A stretch of 64,000 nt of DNA, from positions 14,139,835 through 14,203,834 of the forward strand of contig NC_003076.8 of assembly GCF_000001735.4 (NCBI RefSeq), written 5' to 3'. The notes beneath the pieces are model-generated. The model did not search any database. It was not told the origin of the DNA and worked only from the letters and a program-made list of their open reading frames with translations. The position numbers were made by a program, and so were the translations under genes. How positions within the stretch are numbered: position 1 is the stretch's first letter; every line of letters starts with the position of its first letter. Below are positions 1 through 64,000 of this stretch, one piece after another. The stretch comes from Arabidopsis thaliana (lineage: Eukaryota; Streptophyta; Magnoliopsida; Brassicales; Brassicaceae).

Positions 1-161
1 ATTTTCAACATTTGAAATTTTCAAATTCGCTGTGTCTCCCTCGCAGGTATATATCACAGCTACACGATTGAGAGCAAAAACCAAATTCTCAAACAATTTT
101 TCACTTAACAAATTAGCAACTAGTGAGATACTGAGTGAGAAGAGATAGAGAGAGAGAGAGA

Positions 162-2058
162 ATGAATACGAGATCTGGTGATGCCGAAGGAGATATTAGA
201 GGGAAGATGATAGCTCCGGTGAGAGACGGAAATGGTGGACAGAAGAGAAAATTGGTACAGAGCAACGATATTCAGAGAGACGAAGATGGTGGAGCAAAGA
301 GAAGAATCATTCAGAGCAGCGACCAGAAGAACGGGAAGATCCTGAGAGGAATCCATGGCTGTGTATCTCCTCGGTGCTCTGCTCCGACTTACCAGTCTCG
401 CTTCTCCTGGTATTTTCTTCTCCTCTATGAACTACATAGATCTGTTCTCAGATATTTTTGGTGTGCGAGTTTGGGCTGAGCTCGAATTTGATTTGTACGG
501 CATGTATTGGATGGATCTAGGAAATAGAGTTCGATCAATCATCTTTGATACCTTCTGGAATCAATTTGATTTGTATGAGAATTAGATGCTTATATCGATC
601 CCTGTTCGTGACCTGTGTGGTTGCTGAAACCTGGGATTTGAGTTTTGAAAATTCAATTTCGAATCAGATTTCTTAGATCTAATTTTCTCTGACAAATCAG
701 GTATGAGCAAGATATATGGACATACATAACAAGGTTTTTGGATGGTAAATCATTGGTGAAGCTGGGAGCAACGAACAAATGGTTCTATAAGATTGCAATG
801 GAGGATACTGTTTGGAGGTTTGCATGCTTGCGTGATCTTCAGGTCCCTGAGACGTTTCCAGTTTCTTCCACCTGGATTAAGATTTATGCTTCAGCTTTTG
901 GTAAGTTTCACATGACTTATGATACATTCTGAAACAATGGTAAACTCAAAACACGATATGGAAAAATGCAGATGGGAGTCACTCTTACTTGTTCCACCAG
1001 AAGGAGAAGCATATTGGTTAGTCCATGAATTGGATTCATCATACTCTCTTAGTCTCATGTTAAATATAGATGTTGTACAGATCTTTATATGGTTTTGACA
1101 CTGTGATTATAGATTGGATGCGTCTTGGTGCCTTTGTTCTTGACTCTCGAACTTCATTCCTGACTGAGAGTTTGAGTGGTCGTCTGAAAGTCCCAACAGA
1201 AGGAACTATAGAACAAATGTTACAATCCAGTGGTTCATGTCTTATCAACGACATCAAAAGCGGTATTTGGATTGCAGGTACGAAAATTTTCTTATACATC
1301 ATCATCTTCAGAAACTTTGTCAGCTGCAGGAAGAAACTGTAACGTGGCTTATCTCATTTTTCAGATTTACAGCTTTTGCGTTGCCCTCTTTGTGACCTCA
1401 GTACCTGTGATGGTAAAAGACACTATCTGTTGCTGAGACTTTAGGATTCATGCTAGTCTATTAGTCTCTGCAATAACTAAATTGCAACTAAGAGTGTTTC
1501 TGTTTTACTAATGTAGGAACAATGCAAACTCTTGATGTTAGGCACATTGAACTCTTCCTTAGTGAAGGCTACAAAGATGGAAGCTGGGATTATAATCTGA
1601 TTGGATCTCATAAGTTGGAGAAAGACGCAAGTGCAGCCTGTGGAGCCATATTTGACCTCAAACACCTTAAAAAATCTTCATCCTCAGGTAACTTCATTAC
1701 TTACTTTTATGTTCCTTTACTCCTCTTTGAATCATACTCCTTTGTCTCTCATACATTTCCACATGAAATCTGTCTAGGTATTCTCAACCTCAAGTCTTGG
1801 ACCGGAGAGGCAGATGATTCCCAACCTAAAGCAGTTATTGCACCCCATGCAGTTGCTGTTCACACAAGATTGCAACAAAACGAAGGTATATAACTTTACA
1901 TCATCAACCATATCTTTATCTAGAAAAAAGGAAGAGAAAACACTTTTTTTTTGTTCTTACATATTTGAATTGCAGGAATCCTTGTGAAGTACCACACAAT
2001 GAAAGCAGGAACAGACGGTGACATTGTTTCCATCAGAATCTCCCAGCAGCTTCTCTGA
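162..2058 (+). CDS. F-box protein, RMF-like (8 exons, 355 aa)
   Basis: Probable substrate-recognition subunit of an SCF ubiquitin ligase. Frame continuity gives exons 162-409, 701-900, 972-1016, 1113-1277, 1365-1412, 1517-1687, 1778-1885 and 1976-2058, all with GT..AG introns and no stop. After a basic, low-complexity N-terminus (about residues 1-75), exon 2 encodes a divergent F-box (IWTYITRFLDGKSLVKLG, then NKWFYKIAMEDTVWR). The rest is a conserved C-terminal region with a short Cys cluster (CPLCDLSTC) in exon 5. It strongly resembles REDUCED MALE FERTILITY (At3g61730) and its chromosome 5 paralogue; from the neighbours I think this is the chromosome 5 copy. The ATG at 162 is the first in the frame and follows a GA-rich leader. 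The gene looks intact. Its substrate is unknown. Confidence 0.85.
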
Positions 2059-2200
2059 TTCTTTCACAGTGCATTGTCTCATAGTCAGTATTTCTGGTAT
2101 ACAAATCCTTCTCCTCTTCAGTAAAATAAAGATAAACATAAGCTTTACTGTTCTATGACTTTTTCCATTGTCTATAAGTATGTAAATTCCAATTCCCTTA

Positions 2201-3309
2201 GTGCCTTACCACAATATGACTTTCTCAAAACAATTCCCTCTTCTTCTCTATTTCTTCTTCTTCTTCTACTTTCCTCTCCTAAATGCCTCAAAACCAAAAC
2301 GTTGCTACAGTTCTTCATGTGGAGGAAACAACCTTGACGTTAGCTTCCCTTTCTGGCTATCTCCTGAGCAATCTTCGTCATGTGACTACCCAGGATTCAA
2401 CCTCCATTGTGAGACAGCCTTAAAGCTTCCAAATTCCAGACGATTTCTCGTCCAAGACATAAAGTCGCAGCGTATTCACCTTAGAGACCCCGATAACTGC
2501 TTAGCCAGACGGCTTCTCAGCTTCGACGCTTCAATGTCTCCTTTTTCTCCTCTTCACCTTGTCAACTACACTTTCTTGAGCTGTCATAACGAAAACGTCA
2601 AATCCTCTTCTTTGGAACCCATCCATTGCCTTACTAATTCCACACCTTCAGATCTCACCGGTTCAATGCCGTCCTCTTGTCAAACCTTGAAGACACTACT
2701 TCTTCCGGTCTCTTCACCACTCGCAGGTGATCTCAACAAACAAGACCTCTGGCTGAAATGGGACTCACCGGATTGCACAGGTTGTGTTGATTTTAGTCCG
2801 TTATGTAGCTTCATAAACAATACCATCCTCAAAGTCAAATGCTTCACATACGTTGATTCTGGTAACCCTCTCGTCCTATAAGTTCTCACATATACACCCC
2901 AACTTGAAATCAAAATCTTGGCTTCATCAAGAACATATCAAAGAACAATTTTTCTTAAAAATGTTAGACTTTTTTCTATCTTTCAGGAAACCCTTGGTTA
3001 ATAACGTTAAAGATATTATGCTTATGCCTATCCGTACCATTCTTCATAGTGATAACTCCTGCCGTCTGTATCATTTTTATCCCAATCCAACAACAAGCCA
3101 AGAGTGTCCCTTGGCGAAATGACACTCTCTGTCCCATTTGTTTATCAGAATACACAAGTGAAGAGACCGTTAAGTGCTTACCCGAATGTGAACATTGCTT
3201 CCACACCGAATGCATCGACCCGTGGCTCAAGTTGCATAACTCTTGTCCGGTTTGTCGGAATTCGCCTTCATCTTTGCCAAATAAAGCTGCCACGACGAAC
3301 GTTGTCTAG
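2201..3309 (+). CDS. RING-H2 finger protein, ATL21-type (2 exons, about 327 aa)
   Basis: Membrane-anchored E3 ubiquitin ligase. Exons are 2201-2861 and 2987-3309, with a 125-bp intron. The protein starts with a signal peptide rich in Phe/Leu. A Cys-rich extracellular region follows ([10 protein letters not shown], then VSFPFWLS) that matches the GUB_WAK galacturonan-binding domain. A transmembrane helix lies at about residues 225-254 and a C-terminal RING-H2 with C269, C272, C288, H290, H293, C296, C307 and C310, the ATL spacing. An in-frame ATG five codons downstream (2216) is an equally good start. The gene begins only about 140 bp after the F-box stop on the same strand, so the two genes are packed tightly. 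It is related to the ATL21A/B/C group. The ligand and target are unknown. Confidence 0.85.
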
Positions 3310-3971
3310 ATTTGATTCGAGCCACTATTGATTGTTTATCGTAATTTCAATGTTGCGCATTACGCAATTTCAGACGAACATTTCCCAAGCTTTACTAATA
3401 AATGGATAGATGTGAATTTGTCTCCGATATTAGCTAGTAGTCGTCTCAGTCCAACCTTTGAAGTTCGTGAAACACACGCACGCGTTTCTAAGCGAGTGAG
3501 CGTAGTACATTGTATAGCTTTAGTCTTAAACGTTATTGGACTTCAAACATTATTGGGCTTCTAACAAAATTCGCTAGACCACGACAACATTTTCATAAAC
3601 TTTGGTTAGAAAATCGTACATAAAATATGGGAGTCGAATTTAACATCATCAAAATGATTCTGTTATAACGACTACTAACTTACGGGTTCAATTGCACCAA
3701 TAATTTAATGACGGAGTATTTTAGAACCATAAATAACTAATGAGATATTGTTTTTCCCTGTACCAATAACTAGATTCTGACCCGTACATACGTGCGGGAT
3801 TTCTTATTTTAGGAAATATATTGGAATACATTTTGAGTGAAAGATATTGTAATATATAAACTAGATTTTAACCCGCGGTATACCGCGAGACGATTTATTT
3901 TTTTAAAGTAATATATATTAAAATTTGCAAATTTTATTTTTAAAAAATATTTATATTTTAAAGTTTATAAT
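3310..3971. other. Intergenic, AT-rich, with repeat debris
   Basis: No gene is visible. Positions 3690-3765 recur at 15800-16105. Two short segments carry the near-palindromic CCGCGGTATACCGCG-type motif (about 3770-3800 and 3870-3890) that is repeated across 9.5-14.6 kb. Confidence 0.6.
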
Positions 3972-3980
3972 TGTTATTAA
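3972..3980 (+). repeat. Candidate LINE target-site duplication, left copy
   Basis: The 9-bp sequence tgttattaa here is repeated at 9483-9491, directly after the LINE poly(A) tail. It is AT-rich and sits next to an A run, so the call is moderate. Confidence 0.55.
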
Positions 3981-4179
3981 AAAAAAAAAGAAACTACTGT
4001 GTGTAAAAAACCTTTTCTCTCTCTTCCTTCTGGGCGATTCTACAGCGATCCTCCACCGACTTCCACCGCCTCAATTTTCTGGTGATCTCTTTGTCGTCCT
4101 AGTGCGGATCTTACTCTCCGGTGTCTCTGCCGGTCCGTTCGTGTTGTTCTCTTTGACTGTTGTTGTCTTCTCTGAATCC

Positions 4180-5313
4180 ATGGATAAAGAATTATGGCAA
4201 GCGCTTCAAAATTTAGATCTAGGATCTGAGAGAGCTCCTCTGAAGATGTCAGCTGAAGCGAGGCGCTCGCGTGATATAGATAATCGTCTCAGCCTAATTG
4301 TCAAAGGTCTAAACCCTCAACATCAGAAACCAGCAGGACTTAAAGGTGCTTTGCCTAAAGCTTGGAGATTGGATGGAAGGGTTACAAGTAGAATTAATGA
4401 TGACGGTACTGTTCAATTCTTCTTTAAGGCTGAACACCATCTCATGTCTGTCCTAGAAAATGGCCCTTGGCACCATAATTTTTGGATGGTGGCTGTTGAT
4501 CGATGGACCAATCGTACCTTGTCAAATTTTCTCTCTCAAATCTCCTTTTGGGTTAAAATTCTGCATATTCCTCAAGATTTTAGGATAGACCCAGTTATTA
4601 GAGAGACAGCAGGGGTTCTGGGGCATATTGATGAAACCAAAATTATAGAAGCCACTGCGGATGCTGAAGGTGAAGTCTAGGCTCATGTTACAATGAACAT
4701 CTCCGATCGTTTAATCTTTGTACGATCTGTTGAATTCGAACCTGCCACAGCCCCATTCATGGTTAGGTTTGTTTTCGCTAAACTGAAGAAATTCTGCTTT
4801 AGATGTGGGTCATTGCTGCATGATGAATTAGCTTGTAACCATCAAAGCACTGTGCTCCAGTTGAACGTTGAAGCAACTAGACAAGCTATAGAACCGATGC
4901 AAGGCATTAATCAAGGGGATGACGAACCTATGCAGGAAGGTTCTAGTTCCTCAACACATGTTGTTGGCCCTATTCCTTTAGTTGTCAGAGAAACTGGTGA
5001 AGCATCTGAGACTCTTACAATTCGCACCAGAGCAACTAATTTATTGACTGCTGGTAATGATGAATCTATGCAAAAAGGAGAAGAGAATCCCATTCAAACC
5101 CAGCCAACACTTCACTCAGAAGAAATGGGACCGACACAACTGCAACCTCAAGAAGAGCTTGATGCTCTTAGAAACACAGCAGATAGTAGTCGCAAAATGA
5201 AAGGGGATAACCTTTTTGATGAAGATCAAGCTGCAACAAGTCGCCAAAGGACGCAAGATCCAATACTTACTCAAGGGGAGGTGGCAACCCCTAAACCACC
5301 ATCGCCAAGATGA
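4180..5313 (+). pseudogene. LINE ORF1 (DUF4283 plus CCHC zinc knuckle), one stop
   Basis: Nucleic-acid-binding ORF1 protein of the LINE. From ATG 4180 the first part is a DUF4283 domain (WRLDGRVTSRINDDGTVQFF, then VLENGPWHHNFWMVAVDRW). A zf-CCHC_4-type knuckle follows (KFCFRCGSLLHDELAC, about 4790-4840) and then an acidic, Gln-rich tail. A single in-frame TAG at 4678-4680 interrupts it and the same frame then runs to 5313. The longer open frame from 3925 is 5' UTR read-through. Confidence 0.8.
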
Positions 5314-8300
5314 AGATATTACACTGGAATTGTCAGGGACTTAAGAGGAACCCTCTGACAATTCCATATTTAAAAGACATCAGGCAGTCTTCTAAACCTG
5401 ATGTATTGTTCCTCATAGAAACTAAGAACGGTCAAGAATATGTACAAAGTCTATGTAATGATCTTGGATATGCCCACCATTTTGTTGTGAATCCGGAAGG
5501 GCTTAGCGGTGGTATGGCAGTTTTTTGGAATGATGAGGTTAAGCTGGATTTTCTATCATCACCTACTCTCCATTATACTGATATGTATATATCGGAATCC
5601 GGTTCACCTACTTTTCGTCTTACTTATATCTATGGTAATCCAGAATATAAAGAGCGAAATGCCTTGTGGAAGAAAATGATTTTTTGGGTAGAAGCAGGAC
5701 TCTATCAAAGTAAACCACGTCTGGTTCTTGGTGACTTTAATGACATCAAAACTAATGAAGAAAAATCAGGCGGCCCTTCTCGATCTGAGGCTTCTTTCAA
5801 GACTTTTCGACAAATGCTTAATTCCTCAGGTCTTCATGACATCAAGACGATAGGAGGAAAATTTACGTGGACGGGCCATCGATCTCATTATCACATCAAA
5901 TCAAAAATTGACCGAGCAGTGGCTACTTCAGATTGGCAAGATCTCTTTCCAAGAGCATATGTTCAGTTGATGTCATGGGGTGGCTCTGATCATCGGCCCC
6001 TTTTGTTGGATACAGGAAACAGAAAATGGAGAGGATATAAATTGTTCCGTTATGATAATAGATGGAGATTTGATTCTGCTGTAAAGCAAGAAATTCACAA
6101 AGTCTGAACTACACAATGTCAAGACATTCAGAGCACAAACTTTCATCTTGCGCTCAAGAAATGTCGTGTTAGTCTGTCCCGATGGAAGTCGAAGCACATT
6201 ACCAACTCCCAGAAGAAAATTCAAGAGCTTAAGAGTAAGTTGCATAAGGCTTATGAGACTCTTCCAATAAACTATGCTCATATCAATGATCTCAAAAATC
6301 AGTTGGTTAAGGAATATCGGCTGGAAGAGGAATATTGGGGAACTAAGAGTAGAGTTCAATGGCTTCAAGCTGGAGATAAAAATACACGGTACTTCCATGC
6401 GAAAACAAAACAGAGGAGGAATTTTAATCGTCTCACTTCCCTTGTAGATGAGCAGGGTAACGTTTGTACTAAAGAGGATGAAATTCACAACCTGGTGGAG
6501 ACTTACTTCAGCACCCTTTTCACTTCGCATGGCAGCAACAACATGGAAGAGGTATTGACGTCTATTCAGCCTAGAGTTACAGAGGAAATGAACAACCATT
6601 TGACCAAGCCGGTTACAGAAGAGGAGCTCTCTCAGGCCCTATGCAGTATGAATAGAAATAAATCACCTGGTCCAGATGGTCTTGGAGCTGGATTCTATAA
6701 AGATCATTGGGCGGTCTTAAGCAAAGGTGTGTTTCAGTTTGTCCAAAACTTTTTTAATACGGGTACCTTAGACCCAAAACTCAATCACACTCATATTTGT
6801 TTAATCCCAAAGGTCGAGAATCCATTAGAAGTCAAAGATTACAGACCTATTAGCTTGTGTAATGTTGCCTATAAGCTTATCTCTAAAATCTTGGCTGATA
6901 GACTCAAACCTTGGCTCCAATTTATCATCTCAGAAAACCAAACTGCCTTCATTCCGGGTCGCACGATCACTGATAATGTTCTTATAGCGCATGAGCTGAT
7001 ACATTCCTTACAGACTCGGAATCTTAAACAGCCATATATGGCTTTCAAATTAGATATTAGTAAGGCCTTTGATAAAGTTGAATGGTCTTTTCTTGAAGCA
7101 GTTATGAAGAAGCTTGGTTTTGCTGAAAGATGGTGTGCGTGGATTATGGAATGTATCACCACTGTCACTTACTCAGTCCTTGTCAATGGTTCTCCAATTG
7201 GCAGCATCCTCCCACAGAGAGGTATTAGACAAGATGATCCCATCTCTTCGTACTTGTATTTATTATGTTCTGAAGGACTCTCAGCCTTAATCCGTCATAA
7301 TATTCATCAAAGTAAACTGCATGGATTTAAGGCAAGCAGAAACGGCCCTCCTATATCTCACTTGCTATTCGCTGATGATTCCCTCCTGTTCTGTAAGGCC
7401 ACAGTGGAAGAATGTTCTGCCCTCCTGCAAGTTCTTAACCAATACCATGCAGCATCAGGTCAGCAAGTTAATTTCCAAAAGTCTGCCGTTACTTTTGGCA
7501 AGGGCCTCAACTGTCAACAAAAACATGATCTTACTAATATTATGGGAGTCACTAAAATTAGTGGTTTTGGACGATACCTTGGTTTACCTGAATTTGTTGG
7601 CAGGAGTAAATATAATGCTTTTTTTTACCTTCACCAGAGAGTTTCACAGAAGCTCCAAAGTTGGTATTCTCATTTTCTCTCTCCTGCAGGGAAAGAAGTC
7701 CTCATCAAAGCTGTTGCCACTGCTCTCCCATCTTACTTTATGTCATGTTTCATGTTGCCTATCAAACTTATCAAGGAAATCACCTCAGTCATTCGCAAGT
7801 TTTGGTGGGCCAGCACACAACATCATAATAAAATTTCCTGGGTAGCTTGGAGCAAAATCAATGACACAAAGAAGATGGGTGGACTTGGCGTCAGAGACTT
7901 AAAGGACTTTAACCTTGCTATGATTGCCAAACAAAGCTGGAGGCTTCTCCAACAACCTCACTCACTACTAGCAAGGCTTTACAAAGCTAAATATTATCCC
8001 CACTCAAGTTTGTTGGAAGCTGGTGTCAAGTGGCAATCTAGCCATGCTTGGAGAAGCATAATGCAAGGTAATACACTTCTAGCTGATGGACTAAAATGGG
8101 TAGTTGGTAATGGGCAGAGAATAAATATATGGCAAGATAAATGGCTTCCATCGAACCCACCGCGTGCCCCTAAATGCCAGGAAAATGTTCGTACCTCACT
8201 AAAACTGGTTAAGGATCTTTTAATACCATGTACCACTCGGTGGAATGAGGAGTTGATAGATAAGGTAATAGCTTTGGAAGACAGAAATCTAATAAAGGTT

Positions 8301-9434
8301 ATTAGACCATCTTTAGTGGAGGTCAGTGATAGTATATCTTGGATTTATTCAAAAGATGGTAGCTACTCTGTCAAATCTGGCTATTATGCAGTTCGTAGAA
8401 GAGGAATTGAGCAAGACGCTACTGTGAACAGCCAACACACTCATTTTCCTTTTAAGTACATTTGGAATGTGGACGTCCCTCCAAAAGTTAAGCATTTTTG
8501 GTGGCACTCCTTGCATAATGGCTTGCCTGTTGCAGATAATTTGAAGAAACGGGGCCTACGGGTAGATGCCATCTATCAGCTGTGTGGCGAAGAAGATGAA
8601 ACAGTAAATCACCTTTTGTTTCAATGCAAGCTCACAAAGGAAATCTGGGACCTCACTCCTATTTCAACTCCTTCAGGTGAATTTCTTAATGCCCACAATC
8701 TAGCTGATAATTTGCAGGACCTAATCATGATTAATAGAAACCATGCCAATGAGCTGAAACTTTTATTCCTCCTTGGGTGACGAATTTGGAAGATGAGGAA
8801 TGCTCTCATTTTTTAGAACAAAAGAATGGTTGTTCCTGATGTCATTAGTCAAGCGCTTGTTGATTTATCTGTGTGGAATGAGGCATGCAAATTAAATCAG
8901 AATAAGCCATGTAGTCAATCGCATAATGTGAAGCTGCCAACGAAGGAAATATGTACTATGGAAGAGGCAATTCACAGCTCTGACGCCTATTGTTGTTTTG
9001 TAGATGGCTCCTGGCTTTCACCTACGCAACAAGCCGGCATTGGTTGGGAACTCTATAACAAGGACGCTGCCCTCCTTCTTCGAGGCTTCTGCTGCTATCT
9101 CCCCTATGGTCTCTTCTCTTGAGACTGAAGCAGAAGCAGTTAGAATGGCGGTGCTCCAAGTCAGAAACCTGGGATATTCACATGTTACTTTTGCAGGTGA
9201 CAACATGGATCTTTACAAAGCATTAGAGATGAACGAAGCTGCACATCCCTTACAAAGATGGGAACATACTACAGTCTCTTCGTATATCAGAGACATCCTG
9301 CAGATAAATAACGCTCGACATGATTTTAGCTTTATAAAGATCTTAGAAACGCGAACCATGTAGCAGATTCTCTAGCGAGAAGTGCAAGAACGAACCAATC
9401 TGGTTATGTAATATCTTGGAACAATGTACCTTGA
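5310..9434 (+). pseudogene. LINE ORF2: endonuclease, reverse transcriptase, RNase H; broken
   Basis: Pol-like protein for target-primed reverse transcription. Visible in order are an apurinic-type endonuclease (MKILHWNCQGL, VLGDFNDI, then GGSDHRPLLLD near 5975-6010), a reverse transcriptase (FIPGRTITDNV, FKLDISKAFDKVEW, catalytic FADD near 7370-7380), a zf-RVT-like region near 8450-8640, and an RNase H domain (CCFVDGSW near 8990, then AGDNMDLYKAL). Lesions: TGA at 6105-6107, TGA at 8778-8780 where a Trp is usual, TAG at 8814-8816, a frameshift in the RNase H near 9100 and another near 9340. The original C-terminus is still readable to 9434. Confidence 0.85.
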
Positions 9435-9491
9435 CTTTATTAATGAAAAGGTTAAGTTGACGACCAAAAAAAAAAAAAAAAATGTTATTAA

Positions 9492-11654
9492 GTAACGGTA
9501 TACCACGAATCCATGAGACAATTGTTAAAAAACTAAAGTTGTAATCCCTATTAAAACAACATATTAATAATATTTTAAAATTTTATAAATATTGATTCAA
9601 ATACATCTACCATGTAACCCAATTCCAAAATAAAACCTGTTCTATAATTTATTTACCCGTCCTGTGATTTTTTTTTAAAATTAGTAATTTTTAAAATTTA
9701 AGAATTCTTTTTTATATATAAAATTTTTGCAAATTGTATCATTCTCTAATACATTTATATTTTATAATTTAATTTTATATATAGTAACATTATACATACC
9801 ACATAACATTTTTTGTTTTATATAATCTTTTCTAAATTAGGATGATTTGATATGTTTAATATTAGTGGTCTTAAAAAATAATAAATTAAAGATTTAACCC
9901 GTATTGAAACGGTGGATTAATTATATTTTATTTTTTATTAATGTTGATTCAAAAACCCGTCACTCCAAATCTGTCTTGCCAAAAAGCCATTTATTTTATT
10001 AATATTAATTTTACTAATGATATGACTCTGAATTATAATTTAAATATTTTAGCTGATAACATAGGAGTACACCATATTTATTTAATAGGGGAATGTACCA
10101 TATGACCCAAATGCACTTTTACCCAAATCCACCAAAATAGTCTTGCAAAAATACTATAGAGATAAGAAACGATAGTCGGTTTTGATAGGTATAAGATTAG
10201 CAAATATATTAGTTAGCTTAAATTAATTAAAGAATACAAATCGAAAAGGAATATTACACTTTATTCGAATATAGTATCAAAACTTATATAACACAGAGAT
10301 TTGATAATTTTTTAATTGTGAATACTTTTTTTTGTGTTAATTTTTATGTGATTAAGATTTAATTGATTTTGTATATAAAATATTAAATTGTTTTACGAAC
10401 TTATTTGTTTATAATTTGGTAACAGATAGATATTTGAGTATTCAGTATATTTTGCTTCAGTTTAGGAAATCTTTGATGACCCGTCTTAAGATCCAATAAG
10501 CCCTATAATCTAGATATTAACCTGTAGTATACCGCACGTAGGCTTATATTTTAGTTAAACTAAAAACTTTTATTGTAAAGATGATTTAAAAATATATGAT
10601 ATTATTTTATTTGATTTTAAATGTATAGTAAACTGTGAGTTGTATATGTTTTGTTGATATTATCTATATTATTTAGTGTTTAAGATTATACACTTGTAGT
10701 TTGATTGTTAATTTAAGAGTTTCACCTGTAGTATACCATCTTGTATTAATATCGATCTAAACCCGTCAATTATAGGATTTTCCAGCTTGTATTAAAAATT
10801 GAATCACATCATTGACATAAAAAAATCTAATATGTTATTAATTATTATAGTATATAAGATTATAAATTTTCAATAGAATATGTATGAAATTAAATATAAA
10901 TATTTCAAATTATGACTCAGTAAAAATTTTTCTTAAATCTATTTATCACCGGTTATAATATTTTTTCATGTATTGAACAGTTTATATTCGTTTTTAAAAA
11001 TTCTAATTATGGCATATGCGAAAAAACTCTAATTATTTTTTTATAATGATGATATTATTTTTTCGCAAAAATAGAATCATATAAAGATGAGAAGTGAATT
11101 ATAATAATTAATAAAAAATTAATATGATAATGTAGATATCAAATCTAATTTGTTGATTTTAGTTGGTTACTTTTTTGGAAATTAATAATGTATTTCATTT
11201 TTCTAATTAAATCAAATTAATTAAAATTTAGATATCAAATCTTATATGTTGATTTTGATTGGTTATTATTTTTGAAAATTAATAATGTATTTCGTTTTTA
11301 AATTAAATTTAATTATTTAAATTAGTATTTGACTTTTTAATCCTTAAAGAGATAAATTAATTTACTCTTTAAAATTTTATTTCTAATGGCATACTTATGT
11401 AATTACTTACAAAAATTAAGGTTATATTTAAAATGTACTTCCCAAATAATATAGTAGGATTATAATATGCATAGAAAAGTGTATAGTGTTATTTATGATA
11501 CAATAGCTAAATTTTTTATTAATTTATATTATTTATATTTCATTTGTATTTTGCATAGTAAATCGAATGTTAGATTTGTTTCGAATTGCGGAATAATATA
11601 GAGATATTTGGAAAATCTGTGTATTTTTGTTACTTTGATGTATATACAAATTAA
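9492..11654. repeat. AT-rich degenerate repeat region with CCGYRGTATACCG-type motifs
   Basis: No coding signal. Short segments resembling ttaacccgtagtataccg recur near 9495, 9900, 10515 and 10725, and further on near 12765, 12890 and 13190. They are separated by AT-rich sequence that is itself similar between copies (for example gtttaagattgtata). This looks like old copies of one non-coding repeat family. I cannot name it. Confidence 0.5.
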
Positions 11655-12706
11655 GAGGGGGGTATTGAAGGAAGGAATATGACAGAATTTAATAGAAAGT
11701 TAAATCTAGTGTTATTCAATTAGAGATTTTATAAATTCTTTTAAATTCTATTGTTATTGAAGATGCTAATTTTTTAATTCTACTAAATTCAAGTGTTATT
11801 CAATATTATCTAATTTTGTGTGGCAACATTATTTAACAAGAATTTAATAGAAACGTTAATGCAAAATGTGAAGAAACTTTTCTGAGCTTTTGAGGTGAGA
11901 TTTGGACAGATATGTTATTCAACATATCGTATCTTGTGAAACGAGTTGAGGAACCTTGACTATGTCATCTCTTGAATCTTTATCTCTCTCACAATCTCCA
12001 GGTTCCTCTTGCGAGAGATATTGAGAGATCCAAAAAAGAAGCAATGTTCCCTTGTCTGAGATTGAGAGAGAGATCCAAAACAAGAGAAATTTGAGATTGT
12101 CTCCTCTAGAATTGCGACGACCATGTATAGTCGCGATTCACGACGGCCGCGGCGGTAGGAGTGAGGCTCTTCTGGGGTCAAAATCAAATGCATGGGTTAC
12201 AGCTTTGCAAGTTGGGCATTGACAGTAGAATCTCTTATGTTAATGATCCAAAACAATTATTGTTTTCACCTGTTTATCCAATTTCATTATCACTGCAACA
12301 AATTTTAATCTGGATTTTGTCCTTACTTCAAGGATATTATTTGGTTATTTGACGAACATGAAATCCATAGGTGAAAGAAACCAAACATACTTTGTGTTGG
12401 GTAATAGCAGGTTTTGTGGTGTTGAATGGTTGATTGATTGTAGGAGGTCCTGAAAGTGGAAAATACATAACTAAAGACGAGTACTATCTTCGCCTCTGTT
12501 TGTTTGACTTCGTGGAAAGAGCAAATTCTTTTTATTAATTCTAAGAAAATTATATTCTATTCGATTCTATTAAAATGTTGCAAAATATATCCTATAGAAT
12601 AATAAAGAAAATTTCAAAATCTTTACACAATCTTTAAAAATCTAACTTTTTCTTTATAATTCTATTCAATCAAATTCTATTAAATTCGTTGTTTCAATAC
12701 CCCTCC
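11655..12706. mobile_element. Non-autonomous PIF/Harbinger-like MITE, about 1.05 kb
   Basis: The ends are inverted: the left begins gaggggggtattgaa and the right, read backwards, begins ggaggggtattgaaac. Both continue into sequence rich in aatttaatagaa. A 3-bp taa lies on each side (11652-11654 and 12707-12709), which fits the TWA duplication of PIF/Harbinger elements. The interior has no transposase. A GA-rich stretch with a GC-rich patch (about 11980-12180) may be captured sequence. Family assignment rests on ends and TSD only. Confidence 0.6.
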
Positions 12707-13354
12707 TAATTGTTTTTGTTTGAAATTTGATCAATTAGATGATATAATGTGAAATTTACTTCGCGGTACACCGTTGGTCGATTTTTTTGTAACTAAAAAT
12801 TCGAATTTTTAAGTTATAGTTGTTTTGTAAATATTGTTTTTTTTAGTATTTAAGATTGTATAATTGTGTTAAAATTGTTAATTCTAAGATTTTACTCGTA
12901 GATTATCGTCCCGTATGAATATCAATCAAAACTCGTTCCACCAGATAATTTCATTCCGTAAAATAAATATTATTTTTATTATTTTAAAATATTCTTATTG
13001 TAATATATTAAAAATTGAGGGATTGTAGATCTTGGATTAATATATTTAAAAATAATTTGTGATTTATAAATTTATGATATTGTAGTATATAAAAAAATTA
13101 GTGTATACCTTTCAATAATTGTATAAAGTATATTTTAAAAGTCAAAATTTGTATAAATGGATATTGCAACTTCATGAAATCGTAGTGATTTACCTGTAGG
13201 ATATCACAGGCTAATTTTTATTTTATTTTTATATAAACAGATAAATTAGTTGATTTTAGTTAAAAATAAAAAATAAATTAAGTTATATTTGTTTTGTTTG
13301 TTGTTTCAGATTGTATAAATATATTTTGATTGTTAATTCCATGATTTTATATGT
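12707..13354. other. AT-rich repeat region, no gene seen
   Basis: This continues the degenerate repeat seen from 9.5 kb, with motif copies near 12765, 12890 and 13190. No open frame or RNA gene is visible. Confidence 0.5.
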
Positions 13355-13362
13355 AGTATAAT

Positions 13363-14532
13363 TAGGGATGTCAAAATGGGTAACTCAACTCAACTCAACT
13401 CATAATCAAATGAGTTTAAGGTTAAATGAGTTATGGGTTGACCCAACTCATTTTGTTAAATGGGTTGGATCAACCCATAACTCATTTAATTTGATGGGTT
13501 GAGTTGTTAAATGAGTTAACCCATTTAAGTAATAATTTAATTAATTATTATTATAAAACAATAATAAATAATTATCATTATTAGTTCATTATCATCAAAC
13601 TTAGGATATTTACGGATTCCACTTTTTACGGATTTACGTTTTTGACGAGAAAATCACCGGTTTACGTTTTTGGCGGAAAATTATAGGTTTACGTTTTTGG
13701 CGGGAAAATTACGGATTTAAGTTTTTGGCGGGAAAATTACGGGTTTACATTTTTGGCGGAAAAATCTCGGGTTTACGTTTTTGGCGGGAAAATCACGGAT
13801 TTACGTTTTTAGCGGGAAAATCACGGGTTTTCGTTTTTGGCAGGAAAATCACGGGTTTTCGTTTTTTGGCGGAAAAATTACGAGTTTACGTTTTTGGCGA
13901 GAAAATTACGGGTTTACGTTTTTGGCGGGAAAATCACGGGTTTATGTTTTTGGCGGGAAAATCATGGGTTTACGTTTTTGGCGGGAAAATCACGGGATTT
14001 ACATTTTTGGCGGGAAAATCTCGGATTTACGGGTTTACGTTTTTGGCGGGAAAATTATGGATTTACGTTTTTGGCGGGAAAATCTCGGATTTTCGTTTTT
14101 GGCGGGAAAATCTCGGGTTTACGTTTTTGACGAGAAAATCACGGGTTTACGTTTTTGGCGGAAAAATCACGGATTTATGTTTTTTGGTGGAAAACTTACG
14201 AGTTTACTTTTTCTCAATTTCATCGCTTGTATATTTAAGAAATTTGGAAAAATATTAATTTTATTAAATTGGTTTAGATGTGTTGGTTAAACTTAAATTG
14301 GCATTGGTTTAGAGATTTTAGTTGGTTTAATTCAATTTTACAAAACTTGATGGGTTAATTGGGTAAACCATTGAAACCATTAACCATTACAACCCAACTC
14401 ATTTTACTCATCAAACCAATTGACTCATCAACTCATTTGACCCATCAACTCATTTGAGTCAAAATTTTCAACTGAATTGGGTTGAGTTGAGTTGAGTTGA
14501 CCCATGAATTTTGACCCATTTTGACACCCTTA
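13363..14532. mobile_element. hAT-type non-autonomous element, copy 1
   Basis: The left end is tagggatgtcaaaatgggta and the right end, reversed, is taagggtgtcaaaatgggtc. An 8-bp target duplication, agtataat, flanks it exactly (13355-13362 and 14533-14540), which is the hAT signature. Subterminal regions are built from gagttgagttgagttg and aaatgagttatgggttg repeats. The middle is a 28-bp tandem array. No transposase is present. A second copy lies at 49443-50422. Confidence 0.9.
13610..14215. repeat. 28-bp tandem array in hAT copy 1, many E2F-like sites
   Basis: About twenty degenerate units of a 28-bp repeat centred on tttacgtttttggcgggaaa. About ten units contain the exact string ttggcgggaaaa, a strong match to the E2F/DP consensus (TTTSSCGS-like). 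Because 28 is not a multiple of 3 and the unit lacks stops, three overlapping frames stay open; they are not genes. Confidence 0.85.
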
Positions 14533-14540
14533 AGTATAAT

Positions 14541-15794
14541 ATAGACCAACACCCGGCTAGTTTCTTGTAATGTAGTGTTGACCCTGAAAGAAAAATCGAT
14601 AAGAATACGCATAAATGGATAGTAAAATTAGGAGATAAACATCATTAGAACATGAAGTAATTTACTTATGAATCTCTATCTATTTTTTTAAAGAATCAAT
14701 ATTCTAGATTGATTGTGAGGCAAAATGTGAATGTATGCATAACATTTATAAGAGATAGATTGTACGCAAAATTAGATTTTAATTTGGATTCAATTTTAGC
14801 TTTCCTGGAAAAAAACTAATCTGAATTACATATTTTAAATTTAGGATGACGAAATTTTTTTTTTTAAAAGCTAAAATTTACTATAATCTCAACGATTTTG
14901 GTATTTTTTAAATTAAACTTATCCTTATACATTATCGCAAATATGGTAGTCATTATTGTTCGAATACAATTAATGATCTGTCAAAAAAATTATATTATTG
15001 TTTGTTCCAAAGAAAAGTCATTCATATTTCAAAGAAAAAAATAAGAATATTGGTGTGAATCAATATTTCTCATTTTGAATATTTGCATTAAAATTTTAAA
15101 CATTGGTAATTAAACTTTGTTTTACTGTTTAAAAAAAAGAAGAAATAATCGAATCTAGAAGAATGAATATTCCAAAAGCTTGTAACTATTATAATACGTT
15201 TAAAAATATATATTCTATTATATAATTCAAATTTAGCTTAGTGACATATTTTTAAAATAATGAAAATTATCTGTTTTAAAAAAAATACTTTAAAAGTTTA
15301 TATCATTTAAATTCTAATTAAAAGTTACATATTTTAATCTATATTGAAACGATTTTCTAGATAATTACAAATCTAAAATCCAAAAATTTTCTTTTGAATT
15401 TGCTAAATCATAATTTGAAATCATTTTTTATGTGTACTAATCATAAACAATTAACATAGTTTTGTTAAAGGAATTGTATAAAATCTAAACTAAATGATAA
15501 TTTGTTATTAAATTACATTGAAGTTTCCGAATTATCTAATAACATATTACCAAAATAAATAAGTTTAGATATATACAATTCAAATTAAAATAGCCTGATA
15601 TGTTATGAAAACGTTTTTAAATGATTTCCGAAAATATTGGGTAGTTTTTAATTTATTGATTTAATTCGAATTTTTTTAAAAAACAAAATCCAAGAATTAT
15701 ATTTAGTTGTAGTAGTTGTTAATTTACTAAATTACCCATGCAAAAATTCATTTAGTTAGTTTTAAAATACTCTTACAATGTTGTAGTTCACACA
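14541..15794. other. AT-rich intergenic sequence, no gene seen
   Basis: Very AT-rich with many stops in all frames. No repeat boundary or RNA gene could be recognised. Confidence 0.5.
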
Positions 15795-16082
15795 ATGCTT
15801 CCCAATTGATAGTATAGATTTAATGACGGAGTATATGCATTTTGCTTGGCAATGTATCTCTAGTTGTCTAGCCACTTGTCAAAGATTGACATATCGTCAT
15901 ATGGGTACGAATAAGGGTTTCTTCCTCGTAATTTTAATACTCGAACTGATTGTTTAGCTAAAAAAGCTCGGGCTCGAAATAGCTTTTTTCCCATGTAAGC
16001 ACATCAATTCATGAATGGCTCTCTCTAGCGGAGAGTCTCCTCCCGATATCTAAAATAAAATGGTGTTCGGGAAAAAAAAAAG
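15795..16082 (+). pseudogene. 3' fragment of a second LINE (RNase H tail)
   Basis: The C-terminal end of a LINE ORF2 RNase H domain is readable in two frames (NTRTDCLAKKARARNSFF, then HVSTSIHEWLSLAESLLPI). A poly(A) run follows at about 16071-16081. The copy is strongly 5'-truncated. The sequence at 3690-3765 resembles both of its flanks without the insertion. Confidence 0.65.
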
Positions 16083-16849
16083 ATATTGTTTTTCCAATCC
16101 AAAAGTAGTGAGTATTAAACATCCAAATAAATACATTGAAAATTTTTAGATTTTTTTTGGCTTTTTATGAGTAACATGATATCCATACTTACTTGCATTG
16201 TATGATAGCTTTACTAAAAGCATAAAATATTTGAAGCGGATATATTTTTGCCGAGATAAACTCTGTTCGTGAACAAGTGTGTGGTGTGTTTTGTGACATA
16301 CCTGTCAAAGAGGAGAAGAGAACATACCAGTCAAAGAGGAGAAGGGAACATATTAAACATGTTCTCCTAAACAAACAAACCACAAATATCCTCAATCACT
16401 GACAATACATAATGTTTCATTTTTAGAAAATTTAACCTTGAAGCAAATTAAAGCATCTGACAAAAGCAACCAAGGTTTAAAGTATACAACTTCAAAAGAG
16501 ATTGACCCTTAAACATCAAAAAGAAAACCAAATCTTCTTTGTTCCATCCTTTATTCCAATTACACAAAGGTAATTAAAAAGAAGAAAAGAACGAGAAAGA
16601 AAGAGACCTTAGACCATCTCCAATGTATAGCTCTATATAAGTTTTATTTTAGAGGAAGTTTTCCCTCCAATGTATCTCCCATATATTATAATTTTGCAAT
16701 ATTCTCATAAAATATGATATTATTTAAAATAAAAACTAATTATATATTAAAAAAACATTACAACATATAACAATAATAAAATATTACGAAGTTTATTTTA
16801 TACAACACCATTAGAGTTTTTTTTCCCACATATGATCAATTAAAAAAAT

Positions 16850-17990
16850 TCATAATGAGAAATGAGCTTCTTTCTCTTTGATTTTTTTAAATCTACCAAG
16901 AAACTCTTGAAACCGGATATTATCGTTTCCTGTTATCTCGACTTTGGGAGGTGGAGCTTCTCTTTCAACTTGAATTGGTGCATTGAGATCACGCTCATCT
17001 TTGATAATCATATTATGTAAAATTCTACTTGTAGTCATTATGTCATGCAACACATGTTTTTTCCAAAAACGAACCGGACATTTGAAATAACAAACGTGAT
17101 CGAAGAACTCTGAATGCACGCTCTACATCTTTTCTACATGCTATTTGTTTTGTAGCAAAATTTTTTTTTCTTTTGACTCACAGGCTCGAGAAAAGTTTGC
17201 ACTATAGTTGACCATTTTGGATAAATACCGTCAATCAAATAATATCACATATTATATTCTTTTCCTTGAATGGTATAATGAACATGAGGAGCAATACCTT
17301 AAACGAGATTGGAGAAGAGGTGGGAAGACTCCAACACATTGATATCATTATTAGTGTCTGGTAATCCAAAATATACATGCCATATTCAAAGATCATAATC
17401 CGCCACAGCTTCAAGAATTATAGTAGGAGATCCACTACGACCTGTATATTATCTAGCCCAAGCAGTAGGACAATTCTTCTACTTCCAATGCATGCAATCT
17501 AAGCTACCAAGCATTCTTGGAAAACCTCGTTTTCCACCAATGTAAAAAAGCCTAGAAACATCATTAGGTGTTGGGGAACGTAGGTATTGGTCTAAAAATA
17601 TTTCCACTACGGCTCGACAAAATATTTTCATGCTCTCGATTGTCGTTGATTCGCCTATCTTTACATACTCACCTGCGGATTTGTAGAGACGATAATCCAA
17701 GCCTACCCATTACATCTCTTCTTTGTGTGAAGTAGTTGTCATGACCTTCAACAGCACCAATAATACGAAAGAAGAGAGAACAAGACATATGATATCTCCT
17801 ATGGAACAAAACATCATTGTACGTTGGAGTCTCCAAAAAATAATCGTTGAAAAATCTATAATGTGCGCTTTCTCAATCACGATAGATGAAAGAACGTCCG
17901 TCCGGGGACTGAACCACCATGCATCGCCTGGCTTTCTTGTTGATGGAAGGAAAATTGGATTATCGAATTGTTATTAGCAATAGCAAGATG
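16850..17990 (-). pseudogene. PIF/Harbinger transposase (DDE_Tnp_4), decayed
   Basis: Fragments of a Harbinger-type transposase lie on the minus strand in several frames. In order: YNDVLFHRRYHMS with FFRIIGAVEGHDNYF, then YKSAGEYVKIGESTTIESMK, FPRMLGSLDCMHW (normally the first catalytic Asp region), WARxYTGRSGSPTIILEAVADYDLW, FGLPDTNNDINVL, RKDVERAFRVL (catalytic Glu) and HDIMTTSRILHNMI. Stops and frameshifts separate the pieces. The sequence gaccatctccaatg near 16612 may be one terminus. No matching right end was found, so the element is probably truncated. Confidence 0.75.
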
Positions 17991-17999
17991 TATTGCTTC

Positions 18000-18295
18000 T
18001 TCGTCCTTATCAGGATTATCGAATATTTCTAAGTAGTGAATATGTATTTGAGTATGATAACTACTAGTTAAAACTTTAGTGGTATTTATAAATCATCTTG
18101 TCATAGATTCATTACTCCACACAATTAAAGTTGTCAAATCACTTATATTTGTCTTTTTCTAATCAACAACTTAATTAAAGGGCGAGTTACAATTTGCCAT
18201 ACTTTCTTTGTCATTCATAACAAAAAAGACACTTTTCGAGATTTTCATTTTTTTCCACTGTTCCACATTCATCAATACAATTTTGCTCCTGCAAA

Positions 18296-18331
<36 letters not shown>

Positions 18332-18469
18332 ATTGTTCCACATTCTTTTTATTATCATTTTAGTTACTTAATATAACGTATTTTGTCTATTTTTAATATA
18401 ATAAATTAAGATTTAGTTTTTCCTACATTTTAAGATCCATTGTTGCTTATTTTAAGTAAATAATTATAT
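18000..18469. other. Intergenic, with a (TC)n run
   Basis: No gene is visible. A TC dinucleotide run lies at about 18299-18328. The left target duplication of the giant MULE lies immediately to the right (18470-18478). Confidence 0.6.
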
Positions 18470-18478
18470 TATCTATTA
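18470..18478 (+). repeat. 9-bp target-site duplication of the giant MULE, left copy
   Basis: tatctatta here and at 42150-42158, each abutting one terminus of the element. Confidence 0.75.
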
Positions 18479-18961
18479 GAGAATATTACACGTAGAGGCA
18501 CTATTTCAAAACTTTGGACACAATAGAACACTTTAAAACCATTAATCACTTTAACTCAGTATAATTACCCCTTTACCCTGAAATCGTTGGTTTAATAAAA
18601 CATAACAAATTTAGCCGGTTTTCTCTAATCCGGTTCCGGTTGAACCACGTATTATCAGTTACTGTCTGGGTTAAATCTTCATTTACCAACACGATCGTAA
18701 AAAAACGCTTACCCAGTAAAAACCCTAATTTACTGTATCTCCACATCGCGACTGCTCCCAATCCGGCGACTACTCCGAATCCGGCGACTCCTCCGTCGCT
18801 GTCCATCAATCCGCCACTCAGGCGAGTCTATACTCGCTGAATAAAAACCAAATACTAATTTCCCCCAAATCTCTGCAATAATCGAATTTGATTTCGATTT
18901 ATTGTTCTCGTAAGCCAGATTCATTAGCATTCCAGTTGATTCTCACTGATCAGAATACTCA

Positions 18962-21900
18962 ATGGAAGGTACAAATCGTTTCCAATCATCTTATTTTGGT
19001 CCAATTAACTCAGAAGAAGAAATCCTCTTCTCGCTGAATGTTTCTGCAATTTTTTTTTTGAATCGAAAAATGTTTCCCAATTGTTTGTAGCTAAGCACAG
19101 ACGTTTGTGGTTTTAGTAGTTTGTACAAATACTCGTTAATCTAATCGTTATCTCTTGAACTAGTTTCTTGCCAATGAACAGGGTCGACATCTCAGGAACC
19201 ATCTTCTCAGTGGGATTTAAACCTTCCAAATAGACTCTTCGCCACCGATCATTATCCGAGGGGAAGGCTGAACGTATACTCTAGACCGGATATTCTATCC
19301 TTTATCAAGAAGGTTTTTGATGGGACAGAGGAATTAGATTTTATACTTCAGTCTTGCTTTGGTCCTTTATTCCATTTGCCAGTTAGTAGGGTTGCGACTC
19401 CGGGTAAGGTCATTCATGCCTTGTTATGTAGACAGTTGCTTACTAAGAAAAAGTATGAGTTTTGGACAGTTTTTGGTGGACACCCAATGAGATTTTCACT
19501 ACTAGAATTTGCTTCCGTGACTGGCTTACCTTGTGGGGAGTTTCCTGACGAGTATGACCCTGAAGATTCTCCTGTTTATGATGATGGCAAGAAGAGCTAC
19601 TGGAATGAGTTAATTGGTCCAGACAAGACGGTTACATTAGGGGATATATCTGCCATGCTAACCAAGAAACGCAGTAAACTGTCTTCTGACCACAAACTGA
19701 AGCTCGCTTTCCTACTCATTGTAGATGGTGTCCTCATAGCATCTAACCAAACCGGTAGGCCTACATTTAAATATGTAGAGATGTTGGCAGATTTAGAGAA
19801 ATTCCTTTCGTTTCCTTGGGGTAGAGAGTCGTTTATGAAGACGGTTGAAGCGATGACACCCGAGAAACGGATTCTCGCTAAGAGCACCGGTAAAAGACAG
19901 CTCACAAACGATCCTATTCAGAATTTGGTGAAGCAATTGCAGCAGATCACATTCCGTCTTAAAGGTTTCCCGCATGCCCTGCAGCTCTTAGCTTTTCGAA
20001 ACATACCTGGAATGGTGGATTTGCTGAAGTTTGATGACACCTCCTTGACAATCCTTCATTGGAAGAATTTAACTCATCCAACACAACTAATTACTCTTCC
20101 TCAGATTCACTCTTTAGAAAGCAACCTTAAGGTTTTTTTCTAACCCAAAAGTTTTTATATGGTCTCTATAATATTCTCTTTCTATATATCCAGTCTTCTT
20201 TACTAATAATAACATTCTATTTTTCAACAGAGACCTGTGGATCCGCTTATAGGTGAAGATATTAATGTTGACCAAAGTTGGGCAGAGTGGGATGACGAGG
20301 TGAAAGACAGGAAAGTTTCTTACATGAATGGTTTGATACTGACAGCTCATCAATTCAAAAAAAGTGATTGGCCAGGAGGTGATGCTACATTGCCATCAAT
20401 TAAAATTCCAAAGGAGAAGTCTTCTGTTGTTCACAAAAAGCATATTGTGGATCGTAAGAAGAGACTACGGGTGAAGTCTGACCCTCCCAAATCCAAGCAT
20501 AGTTATTCAACTCGTTTTAATCAAGTTGTAAGGCTATCTGATGATGAGAAGTCTAGGTTGATCGTTGATCTACAAAACAAGGTGGAAGAGCTATCAAATC
20601 GTGTAATGAAGCTTGAAAAGAAAAGAAAAACTGTCACCTTCAAGCGGTCCAGAAATTTGGCTTTCGGTTTTGTTCCATCATCTTCTAGATCAAAGCGCAA
20701 GAAGTCATTGGAGGTACCTACTCAATCTCAAGCCTCTGAGGTAATCAAGATTTCAAACAGTTTATAATATTTGAACCTTATCATTTACTTATACATTTTT
20801 CAAGTTTTAACGCATAACAAAACTTTTATTTTCCTCATAGAATCCATCTCATTCACACACGCTGTCTGATGAACAGAATGAGGATTTTGATATTGAGGTC
20901 TGCTGTTTTAACCTTATGTGTTTATTGTTTATTCTGTTACCACATCTATATGTACTTAATCAATTTTTATCAATCTTGCTAGCATCAATCTGAGCAAAAG
21001 GATGATTCATGGGATGTTTCTCCTCCTCTTTCTCACCCTTCTACGATAGTCCAAGATGATGAATTCAAGAAGTTTCAAGATGAATCCATTGATAGAACAA
21101 CTTTGACAAACACGGTTAGTGTAATATTTAATTTCCAATATCTCTTTGGTAGAATTGTTTACGTCAAAATATTTTGTTTCAGGTGATTACTGATGACCCC
21201 ATGGATGTCAATCATACTCCACATGAATCACAGGATTCTGAAAAGGATGATGCAACAGAGGACAATCCAATTTATGACACTGGTGCCAAAGATCCAAATG
21301 ACAATGAACCAGATGATGAGGGAAAAATCCAGGTACTTTTATAAATACAAACACAACACATCATACACTTTATTTAACAGTTTATAGGATCTGACACATT
21401 TGACTATTCTACTTTACAATCAGTTTGATTCAAGTGCAAACGTAAGCAACAAAAAACAATCACCTCTCGAGGAACACAATATTATGGAGGTAAGTTAATA
21501 CATCATTTGGTGCAACACATCGGAAATGGTTGGTGCATCACAGACCGTAAACATAATAATTGCACATCTGCTTAGTTATTATGGACAGGATTTTGTGGAT
21601 ACTTACGAGTGTACTTCAACATTCAGGTCAATTTGGAGGCGGGTGAAGCATCTCAATCAGTGGTGGAGCCGCAACCCGATGACCCTATGGAGGTATACAT
21701 TTTCAACTAGTTCCTTGATTTATTGGACACCGGTGAGGGATGCTTCATCACTCAGTCCTTGTCCAAAAAAATATTTACAGGCCAATTCTCCAGACTGTAA
21801 TTCTCCACAGGGCAATGCAGCATCTCAGTGCATTCTAAAAGATCCAAATGGCCATGAAGCAGATGATGAGGGGAAAATCCAGGTACAAAAATACAAACAC

Positions 21901-24689
21901 AACACATCAAACAATTTATTTTACAGGTTATAGATTCTCACAAAATTGACTATTGTACTTTACAATCAGTTTGATTCAAGTGCAAACCTAAGCCAAAAAG
22001 AACAATCTCCTCTCGAGCAAGACAATATTATGGAGGTAAGCTTATATATAAACCAAATTATTGTCAGAACTTTATTAAACCAAATTATTGTCATAGCCCT
22101 TAAGACATATCTGTTTGTAATTCATAATTCAGGAAACCTTGGAGACGGTTGAAGCTTCTCATTCAGTGTTGGAGACGCAACCCGAAGAAAACATTGACGA
22201 TGATCATATGACGGAGGTAAGCTAATACATAATTTGATTTAACACATTGGATTTAGTCCTTAATATAAATAATGACTCTTGTGCATAGTTATTGTGGACA
22301 TGATTTTGTGGATACTTACTAGTGTACTTCAACATTCAGGTTACTTTGGAGTCAGCTGCAACATCTCACTCAGTGGAACTACCGCAACCCGATGACCCTA
22401 TGGAGGTATACATTTTTAACTAGTTCCTTGCTTTATTTGACACTGGAGAGGGATGCTTCTTCTATCAGATCTTTTCCAAAACAACATTTATAAGCCAATT
22501 CTCAACAGGGCAATGCAGCATCTCATTCATTGATAGAGACTCAACCAGAAGTCAACATCGACGGTGATTCTATGAAGGTATACTGTAACAATCATCATCA
22601 AGTTTTATGTGTTGTGGTTCTTGTGTAATTGGACATGATTTTCTAGTTACTTCATAAAATGTAGGCAAAATTTCTTTTATTTATTCTAACTAGCTACATG
22701 TCTACATCAACATTCAGGTTACTTTGGAGATGCCTGCATCATCGCATTCAGTGTCGGAGGCTCAACCCGAAGAAAAGATTGGCAATGATCCTATGGAGGT
22801 ATACATTTCTAACTAGTTTCAACTAATGATTTACATTCATTGATTTATTGGAGATTGTAGAGGTTTGATGCATCTCTCAGGCATTATGCAACAAACATTT
22901 ATAGAAAAATGCTCCCCATGTTCACTATTATAATCGACAGGATTTTGTGTATACCTTAACATTTGCAGATAATATTATCTTATGTTTTTCTCACCATCTT
23001 TTTGTGTACTGCAACTTTCAGGACACCATGGAGACGCCTCCAGCAGCTCATTCATTGACTGGGTTTGTAATGTTCTCCAAAAAGAAGGTCATCCTTATGT
23101 CTAAACTAAATTAGGCTTGCATGTTCACTTTTATATTGGATTGGAGTTTGTGTATTCGAAATAATTTCCAGGTTATATATTCTTATGTTTTTCTCACCAT
23201 CAGGTCACCATGGAGACGGCTGCAGCAATTCATTCAGGAGTTTGTAAAGACAACACTGATCCTATCAAGGTATAACATGTATCATAATTTTCTGGTATGT
23301 TTTAATGGACAGCTCTGTTTGGATTGTTTTTAAAATTATCTTCTTATTCCAGGCAATGGTTGTGTTTGTGAAGCCTGTATTTCATACAAGTTCCAAAGCT
23401 GACAAAGAGCCCCAATCATCTCCCACACATAGTCCCAATATTGTGGGTACAAGGAACGAGGTATTGCGTAACATATACTGACTTTTGTTAATAATGACTA
23501 GGGAATGATTTTTCAGTTTTGTAACAGCTTGTCCCTATTGGTCTGATATTATATCTTCCTGTACAGGATAATAACTCAGAACACTCTAACTCTACTGCCC
23601 GGGAACCAGATCAATATTTTGAGTTATCTGATTCATCCCCGGCGCGTAACAGAGAAAAACCAAATCTCTCCCAAGCTGAAGCACGTCTCGTAGCCGAGTT
23701 CACATCTCAACCAATACTTGAGACACAAGCACTTTTACCAACACTAAAAAAAGCGGAGATTCACAGTTTGTCAAAACCCTCTCGAGCTCTCCAAATATGT
23801 ATGGTTATCATTCATTTTTCTTATTTCCACAACATTCATCATCAAGTTCATCACTAATGCTGTTTTTTTACCTCATAGTGAACATCTAACCAAGTGTGGA
23901 TTCCTTATTTCCAACAAATTCTTCGTCGAACTTGCCAAACCTCAGCAATGGGTTTCAACCCTGGTATGTAGTCCACTATATTTACCTTAGTACAAATTAA
24001 CCTGTTAACAAGAGATACTAATGTGTAAATGTTTTTTTTCCTAGCACATGGAGGTTTTGGTGTCATTACTTTCTCGGAGGCTCAGAACTACACTTGAGAA
24101 TCATCGTTCTGCTTTTGTTGATCCATGGTTCACAAGCCATCTACAAGCTAAATTCAGAGCCTTCAACGCTGCGAAGGTGAAATCACGTGTTCGTTGGTCA
24201 GAGGACATGCAACGCTTCATCAAAGGATCCAAAACTGAATGGTTCAAGGACATAAATACAATTTACGCACCCATGATATGGAATGATTGCCACTGGGTTG
24301 GTCTTTCAATCAATCTTGGCATATGGAGCGTTGAAATTCTTGACCTAAATACAGACCTCTACGACGACGCTAAGGTAAAAAGATGCATTGAGCCAGTAGT
24401 CAATCTTTTGCCCCACCTCATCCAAAGGTACTGTACGCCAGAGTTTTCTGAGAATCACGGTCTTCAACCGTTTGGCTGGAGTCGAATTGATGGTATCTAC
24501 AAGAATTTGCGGAGTGGTGACTGTGGCCCGGTTGCCATGAAGTTCCTCGAGATCCAGGCAAGTGATAAACTCCCAGATAAAATGGCTGAAATTACTGACA
24601 AACACGTCGACGCGTTTAGGCGTCAATATGCCATGGACATATATAAACAATGTGTCTGCCCACTCTATTCATCTAATGTTTTTGACTAG
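18962..24689 (+). CDS. DUF1985 plus Ulp1 cysteine protease (KIUP-type, about 20 exons, about 1,200 aa)
   Basis: SUMO/ubiquitin-like protease gene of the kind carried by Kaonashi MULEs. Exon 1 is tiny (18962-18968). Exon 2 (19182-20131) holds DUF1985 (VFGGHPMRFSLLEFASVTGL). Exon 3 (20231-20740) is basic with a coiled coil. Then come 20841-20897, 20983-21114, 21183-21332, a run of small exons from 21424 to 23269, 23353-23460, 23567 to about 23798, 23880-23963 and 24045-24689. The last exon is the C48 peptidase with His at 24291 (CHWVGL), Asp at 24342 (LDLN) and Cys at 24522 (SGDCGP), so the triad is present. All but one junction keep frame with standard sites; 23798/23880 does not fit cleanly. 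A telo-box-like aaaccctaat lies in the leader at about 18719. Intact or nearly so. Confidence 0.8.
21424..23269 (+). repeat. Tandem array of amplified small exons with their introns
   Basis: Exons 21424-21489, 21627-21692, 21970-22035, 22340-22405, 23022-23087 and 23204-23269 are exactly 66 nt. Between them lie related exons of 102, 84, 69 and 81 nt (21781-21882, 22133-22216, 22509-22577, 22718-22798). All are phase 0. They encode variants of VTLETxAASHSVxExQPEE followed by an acidic xDPME ending at the donor. Introns after 21692 and 22405 are also similar (gtatacatt..aactagttcctt), so exon and intron were duplicated together. Confidence 0.8.
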
Positions 24690-24796
24690 TTATCGAATGC
24701 CACCCTACAAATCTGTTGTAATATAAACGTTGATTCCGCCTTCTTTGAATGCTTATAACTCTGGATGATATAAATATGTTTTTTGTTTTTCTTAAC

Positions 24797-25960
24797 CATA
24801 TCGATAATCTTATCTCTATATTGCTGTTGAATGTTTTAGTGGTTTGTATCATATTATTTGTTTGTTCCATCCATAACAACATTTTTTTCAAGTGCATCTA
24901 ACATTTGATATCAGTTAACAATGCGAAGAAAAATAAATAATTTTGCGTATTTTGAACTATTGTTTATTTGGTAAATCATTCTAGCTAATTATGTTTACAA
25001 ATACGTTAAAACTTAATATAAATGTCATCCAGTGATAATGAATTATCCAATCAGATAAACGAATTAATACAGTTATATTGTGGATGGATTCTTATGGATA
25101 CATTATCAATTATCTTTCTCTTTTACCATGAAAGACAAATCTAAAATTCCTTCTACCGGAAATATTGAGATATTGTTGTATAGCGGGAATATTCCCACCA
25201 TCAGGTTTTAAACTAGGATTTTTATGGTTCGAGCATAATTCGGGGACATTATGGTTAGAGCACAATTATAGTTAGATCATTATCTTTTTTTTTATTTTTA
25301 TTTTTATTTTTTATTATCACGTTTATTATGAGAAGATAATTATGGTTAGCTCTCCAGTGTTTAAGTTTCTTCCATTCCCCATTCCTACAAAATAATCTTA
25401 TCTCTATATTGTTGTTGAATGTTTTAGTGGTTTGTATCATATTATTTGTTTGTTCCATCCATAACCCCATTTATTTTCAAGTTCATCTAACATTTATATC
25501 AGTTAACAATGTGAAGAGAAATAAATAATTTTGAGTATTTTGAACTATTGTTGATTTGTAAATCATTCGAGCTAATTATGTTTACAAATACGTTAAAACC
25601 AGTCATAGTGAATTATTCAATCAGACAAACGAATTAATACAGTTATGTTGTGGATGGATTAATATGGATACATTAACAATTATCTTTCTCTTTCACCATG
25701 AAAGACAAATCTAAAATTCCTTCTACGGGAAATATTGAGATACTGTTGTATAACGTGAATATTCCCACAATCAGGTTTAAAAATGGGATTATTATGGTTC
25801 GAGACAAATCCGGGGACATTATGGTTAGAGAACAATTATAGTTAGAGCATTATCCCTTTTTTTTTTAGTTTTAATTATCACGTTTATTATGATAAGATAA
25901 TTATGGTTAGCTCTCAAGTGTTGAGCATAATTATATACAGTTACTAAACACTCACGATTT
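24797..25960. repeat. Two tandem copies (A, B) of an approx. 550-bp non-coding repeat
   Basis: Copy A is about 24797-25390 and copy B about 25391-25960. Both start taatcttatctctatattg and include gttccatccataac, a ggaatattccc block and ttatggttagag. The same pair recurs at 27960-28960. Copy A holds a perfect 12-bp palindrome gggaatattccc near 25183. No coding potential is seen. Confidence 0.75.
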
Positions 25961-26757
25961 GTAATGCGTAGGTATAAAACATATAAATATTTATTGAGTA
26001 TTGGATGCTAATTAGGTTTTCCATTTATACTGCTTATGTTCAACCAGGGTCACGCAAGAATGTCTGAGAAAAGGTACAAGTAGATGAAAATCAAATATTT
26101 CTGTTTTCTATCCAAGTATAGTTGACCATCAGATCATATCCAAACGTTTGATTCAAATAGATCTATTTGTAAGATTAGTTCGATTTACATGATTCAATAT
26201 TGTAAGATTCCCCAATCAGTAATATGTTGAAAAATTAGTAATTGTGAGCAAATTATTTTTCAGATCATGTCAGATTTACAAAGTGCATGTAAGGTTAGAA
26301 GTTTGTTGATTCTGAATAAAAAATGTGGACATTTATTGAATCGGATAATATAGAATAGAGAATATCGACTAATACATGTGATTTCATATTATATAGCTTA
26401 GTTTTTAATATTAAAAAACTTTTTACAACTTGGTAATGAAATGGATGTCTCTGAATATTTACATGTAGATAGGAAATGAATATTTATATGTCTATCCACA
26501 AGCCCCAGACCAATCAGATATAACCAATCTTAAGTATTTTTGGAATTAGTATAGTCGGAAAATTTTGCTATGCATGCTCCAAAATCGAAAGAGTCCCTAT
26601 AAGTTATGATAAACGAGAAAGATGTTCACTAGTTTAAACGTTAAATACAAGAGAGAAATACAACTTCATAATAAGATTACATTAATAAACTAGATAAAAG
26701 AGGGAAACAGAAGAGATAGTTATATTCTGAAAGTGGGTAACTCATGTTTTTAAATAA
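25961..26757. other. Non-coding spacer inside the MULE
   Basis: AT-rich, with no open frame, RNA gene or clear repeat unit recognised. Confidence 0.5.
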
Positions 26758-26758
26758 A

Positions 26759-27546
26759 TTAGGAAAGCAAAAGGATGTCTCTGAAGAGGAAGAAGTAGAC
26801 GCAATGTGAACATCTCTCACCATTATATTCGTTGTAAAATTCATGGATGACCCAACAGTCTGGATAATCCTCATAATGAAAGAGCTCAGCGTAAGATCCG
26901 AATCGTTTTGGTTCCAAATCAGAAATGTGGTCAATTAGTGTCTTGGCCATGATATCTACATCTGTAAAACACTTGTTCTCTCGTTTGAAAGTATTAAACG
27001 CGTCTAATACTTCATTATCTGCGCAGCGGTTTAGCGCAATGTAAAGAAGCTTGGCTATAGGAATGACATCTTTACAATCATTCAATAATGAAATGGCGCC
27101 TTTCATGTCGAGAGAACAGAACCCTAGCCTCAAGCTCAGGAGATACATAGCGTAAGGGTTTCTTTTTGCAAGACATTTGGAGTAGAATGAGAAGTGAACA
27201 GAGTCGGGTGAAGACATGTTGATGAAGTCAGGGCTTTTATCTAAACGAACTCGGGATAGTGTCTCGACAGAGAAAGCTGCAGATTTCCCTTCATGACCAG
27301 ATTTAATCCAGTTTTTCAGAGCCTCAATTCCTTCTTCTGAAACGTGGCTAACAATTAGTGCGAGAATTGGTTCCGGAATGTATAATCTTGCAATCTTCCT
27401 CTGTTGACAACGAAGACGAAAGTTTATAGAAGTTACATATACTTTGTGGAATGAATGTAAACTATATTGTTTAAAAAAATGAAAAATTTAACCTGTGTGT
27501 CGCTAGATTGTGTGATAGAGTGTAGACATTTGGATGATGTACTCAT
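26759..27546 (-). CDS. F-box-like family protein, cargo copy 1 (2 exons, 231 aa)
   Basis: Exon 1 is 27493-27546 (18 codons) and exon 2 is 26759-27400, read on the minus strand with a short GT..AG intron. The N-terminal half (LYIPEPILALIVSHVSEEGI, ALKNWIKSG, then VETLSRVRLDKS) is an F-box-like motif of the Brassicaceae At2g35280-type family. The middle resembles Sel1-like helical repeats (NPYAMYLLSLRLGFCSLDMKG). The tail (YPDCWVIHEFYNEYNGERC) has conserved Cys. Fully open. It is the only one of the five relatives on the minus strand. Function unknown; a role in SCF complexes would be inference from the F-box likeness. Confidence 0.7.
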
Positions 27547-27959
27547 TTTGTCAATTTGTTGCGAATAACGAAAGAGTAAGATGTGATGGAGAGAGAAGTT
27601 TTAGTACTGATCAAAACGGTTTAGAAATGAGTAATAAAAACAGAGTAATTAATTGGATGTTTCTCTTAATAGGTCACAATCGTGAGGGATGAAGCTTAGT
27701 GGGGAGTACGGGTTCAGTTAATATTCACTATATATTAACTCTAAATATAAAAGCTACCACTTGAATTCCATTAAACCAATTTCATATACAAAAACGCAAG
27801 TCATAGTTCTGAAACAACTCAAATCATTTGTATAATAATTGTGACACCTTTTAGTTGTTGATTATTAAGCTTTTGAAAAACGGTTTATAGGGATGGCAAA
27901 TGATTTGAGTTAGTTCATAATTAGCTCGAATGATTTACAAATCAACAACACAGTTTACA

Positions 27960-28960
27960 AACAGAGGTCAAAATTAATATTTTTGTGTATTTTGAACTAT
28001 TGTTGATTTGTAAATCTTAATATAAATGTCATCCAGTCATAGTGAATTATTCAATCAGACAAACGAATTAATACAGTTATGTTGTGAATGGATTCATATG
28101 GATACATTAACAATTATCTTTCTCTTTCAACATGAAAGATAAATCTAAAATTCCTTCTACCGGAAATATTGAGATACTGTTGTATAGCGGGAATATTCCC
28201 ACCATCAGGTTTTAAACTAGGATTTTTATGGTTCGAGCATAATTCGGGGACATTATGGTTAGAGCACAATTATAGTTAGATCATTATCCTTTTTTATTTT
28301 ATTTTTATTTTTTATTATCACGTTTATTATGAGAAGATAATTATGGTTAGCTCTCCAGTGTTTAAGTTTCTTCCATTCCCCATTCCTACAAAATAATCTT
28401 ATCTCTATATTGCTGTTGAATGTTTTAGTGGTTTGTATCATATTATTTGTTTGTTCCATCCATAACCCCATTTATTTTCAAGTTCATCTAACATTTATAT
28501 CAGTTAACAATGCGAAGAGAAATAAATAATTTTGAGTATTTTGAACTATTGTTGATTTGTAAATCATTCGAGCTAATTATGTTTACAAATACGTTAAAAC
28601 CAGTCATAGTGAATTATTCAATCAGACAAACGAATTAATACAGTTATGTTGTGGATGAATTAATATGGATATATTAACAATTATCTTTCTCTTTCACCAT
28701 GAAAGACAAATCTAAAATTCCTTCTACGGGAAATATTGAGAAACTGTTGTATAGCGGGAATATTCCCACAATCAGGTTTAAAACTGGGATTATTATGGTT
28801 CGAGACAAATCCGGGGACATTATGGTTAGAGCACAATTATAGTTAGATCATTATCCTTTTTTTTTTAGTTTTATTTTTTTTAGTTTTAATTATAATCGTT
28901 TATTATAGATAATTATCCAGTGTTGAGCATAATTATATACAGTTACTAAACACTCACGAT
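27960..28960. repeat. Second pair of copies (C, D) of the 550-bp non-coding repeat
   Basis: Copy C (about 27960-28393, 5'-shortened) and copy D (about 28394-28960) closely match copies A and B at 24797-25960. The palindrome gggaatattccc recurs in both. They lie directly upstream of the F-box-like gene at 29019, so they may act as its promoter region. Confidence 0.75.
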
Positions 28961-29018
28961 TTGTTTAACTTTCTTCCATTATCCATTCCATCCGTTTCAA
29001 CTTGAAAACAAAGAAATT

Positions 29019-29528
29019 ATGCTCAAGTTAGCAAAAGACAACAAGAATGAATTACCATCTGGTGTCAAAAAGGTTGTTCAGCATAAATAAAACTACTTAG
29101 TTTTCTATGTTTTACATTCATTGTAAACAAAAACTTATAGTCTGCATATGTTTTTTTTTTTTTTATCTCAGGTTGCTGCTTTTCCTGAAATTTTCATCCC
29201 GGCACCAATACTTGCTAAAATTGTTAGCTACGTTGCCGAAGATGGCGTGGATGCTTTGAAACCCTTGGTTATGGCTGGTCCAACATTTAAGGCTGCAGTG
29301 TATTCCAAGGAAACACTGATTTGTGTCCGCATAGACAAATCTCGTTATTTCATGTGGTGGTCCATGCCGCATTCCATTTATTATCATTTCTTCACAAAAT
29401 GTCTTGAAGCCAACAATCCACATGCTTTGAAAGCAATAATGTACAAACCAATAGCATATGAAAATTTTGCTGCCAAATGCTATAGATCTACCTTATGGGC
29501 GGAGCTGTATGGAGAGCATGAAGGATAG
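29019..29528 (+). CDS. F-box-like family protein, cargo copy 2 (2 exons, 136 aa)
   Basis: Exon 1 is 29019-29072, 18 codons as in copy 1, and exon 2 is 29172-29528. The protein keeps the F-box-like part (FIPAPILAKIVSYVAEDGVD, then SKETLICVRIDKS) and the start of the helical region (SIYYHFFTKCLEANNPHAL). It ends early at LYGEHEG, so it is shorter than copy 1 and lacks the Cys-rich tail. It is closest to copy 3 at 31824. Intact as read. Function unknown. Confidence 0.65.
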
Positions 29529-30143
29529 GAATCAAAGAAAGGAACAGATAGTCCCAAACTTTGAAAGACAATGTGGTTCCTTTTTCATTTCTGATGTTCT
29601 GCTTTTTGTTTTCATTTAATCCTATGAAAAGTCAAATCCCATAAAAATTTGTTCGTTCAGCATAAATGATTTCCAATTGATAACCCTTTACGTTTGTTTT
29701 GGTCATATACGTTTGGTCACCTCGTTATAATAATTTTCAAACGGACATTTCTCTTTGGACTTGTTCTCCTGGACAGAACATATATTTAGCATAACAATTA
29801 CAGATAAATAACTCGACTATAAACCACTGCAGACGAATTATATATCTAATATTACAACCACCACCAAATCAATACGTAATATTCTCAAATAAATATGTCA
29901 TAGAGCATAACGACAACGGATCGTTCAAGTAAGCATCCCTTGGATGTTAAAAGTTACATCTTTTCCTCGCAGACGAACTTACACCGTTTTGGCTTCAATC
30001 AGAGGAACACTTTCACTTGCTATAAATACCTCTCCTATTCTTGACTCTATCAAGACAACCCAATCGCAAAAGAAAAACAATATCCTCTGTTTTCGTTTCT
30101 ATAATTCTCTGTTTTTCGTTACTCTTCACTTCTCCTTTTCACG
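29529..30143. other. Spacer and promoter of the RPA-like gene
   Basis: Non-coding. A TATA box lies at 30021-30028. Nothing else is recognised. Confidence 0.55.
30021..30028 (+). promoter_or_regulatory. TATA box of the RPA-like gene
   Basis: tataaata about 115 bp upstream of the ATG at 30144, in a suitable AT-rich plant promoter setting. Confidence 0.6.
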
Positions 30144-31151
30144 ATGGTTAAACATCACCACTTGTACGAGTTGTCTCCGATGGTTACTGGTTGGACGATT
30201 TGTGTCATGGTTTTGAGGATTTACAAAAAATTTCTCAACCCGAACGCTTTCGAACTACGTCTTGTTTTGGCCGATGAATGGGTAAACAATTTTCCTCAAT
30301 TTGTTTTGCAATTTGCAGAATTTTTCGTTTTCCAGTGTATCCCTCACCCCTAAAATATTGTTTTCACAGGGCACCCAAATAGAAGCAACAATCGGTCCTC
30401 GTTTCTCTGCCTTCTACTTTGACAGGATCAAAGAGAATCAATGGAAAACAATAACTACGTTTCTCGTTCGACCTAACTGCGAAGCAATAAAAACAACTCC
30501 TCATCAGTTTCACATTCTATTCATGGATCACACCATTGTCACTTCTTCCACACCAAGAGAAACAGGTTTACTGAACAAGTTCACTCCATTCGACTACATT
30601 GTGGATGATGTTGTTGGCAACGATACCTTGGTTGGTAAGTAAATTCTTTTTTATAAACTCCATTCACTTTTTTCAAAACATTACTTTTTTAATAGATATC
30701 TCCAACATATCTCTTATAGATGTTATCGGGGCACTCGTTAATGTTGGGATTCTGACTAATACCGCAAGTAACGAGAATGATATGGCCGGATTCAAATTGC
30801 CGTTCACGATCATGGATAAAAAGTACATTTCTTAAAACCTCAATTTACAGTTTTTTTCAAACATATCATGTTTATACATTATTATAGTAAGTATATAACC
30901 ACATATTTTTACATATTTTCAGCAAGGATACATTGGTATGTGAGGCTTATGGAGAAATTGCAGTGGACTTGGAGAAAAGATTTCGAGCATTTCGCAAGAA
31001 CAATGTTGTTATTGCTCTTGCTTGGTGGAAGATTATTAGATTTTATCCAGGTTGTAACTGGTTTAAGATTGTTAGCCATGCACCTATATTAACCATGTAT
31101 CCAGAACCTGATGTTGAGGAAGTTGAAGAAATCAAAATGGTTGTCGACTAA
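30144..31151 (+). CDS. RPA70-like / DUF223 OB-fold protein, MULE cargo (4 exons, 244 aa)
   Basis: Single-stranded nucleic-acid-binding-like protein. Exons are 30144-30281, 30370-30634, 30720-30822 and 30923-31151, with all junctions in frame and GT..AG. The first OB-fold is readable (LSPMVTGWTICVMVLRIYK, LVLADEW, GTQIEATIGPRFSAFYFDRI, KENQWKTITTFLV). It continues into the second half with FDYIVDDVVGNDTLVDVIG and the DUF223-type end (VCEAYGEIAVDLEKRF, then NNVVIALAWWKI). This is one OB unit plus a linker and the second OB, without the zinc-ribbon C-terminus of real RPA1. Such genes are common in Brassicaceae and also occur in Helitrons, but no helicase is present here. Function unknown; a role in transposition would be inference. 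Confidence 0.75.
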
Positions 31152-31823
31152 TAGAAAGATGATTAGAACTATCTCATCTTCTTCTATTTTTTTTCAAAGT
31201 TGTAATATTTTTATAAATGATAAGATATATTAATAAAAAAAGTTATTTCTTTGTTCAAAATTTCTCATTTGTAATAATTGTAACAAATATTTTATTAAGT
31301 AGTACAATAGGAATACGGTGTATAAATTAAGTGCACCTTACTAAGGAACGGTTATATCAAGATTACAATCTTTTTATCAGAAATTAGCAAATTGCTTGAG
31401 TTTTAAAAGGAATAAAATTGGTGATCTGAAAATATTGTTTCCCAACATATCTAATTTCTCAACATATATTTGTTTACATGACTGATAGGGTGGATTGTTG
31501 AAACTTTTAGTTGAAATCCATAAGAAATTACTATCGTGGATTGTTGTTTATGGATAGGTTAATAAATTACTTTCCTGTCTTTTATACCCTAATTATAAAC
31601 GATGTATTCTCTTACTTTTTTCCGCATCTGATTTTAGTTCCCTCCTCAACATTGAGAAACTGATTTATAGCGGGACAATTTACCACCTATTATAAATTGT
31701 TTAATATAACCGCAGAAAAACTTTAAACTACTCTTTCCTTAATAATCTATATAAACACCCAACATTCATTAATGTTTTTCCCATTACCCATTTCTTCAGT
31801 TAAAACCAAAAAACAGAGAAATT
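31152..31823. other. Spacer and promoter of F-box-like copy 3
   Basis: Non-coding. It shares short blocks with copies A-D (gcgggacaatttaccacc near 31670). A TATA box, tatataaa, lies at 31748-31755, about 70 bp before the ATG. Confidence 0.55.
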
Positions 31824-32446
31824 ATGCAGAAGTTTACGAAGATAAGCAACAATGAAACATCATCTGCCTCAGATGTGAAAATGGTTGTTCGTCCAAACCC
31901 AAAGTACTTAGTATTCTACAGTTTTAACTACTACTTTAATAAAAATACTAACAATCTCTTTCCTTTTTTTTCCAACAGGTTGCTGCTATCCCAGAAGTTT
32001 ACTTGCCGGCCCCGCTGCTTGCTAAAATTGTTAGCTACGTTGCAGAATCTGGTGTTGATTCTTTGAAATCCTTTGTTAAGGCTGGTCCGTTATTTAAAGC
32101 GGCTGTCTATTCCAAGGAAACACTAAGTTGTGTCCGCCTTGACAGATCTTGGTATTTTATGTGGTGGTCAATGCCTCATTCCATCTATTATCATTTCTTT
32201 ACAAAATGTCTTGACGCCAACAATCCACATGCTTTAACTGCTGTATTATACAAAGGAATAGCATACGAGAATTTGGTTGCTGAATGCTATAGATCTAGTT
32301 TATGGATGGAACCTTATGGAGAGGACGGAGGATGGGTACAAATAGATGGAGCTTACTGGGCTCAACCCCGAGTTCGAGAGAGTATTCCACGTTGCTCCCG
32401 TTGCAAATCTCGGGCACACAAAAGATCTAATTGTCCAAAATATTGA
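31824..32446 (+). CDS. F-box-like family protein with C-terminal CCHC zinc knuckle, cargo copy 3 (2 exons, 175 aa)
   Basis: Exon 1 is 31824-31883 and exon 2 is 31979-32446. The F-box-like part (LPAPLLAKIVSYVAESGVD, then SKETLSCVRLDRS) and helical part match copy 2 closely. After WMEPYGEDGG the protein continues to a knuckle CSRCKSRAHKRSNC, with the spacing C-x2-C-x4-H-x4-C. This is the same pattern as the last exon of mudrA at 37440-37529 (CSRCKGLGHNRTSC). Other copies here lack it. Fully open. Function unknown; the knuckle suggests nucleic-acid or protein binding. Confidence 0.7.
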
Positions 32447-33018
32447 AAGACAATGTTTTAATACTGTGTTATCCATCATTATCTGTCTATCTACATGTTT
32501 CTATTTTTCTAAAACTTGTTTTTCTGTTTTTAAGCTTCTGCTAGTCTGTCTTTTTAATGTTATATTCTCGTTTGCTATTCAATCTTCGTTTATATATTTG
32601 CTAAGGCTTATCCATCTTATTTTGTGGTTGGTGTTTCATGATTACAGTCTATGTATTTATTACCTGATTGTTTATGGAGAACTTGTTCCCCCATAAATGA
32701 GTCCCTGTTCGATTGCATGTTAAAAGACATCCACGTCTATATTTTATATATCATAAAGTTGTGTCTATTTGGACAACAAAATTTGGACACACAATGATTT
32801 ATTTTGGACATGAGAAAACTTACTCACATGTCTAATTTTTAAAAAATTTTGTAGGACTCACGACGTCGCCACTAACCCATCTCACCACCACACCCCAACC
32901 TCTTCAATGTGACAAAGTATTAGGGTTCCCATTCTATCACGATCTCAAAGTTACAAAAATTTTCATTAATAGATCGCTATTTGTACACCTTTAGTACTAT
33001 CCGAATCGATAATCCAAA

Positions 33019-33901
33019 ATGCCCAAAATCGTCTGCGAAAAAGGCAAATGTATCCACCCTCAACCAATGGCACCTACCAGACATTTCTGGCGACCCCCAA
33101 GTGCCCTTGCACCTATTAGGGGAAATCAATTTGCCGTCCATCCTCCTCGTCAAGCTTTGGTTCAATTCCACCTACAGGTAATGTTTAACTACTAATCTTT
33201 GCTATCTGAACAATCACCCGAATTTAGGTTTAACATCTGGAATTATTTTATATCAGCCTCCTCCGTTCTCTGATTTCCACATGCCTGAACACGTAGCTGC
33301 TAAAATAGTAAGCTTAGTTTCAGAGGACGGTGTTGATATGTTAAAGGCTTGGATTCAATCAGGACCAGATGGCAAAGCCGCTGTTTTTTCCAGGGAAACT
33401 CTTTCTTCTGTTCGACTAGATAAGTCCCCTGTATTCATTCACATGGCTCATGAATCTTCTAGTTATCACATGTTTTACACAAAATGCCTAGCCTTAAAAA
33501 ATCCCTATGCACTATATCTTTAGAGTTTAGTGTTGGCGTTTCATATGTGTGAGCTCCAGGAAGCAATTGCTATTTTGGATGGTATTAAAGACGTGTTCCC
33601 ACATGCTGGTCTACTTTACATCATGCTCCATAGTTGCGCTGAATCAATCCCGTGGGAATTTTATAGTATGTACAAGCGAAGGTACTACAAATTTAGTGAA
33701 GTCGACTTATTCGCAGATAAGCTAATGTTCCATATCAACGAGGTTGGTCCACGTCGCCAAGGGACATACAAAAATTCCTGGGAGTTTGAGGATTACGGTG
33801 AGTGTTGGTCGGACCATCAGAACCTCAATGAGTATGAGGGACAGTGGTGTAACACATGTATTTACTTTTACCTCTCCCAAGAAGTAGCCCTTATTTCATA
33901 A
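33019..33901 (+). pseudogene. F-box-like family protein, cargo copy 4, one premature TAG
   Basis: Exon 1 33019-33177 encodes a Pro/Arg-rich 53-residue leader unlike the other copies. Exon 2 33257-33901 has the F-box-like part (MPEHVAAKIVSLVSEDGVDM), the helical part and the full tail (WEFEDYGECWSDHQNLNEYE, then CNTCIYFYL). A TAG at 33521-33523 interrupts a place where relatives have Gln or His (YALYLxSL). The frame is otherwise open to 33901. A C-to-T change from CAG would explain it. Confidence 0.65.
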
Positions 33902-34432
33902 GTACATTTTAGTTCAGTTCTTCTTTTTGTTCTTCATATTTGCGGCAAACTTAAGAATCTATGATTTTTTTTATGGGATTTTATATATGAAGTTATTATG
34001 TGTGAAGTTACCTTACGATATTAAGGTAAGTAGTACTTCTCTACTATTTTTCACAATTATAAAGAGAACAAGTCCTCGACCGTTACCTCGTCTCAAACAA
34101 TTTATGGAACTGATTTTATAACTGCACCCATTCTCCCCACTAAGCTTTATCCCTCTCGAATATCTATATTTTATAGAAACTTTCATTTCCTTTCTCCCTT
34201 TATAACCCGTTCTGCGCAGTACAAACATTAGAGATTCTCCAAACCCCGCCGATCCAGATTTTCCTCCTCAGTAATACATCCATCCACCTTCCGCTGCAAT
34301 CGTTGTTGTACCAAATCGTGGACACACTGCAAAACAGGTTTTAGTTCGCAACTAAACAAACAAATATGATTCCTTTACTTATTCCTAAAATTAATCATTC
34401 CTCTAACTTATCATCGGCCCTTTTAGCAGAAA

Positions 34433-35074
34433 ATGAAGAATTCCAGGTTATATATTCCGGAACCAATACTTGCTCTAATCGTTAGCTACGTTTCGGAACA
34501 AGGAATAGACGCTTTAAAAAATTGGATTAAAGCTGGTCATGTTGGGAAATTAGCAGCTTTCTCTGACGAAACGCTAACCTGAGTGCGTCTAGACAAAAGC
34601 CCACACTTCATCTACATGTCTTCCTATAACTCTCTTTATTTCTCTTTCTACTCCAAATGTCTAGAAAAAAGCAACCCCTACGCATTGTATCTCCATAGCT
34701 TGAGTCTCGGATTCCGCTGCTTCGACCTGTGTGGAGCCATTTCAATTTTGAGTACCTGTAAAGATAGATTTCCTTTAGCCGAACTACTCTACATTGCTCT
34801 AAACCGTTGCGCAGGTATCGAACTCATTGATGATTTCAATAGTTTCAATCGCGAGAACAAGTGTTTCTTTGATGTATCCTTGATGGCAAACAAACTTATC
34901 GGCCACATTTCTGCTTCGGAACCTAAATGTTTCGGATCTTACTCCGAGACCTTTCTTTACGAGGAATATCCTGACTGCTGGCTAATACATGAGCTTAACA
35001 ATGAATTTAACGGAGAAAGATGTTCACAATGCCTCTACTTCTACCTCTTCCGAGACATCCTTCTGTTTTCCTAG
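34433..35074 (+). pseudogene. F-box-like family protein, cargo copy 5, one premature TGA
   Basis: Open from ATG 34433 (LYIPEPILALIVSYVSEQGID) except for TGA at 34580-34582, where copy 1 has Arg (TLSRVRLDKS). A CGA-to-TGA change fits. The rest is well preserved to the stop (YPDCWLIHELNNEFNGERC, then LFRDILLFS). It is the closest relative of copy 1. An upstream exon may end at about 34337 (cag before gtttta), but its start is not clear. Confidence 0.65.
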
Positions 35075-35286
35075 TTTAGTGAGATACACATCCTGTTCCA
35101 GCTTTATTATGTTTTCATCTTTCACGTTTATCTTTCGTTTAGTCTAATGTGTTTGGTTATTCGTAATCTCTACTAATTCTAATCCGAGTTTAATCACACG
35201 TAATTAAGACTCCTTGTAATTATTCACATGTTAGTAAAACCCATTTTACCAGTTTCTGATACAACTCCTTCTCTTACATAGTAGAC

Positions 35287-37330
35287 AAAAGATAATAGAA
35301 AATTGGATAGTTCTATCTGTATACAATTACGTTGAATAGAGTTTTGTATCATAAAATATATTAATAATTGGCGCAATCAAGCTTTAATTTGATTCAAATC
35401 AACAAAAATACCTTTACTCATTACATATAGTAATGGCTTTACAAAAAATAATCTAAAAAAACAACTACAATTACTAAAAATGGATTATAACTACTTTTCC
35501 TGTTAAAACATCATCTCCATATGGATAAGAGTTTATGGATAGTTAAACGGGATTGCACAGATTTGCGGTTTAGCAAGATATGCTAATTATAGACTATTTT
35601 AACACAATAAATAAACATATATACTTATATTTGGTACATCAAGAACTAGGTTTACAGAAACGGAAAAACTTTTATGGGAATGTCTTACAATAAGAAATGA
35701 AATATTTTATAAAAACATGGAAACTAGTTATAGATCATACATTTATTAACAACTTAAATTCAAAAATAAAATTTCTCATTGTATTAGATCAACTTGTCCT
35801 ATTATGACCCAATCTAAAAAAAAACAACTACACGTACTCAAAATGGATTAGAACTACTTTACCTGTTTAAAAAACATCTCCATATGGATATGGCTTTATG
35901 GATAAGCAAACGGTATTGCAGAGGATTGCGATACAATCAGGATATAAAATTAGCAATAACTAATTATAAGAACTGAAATATTTTACAAAAAACATAGCAA
36001 CTAGTTTTACAATAAGAACTGAAATATTTTACAAAAACATGGCAACTAGTTATAGATCATACATTTATTAACAACTTAAATTCAAAAATACAATTTCTCA
36101 TTGGATTAGATCAACTTGTCCTGTTATGCCCCAATCTAAAAAAAACAAATACAAGTACTCAAAATGGATTAGAACTACTTTACCTGTTAAAAAAACATAT
36201 CCATATGGATACGGCTTTATGGATAAGCAAACGGTATTGCAGATGTTTGCGATACAATCAGGGTATGTTTCAGTAATAACTAATTATAAGAACTGAAATA
36301 TTTTACACAAAAGATAATAGAAAATTGGATAGTTCTATCTGTATACAATTACGTTGAATAGAGATTTGTATCATAAAATATATTAATAATTGGTGCAATC
36401 AAGCTTTACTTTGAATCAAATCAACAAAAATACCTTTAATCATTACATATAGTAATGGGTTTACAAAAAATAATCTAAAAAAACAACTACAATTACTAAA
36501 AATATATTATAACTACTTTTCTTGTTAAAACATCATCTCCATATGGATAAGAGTTTATGGATAGTTAAACGGGATTGCACAGATTTGCGGTTTAGCAAGA
36601 TATGCTAATTATAGACTATTTTAACACAATAAATAAACATATATACTTATATTTGGTACATCAAGAACTAGGTTTACAGAAACGGAAAAACATTTATGGG
36701 AATATCTTACAATAAGAAATGAAATATTTTACAAAAACATGGAAACTAGTTATAGATCATACATTAATTAACAACTTAAATTCAAAAATAAAATTTCTCA
36801 TTGTATTAGATCAACTTGTCCTGTTATGACCCAATCTAAAAAAAACAACTACACGTACTCAAAATGGATTAGAACTACTTTACCTGTTTAAAAAACATCT
36901 CCATATGGATATGGCTTTATGGATAAGCAAACGGTATTGCAGAGGATTGCGATAGAATCAGGATATAAAATCAGCAATAACTAATTATAAGAACTGAAAT
37001 ATTTTACAAAAAACAGAGCAACTAGTTTTACAATAAGAACTGAAATATTTTACAAAAACATGGCAACTAGTTATAGATCATACATTTATTAACAACTTAA
37101 ATTCAAATATACAATTTCTCATTGGATTAGATCAACTTGTCCTGTTATGACCCAATCTAAAAAAATCAACTACAAGTACTCAAAATGGATTAGAACTACA
37201 TTACCTGTTAAAAAGCATCTCCATATGGATACGGCTTTATGGATAAGCAAACGGTATTGCAGAGATTTGCGATACAATCAAGATATGTTTCAGCAATAAC
37301 TAATTATAAGAACTGAAATATTTTACAAAA
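35287..37330. repeat. Tandem direct duplication of about 1,022 bp with nested approx. 320-bp repeats
   Basis: Sequence starting gataatagaaaattggatag at 35291 recurs at 36313, an offset of 1,022 bp, and the match runs to about 37330. Within each copy are 320-bp sub-repeats carrying tccatatggatacggctt and gaactgaaatattttac. Sub-repeats at about 35773, 36096, 36795 and 37117 include sequence matching the end of the mudrA last exon (antisense cttgtcctgttatgaccc), spaced about 320 bp. Confidence 0.85.
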
Positions 37331-37439
37331 AACATAACAACTAGTTTTACAATAAGAACTGAAATATTTTACAAAAAAAAATAGCAACTAGTTAATCATC
37401 ATACATATATTAACAACTAAAATTCGAAAACACAATTTC

Positions 37440-40371
37440 TCAAATTGGATTAGAACAACTTGTCCTGTTATGACCCAATCCTTTGCAGCGTGAGCACCTG
37501 TTCTGCTGCGTCCTTCCTGTCTTACGTTTCTACGTTTACCATGTTAACCAACATGTTGCATTAGTTTGGTTAGTTTTTCAAAAGCTTAGACAATGTACGA
37601 GATTTACAAAATATTTATCTAACCTTATATTCCCCTGTTGATGGTATTCTTGCTACCTTAGGCCTCCTTGATGGTCTCCGAGTATATGGTGGAAGCATGG
37701 AACGGTGTGGGAGCTCTTCGGGTATGTCTTCTTCTTTGCCATTTGCTTCAGGGAATACTGCTCCTTTGTAACTCGCAACCCATGAGTGTGGTTTGAAATA
37801 ATCATCAACTAAAGCCTTGTACGAGAGGTTAATGCTATTGGCAGCCACCAAAGCATGACCACATGGTATCTTCAGTTTATCATATCTCTTGCAGGTGCAC
37901 TGCTTCTTTTCTAGATCAACAACATTGCTACCACCTAGCTTCCCAACTACCTCGTAGCTCCAGCTGGTTACCCTACCAACCTTGCTTCCACTTGATGTTG
38001 TCAAGTTTTTTGAAATTTGCTTGTCAACCTCCGGAGGTACTGGACCTGAATGTGCTTGTGACTTCTTCCGACGCGCGTTGAACCAACGTGTCAACATAGA
38101 CCTAATAAATCTTAGGAATTCCACAATATGTGACGATCTCCCCTTGAACAACGCCTTGTTTAACGTTTCAGCAATATTGCTAGTCATCAGATTGAAACGC
38201 TGGCCAGGGAAATATAGCCTTGTCCAATGAGCCATCCCTACGTCGTGTAGATACTTTATGCAAAGGGGGTTAATGGCATTAATCTGATTATAAAGCGTTT
38301 TAAACTTTCCACTCGTAAACTCATATCCAGCGTTTTTCACTAACTGCGTCAATCCTCTGTTCTTGAACCTTGCTTGTATATTCCTACATAGGTGAATAAT
38401 ACATGCACCATGATGTGCTTGCGGAAATACCTTCTTCACCCCTACCTTTATCGATTCGTGCCTATCTGATAATATAGTGAGTGTGTTGCTGTCAGCTATT
38501 ATCCTCTCCAACTTTGTAAAGAACCAAGTCCATGCATCATCGTTCTCGCTATCCACCACAGCAAATGCGAGTGGATACACTTGGAAGTTTGCATCTTGAC
38601 CACTTGCTGTGAGTAAAACCCCCTTGTATTTTCCTTTCAAATGTGTTCCATCCACAACCAAAACCCTTCTCAGATGCTTAAAACCTTGTATTGAAGCCCC
38701 AAAAGCTAAAAACATATATAAAAACCTCTCTTTCCTTTCATCTTCAATATCAGGTTCGGTTTCTATATGTGTTATCGTCCCTGGATTTGTTAACTTCAGA
38801 AGATGCAAATATTCAGCCAATTTGCTATAAGACTCTTCATCACTCCCGCCAACATCTGTTATAGCTGATTCCCTAGCTCTCCAACACTTTTTGTATGACG
38901 CAGAAACCCTCAAATCTTCTAGTACAAGTTGCTGAAGATCCATTGGAACAGGACCAGCAGAAGCTTCACTGTATTTTGCCTTAAATACAGATGCAATCAC
39001 CTTTGACGTTGCTTTCTTCATGTACTGCCTTCTAGTATCAACCAAACATGTGTGTTGAAGCTGCGCTTTCTTAATTTCATAGTAACCTGTGCCATTCATT
39101 ACAGTGGCCAATATTCTCCAATCACATTTCTCATCTGAGCAACTGAGAACAAAATAATTCCATTTTGTTCTTGTTTGCTTGAAATGAAACTGATTCTTTA
39201 TCGCAAATATAGCCAATCCTATTTGGCAATCTTCTTTGCTCGCATACACTTTTCCCTGGTATATACCTTTACCATCATCATCAATGTCCAAATCAGGTAA
39301 GTTATCAACTTCATACTCGATGTCCTCAAACAAAGGTGGGATGTCCAACTCCTCGTCATCCACTTCCTCCAACTTTTTGACCTCATTACTCGTTTCCTGA
39401 AAGCTTCCAACTCCACCGACCATCTTTCCTTTCATAACTTGTGGGGTCTTTTTTGTATGCTCTGTCTTTATACTTTCGCCAGCCCCATTCACATATATAG
39501 CGTGATCAAAGACTCCGTTGCCAGTACAGAAAACCACTTCATCCGGATTGGAGCCCACAACCTTATTGTTAGACCCGTACCTTACATCTAAACCTCCTGT
39601 TGCCATCAACTCATTAGCATTGGAGCCACCATAATCATCTGTTAAGAAATTTGACCAAAACTCCTTATCATAACCGCCACAGGGCATACTATCTTCAGGT
39701 TTTTCCGTGACTGCTTCAACTTCCTCTGTATCGTTATCAACGAAAAATAACTTTTCAACATCATTGTTAAAACCTTCGTTATCAGTATCATTCCGTGACG
39801 ATTTATGCCCACTGTTACTTCCTATGTTTGCTTCTGCTTGTTCCAATTCCTCCATGAATTCGTCATCACGAGGGGTCAACACAATTGTAGGAGTTTTTGA
39901 ACCCACAGACGATATATCGCGAACAGATGTGACACCACTTTTAGGCGTTTTTGAACCACACTCTTCCTCCAAACTGCTTTGATGCGGTCGTTTAGTGCTA
40001 CTATCTCCTCGTGTATCAAAACTTTGTAAATCTTCCTCCATTTCTTCAAACTTCACAAACAAATTAAGACCTCTGTTTTCTCTAAGTGCACTTAGATAAT
40101 ACAGAAGGCCAACCTCGCTTGTAACCAAAACTGGAGGAGTCTTCTCCTTTGTTGTGAACATATCCTTATCCGGTGCAGCATAACTCAACAAAGGATTTAC
40201 ACCAATCATTCCGAACTCTTTCGAAATCGCTGACATAAACGCTCCCAGTGTCATTCCCTCAGAAATTGGAACAACCCTAGAAAACAGTTTGTTACAGATC
40301 TCCAGTTTCCACTCTCCATTCGACGAACAAACCCAATCTCCACAAATTACCATACAAAACTCATCCATCAA
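37440..40371 (-). CDS. mudrA-type MULE transposase (2 exons, 945 aa)
   Basis: Transposase of the giant MULE. Exon 1 is 37624-40371 and exon 2 is 37440-37529 (minus strand), joined by a GT..AG intron that skips the early TAG. A PB1-like N-terminus comes first, then a long acidic linker and the DNA-binding zinc cluster (C411, C416, H440, C442). The catalytic core follows with D574 (VVDGTHLKG), D636 (LSDRHESI) and E735 (SNIAETLNKAL). The SWIM finger is at 825-839 (CTCKRYDKLKIPCGH). Exon 2 adds a CCHC knuckle, C928, C931, H936, C941. No stop or frameshift is visible, so it may be competent. It lies near the right end and is transcribed inward. Confidence 0.9.
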
Positions 40372-41519
40372 TCCCTAACCAAAACAAAACAGAGCATTCA
40401 CGTTAATTACCTAATAGCGTAATTGAGTATCGTAAACGTGTTACGACTTTTAAGGATATTTTTTCATTGTACCTTTGTCGACATCGAAATAATGACTGCA
40501 TTACAACCGTCTGTAATCGTCAAGTAACTCCTTTCTTTGTGTGAAGATCTCAACCGTCTCTTTATGCACTGACTGGATACGTTTTTTTTAGATACCGCTA
40601 CAAACCTTAGCAAGATAACCGGTTAACTAATTGATTGATCATATTGGACACTCAACAATACACAAGTATGAAACACTCATCAATTTTACATTTTTTTTTT
40701 GGATTTATTGGACATTATATTGTGGACATAATATTGTGGATATATAGAACACAATCAGTATAATGGAAAGTTAAAAATCAGCAAACAAAAACTAAATCAA
40801 ACCAAAACACATAAAACATTGTGGGAAAAATTTTAAATAATCAAATAAAATCTTCAATTCATTTTTTGCATGTATACACTCAAGTAGAGCTGAACATTTT
40901 GGGAGAAGCATCAATATGATAGAAGACCAAATTATTAGGAATCCTCTTTTCCCTACAACAAAAACAGATACATCACTAACCAATATAAATCATGGTTTTC
41001 TTTTTTATATTTTTTGGGTTTGTCTAAAAAAGTCCAAGAAGGAACTAAGGTCAAAAACATGAAAGATATAATTTACATCCCTTTACATCAAACATAATCA
41101 ATATAACAGTTTAAACATTCGACGATACTGGACAATTATCAGTGAACAAATATGATAAAATAGTTGGACATACAGAAGTGGACATTAATATTTTGCAGTT
41201 TATCTTTTTTTGGACTTGATATGTTGGATACTAGTTTTTTTGCCGAAACAATTTCTTAAATTTTTTCCATACGAGTTTCTTGTTTAATGGTGCTCAAGTC
41301 AAACCTCCAGCACCAACCTGTAGTAAATGCAGTTATCGATGGAGATGATATCATTTACAGAGACTACGTGGATATCAGTATCGCTGTTGGTACCCTCCAC
41401 TCTAGTTATTCTAAACCTTTCAGATAACTACAACTTCCATCATATTAAGATTTTCAAAGTCTGTAAAAAAATGGCTATTGCAGGCCGATACTAATTCAGG
41501 GGGAGATTCCTAATCGACG
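40372..41519. other. Upstream region of mudrA inside the MULE
   Basis: AT-rich and non-coding. It has several copies of a ttggacat-type motif (about 40640-41190). Near 41310 the string encoding PAPTCSKC on the plus strand may be a decayed zinc knuckle from another MULE. Confidence 0.45.
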
Positions 41520-41812
41520 CAAATAGGCCTCTCCAACAAATCTCTCTTTCTCTCTGTCACACTCTTTATCACTCTCTGCTATCGTAGATCGGAGAATCTC
41601 CTCTGAGAGCTCTAATCTCTCAGTAATCTTCACCGCGTGTCCGGATCTAATTTTCCTGTAAGTAATCTCATTTTCATGATTTATCTGCGATTTCTTCTCT
41701 TGATGCTAATTTTCCTAATTTTCCCCGAAGAATCGAGACCATTATGTGGAGGAGAATCGTTTCATCGCATCTTAAATCCATCTCCGCCGTCGGGTCCTGC
41801 GCGGCTCCGTCA
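41520..41812 (+). pseudogene. Captured 5' end of a COX5b-like gene (UTR, UTR intron, 23 codons)
   Basis: A CT-rich leader (from about 41520) is followed by a clean intron (gtaagt at 41658, ag at 41730) and then an ATG at 41744. This ATG opens a mitochondrial-type presequence, MWRRIVSSHLKSISAVG followed by SCAAPS, to 41812. From memory this matches the start of Arabidopsis cytochrome c oxidase subunit 5b (COX5b-2). Beyond it the frame diverges and soon ends, so only the 5' end was captured. It lies within 700 bp of the MULE end. A BLAST match would settle it. Confidence 0.6.
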
Positions 41813-42149
41813 GATTTGATTTTCGATATAGCCTTTAGCTATCAGTGTTACAATCAATTATCACTGTGATATATTTATCACTGTGAGAATTAACAACCAT
41901 CGACATTGAGATAATTTCACTCGGCGAAGGTAACTTCCTTTTCTCATCTGTAAATATCAACTGTCGATTTATTAGAAGGAAACCAAATCAAAACAAACAT
42001 TTCTAACCGGTTAAGTAAATTTTTGGTTTAGATGAGTGGGGATATAATTGTCCATTTATTTTTCAAAAACAAGGAAAAGTGCCTTGTACGTGAGAAGTGC
42101 CTCAAAAAGAATAAAAGTTTGTAGAAGTGCCTAAACAAGTCCAATTCCC

Positions 42150-42158
42150 TATCTATTA
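42150..42158 (+). repeat. 9-bp target-site duplication of the giant MULE, right copy
   Basis: tatctatta, identical to 18470-18478. Confidence 0.75.
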
Positions 42159-42795
42159 TCCTTTTATGATTGAACATTTGTTTATTATTAAATAGATATT
42201 AAAAGGTACTTAAACAAATATACTATACCAATATTTATAACTATTGATCATCCAAACAGGTGAGAGAAGGTGAATGCAAAGCTTGAAAAAACAAAATTGC
42301 AGATTTCTTAATTCAAGAGTTCTCATCTGATTTGATTCAAATAAAAGAGAAGAACATGACAAGTAAGGTGTCCATCAAAGATTATATGTTTTTGAATCCA
42401 GTAGACTAGTACATGGACGGTATGAACTTGTTGAAACGAACAATTGTTCACAATGTCATGGATAGTATGGTTATCAACATAATTTGCGCGACACGTTCGT
42501 ATGCAAATCCATAATATGCAAAGCCACACGCTCTTTTTCAATTAGGGTTGTGTTTAAAACGAGACTTTGGTTAGAGATGAGAGAATCCAGATCTTATGAG
42601 AACAACTCCATTGAAGTAGCTTACAAAGCTTATGAAATGAATTCTTGAAAGAATCCAGATCGAATAGTTTAAGAAGCTTCTCCCATCCGTTTGCTGAATC
42701 GATACCACCGATTTCTGGTGAGCCACCGCTATCATCGAGAAGAGGAATTGATCCAATAAGTGCTGGAGAGATGGAGAGAGGAAGGCGGTAAAAAT

Positions 42796-42886
<91 letters not shown>

Positions 42887-43200
42887 TTTATTATGACAAA
42901 CATTAGTTGAGGGTGTTTAGGTAATAACATAAGAAAATATCTTGTTGAAAGATGAAAGTATGGAATAGTGAAGAGGAAGTTGAGAAAGTGTGGGAGAAAG
43001 TAAATATCTCCTTAATGAAATTTTCTTGTTTGACTTTGGCACACCAAAGAATTGTTTATTTTCAAATCAACCACCTAATTAAATTGTCTTGTTTGACTTT
43101 GGCACACCAAATAATCGATTCTACTTTTCTACTTAGCATTTTTTACGTGACTATATTCTGGTCTTGATTGATAGCTTTTAGTTGGCGGAACTGAATTTTT
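42159..43200. other. Intergenic right flank of the MULE, with a long (AG)n run
   Basis: No supported gene. A GA/AG microsatellite occupies about 42800-42883. On the minus strand at about 42610-42790 a frame reads SIPLLDDSGGSPEIGG then NGWEKLLKLFDLDSFKNSFH, which has a coding look and could be another captured fragment; I do not recognise it. Confidence 0.45.
42800..42883 (+). repeat. (AG)n microsatellite
   Basis: About 42 uninterrupted AG units. The Leu/Ser repeat frame on the opposite strand is a product of this run. Confidence 0.95.
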
Positions 43201-43205
43201 TTTAA

Positions 43206-43425
43206 TTGAAAAATGCACTTTATCACCAATCAAGAAAAATAACAATATTTTGCGTTTAAAAAAAAAAAAAAAAAAACCGATAATTTTTAGACTGATAAAT
43301 GTAGTAGACCGTTTTTTTTCTTCGAAAAACACACTTTATCACCAATCAAGAAAAGTAACATTATTTTGCGTTTTTTGAAAAAAAAAACGCTAATTTTTAG
43401 ACAGATAAATGTAGTGAACCGCGTT
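43206..43425. repeat. Tandem duplication, period about 115 bp
   Basis: Two copies of a unit containing actttatcaccaatcaagaa, attttgcg and gataaatgtagt. The caccaatca motif recurs near 46436, 47295, 47483 (inverted) and 48193 (inverted), so the unit is part of a local repeat family. Confidence 0.7.
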
Positions 43426-43429
43426 TCAA

Positions 43430-44290
43430 AATGATACCCATGCTTTTACCTGCGATTCAGTATAAAAACACCAATGAGTAATAAATGTATGTTTTTCTTT
43501 TTCTTTTACTTGAGTTTAATGTAGAAATTTTTCTTATATGTAACTAGCTCTCTCTTACGTAAACTATTTTTTCCTAAACTATCTTTGATCCTCTCTAACT
43601 ACTTCTACATTTAAGGTAATTACTTCAACGTATCTCATTAATTTCATTCTATTTATGCTAAATAAAGGTCACCACCACGATTCTCTCTCTTGCTTAAATA
43701 GTACTAATTAATTATAGCATTCGTTATTAACTTATTTATATAGTAATAATTAATTAGAACATTAATGTATTACTAATTTAATTAATATATACTTATAGAT
43801 ATTATTTAATAATTATACTATATCTTTTTAGAATCTTATATTTCATCACATCTATTATATATATATATAATTTTTTCTTTATTTATAGTTTCTAATAATT
43901 GAAAAAAGATTATTTGATTCAATATCTATAAATTTGTGGTTTTAAATTCAAATTTTATTATAGTAATAGGTTATGTATTTCATTAATTTGGAAAGAAAGA
44001 ATGATCGTTAATTATCATAGCAATTGTTAAAACAAATATAAATCATGGAGTTTGCATATATTAGTTAAATTAATATTATTCGCTAATTTGTAATCCATTT
44101 AACTTGGTTTGTCTAAATTATACATATCTGTTAATTATGTAATTAATTTCAATTTGTAATTTTTCATATCATTTCTTAGTTATTTTATATAAAATAACGT
44201 TTATATATATTAAGTATTTTTTGTACTTGAATATATATACTTGAAATTTATATTAATAAAATAAAAATAAATAGTTAATAGCTTATCAAA
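43430..44290. other. AT-rich spacer, no gene seen
   Basis: Very AT-rich. It is probably the left part of the Harbinger-like element that follows, but no terminus was recognised. Confidence 0.4.
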
Positions 44291-44330
44291 TTTGTTTAAG
44301 GAAATTTTTTTGATTTTAGTGATTGCAGAT

Positions 44331-46102
44331 ATGTCGTCTAATCGTCGACGGAACACAAATCCTTCCACAAGGACAGGTTCAACTCATCCCGAAGTTTCAA
44401 CTCCTCCCTTAGAAACAACAGTGCGTGTAAATTTACTTTTACTTCTATTTTTTCTAAAGAAAAATATTTATTAAAATTTGACATAATAAATTACATTGTA
44501 TTCACTAAATTTGTAAAACAAAGACAAGTACAAATGGTCATACATTAAAAAAAAAACATTAATTCAATTGTTTGATGAAGTAATTGCTATGAATAATTAT
44601 ACTATTAAGCATCCTACTTCTATCGGTAGAGACTATATGGTTGAAAAGTTCAATCAAGTGTTCAACATGAATAGAACTTATGTTTTCTTCAAAAACAAGC
44701 ATGATGAATTAAAAAAGAGTTACAAGGGATGGAAGTTTCTTACGCATAAAACTGGCATCTCTGTTGATCCTAAGACATCAATGATATTTGCATATGACGT
44801 ATGGTGGAGAGAACGAGAGTTTGTAAGTACACATAACTTTTCTACTTATCAAAATAAGTTTTAAAATTTTGCTATTAAAAATCTAATTGATTCTAAATTT
44901 TAGGGATGTAAATTAACAAAAAGTTTTAACCGAAAGCCGCCTGAGTTTTGGGACGTGATGAAACGATGTCTCGTATTATATGATGTTCATCCCAATCTCA
45001 ACATTTATCTCGCCAAAGAAGAGAACAATTAATCAACGAGCAAGCAATTGATGAAGAAAGCGATGATGACACAGACGCTAACAGTGCCAGCAACACAAGT
45101 TTCCAAGACACAAGAAGAAGAAGAAGTGTATCGTGTTGCCATTGATGATGATGAAACGTTCCAAAATTCTGCTCCTAGAAACCAACAACGAATTAGGCTA
45201 ATTTGGAGTCAACAGGTAGGCGTGGAAGTAGTTCACAAAGATCTGGGAGAAGCGCATAAGTTTTTGTTGGAAGTGGTTCACGAGGAAATCGTAGAAGACA
45301 ATCTTTTGAAACAACTATACAAGACACTATTGCTGGTTATAGAGAATTTCAACGACAAAGTTTTCAACAACTTCGTCCCGATGCTTTTGACCAAGATGAT
45401 TACAATGAATTTAAAAAGGCAGAAGCGATATTTGTTGCGCTAGACCTTTCCAAACACACAAGATTTAATTGGGCATGCATTAATGCACTTAAAGAACTGT
45501 TTTTGGCATGCTTTAATTGGGCATGCATCAATACAAGGAATGTATTGGAATCGACATGATAATGCATCATTAAACATTATGGCAATATGCGATTTGAATA
45601 TGTTATTTACATATATTTGGAATGGAGCACCGATATCGTGCCACGATACAGCTGTTTGCAAATGGCACAACAAAGTGATTCTGAGTTTCCTTTGCCTCTT
45701 TCCGAAAAATTTTATCTCGTTGATTTTGGCTATCCAAACAAACAAGGATTTCTGACTCCTTATAGATTATCACGAAACCGCGTTGTGAGATATCATATGT
45801 CTCAATTCTATTATGGTCCTCTTCCAAGGAATAAATATGAATTGTTCAACCAATGTCACGCATCTTTACGTTCTGTTATCGAGAGAACTTTCGGAGTTTG
45901 GAAGAAAAAATGGAGAATTCTTTCTGATTTTTCAAGATATAATGTTCACATTCAAAAAAGAGTGATAATGGCTACAATCAAATTACATAATTTTATCAGA
46001 ATTTTAAAATTTTCAGATTCAGATTTTGCAAATGTAATGACAGAAACAAATATAAACAACAGAGATTGTGAGCATGATGTAGGTGACATGGATGCAGCAT
46101 AG
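44331..46102 (+). pseudogene. PIF/Harbinger remnant: Myb/SANT-like protein plus DDE transposase C-terminus
   Basis: First a Myb/SANT-like (Myb_DNA-bind_3) region (MVEKFNQVFNMNRTYVFFKN, then YKGWKFLTHKTGISVD and YDVWWREREF, 44570-44825). Then a broken acidic stretch. Then the C-terminal half of a DDE_Tnp_4 transposase (YWNRHDNASLNIMAICDLN, GAPISCHDTAV, FYLVDFGYPNKQGFLTPYR, VIERTFGVWKKKWRIL), ending at 46102. The HD and E catalytic positions remain. The N-terminal core with the first Asp is missing, apparently deleted near 45470, and a frameshift lies near 45660. Non-functional. Confidence 0.75.
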
Positions 46103-46386
46103 TTAGCAGATGGAGAACATATGACGCAAATAAAAGACAATATTACAAATATGTTATGGAAAAATCAAAATACTCGATGATATTTTGTAAAAGTGATGTA
46201 ATTGTTTTTTTATTCAACTTTTATTTAACAATATGTATGTTAAAAATTTATTTATTTTATTTAATTTTGGATGTATATGAATATTTAAAGTTATTAACTG
46301 TATGACCTATTTTTTACTAACATCAAACAAACAATAATATACAATTATACTAATTATTAATATAAGAATATTTAATATGTAATTCG

Positions 46387-47510
46387 TACCGCTTTTTTTC
46401 TTTTTTACCATTCAAATATTTATAGTGTACCGCAAATACTTTATTTCACCAATCAAAGATTATTCTGTACCGCCCGTTCTTTAAAAACCGCACTTATCCC
46501 ATAAATATATTTCTTCCGCACGTACCACAATTAAACCGTACTGCACTATAAAACCGCTTTTCCGGCACAACTAAGGTTGTGAATGGGAGCATTGAAATCG
46601 TGGATTTCAATAATTATTTTCGAAAACCGCACATCATTTACCAATCAGCACTTATAACTATACGTTTGAGTTTTTTTTCTTTAAAAAAAACATATTGCGT
46701 TTTTCAGAAATAAGTAAAAACACATGGACTGCTTTTCAATTTGGAATACCTTTTTTATTTTTTAAATATTTTAAACAATAATATATATGTTGTTATACAT
46801 GTCTAAAAATTCTTTCACTCCATTGTAACACCTCTCCTTCTCTTTTTTGTTTTTTTCTTTTCTTTTTTTAGCTTATCTTTTGTCTGCACGAATTTCAGGT
46901 AATATTTTTGTAATTTGTTCTATAATCACATTTTCAACCATGGACATGAGTGTAATTGTAAAATATTTTTTCATAATTTTGTTTCCATAATATTAGTTTA
47001 CTATTATTTATTATATTAGCCAAAACAGTTTTTTATTTTATTTTATTGTGCTTTTCAATAATTGATACTTTTAAAAGATTTAGCAATATTATATCAAAAA
47101 ATAAACTTTTATTTTAGATTAATTAGAATATTTAAGATTCATAAATCAAAGAAAATGTTTCTTCATTTTCACAAAAAAACTAATCTATAACTATTAATAT
47201 ATTTATTTATAACATTTTTATCTATAATCAGTAATACATACCGTTTATTACTCTTTTACCATTCAAACATTTTATTATGTACCGCAATTAGTTTTTTCAC
47301 CAATCAAACATTATTCTGCACCGCTTATTTTGTACAAACCGCACTTGTCCCGCAAATACTTTTCTCCTGCACGTACCGCAGTTGAACTGTACCGCACTAT
47401 AATACCGTTTTTCCCGCACAACAAAAACCGCGGTTACCATGCGGTTTGTACAAAATAAGCGGTACAGAATAATATTTGATTGGTGAAAAAACTACTTGCG
47501 GTGCGGATTA
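46387..47510. repeat. Foldback/MITE-like repeats with CCGCA motifs
   Basis: Related segments lie at about 46387-46560 and 47240-47430, and an inverted one at 47440-47502. The arms 47281-47343 and 47440-47502 are nearly perfect inverted copies of about 63 bp around an approx. 96-bp loop. Shared motifs are caccaatcaaa, attattctg and accgc. No coding sequence. Confidence 0.7.
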
Positions 47511-48764
47511 TAATTATATATATGTACAAAATAAACTATATAGAATAAAGTTCGATTAATTAATATCATACGTAATAGTTGTCTATTTTTAATTCTTATA
47601 AAGTTCAAAAATTATTATTACCAAAAATCATAATTAAGCTAAATGTTTTTGTATATTTTTCAAAGTATTTTGAATTGAAGAAAAGTTTGAAAATATAATA
47701 TGTAATACAAATTTATAATATATTTTTTATTTTTTAAAAAATTATTATCCAGGGTGTTTTGTCTACAAATAATTCTTGAATTTGAATTAATATTTTCTAA
47801 TATTTTAAGTAACCAAAATAATTTATATTTATTATATAAATTATAGATACTTATTCAATATAATTTATGCATACAATAATTAATAAATAAATACCTATTT
47901 AGAAAAAAAAATAATAATAACATTAGTCACAAATTTAAGAAGGTGAAAGATAAAGATTAAGAAATGACTATTTTTTTCTTATATTGTTATTAAATGTACA
48001 TATGTTTGTTTTATTAATAAAAATTTGAAAAAGAAAAAAATCAAATGTATTACTCACTGCGTTTTTTGTTAGACCACTAGGTAAATACTATTTTTGCTTT
48101 TAAAGGCGGTACACGCCTTAATGTATGTTGGTAATTCCGCAAATCTTTTTTTTTTGTCTTTTTAGAAAAACGTTATTATATAAAGGCTTATGTTGATTGG
48201 TGACTTAAATACGTTATTCAAAAAATGTTTGAAGACCGTACCTCTTTTGAGTCACCATTCAGGGCCTAAATACATTGTTACCATTCGGACATTTATCTCC
48301 ATCTGACATTTCTTCCATTTTTTTCCACAAAAAGTCAATTAAGCTACGTAGCATGCATTGGTCGTTAATATGTATGATTAGATAAAAAAAAACTAACACA
48401 AACATGCATTGGTGAATGGATATTCGTGTAACATTAAAGGAACGTGGTTTATAAAATATATAGTACACAATAGGTAAACAGATCATACAAACAATGGTTT
48501 ACTAAGATAAAACTTTTAAAAATAATAATAAATATCTATCTAATTTTTTAATAAGTGTAAAATAGGTAAACGGTTCTAAAATTTACATTGGAAATATAAA
48601 ACTTCTATATTTTTGGGACAAATATTTTTCCAAAAAAAATCATCTTTGTGGGACAGAAGGAATAATATATTTGGGAAGTATTACGTGCCATTGTTATGTC
48701 TATAAATATCATTATTTCTATCTATAACGTTACACCATTAGTAATACTAGCACTTGATTTTAAA
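47511..48764. other. AT-rich spacer, no gene seen
   Basis: AT-rich with many stops in all frames. A gattggtga motif near 48193 links it to the local repeat family. Confidence 0.45.
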
Positions 48765-50845
48765 TATGTCTCGTTCTTTTTTATATTCTCAAGAAGAAGA
48801 CAAACTTTTATAGGTTTATATGGATATTTTTCAAGATCCTATCAAAGGTGTTTATCAATTATCTAAGGTATTTTGGGCTCGTGTGAAGGAAGCTTATGAG
48901 AATGAAAAAATGCAACTTGGAGTGAACATATTCAATAATCTATCCAATGTCTAATTCAAGCTATTGAGAAAGCAACAAAACAAATTCATGCATGTATCAA
49001 CAATGTGAAAACTGACATCAAAGTGGTACTTCAAATGATGATATTGTAAGTCTTATTATTATTATTATAGATATAATTTTATGAATGATGATATTCTAAG
49101 TCTCATTATTATTATTATTAGATATATATAATTTTATAAATATTTCAGATTTTAAATAACTAAATTTTGTTTAAGTAATTAAATTTTGTTTTTAATGGTC
49201 TTTAGTTACATCAAGCTAAATCAATGTTAAGTGAAGATCCAAGCATTCATGGAGGTTGGAAATTTGATCATGTTTGGTGTATTATTAAGAATTTTGAAAA
49301 ATTTAAAGATGGTGTCACTCCTTCTAAACGTGTATCAATCCAATGTTATTTTTGATATACATCTTTAGAGTTAGAAAATCCTACCCTTGCTTCTCCTACA
49401 CAAAAAAATTCAGATTTGTATTCATTTTCTGTAAATGATGATTAGGGATGTCAAAATGGGTAACCCAACTCAACTCAACTCATAATCAAATGAGTTTAGG
49501 GTTAAATGAGTTATGGGTTGACCCAACTCATTTTGTTAAATGGGTTAGGTCAACCCATAACTCATTTAATTTGATTGGTTGAGTTGTTAAATGGGTTAAC
49601 TCATTTAAGTAATAATTTAATTAATTATTATTACAAAACAATAATAAATAATTATCATTATTAATAATTATTAATCCATTATCATCAAACTTAAAATATT
49701 TACGAATTCCACTTTTTACTGATTTACGTTTTCGGCGATAAAATTACAGGTTTACGTTTTTAGCGGGAAAATCACAGGTTTACGTTTTTGGCGGGAAAAT
49801 CACAAGTTTACGTTTTTGGCGGGAAAATCACGAGTTTACGTTTTTTGGCGGAAAAATTACGGGTTTACGTTTTTGGCGGGAAAATCACGGGTTTACGTTT
49901 TTGGCGAGAAAATTACGGTTTACGTTTTTGACGGGAAAATCACGGGTTTACGTTTTTCGCGAGAAAACCACAGGTTTTGGTTTTTGGCGAGAAAATTACG
50001 GGTTTACGTTTTTGGCGGGAAAATCACCGGTTTACGTTTTTGGCGGGAAAATCACGGGTTTATGTTTTTTGGTGGAAAATTACGAGTTTACTTTTTCTCA
50101 ATTTCATCGCTTGTACATTTAAAAATTTTGGAAAAATATTGATTTTATTAAATTGGTTTAGATGTGTTGGTTAAGTTTAAATTGACATTGGTTTAGAGAT
50201 TTTAGTTGGTTTTTCAATTTTACAAAACTTGATAGGTTAATTGGGTAAACCATTGAAACCATTAACCATTACAACCCAACTCATTTGACTCATCAAACCA
50301 ATTGACCCAATAACTCATTTGACCCATCAACTCATTTGAGTCAAAAAAAATAACTCATTAGGGTTCATGGGTTGAGTTGAGTTGAGTTGACCCATGAATT
50401 TTGACCCATTTTGACACCCCTAATGATGATAATGAGATTATTAGTGGATCTTCATCTCCTTGATCAAATGGGGTAAATAAATCTAAAATGAAAAGAAAAT
50501 TTGTTGATCAATCAACATCGGTTATCAACACCTTAGAAGAAAGAAATAAACAACTTTTAGAACAACTAAAGAAGACACTAGCACAACGAGAATATCATTT
50601 GGAGAATAAAAAAAAGTATGCTTTGAATGAGCTAAAAGAAGAAAACAAAATTTTTTTTTGTGATTTGAATTCCTTCAAAACCCAAATGTTCGGGCATATT
50701 TTGAGACTGAACAAGCACAAATTTTACAAAAACGACGTGTCCAACAACAAGATCAAGATCAAGAAACTCCTTCTCCATCTACTTCATTTGGACAATATTT
50801 TAACTATCTTGGCGGATCTACAAGCAGCTTACCGGAATATTATAT
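48765..50845 (+). pseudogene. Myb/NAM-associated (GSTT3-like, Harbinger ORF1-type) protein, broken and split by hAT copy 2
   Basis: The N-terminal part reads MSRSFLYSQEEDKLL (near 48765), with stops and a frameshift. After an intron-like gap comes SMLSEDPSIHGGWKFDHVW, then NFEKFKDGVTPSKR (49205-49330). The reading stops at 49442, where the hAT element begins, and resumes after 50422 with a coiled coil (LEERNKQLLEQLKKTLAQRE) and a Gln-rich end. Such proteins accompany plant PIF/Harbinger transposases. It lies downstream of the Harbinger remnant at 44.3-46.1 kb. Confidence 0.7.
49443..50422. mobile_element. hAT-type non-autonomous element, copy 2
   Basis: Same structure as copy 1: left tagggatgtcaaaatgggta, right (reversed) taggggtgtcaaaatgggtc. 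The exact 8-bp duplication atgatgat lies at 49435-49442 and 50423-50430. The 28-bp array (about 49720-50090) has fewer units and about five exact ttggcgggaaaa sites. It interrupts the NAM-associated pseudogene. Confidence 0.9.
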
Positions 50846-50930
50846 TATTAGTTTTATGTTTTAGTTATCTTATATTGTTTATTTTAAATTTCGGACTTGT
50901 TTGCTTGTTAATTTTATAAAACTATGTGTT

Positions 50931-51876
50931 GTAGTTGTTGTTTGTAAAATGATGATATATATTAAATAAAAAAGTTTAATTTGAGGAACTAAAGTATAAA
51001 TAAAAAAGTTTAACTCTAAAATAAAGTAAAGAATAGAGTTATTCTATATATAAAGTAATTTTGTAGAAATCTTTGTTTAGAATCTAATATATAATAGGGT
51101 TGGAGAAAAATTTAGAGTTTTTATTGTAAAATACGATAAGGTCGGAGATATGTCCTCAGGGAAAATGAAAAGGAAGGCAAGGTTTACCAAAGTTAGTCAA
51201 GGTTTTTGCCGAATCGTCATAAGTGTTGAAGGTCTTGAACCCGAATTCTCCATAAACACTTGTGACAACTTAAACAACAATAACAATATTTGATTAGATT
51301 TAAGTATTAATTGAGATTCGTATAAAGATATAAACAACAATAATAAATTTTTTTTTCTATATCAATATTTGGTATTTTGATAATGCTTGGTCGATTATCT
51401 GACGATGATTATGGCCGTCGCTACCTTTCAATTCAAAAACTATTAGTGAATATTCATTTCATATTTAAAAATAATCTCAACTATTGTATTTTTGTGTAAT
51501 TACAATTAACACTCTTGATTAGTTTTTTAATGAACTAAGATATTTTTTAAAACAATTAAGAAAGGATTAACAAAAATTATGCTAATTTTCTCCCTGTTAT
51601 TGTTTCGCGGCAAATTTACATGTCACTGCTAAGTTTTAATGTTTCACAGAAAACGAGAGGTCATGTAAATCTACATATTACAACTGAGTCGTTACGAATA
51701 GACATATTTTTCATAAATTTATTCGAGAACATGTAGTTCAGCTTTAACTGATGGCTCAACTCATTCAACCAAAAAAAACAGAAAAAGGTTGCATACACAC
51801 AAAAGAAACGATCATTCATCATTGTGCAGTTCAAAAGAAGAGAGTTTAAAGCTATACAACAATACTATCAGACATC
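50931..51876. other. Intergenic, no gene seen
   Basis: AT-rich sequence between the pseudogene and the 3' end of the minus-strand membrane protein gene. The last part should be the 3' UTR of that gene. Confidence 0.5.
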
Positions 51877-53820
51877 CTATTTTATTCCAATAACAGACAT
51901 TAGAAAGGAAAGCCCCTCACTGACTTTTGCAATATCTTGATTCTCCAACGTTGATGTCGGCAATTCCACACCCGTGAACATGTAAAGCGCCTTCAATTCT
52001 TCTGAATAAGTCGTGCTCCTCGTAACGTTATATCCAACTACCTTCCTTAATGCCTCAATCTTTGTCCATATCTGCTCCTCGCTATACAACACCTTTACCC
52101 ACAAACCTCAATTTAAGTAGCCAAACAAGAAAACAACCTTTGAGAAGGATTTGGAAACAAACAATTCAATGCATGATCTAGTTGATAAAGATAAGGTACT
52201 ATGTATTTACACAAGCTTCTTGAATAAGTTCTCATGTACTATGTTACACTAATGCTCACACGGTACTTATGGTTAATGCTTGAACAAATTTTTTTAGCTA
52301 TTCATTTAAATTAGAGAGACAATTCAAAGTACAAAAACATTTGGATTTATCACTAGAAACAGATAAATGAGTTCAAGAAGCTAAGCTATTACACGGACGC
52401 CAAGTAATCTTAATAAAAACAATTGTGCTACTCACTTAATAAGAAGTAGCATAAGTGACTGAATAATGAAAAATATGTCCCTACCATTAAAACTGTACCC
52501 TTTGTTGTTCTCTTTTCAAGACCTCATTTCGTCTATCTACCTTATAGGACTCGTGATCCTACCATTAACCTAGCCTTTGACTGTGAATTTTACCCACATA
52601 TATATACTGTTACACACTCTTACAACCACTGGACTCGAGCAGCATATAATAAGTTCAAATCAACCGTCAAAAAACCATATGAAGAGAGCGAATCAAACAA
52701 CCACGTATTTGGTTACTTGAGATAATAACACCATCAAACGAAACAAGAAGCTTCTTAAGAGAGGATTGACCCATAAAGACCCTTACACTATCCACTTAAA
52801 GATCCGTAGACATTACAATATACAATAAGGCACAAATTTGTTACTAGCCAAAACACTCACAAACATAAGGGCATCGGTAAGCACCATGTTAACTCGAAGC
52901 AAATGGATCCACATAACAGAACAAGTTCAACACAAAAGGCCTGAGAATCACTTAAACAATACCATAGCACAATCTGATTTTTACTCAGTTCGACATGCAA
53001 CGACGACGCCTCGCAACCACTCAGTAATGAAACAATAGGATGAAAGAAGATATACTAACCGTAGTTGAAGATATTTCCATATCCTTCTCTCTAGACGTTT
53101 TACTTGTAGTGGACTCAAGTTCTCCTGTAAAAACAAAGGCTTAAAGATTCATAAGCTAGTTTCAAGGAATTCACACATTTTTAAAACCTTAAAAGCTTCA
53201 CTTATATAACCACCTTCATGTATAGTCACAGATTCTTGCTTCTTCCCTAATAGATCTTCAAGTTTTGCTCTAACATTCTCTGACTTGGCATCTCTAGGAA
53301 CTATAGACTGATCTTTATCCTCCTCTTCAAATCCTTTTTCCAATATGACTCCTCTATAAAGTGATTGATTATTTTTACCCTCGTCTCTTATACTCTCTAA
53401 CCAGCTCTTTAACTCTTTCGTCATATCCTCATCTTCCCGATAAGCTATTGCGATCGTTGTCTCTTCTTCAATCTGAACAAGAACAGGCTCACTTATAGCC
53501 ACTCGCGCAACGGCTTCATCATAAATATCACCGTGACTGATCTTGTTCTGGTGTAGCACCATTTCATGATCACATCTTCCACTAAACGCATTAGCAGGAA
53601 GCAGTTTTCTCATCAACTTTTCAGTACAAACATAGCTCACCAAGAAAAAACAATAAGGAAGGGACGAAATCAACGCGATTGTGGAGGCAACAACGAGTGC
53701 GGGAACGAGGAACGGTGCAGAAAACACTAGAAAACATGCTGCAAGAACCTTCTTTCCCACACTAACTCCTTTCCTCCAAAGCCAACCCATCTTCCCATCC
53801 ACTCTTGTGACTTCTTCCAT
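51877..53820 (-). CDS. Membrane protein of unknown function (3 exons, 305 aa)
   Basis: Minus-strand exons are 53188-53820, 53056-53124 and 51877-52092. Intron 2 is long (about 960 bp) and uses a gtatat donor chosen because it keeps frame. Near the N-terminus is a basic segment (GWLWRKGVSVGKK). A long hydrophobic hairpin-like stretch of about 45 residues follows (ACFLVFSAPFLVPALVVAST, then ISSLPYCFFLVSYVC), likely two membrane passes. The rest is hydrophilic and acidic, ending in an alpha-helical region (SEEQIWTKIEALRKVVGYN). The exon joins are my inference. I do not recognise a function. No lesion is visible. It is a normal single-copy-like gene between transposon debris and CYP716A1. Confidence 0.65.
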
Positions 53821-55542
53821 CCGATCACACTGCTTAAATTAGTAACATACCCACAATTTCAATTGTATGAACAAACATGTTTTTAGAGAAACCATAAGCC
53901 AAAAAGTTTCCAAGTTTCTCATTAGAATCTGCTACATTTCCGGTAAAAGTCATCTTGATCACAATCGTTAGACTAAACCAGTGAGAATTGACACATCAAA
54001 ACATTTAACTACTAAGAAACTTTGTTATAGTTAAAACACACAATTAAAGTAACGAGTATGCAAATTCCTCAAGTTCCAGAAAATGTAGACTCAAACCTGA
54101 TTAGGCGATCAAAGCGAGGATAACCAAAGATGCCATCGGAAGAGTAAAAAAACTTCTCTAAAGACGAGAGAGACAGAGGGACACGTGTTGAGATTTGGAC
54201 AGCACAACAGAAGATTTCATGGGTTCTATAACGTGTTTCTTCTTCTCTATATCCACTTGTTTTCTCATTTTCTCGAACTATGACGCATTTAATGGTCTGT
54301 TCTGCAACTTTGAGTAAATGCAGATTGAAGATAAAAGAACCTATTATTTCTCTAAATAAAATAAGTCATAAGTACATATCACTAACTATAATATAGGGAA
54401 CTACTTAATAAATAAATCTCTCACGGTCTTATCTATCACAAACCCTAAAATTTTGACATTAATCTACCGATGAGAGTCATGAGACCGCTCACAGTTTTGG
54501 GAGATGAATATATATATTTTTTAAATTCCGGAGATGATATTTAAAGAACAAACAAACAATATATATATTTGTTGGGAAATGACTAGTAATTATGATGTAA
54601 GGTCTTGTTTTCCGTGATTCCGTTTTTAAAAGTTACACAAGTTGACTGGGCCGTTATTTTCCATTGCGGGAAGATAATGCAATTGTAATACTTTATCCTA
54701 TGGTTTTATCATTAGTTTTGGAATGTATATATACTACACATTTAACATTTGCTTTGGATACTTGGATATATTTGAGTTCTTAGAAACGAAAATTGAATAT
54801 ATATCTTCAAGTGAGAATCTGTTGTCTATAAAACAAACATAGAATAGCATGTTATTTAAATGCATAAGATGATTATCTATTAAACAAACAGTTCGATAAA
54901 GAGTTTTATTATATATTCGTTTAGTAGAAGAATAAAATGTTGGACGTGCCACGGTACAAATAATATTGTTTAGTATAACAACACGTTTTTTTACCTATAA
55001 ATTATAATCACACATCAAACTATGACATAGGCAAAATACAAAAAAAATGTAGATATAATTTTTCAGTTTTTTATTAATAGATATAAACTGTAGATAGAAA
55101 TCTATTTTTACGTAAAGAAAAAAATGATGAGAGGGGTTCAAGATATTTCAAAATCCACTAGAAAATGAAATGAGAAAGATAAACTTGAAGATGAAAGGAG
55201 GAGGCATGCATTTTCGTAAAATGGCCATCCAATATAATTCTTAAACCATTTTGTGAATTAGTAACCATTCGTTCCACCTAATTTATCTTATATCTAATTG
55301 GTTTGGTCAAATGTGATTTTTGTCTAGGGTAAAATATGAAAAAATAACAAAGCTAGTTGGCTTGATCAGTTAGATGTAAACTTATGTACGTTATGTATGA
55401 TACAATATGATTTTGTACGGTAGAAAAGTATCAAAATGTAAACGTCAAACCCACCCAAACTCACGTCACTTACGTCTATAAATTAATCTTTGTCTTCCCA
55501 ACCAAAGAAAACTAGAGACAAGCCGAAAACAAAAAGAAAAAT
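53821..55542. other. Divergent intergenic region between the membrane protein gene and CYP716A1
   Basis: No gene seen. It should contain the promoters of both genes, which point away from each other. A TATA box for CYP716A1 lies at 55476-55483. Confidence 0.6.
55476..55483 (+). promoter_or_regulatory. TATA box of CYP716A1
   Basis: ctataaat about 60 bp upstream of the ATG at 55543; two acgtca-like motifs lie just before it (55442 and 55462). Confidence 0.6.
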
Positions 55543-57779
55543 ATGTACATGGCAATCATGATTATCCTCTTCCTTAGCTCCATTCTTCTTTCTCTCCTAT
55601 TGCTCCTTAGAAAACATTTGTCACACTTCTCCTATCCCAACCTTCCTCCCGGAAATACCGGCCTTCCCTTAATCGGAGAGAGTTTCTCCTTCCTCTCTGC
55701 TGGCCGTCAAGGCCATCCAGAGAAGTTCATCACTGACCGAGTTCGTCGTTTCTCCTCCTCCTCCTCATGTGTCTTCAAGACCCACCTCTTTGGGTCTCCC
55801 ACCGCGGTGGTGACTGGTGCATCTGGGAACAAGTTTCTATTCACTAACGAGAACAAGCTTGTGGTCTCGTGGTGGCCAGATTCCGTTAATAAGATCTTCC
55901 CTTCTTCAATGCAGACGAGCTCCAAAGAAGAAGCCAGGAAGCTGAGGATGCTTCTTTCGCAGTTCATGAAGCCCGAGGCTTTGAGGAGGTATGTTGGTGT
56001 TATGGATGAGATTGCTCAAAGACATTTTGAGACGGAATGGGCCAATCAAGATCAAGTCATTGTCTTCCCTCTTACCAAAAAGTATGTACTTTGCTTCTCA
56101 TCTTTTTAAAGCAAATTTAATTTTTTTTGTAAATGCAAGAAAATGGGAAGAAAATATTAGAATTTCACCAAACTATTTTATGACTAAGATATACATATAA
56201 AAATCTCAATCAGGTTCACGTTTTCAATAGCATGCCGTTCGTTCCTGAGCATGGAAGATCCCGCAAGAGTAAGGCAACTAGAAGAGCAATTCAATACGGT
56301 AGCGGTAGGGATCTTCTCAATCCCAATAGACTTGCCAGGAACACGGTTTAACCGAGCCATCAAGGCGTCGAGGTTACTCAGAAAAGAGGTTTCCGCTATC
56401 GTAAGGCAGAGGAAAGAAGAGCTCAAAGCCGGGAAAGCATTAGAGGAGCACGACATATTATCTCACATGTTGATGAATATAGGAGAGACCAAAGACGAGG
56501 ATTTGGCTGATAAAATTATTGGATTGTTAATCGGAGGACATGACACAGCTAGTATCGTATGCACTTTCGTTGTCAATTATCTTGCTGAATTCCCTCATGT
56601 CTACCAACGTGTGCTACAAGGTACTCGCCTCTCTCTACAACCTCTAGTGTTATTCTTTGAATACATTAATATGTTTAGGTACAACACTTTTTCAATTAAC
56701 TTGTACTTTCCTACACGACAGCTTCCTCAATAATAAAACTAAACATAGCTTATGACTGGTTTGTTAGCTAGGAATTAGGATCATATCTTATGACTTCTTT
56801 TTGGGATAATGAATAAATAAATAAAAATACTATGTAAGAAACATTACATATGATAACTAAATATGAACCGACAATGCATGTAACATATTGGTTTGTCCGG
56901 ACTCAAGCCTACATAATGCATGATCGTCAATGACACATAATGCATGTTTCAGAAATTTAAAAGAAAAACTATGAAATGAATCAAAAATATTATCAGTATC
57001 ATATATGTGAGAAAAAGTAGATAGCTTTGCTATTTTGTATTATTGGTACCGTCAATTTGACCAAATTTTCCTTACCAATAAATATTAATTTGTTGTCGAC
57101 AAAAGAAAAAGAATTAGGTTGTATATCTTAATTGACATTAAAAAAATAGATTTTATAGTCTTAAGTTTACAGAAAAAATTTACTCACACTAAGGAATTGC
57201 AGAGCAAAAGGAGATACTAAAGGAGAAAAAAGAAAAGGAAGGATTAAGGTGGGAGGACATTGAGAAAATGAGATATTCATGGAATGTTGCATGTGAAGTG
57301 ATGAGAATTGTTCCTCCTCTTTCTGGCACTTTTCGTGAGGCCATTGATCACTTCTCTTTTAAGGGTTTTTACATTCCCAAAGGATGGAAGGTAAGGCTAC
57401 TCCAAAATCCTTAAGACAGTTTGACATACATATCAAGCTCATGCACAAAATCATATATATGTTTTGATCATAAACATAGTTATATTGGAGTGCCACCGCG
57501 ACACATATGAATCCAGACTACTTCCCAGAACCAGAGAGATTTGAGCCAAACCGTTTCGAAGGAAGTGGTCCGAAGCCTTATACCTATGTTCCATTTGGAG
57601 GAGGACCAAGAATGTGTCCAGGGAAAGAGTATGCTCGTCTAGAGATTCTTATATTCATGCACAATCTTGTTAATAGATTTAAGTGGGAAAAAGTGTTTCC
57701 AAATGAAAATAAAATAGTTGTTGATCCCTTACCAATACCAGACAAAGGTCTCCCTATAAGAATTTTTCCTCAATCTTGA
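55543..57779 (+). CDS. CYP716A1: Cytochrome P450 CYP716A1 (4 exons, 477 aa)
   Basis: ER-anchored P450. The CYP716A family oxidises pentacyclic triterpenes such as amyrins and lupeol, typically at C-28. Exons are 55543-56081, 56214-56620, 57203-57390 and 57480-57779, with all junctions in frame. It has an N-terminal membrane anchor ([18 protein letters not shown]), the Pro hinge ([15 protein letters not shown]), the I-helix oxygen-binding motif (GGHDTAS), the ExxR motif ([10 protein letters not shown]) and the haem loop [10 protein letters not shown] with C424. All key residues are present and the length is that of the family. Intron 2 is 582 bp. It sits next to CCB3, tail to tail, as in A. 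thaliana At5g36110-At5g36120 from memory. The close paralogue CYP716A2 is the main alternative. Confidence 0.9.
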
Positions 57780-58196
57780 GTCTAGTTTGAAACTTGATAT
57801 GGATCACTAGTTGGTGCTACGTTAGTCCAATATCCTAGTGTATTGGTCTCAAGTCTTCATTGTATTTGTTGATTCATGGATAATAATAATAAAAAATCCG
57901 CTCACTTTCTTCGCAAACTAGAATCTCTTCTTATCGATATAACATAGCTTGTCTTGATAACACCAAGACTACAAGGTCTTGGAGGGATAAATAAGTTTAC
58001 ATATTGGGTTGTATATTTTGTGGGACAATTGTACACATTAGTGTTATCTTTTAGTTTTCGATGCAATTTTCTTCATACGGTGTCCGTTCGCTAGATGAAT
58101 AGCTCTTCAAAGTCGCAACTGGGGTTCTTCTATTTTCTTACAAATAACTTTGTCATCAATATATAGCTTTGAAGAATCTCGACTCGATTATAATTA
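57780..58196. other. 3' flank of CYP716A1
   Basis: Presumed 3' UTR and spacer; no other feature seen. Confidence 0.5.
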
Positions 58197-58197
58197 G

Positions 58198-58712
58198 TCT
58201 GTTCGTTTCATCACCGCAGGCGGCAGCGGCGGTAGCAAACTCTACCGCTGCCATTGCCGCAGGTGCATATGTTCGTTTCGTCGCCGCTGCCGCAAGTGAA
58301 ATCGAAGAAGACGATTCAAACAGAGAACTTCAAAAGCTCTTAAGGGTCAAGAAGAGAACTTCAAAAACTAAACCCATTACTTCAAAATCACCAAGCTTAC
58401 TTTGTTATCCCATCTCTTCTTCAGATCGAAATCGCGTTAAAGAGAGAAGAGTAAGGTTTTAGATGGTGATGTGTATTAGGTTCTCTTGTGATTTCCTAAA
58501 TGTGTTAAGGGTATTTATGTCATTTTAATTTTATTATTAATCACAGGTTTTGGATAAGCGGATGCTGGATTTAATCGGCGATTAAAATTATTCACCGCAA
58601 AATGCTGTGTTTGCCGCCGCGTCTTACCGCAAGTACTGGCGGCAACAAAACGAACAATTTCATATGCGTCTGCCGCAGCCGCAACTACCTGCGGCGACGA
58701 AACGAACAGCCT
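58198..58712. mobile_element. GC-rich terminal inverted repeat element, about 515 bp (MITE-like)
   Basis: The left end ctgttcgtttcatcaccgca and the right end (reversed) ctgttcgtttcgtcgccgca are inverted, and each is followed by GC-rich sequence with gcatatg and a second gttcgtttc. A small hairpin (ggcggtag with ctaccgctgcc) lies in the left arm. The interior is unremarkable. A 3-bp tag may be the target duplication, but this is weak. The frame on the plus strand from 58169 is not a gene. Confidence 0.6.
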
Positions 58713-58844
58713 AGACATGAATAGTGATCGGTATGACGCAAGAAGAATGTTAGAGCCAAACAATCATATTTGCGAGTAATGTAGGAACATTGTATGCTAC
58801 AAGGAGACTTCTCTATAATGAGAACAAAATGATTCAATTCTTAG

Positions 58845-59369
58845 CTAATTAACTTGTTGTTGAGAAACAAGAACAAGAAGTCCTTGAGGACCAACCAAAA
58901 TCTCACTAAGGAAACTCACAAGCCCAAACCAAACCACAGGAGTAACATCAACACCTGCAAGTGGTGGAATCACTTTCCTTGTCTGAACAAGGATTGGTTC
59001 TGTCGGAGCGTAAGCTAAAACGTACGGAAACTTGTCAACGGGAAGTTTCGGGTACCAAGACATAACGATTCTCAAAATGAATAGAAATCCAAAAGCTGAT
59101 AAAGCTGGACCTAAGATACCAATAGCGAGCTTCGCTGTTCCTGGATCTAAATCTGCTAGAGAAATGTTACGCAACGATTCCGAAATGGAATTCGTCTGTC
59201 GAATGAGATTTGTTGTTGTGGCTGCTTCTTCTATGTGGCTTAATGTTGCTGAAACTATGGGAAGAGACGTGGATCGATTGCGGAAATTTGGAGAGGATCG
59301 TCGTGATTTCTTCTGAAAAATCATCAATGCCGGCGAGAAAGAGACGAAGCTGGTGGTCACTGTCGTCAT
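58845..59369 (-). CDS. CCB3: CCB3, YGGT-family protein for cytochrome b6 haem attachment (174 aa)
   Basis: Plastid thylakoid protein of the YggT family. CCB3 belongs to the complex that attaches haem c(i) covalently to cytochrome b6. It is a single exon on the minus strand. The start at 59369 (MTTVTTSF) gives a Ser/Arg-rich chloroplast transit peptide (QKKSRRSSPNFRNRSTSLP). The mature part has two hydrophobic segments (ILGPALSAFGFLFILRIVMS and VTPVVWFGLVSFLSEIL). The YGGT motifs are WYPKLP and then AYAPTEPILVQTRKVIPPLA. The upstream in-frame extension to 59555 is not conserved-looking and was not used. It is convergent with CYP716A1. Intact. Confidence 0.9.
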   Translation of the reverse strand: MTTVTTSFVSFSPALMIFQKKSRRSSPNFRNRSTSLPIVSATLSHIEEAATTTNLIRQTNSISESLRNISLADLDPGTAKLAIGILGPALSAFGFLFILRIVMSWYPKLPVDKFPYVLAYAPTEPILVQTRKVIPPLAGVDVTPVVWFGLVSFLSEILVGPQGLLVLVSQQQVN

Positions 59370-59930
59370 CACAATCTCTCTGCTCTGTTTTTTGTGAACC
59401 AAAATATCGTGAACTCTGTGATCGATTCCAGTGTAAGGTTGAGAATCTTTGGTTCTGGAGATAATGCGGATGTGCTGACGTGGAATACGAAAATGGGTAC
59501 AACCCGAAATACTTGGGTTAATTTGAATTTTATGGTTACAACTACAACCCCACACAAACTGGGATATTTTTTTTCACTACTTAATGTGATATATGTGCAT
59601 ATGTTTTTGCGAATAAATTAAGAAATTATTTAATTTTTATTTTTTCGATAAAAACATAATTTATTATTTATTTATTTTTGGACAAAAATGTATTATTAAC
59701 TTTGTTAGTGGTGAGAAAAATATAGACATGACCAAAACTTAACTATAACCGTATAAAATTGTTAAAAATCGTAATTGTTAACCGTAAAATAAAATAGTTA
59801 CGGTTTAAAAAATATTTTCCTCGTAACCATTAATTAACTGTAAATGTACCAAAACAGTAGTTAACCGTACGTTAACTGCACGATTAACTGTATGGTTAAA
59901 ACCTTAAAAAGATACAATTTTGACTATTAG
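59370..59930. other. Upstream region of CCB3, no gene seen
   Basis: Presumed CCB3 promoter, then AT-rich sequence with several gttaaccgta-like repeats (59730-59900). Confidence 0.5.
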
Positions 59931-59939
59931 TTTTTGTAA

Positions 59940-61008
59940 GGGAAAAATGTCGTTTTATACGCGAACTTTTAAAAATGGCCATTTAATACGTGAATTTTTT
60001 GTAAGGCCAAATAAAACATGATAAAAACGTTGACTGGCCATTTCACACAAATGTTATCGTTGACCAGGCCAAAATCTCCACGACGTTATCTTGCATTAAC
60101 GGACCCGATAATTCCGTTAGCACACGTTAACTAGATCCGTTAATATCCAAAACGACGTCGTTTCATTGCAATCGAAATATCAAAAATCCCAAATCAAAAG
60201 CCAAATCCCTAATTCCTATTTGGCCAAACTACAGGTCCAAAATTTTGAAGCAGAAAATATAAGATTCATAGCCAGAGAAATCATGATTTTAAGAAGATTA
60301 GATCATCCCAACATTCTAAAACTGAAGGGATTATCGCATCAGAAATTCAAACAACATGTACTTTGTGTTTGATTACATGGAGCACGATCTCGAAGGCTTA
60401 TGTTTATCTCCCGACATCACATTCACGGAGGCACATGCAAGAGAGATACACACACACACAAAACCATAACCTCTCCTGCAAGTGACTACATTTCTTTATT
60501 CTGACAAACCTTAATTTTGTTTTCAAATCAAATGTTATGAAGCAACTGTTATGGGGAGTAGAACATTGTCATACCCGGGATTATGCACAGAGACATTAAA
60601 GACGCAAACGTTCAGGTGAATAACAAAGGAGTTTTAAAATTAGCTGATTTCGGATTAGCCAACACTGTAACACCAAGAAAAAAGAATCAATTGACGAGTC
60701 GGGTCATGACATTATGGATTTAGTTTTTGAATTTTGGGGATTTCTAAATTGATTTGGGATTTTTGATATTTCGATTTCAATGACACGACGTCGTTTTGGA
60801 TATTAACGGATCTAGTTAACGTGTGCTAACGAAATTATCGGGTCCGTCAATGCAAGATAACGTTGTGGGGATTTTGGCCTGGTCAACGATAACATTTGTG
60901 TGAAATGGCCAGTCAACGTTTTTATCATGTTTTATTTGACTTTACACAAAGTTCACGTATTAAATGGCCACTTTTTGAAAGCTCGCGTATAAAACAACAT
61001 TTTTCCCC
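59940..61008. mobile_element. Pack-MULE with long TIRs and captured kinase fragment
   Basis: Long inverted repeats of about 255 bp (59940-60196 and about 60745-61008) start gggaaaaatgtcgttttata on the left and ggggaaaaatgttgttttat when the right is reversed. A 9-bp duplication, tttttgtaa, flanks it (59931-59939 and 61009-61017). No transposase. The interior carries a protein kinase gene fragment. This is a classical TIR-MULE, a different type from the giant one. Confidence 0.9.
60240..60722 (+). pseudogene. Captured CDK-like protein kinase fragment
   Basis: In shifting frames: FIAREIMILRRLDHPNILKL, then YFVFDYMEHDLEGLCLSPDI, an intron-like gap (about 60440-60540), [31 protein letters not shown] and [14 protein letters not shown]. 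These are kinase subdomains III to VII, including HRD and DFG. It best fits the plant CDKC/CRK-like (IBS1-type) kinases. The N-lobe glycine loop and the C-lobe are absent, and frameshifts break it. The intron-like gap suggests capture from genomic DNA. Confidence 0.8.
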
Positions 61009-61017
61009 TTTTTGTAA

Positions 61018-62531
61018 TGCAAAGATAAATATTGAATATTCGGATACAGATTTTTTAAAAAGTAAATAATATCGCATATAAAAAATTCTACTATATACTT
61101 TTCATCTTATTAAAAACAACAAAAAAAGTCGGATGATACGTAAGATTTTGCCAACAGTATTAAATGCATTGTAATCATCAAATAAGTCATAAGCTTATTT
61201 TAATCGTAATTGTAGTCATGCCTAGGAAAATAGTTAAAATCCTAAGAGTGATAAGATCGTAACCATGATAAACCAGGAAAGACTTGGTCAAGGAGAAAAG
61301 AAGAAACAAACCTTTAGTGTATCCCTCAGTTTTAAGGAGATCAATCTCCACGTTTACATTTTCCCAATTTGTGGATTATGTTCCTTGTTTCTAGGATTGG
61401 TGATCGATCCACTTTGCTTCATTTGTGTATAAAGACATGAATTCATTATCATGAATCAGACTTGAAAATTGGACAAAATATAGTTTATTTCTTTGGTTAT
61501 TTTGTTCTTGTGTTACACAAAACACATCTCTTTGGTTTTGAAGAGGGATTTATTATTAAAAAAAAGAAGAAAAAGGGACTTATCAGTGGTAGCAGAGTGG
61601 TCAAGGAGTTTCGGAGGAGAGTGTGAATCGTTTGGTGGACTTGAAAATTGGATAAAACATAGTTTATCTCTCTGATTACTTGTTATTGTGTGTCGTTGTC
61701 TTACACAAAACACATCTCTTTGGCTTTGAAGAGAGCTCATCTCATCGCTAGGAGTGTAACAAAGGAGGATCACCGCCAATTATATTAGCAACCGGATTTC
61801 TTTTGTTGGTTGAAACAACTGTTTGAGGATAATAATAGTATTCCCGAGGCGTAGTACTCATATGGGTTGAACTAGATTGATTGTCTTTTATCCCCCGACC
61901 CCCAAATTTATAGTATATAAAACTTAACACAATTTAACCAATATTAAGACAAACTGTTAAATAAAAATATTCAAAAATATAAAACAATTAAGAAATTTTG
62001 TATTAAAACGTGAGAACATCACTTACTATGAAACAAAAAAAAAATTCTAAAACATCAAATATGTTGAAGCAGAAAAAGTATATTAATAAACGTCTATATT
62101 CATATCAAATTTTACAAAATTCATTCACATATACATCCGTGAATTAACATATACATTCTTATGTTAAAACACTGCTCATAACCAAAACAAATTACTGGAA
62201 GAATTGTCAACAATCTGTGATCTCACTTGTGTCAAATTACAACCAAGCATTTGCTTCAAAGCTCTCATGGAACCATTGTTGATTTACCTTATCTATCTTT
62301 TTGTGGTATTGGGGAATGCCCTGTTTTGTTATGTTTTAAACTCTGGGATTTCTGAATCTCTCTCTTATTGTACTTATTTCTTTTGTCCAAAAAAAACAAA
62401 AAAAACAAACCAAAACAAATTACTTAGCGTGTAAAAGTCTACATAAACTTCTATTTCACCAGAATCGTAAATTTTTGCTGTGCTTTACAGTTTACCTCAC
62501 GCAGTTAAAAATTCGATCGTGGCGAAATTTC
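61018..62531. repeat. Non-coding region with a direct repeat
   Basis: Positions about 61461-61555 and 61638-61735 are direct copies (gaaaattggacaaaatatag, then cttacacaaaacacatctct). Between them, gtagcagagtggtcaagg near 61591 resembles a tRNA A-box, but no tRNA folds. No gene recognised elsewhere. Confidence 0.55.
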
Positions 62532-62976
62532 CTAATGTCCTTGACCTGCACTCCCTGATGTACTGCCTCTTACTTCAATCTTGATCCCTCTAATCACCTT
62601 TTTATCCCAAACTTGTCCTATTTCAGTTACCAACAACAAAAACCATTGATATAGCTAAATTTTTTAAGTTTTTGAAAGAAATAAAAAAAGAGACTAAAGA
62701 CGGTTTCGAGTATCATAAATGGAAACGAATTCTTATCGTTGAGAACAATAGAAGATGATTTACAATTTACTTATGGGATCAATAACCTTTTGCATGGTAG
62801 TTCAAACAAGATGTTGTTCATACATTTTATTTAATCGAGTTGAGAGACTAATAAATTATTTCTCATAATTAGATCTTACTTGTTTTTGGAGATTCATATG
62901 GGAGTCGAGCCAGGACTGTATTTGATGATGCAGATAACAAGAGAAGAAGCAAAGTTATCAACCAAACCATGTACAT
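62532..62976 (-). CDS. PROSCOOP-like secreted peptide precursor (2 exons, 60 aa)
   Basis: Probable precursor of a SCOOP-type (serine-rich endogenous) signalling peptide, perceived in Brassicaceae by the receptor kinase MIK2. Minus-strand exon 1 is 62880-62976 and exon 2 is 62532-62617, joined by a GT..AG intron (donor gtaaga). Exon 1 encodes a strong signal peptide (MYMVWLITLLLLLLSASS, cleavage near NTVLA). Exon 2 encodes a basic linker (WDKKVIRGIKIEVRG) and a C-terminal Ser/Gly motif STSGSAGQGH with SxS, then a stop. Signal peptide in exon 1 and SxS peptide in exon 2 is the family layout. The start at 62976 is preferred because the upstream frame is not signal-like. Family membership is inferred from layout and motif. 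Confidence 0.7.
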
Positions 62977-64000
62977 TTTGTTTTCTTGGTTTACTATTAC
63001 GAGTTTTGAAACATGTAACATGGTGTATTTATATGTAAGCGAAAATGCATTCAGGTCAAGTGGAATATAGGTCGTTAATTTTGAAGCTAGAAAAGTATTC
63101 ATTCTTAACGCGTATACTAGTTAGGCATTTTCAGAGAATCTTATTCCTTATGAAGCATTTTTCAGAGATGAAGTATTTTTACTTACTTTTGGTGAGAAAA
63201 TGGATAAAATTACCCCTGAGATTTTGACGCAAAATAACTAACCTTCGTTTTTTATTGTCGTTCAACAAGGAAGATATTTACGAAAAACTCAGTCTAGTTA
63301 TGTTCTTTTTAGTATAGACCGTTGGATTAAAAAAATATATTTTAAAATCTATGGCTAAGATGAAATAAAAAAAAAATCATTCTCTTGTTATCTAGATCAG
63401 ATAATAACATCTCTCTTCTTCTCTACAAGGAACCATGTTTTTTCTATCACTCTCTCTAAAACAAATCCAAAAATCAAATGGCGAGTTGAAGATTTGTAAG
63501 TGCTGAGTGTGTGATGAGAGCAATGATGGAGTTTGTGAAGATAGTGTACCTTCTGTATTTACTTTACGGAGAAGCCTCTCTAGATTTCGATTTTGTGTAG
63601 GTTCGTAACCTCTATTTAACGAACACAATTTTGTTTATTTCTTTATTTTGTGAAAACATGATTCACATAAGCGAAATTGTGTGTTGTCAAGACGACGAGA
63701 TCTGATGCATATGGTCTATTCTCGTAATATCAATATATTGTCTTGAAGGTAGAGATCTCTGCAAATTTAAACAAAAACCAAAAAAAAAATTCGGTGTACA
63801 TAATAACGAGTCCATTCATATGTGCCATACAAAAACCTTTTTACTGAGCCATATCCATTCTACACAAAGTTATTGTATAAATCTGCTCCATCTACTTCAT
63901 TCTCCCAAATAATCTCTACGTAGAACAATTCTCTCCATGAAAGCATATAAATATATCGTAACCATAAAAAAGGGTGATAACTTTACTAAACAGTAAAACG
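62977..64000. other. Upstream of the peptide gene to window end, no gene seen
   Basis: AT-rich. A 29-codon frame near 63517-63600 (MRAMMEFVKIVYLLYLLYGE) looks signal-like but is too short to call. No RNA gene recognised. Confidence 0.4.

Follow-up and report, generated by a model that had tools for sequence, protein, structure and literature searches.

Gene content of the interval

The window, which is the whole stretch of 64,000 nucleotides of Arabidopsis thaliana DNA analyzed here, corresponds to C5:14139835-14203834, and the genome searched comprised seven contigs (119.66 Mb). Table 1 presents the features found in an interval of this window. From left to right these are a DUF1985 exon, a probable further exon, a set of repeats, a C48 exon, F1 on the minus strand, F2, an RPA-like gene, F3, F4, F5, a repeat array and mudrA, also on the minus strand, which makes eight genes in all. 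A sequence-only reading of this DNA had described an open mudrA gene entering from the right, a ULP-like gene entering from the left and, between them, one RPA-like and five F-box-like genes. The mudrA frame is indeed open, and the other two assignments are borne out by the DUF1985 and Peptidase_C48 exons and by matches of Pfam DUF223 to the first two pieces of the RPA-like gene (E 3.8e-23 and 2e-16). The ULP-like gene had been called a protease gene; it does carry a C48 domain, but it is better read as a gene of the Kaonashi/VANC type, which it looks like in combining DUF1985 and C48 exons, located on the same strand about 4 kb apart. Five F-like copies are present as claimed, although F4 and F5 contain stops, and their identity as F-box genes is plausible but lacks a profile match, as discussed below. 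A Pfam search with F3 gave no match, and an Rfam scan of the window at gathering scores gave none. The repeats between the DUF1985 and C48 exons are possibly tandem peptide exons. By eye, the UniRef entry Q9FHK2 appears to join parts of F4 and F5.

In what follows, WIN denotes the copy in the window, C1a the copy at C1:12818273-12839582, C5a the one at C5:11001026-11018940 and C4a the copy with its left end at C4:10553980. Gene orders are written with U for the ULP exon, F for an F-like gene, R for the RPA-like exon and M for mudrA.

Table 1. Features of the WIN element and its borders (window positions).
Feature	Position	Strand	Remarks
Whole element	18479..42149		23,671 bp; based on end families, duplications, 21.3-kb sibling and element-free sites
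9-bp target site duplication TATCTATTA, left copy	18470..18478	+	
Left end	18479..18900	+	97-98% identity to four other copies
Kaonashi/VANC-type gene, DUF1985 exon	19178..20140	+	Pfam DUF1985 E 8.8e-40
Probable further exon of the Kaonashi/VANC-type gene	20213..20764	+	open frame; 98% identical in C1a and C4a
Internal repeats between DUF1985 and C48 exons	21343..22801	+	direct repeat families D8, D11, D16
Kaonashi/VANC-type gene, Ulp1-like C48 peptidase exon	24045..24686	+	Pfam Peptidase_C48 E 5.4e-59
0.3-kb repeat, four copies around F1	25007..28877		D2; two pairs, each about 0.57 kb apart
F1, F-box/TPR-like gene	26762..27546	-	exons 27493-27546 and 26762-27400; compared with gene model P0001
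F2, F-like open frame	29127..29525	+	
RPA-like (DUF223) gene	30105..31148	+	at least three open pieces, putative exon borders; conserved in siblings
F3, F-like open frame	31952..32443	+	terminal C-x2-C-x4-H-x4-C motif
F4, F-like gene	33182..33898	+	one in-frame stop
F5, F-like gene	34427..35071	+	one in-frame stop
Direct/tandem repeat array	35282..37480		unit about 0.32 kb; six CCATATGG sites; D3, D5, D6, D10, D13
mudrA-like transposase	37615..40374	-	919-aa open frame; MULE, DBD_Tnp_Mut and SWIM domains
Captured host fragment, 98 bp	41714..41811	+	99% identical to chromosome 1 near 30.171 Mb
Right end	41740..42149		
9-bp target site duplication TATCTATTA, right copy	42150..42158	+	

The ends of the element

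The identical 9-mers that had been noticed at the two limits are present. Two 9-mers drawn at random from the window coincide with a probability of 1.8e-5. TATCTATTA occurs five times in the window, counting both strands, against 1.7 expected, and the word by itself is therefore weak evidence; it is the ends that carry the weight. The base that follows the left TATCTATTA is the outermost base of a left-end family with 21 matches in the genome, and the base that precedes the right one is the outermost base of a right-end family with 40, a few of which are matches to internal stretches of the query. The two ends are thus of one family and not of different VANDAL families. Among the twelve copies with both ends whose DNA was examined (some shorter left/right pairs were left out), ranging in size from 1.6 to 23.7 kb, eleven are flanked by a perfect 9-bp duplication, nine of them at once and two more after the ends had been re-set by eye. 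The exception is C4:7030312-7032554. The DNA examined also contains another three left ends and two right ends without a partner. When one end of WIN is inverted and compared with the other, 24 of 40 positions match, a result equaled by none of 10,000 shuffles. The ends are thus related when inverted, as had been proposed, and the terminal inverted repeats are short and imperfect rather than long.

The interval moved as one unit

The sibling C1a is 21,310 bp long, has its own duplication, ATTAAAATA, and keeps the gene order of WIN without F2. Its alignments with WIN cover 9.3 kb at the left (98.3% identity), 7.4 kb within the F region (97.6%) and 5.4 kb at the right (96.6%), and the corrected divergence K is nearly the same in the three blocks (0.0116, 0.0113 and 0.0118, respectively). 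At a rate of 7e-9 this corresponds to about 0.8 million years. C5a, which is 17.9 kb long and also has its own duplication, contains U (with a frame shift), F2, the RPA-like gene, F5 and mudrA, together with a fusion in which the start of F3 runs into the end of F4; it is without F1. In C4a the left end is followed by the genes as far as F5, F2 again being absent, and an older, decayed copy at C2:4.60-4.62 Mb contains U, F2, the RPA-like gene, F3, F4 and mudrA. Large siblings that share most of these genes have inserted at other places. Many copies are located near centromeres.

WIN, C1a and C5a have no matching sequence in their same-side flanks, and similarity ends at the element ends. Short stretches are common to opposite-side flanks, WIN having 150 bp (86%) and 113 bp (71%) in common with C1a and 27 bp in common with C5a. 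When the two flanks of WIN are joined, the resulting sequence has 14 matches in the genome, which comprise WIN's own two flanks, seven matches that cross the junction (single alignments, some with missing bases) and five partial ones. One of the seven sites was aligned base by base and is gapless at the junction; the duplicated word is conserved there at just 4 of its 9 positions, and this site therefore shows the continuity of the flanks and not the word itself. For C1a there is one element-free site, C3:15025979-15026280, at 70% identity. The element-free sites of both WIN and C1a are paralogous copies of repeats and not orthologous loci.

From the duplications, the equal K in the three blocks, the unrelated flanks and the junction-crossing sites it follows that positions 18479-42149 are one Mutator-like element (MULE) whose ends are degenerate, which is flanked by 9-bp duplications and which was inserted in one piece, as the sequence-only reading had supposed. 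The alternative that a host gene cluster with a MULE in it was segmentally duplicated would fit the location near centromeres and the stretches shared by opposite-side flanks, but its probability is minute, with similarity ending at the element ends, the same-side flanks unmatched and the 9-bp duplications differing from site to site. Hardly more probable is a composite region, in which a smaller MULE received one-by-one insertions (an F-box cluster, an RPA-carrying Helitron) between 9-mers that match by chance. The wide size range of the same-ended copies and the many repeats within the interval are what one would expect of such a history; the 21.3-kb sibling, however, has the same blocks at equal divergence, the 17.9-kb copy has most of them together with a duplication of its own, the element-free sites lack the entire interval, and the four kinds of gene recur together in other elements. 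We accordingly rejected a chance match of the 9-mers, composite insertion and segmental duplication on the basis of the duplications, the sibling divergence and the element-free sites. A separate Helitron insertion of the RPA-like gene was likewise discarded, since this gene travels with the element and is found again between ULP and mudrA in other elements.

F-like and RPA-like genes in related elements

Homologues of the F genes were found by sequence at 43 loci, or at 65 when weaker matches to the TPR_27 profile are included; the latter reach E 0.009, in a search that was also weakly positive in 1 of 14 control genomes. A ULP exon lies within 5 kb of 41 of these 65 F loci (shifted null: mean 1.7, maximum 6 in 1000), mudrA within 12 kb of 32 (mean 1.9, maximum 8 in 1000) and an RPA exon within 12 kb of 40 (mean 3.3, maximum 10 in 1000). 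At least one of the three is found within 12 kb of 53 loci, all three at 25 and none at 12. The F loci are transposition-related copies and not independent, so that the shifted null overstates the number of independent cases. The count took 91 of 94 F matches from one search and 10 more from lists of 101 and 78, together with 88 of 100 ULP, 44 of 64 mudrA, 72 of 75 RPA and all 47 TPR_27 matches, the mudrA list consisting of 50 scored out of 542 candidates; the matches omitted seem to be mostly further pieces of loci already included. The 13 best TPR_27 matches, which lie outside the 65 loci and which we take from their positions to be host F-box genes, have ULP or mudrA nearby in no case and RPA in one.

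All four kinds of gene are present in 26 elements, WIN and 25 others, and in all 26 the ULP and mudrA genes are convergent. Only loci with all four kinds were tabulated, namely 25 of the 65 F loci and one formed by joining two; in other elements one kind is missing, as in C1:9006553-9010387 (no F) and C5:10437927-10443231 (no ULP match). Half of the tabulated elements (13 of 26) are compact, with 4-9 kb from ULP to mudrA, and each of these reads U+ F+(1-2) R- M-. In six elements the order is U+ F- F+ R+ F+ F+ M-, and in three elements with a span of 20-23 kb it is mixed, the RPA-like gene being present twice in two of these. The F copy number ranges from 1 to 5, with five in WIN, four in C1a and three in two others. 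In 6 of the 13 compact elements the F gene scores above the curated TPR_27 cut-off; in the other 7 it is below, known only from a sub-cut-off TPR_27 match or a weak protein match and supported by its location.

The DUF1985 loci provide a further comparison, for which we used all 150 matches (from 297 candidates), 88 of 100 ULP matches and 70 of 75 RPA matches. An F match lies within 14 kb of 33 of the 67 DUF1985 loci that have a ULP exon within 8 kb, the remaining 34 having none at that distance, and of 9 of the 83 that do not have such an exon (p 1.9e-7). For RPA within 20 kb the corresponding values are 32 of 67 and 17 of 83 (p 5e-4). F therefore accompanies about half of the Kaonashi-type loci and not DUF1985 loci generally.

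The F-like and RPA-like genes had been regarded as the unusual cargo of one element, a description that is not supported: at 25 other loci the interval from ULP to mudrA is occupied by the same kinds of gene, and mudrA is only about 40% identical in some of these elements. Because the same interval holds them in so many related elements, they look resident, and we infer that they are ancestral genes of the element lineage and not recent cargo. In the clade of giant elements, F would have been multiplied by duplication until there were four or five copies, and the RPA-like gene would have come to be on the opposite strand.

Selection and phylogeny of the F genes

Only F2 and F4 are comparable with the old copy at C2:4.60-4.62 Mb. 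Taken together they give pN/pS 0.36 (p 8e-6), and separately 0.51 for F2 (p 0.09) and 0.30 for F4 (p 2e-5); the values for mudrA and ULP are both 0.54 (p 3e-4 and 0.06, respectively). Between paralogues, dN/dS is 0.20 for F1/F5 and 0.27 for F2/F3, F4 being too distant to count. Over these older comparisons, then, the substitution ratios show a pattern of purifying selection on the F genes. The young copies are too similar to tell and show no constraint: between WIN and C1a all F genes together differ by 3 synonymous and 19 nonsynonymous changes (pN/pS 1.68, p 0.6), if anything an apparent excess of amino-acid change, while mudrA gives 0.75 (p 0.57).

In a tree of 24 F-type sequences, rooted for drawing only, the window genes form three groups, {F1,F5}, {F4} and {F2,F3}. 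The A. halleri protein P0041 groups on the F2/F3 side (support 99/96), and the A. arenosa/A. halleri proteins P0022 and P0027 fall on the F1/F4/F5 side. Since proteins of these species lie on its two sides, the split between F2/F3 and F1/F4/F5 looks older than A. thaliana.

These data bear on two further explanations. The F-like and RPA-like genes might be host genes freshly captured by transduplication, as in a Pack-MULE, without a role in the element. This would agree with the one clear captured host fragment at the right end, the lack of constraint in the young copies and the two broken F copies. Against it stand the recurrence of the same gene kinds in the same interval of elements with so distant a mudrA, the position of the A. 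halleri protein in the F tree, the constraint over older comparisons and the finding that, among the matches listed, there is no near-identical single-copy host donor outside MULEs. We regard recent capture as improbable. An explanation with more to commend it, although we still think it rather unlikely, accepts the genes as old residents and takes the F array as a by-product of unequal exchange, one working copy being enough. The variation in F copy number and the stops in F4 and F5 would be explained in this way, but the three F groups are separate in the tree and the order F- F+ R+ F+ F+ is kept in six elements.

Relation to known MULEs

VANDAL MULEs make 9-bp target site duplications. The WIN element has such a duplication, no long terminal inverted repeats, and a MuDR/MULE transposase with a SWIM finger. 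In Kaonashi MULEs the C48 domain is in reverse orientation to mudrA (PMC2528002), and judged by coordinates this is the arrangement in WIN. These features support the assignment, already proposed in the sequence-only reading, to the VANDAL/Kaonashi kind of non-TIR MULE. KIU is described as one of three coding genes in Kaonashi-type MULEs, and VANDALs that bear it escape methylation (PMC13317346). WIN resembles Kaonashi (KI)/KIU VANDALs in being non-TIR, in its C48 (ULP) gene set against mudrA and in possessing DUF1985 as in VANC; it differs in its size of 23.7 kb and its F-like and RPA-like genes, the two co-genes of KIU being unnamed in the parts available of PMC13317346, PMC2528002 and PMC6117577.

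With VANDAL21/Hi and VANDAL6 the element shares its VANDAL character, a DUF1985 gene and noncoding tandem repeats (PMC5735166, PMC10398659), but the known VANC21 and VANC6 motifs are absent, a search across the element having found none. VANC anti-silencing proteins bind noncoding repeats of their own elements and cause loss of methylation; repeat arrays are present in WIN as well. The DUF1985 locus at C2:10003472, which by position is presumably VANC21, has no ULP, F or RPA match nearby among the matches listed. Pack-MULEs by definition have no transposase of their own, whereas that of WIN is open and its extra genes are common to a lineage. What WIN shares with Pack-MULEs, which PMC13317346 mentions, is host-derived sequence within a MULE.

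We searched the literature for F-box or RPA (DUF223) genes with DUF1985, VANDAL or Mutator-like elements and found no paper, and the portions available of PMC5735166, PMC13317346, PMC6446971, PMC10398659, PMC7385966, PMC2528002, PMC6117577 and PMC7001039 name no such genes in MULEs. We claim no priority for their description here.

The F proteins and a possible mechanism

The identity of the F family as F-box proteins is only partly supported. A structure model predicts a TPR-like fold, with helices at the N-terminus of the F1-type model. Pfam F-box profiles matched none of 23 family members, a sequence search of solved structures with the family gave nothing up to E 10, and a deeper protein search with alignment A3 recovered no named F-box protein. 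A VIA-align comparison of the model, with no F-box chain in the 50 rows listed, is uninformative either way. The F family may share the TPR_27 profile with F-box genes of the At2g35280/At1g67623 kind, names that we presume to apply at the positions of TPR_27 matches, but the window-type proteins fall below the Pfam cut-off for TPR_27 and match no F-box profile.

As a whole, we have good confidence in an account in which WIN is a MULE of the Kaonashi/VANDAL type that moved as one unit and carries probably ancestral F and RPA genes, with F multiplied and a proposed mechanism that counters silencing. The mudrA protein would act on the degenerate ends, and the DUF1985-C48 protein, by analogy with VANC, may bind the noncoding repeat arrays and keep the element unmethylated. 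The RPA-like protein might handle single-stranded DNA during transposition or repair, a role to which we give somewhat less than an even chance. Slightly more tentatively, the F proteins could be adaptors or decoys for the host ubiquitin/SUMO machinery that aid the anti-methylation step. The element would have grown by multiplication of its own genes. It is a doubtful extension that the lineage carries a conserved counter-silencing kit, consisting of a sequence-specific VANC-type protein with a SUMO-protease-like domain, F-box-like adaptors that redirect a host ubiquitin ligase and an RPA-like protein, in which the adaptors were multiplied in the giant copies in a manner resembling an arms race.

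What appeared to be a one-off giant transposon thus becomes a member of a lineage whose elements share genes other than transposase and VANC/KIU. Should the F proteins bind SKP1-like proteins, these would be transposons with their own ubiquitin-ligase adaptors, and a host-transposon conflict would be testable in Arabidopsis. Caution is also advisable with F-box-like and RPA-like gene models near centromeres, which may belong to transposons.

Sequence features inside and outside the element

CCATATGG occurs six times in the 64-kb window, every time inside the repeat array of the element (35282-37480), and is a candidate target motif for the VANC-type (putatively anti-silencing) protein of the element's family. 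The 98-bp stretch near the right end of the element is a host fragment that the element has captured, and it is present in three of the five sibling copies tested. Its predicted product has an N-terminus beginning MWRRIVSS, and the source gene on chromosome 1 is presumably COX5b. F3, one of the F-box/TPR-like genes (31952-32443), ends in a CCHC zinc-knuckle-like motif, and the A. halleri protein P0041 also contains one, with Pfam scores below the cut-off or absent.

Another locus on chromosome 5, at which no mudrA transposase was found among the mudrA matches listed, may possibly be a retained remnant. Within the window, each of the direct repeats that flank the element contains an array of 28-bp units.

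Features of the element, its flanks and chromosome 5 (window positions unless a chromosome is given)
Feature	Position	Remarks
Non-LTR (LINE-like) element	3922-8780	endonuclease and reverse transcriptase frames, judged by eye
Direct repeat pair	13344-14483 and 49424-50365	~36 kb apart, one each side of element
Plant_tran-type transposase piece	16850-17119	above Pfam cut-off
Captured fragment	41714-41811	98 bp; 99% identity to C1:30170932-30171028
Plant_tran-type transposase piece	45563-46102	judged by eye
Cytochrome P450-like frames	55516-56733	right of element; judged by eye
Possible remnant	C5:7028147-7034649	DUF1985, Ulp1-like (ULP) and two F/TPR_27 matches; frames open
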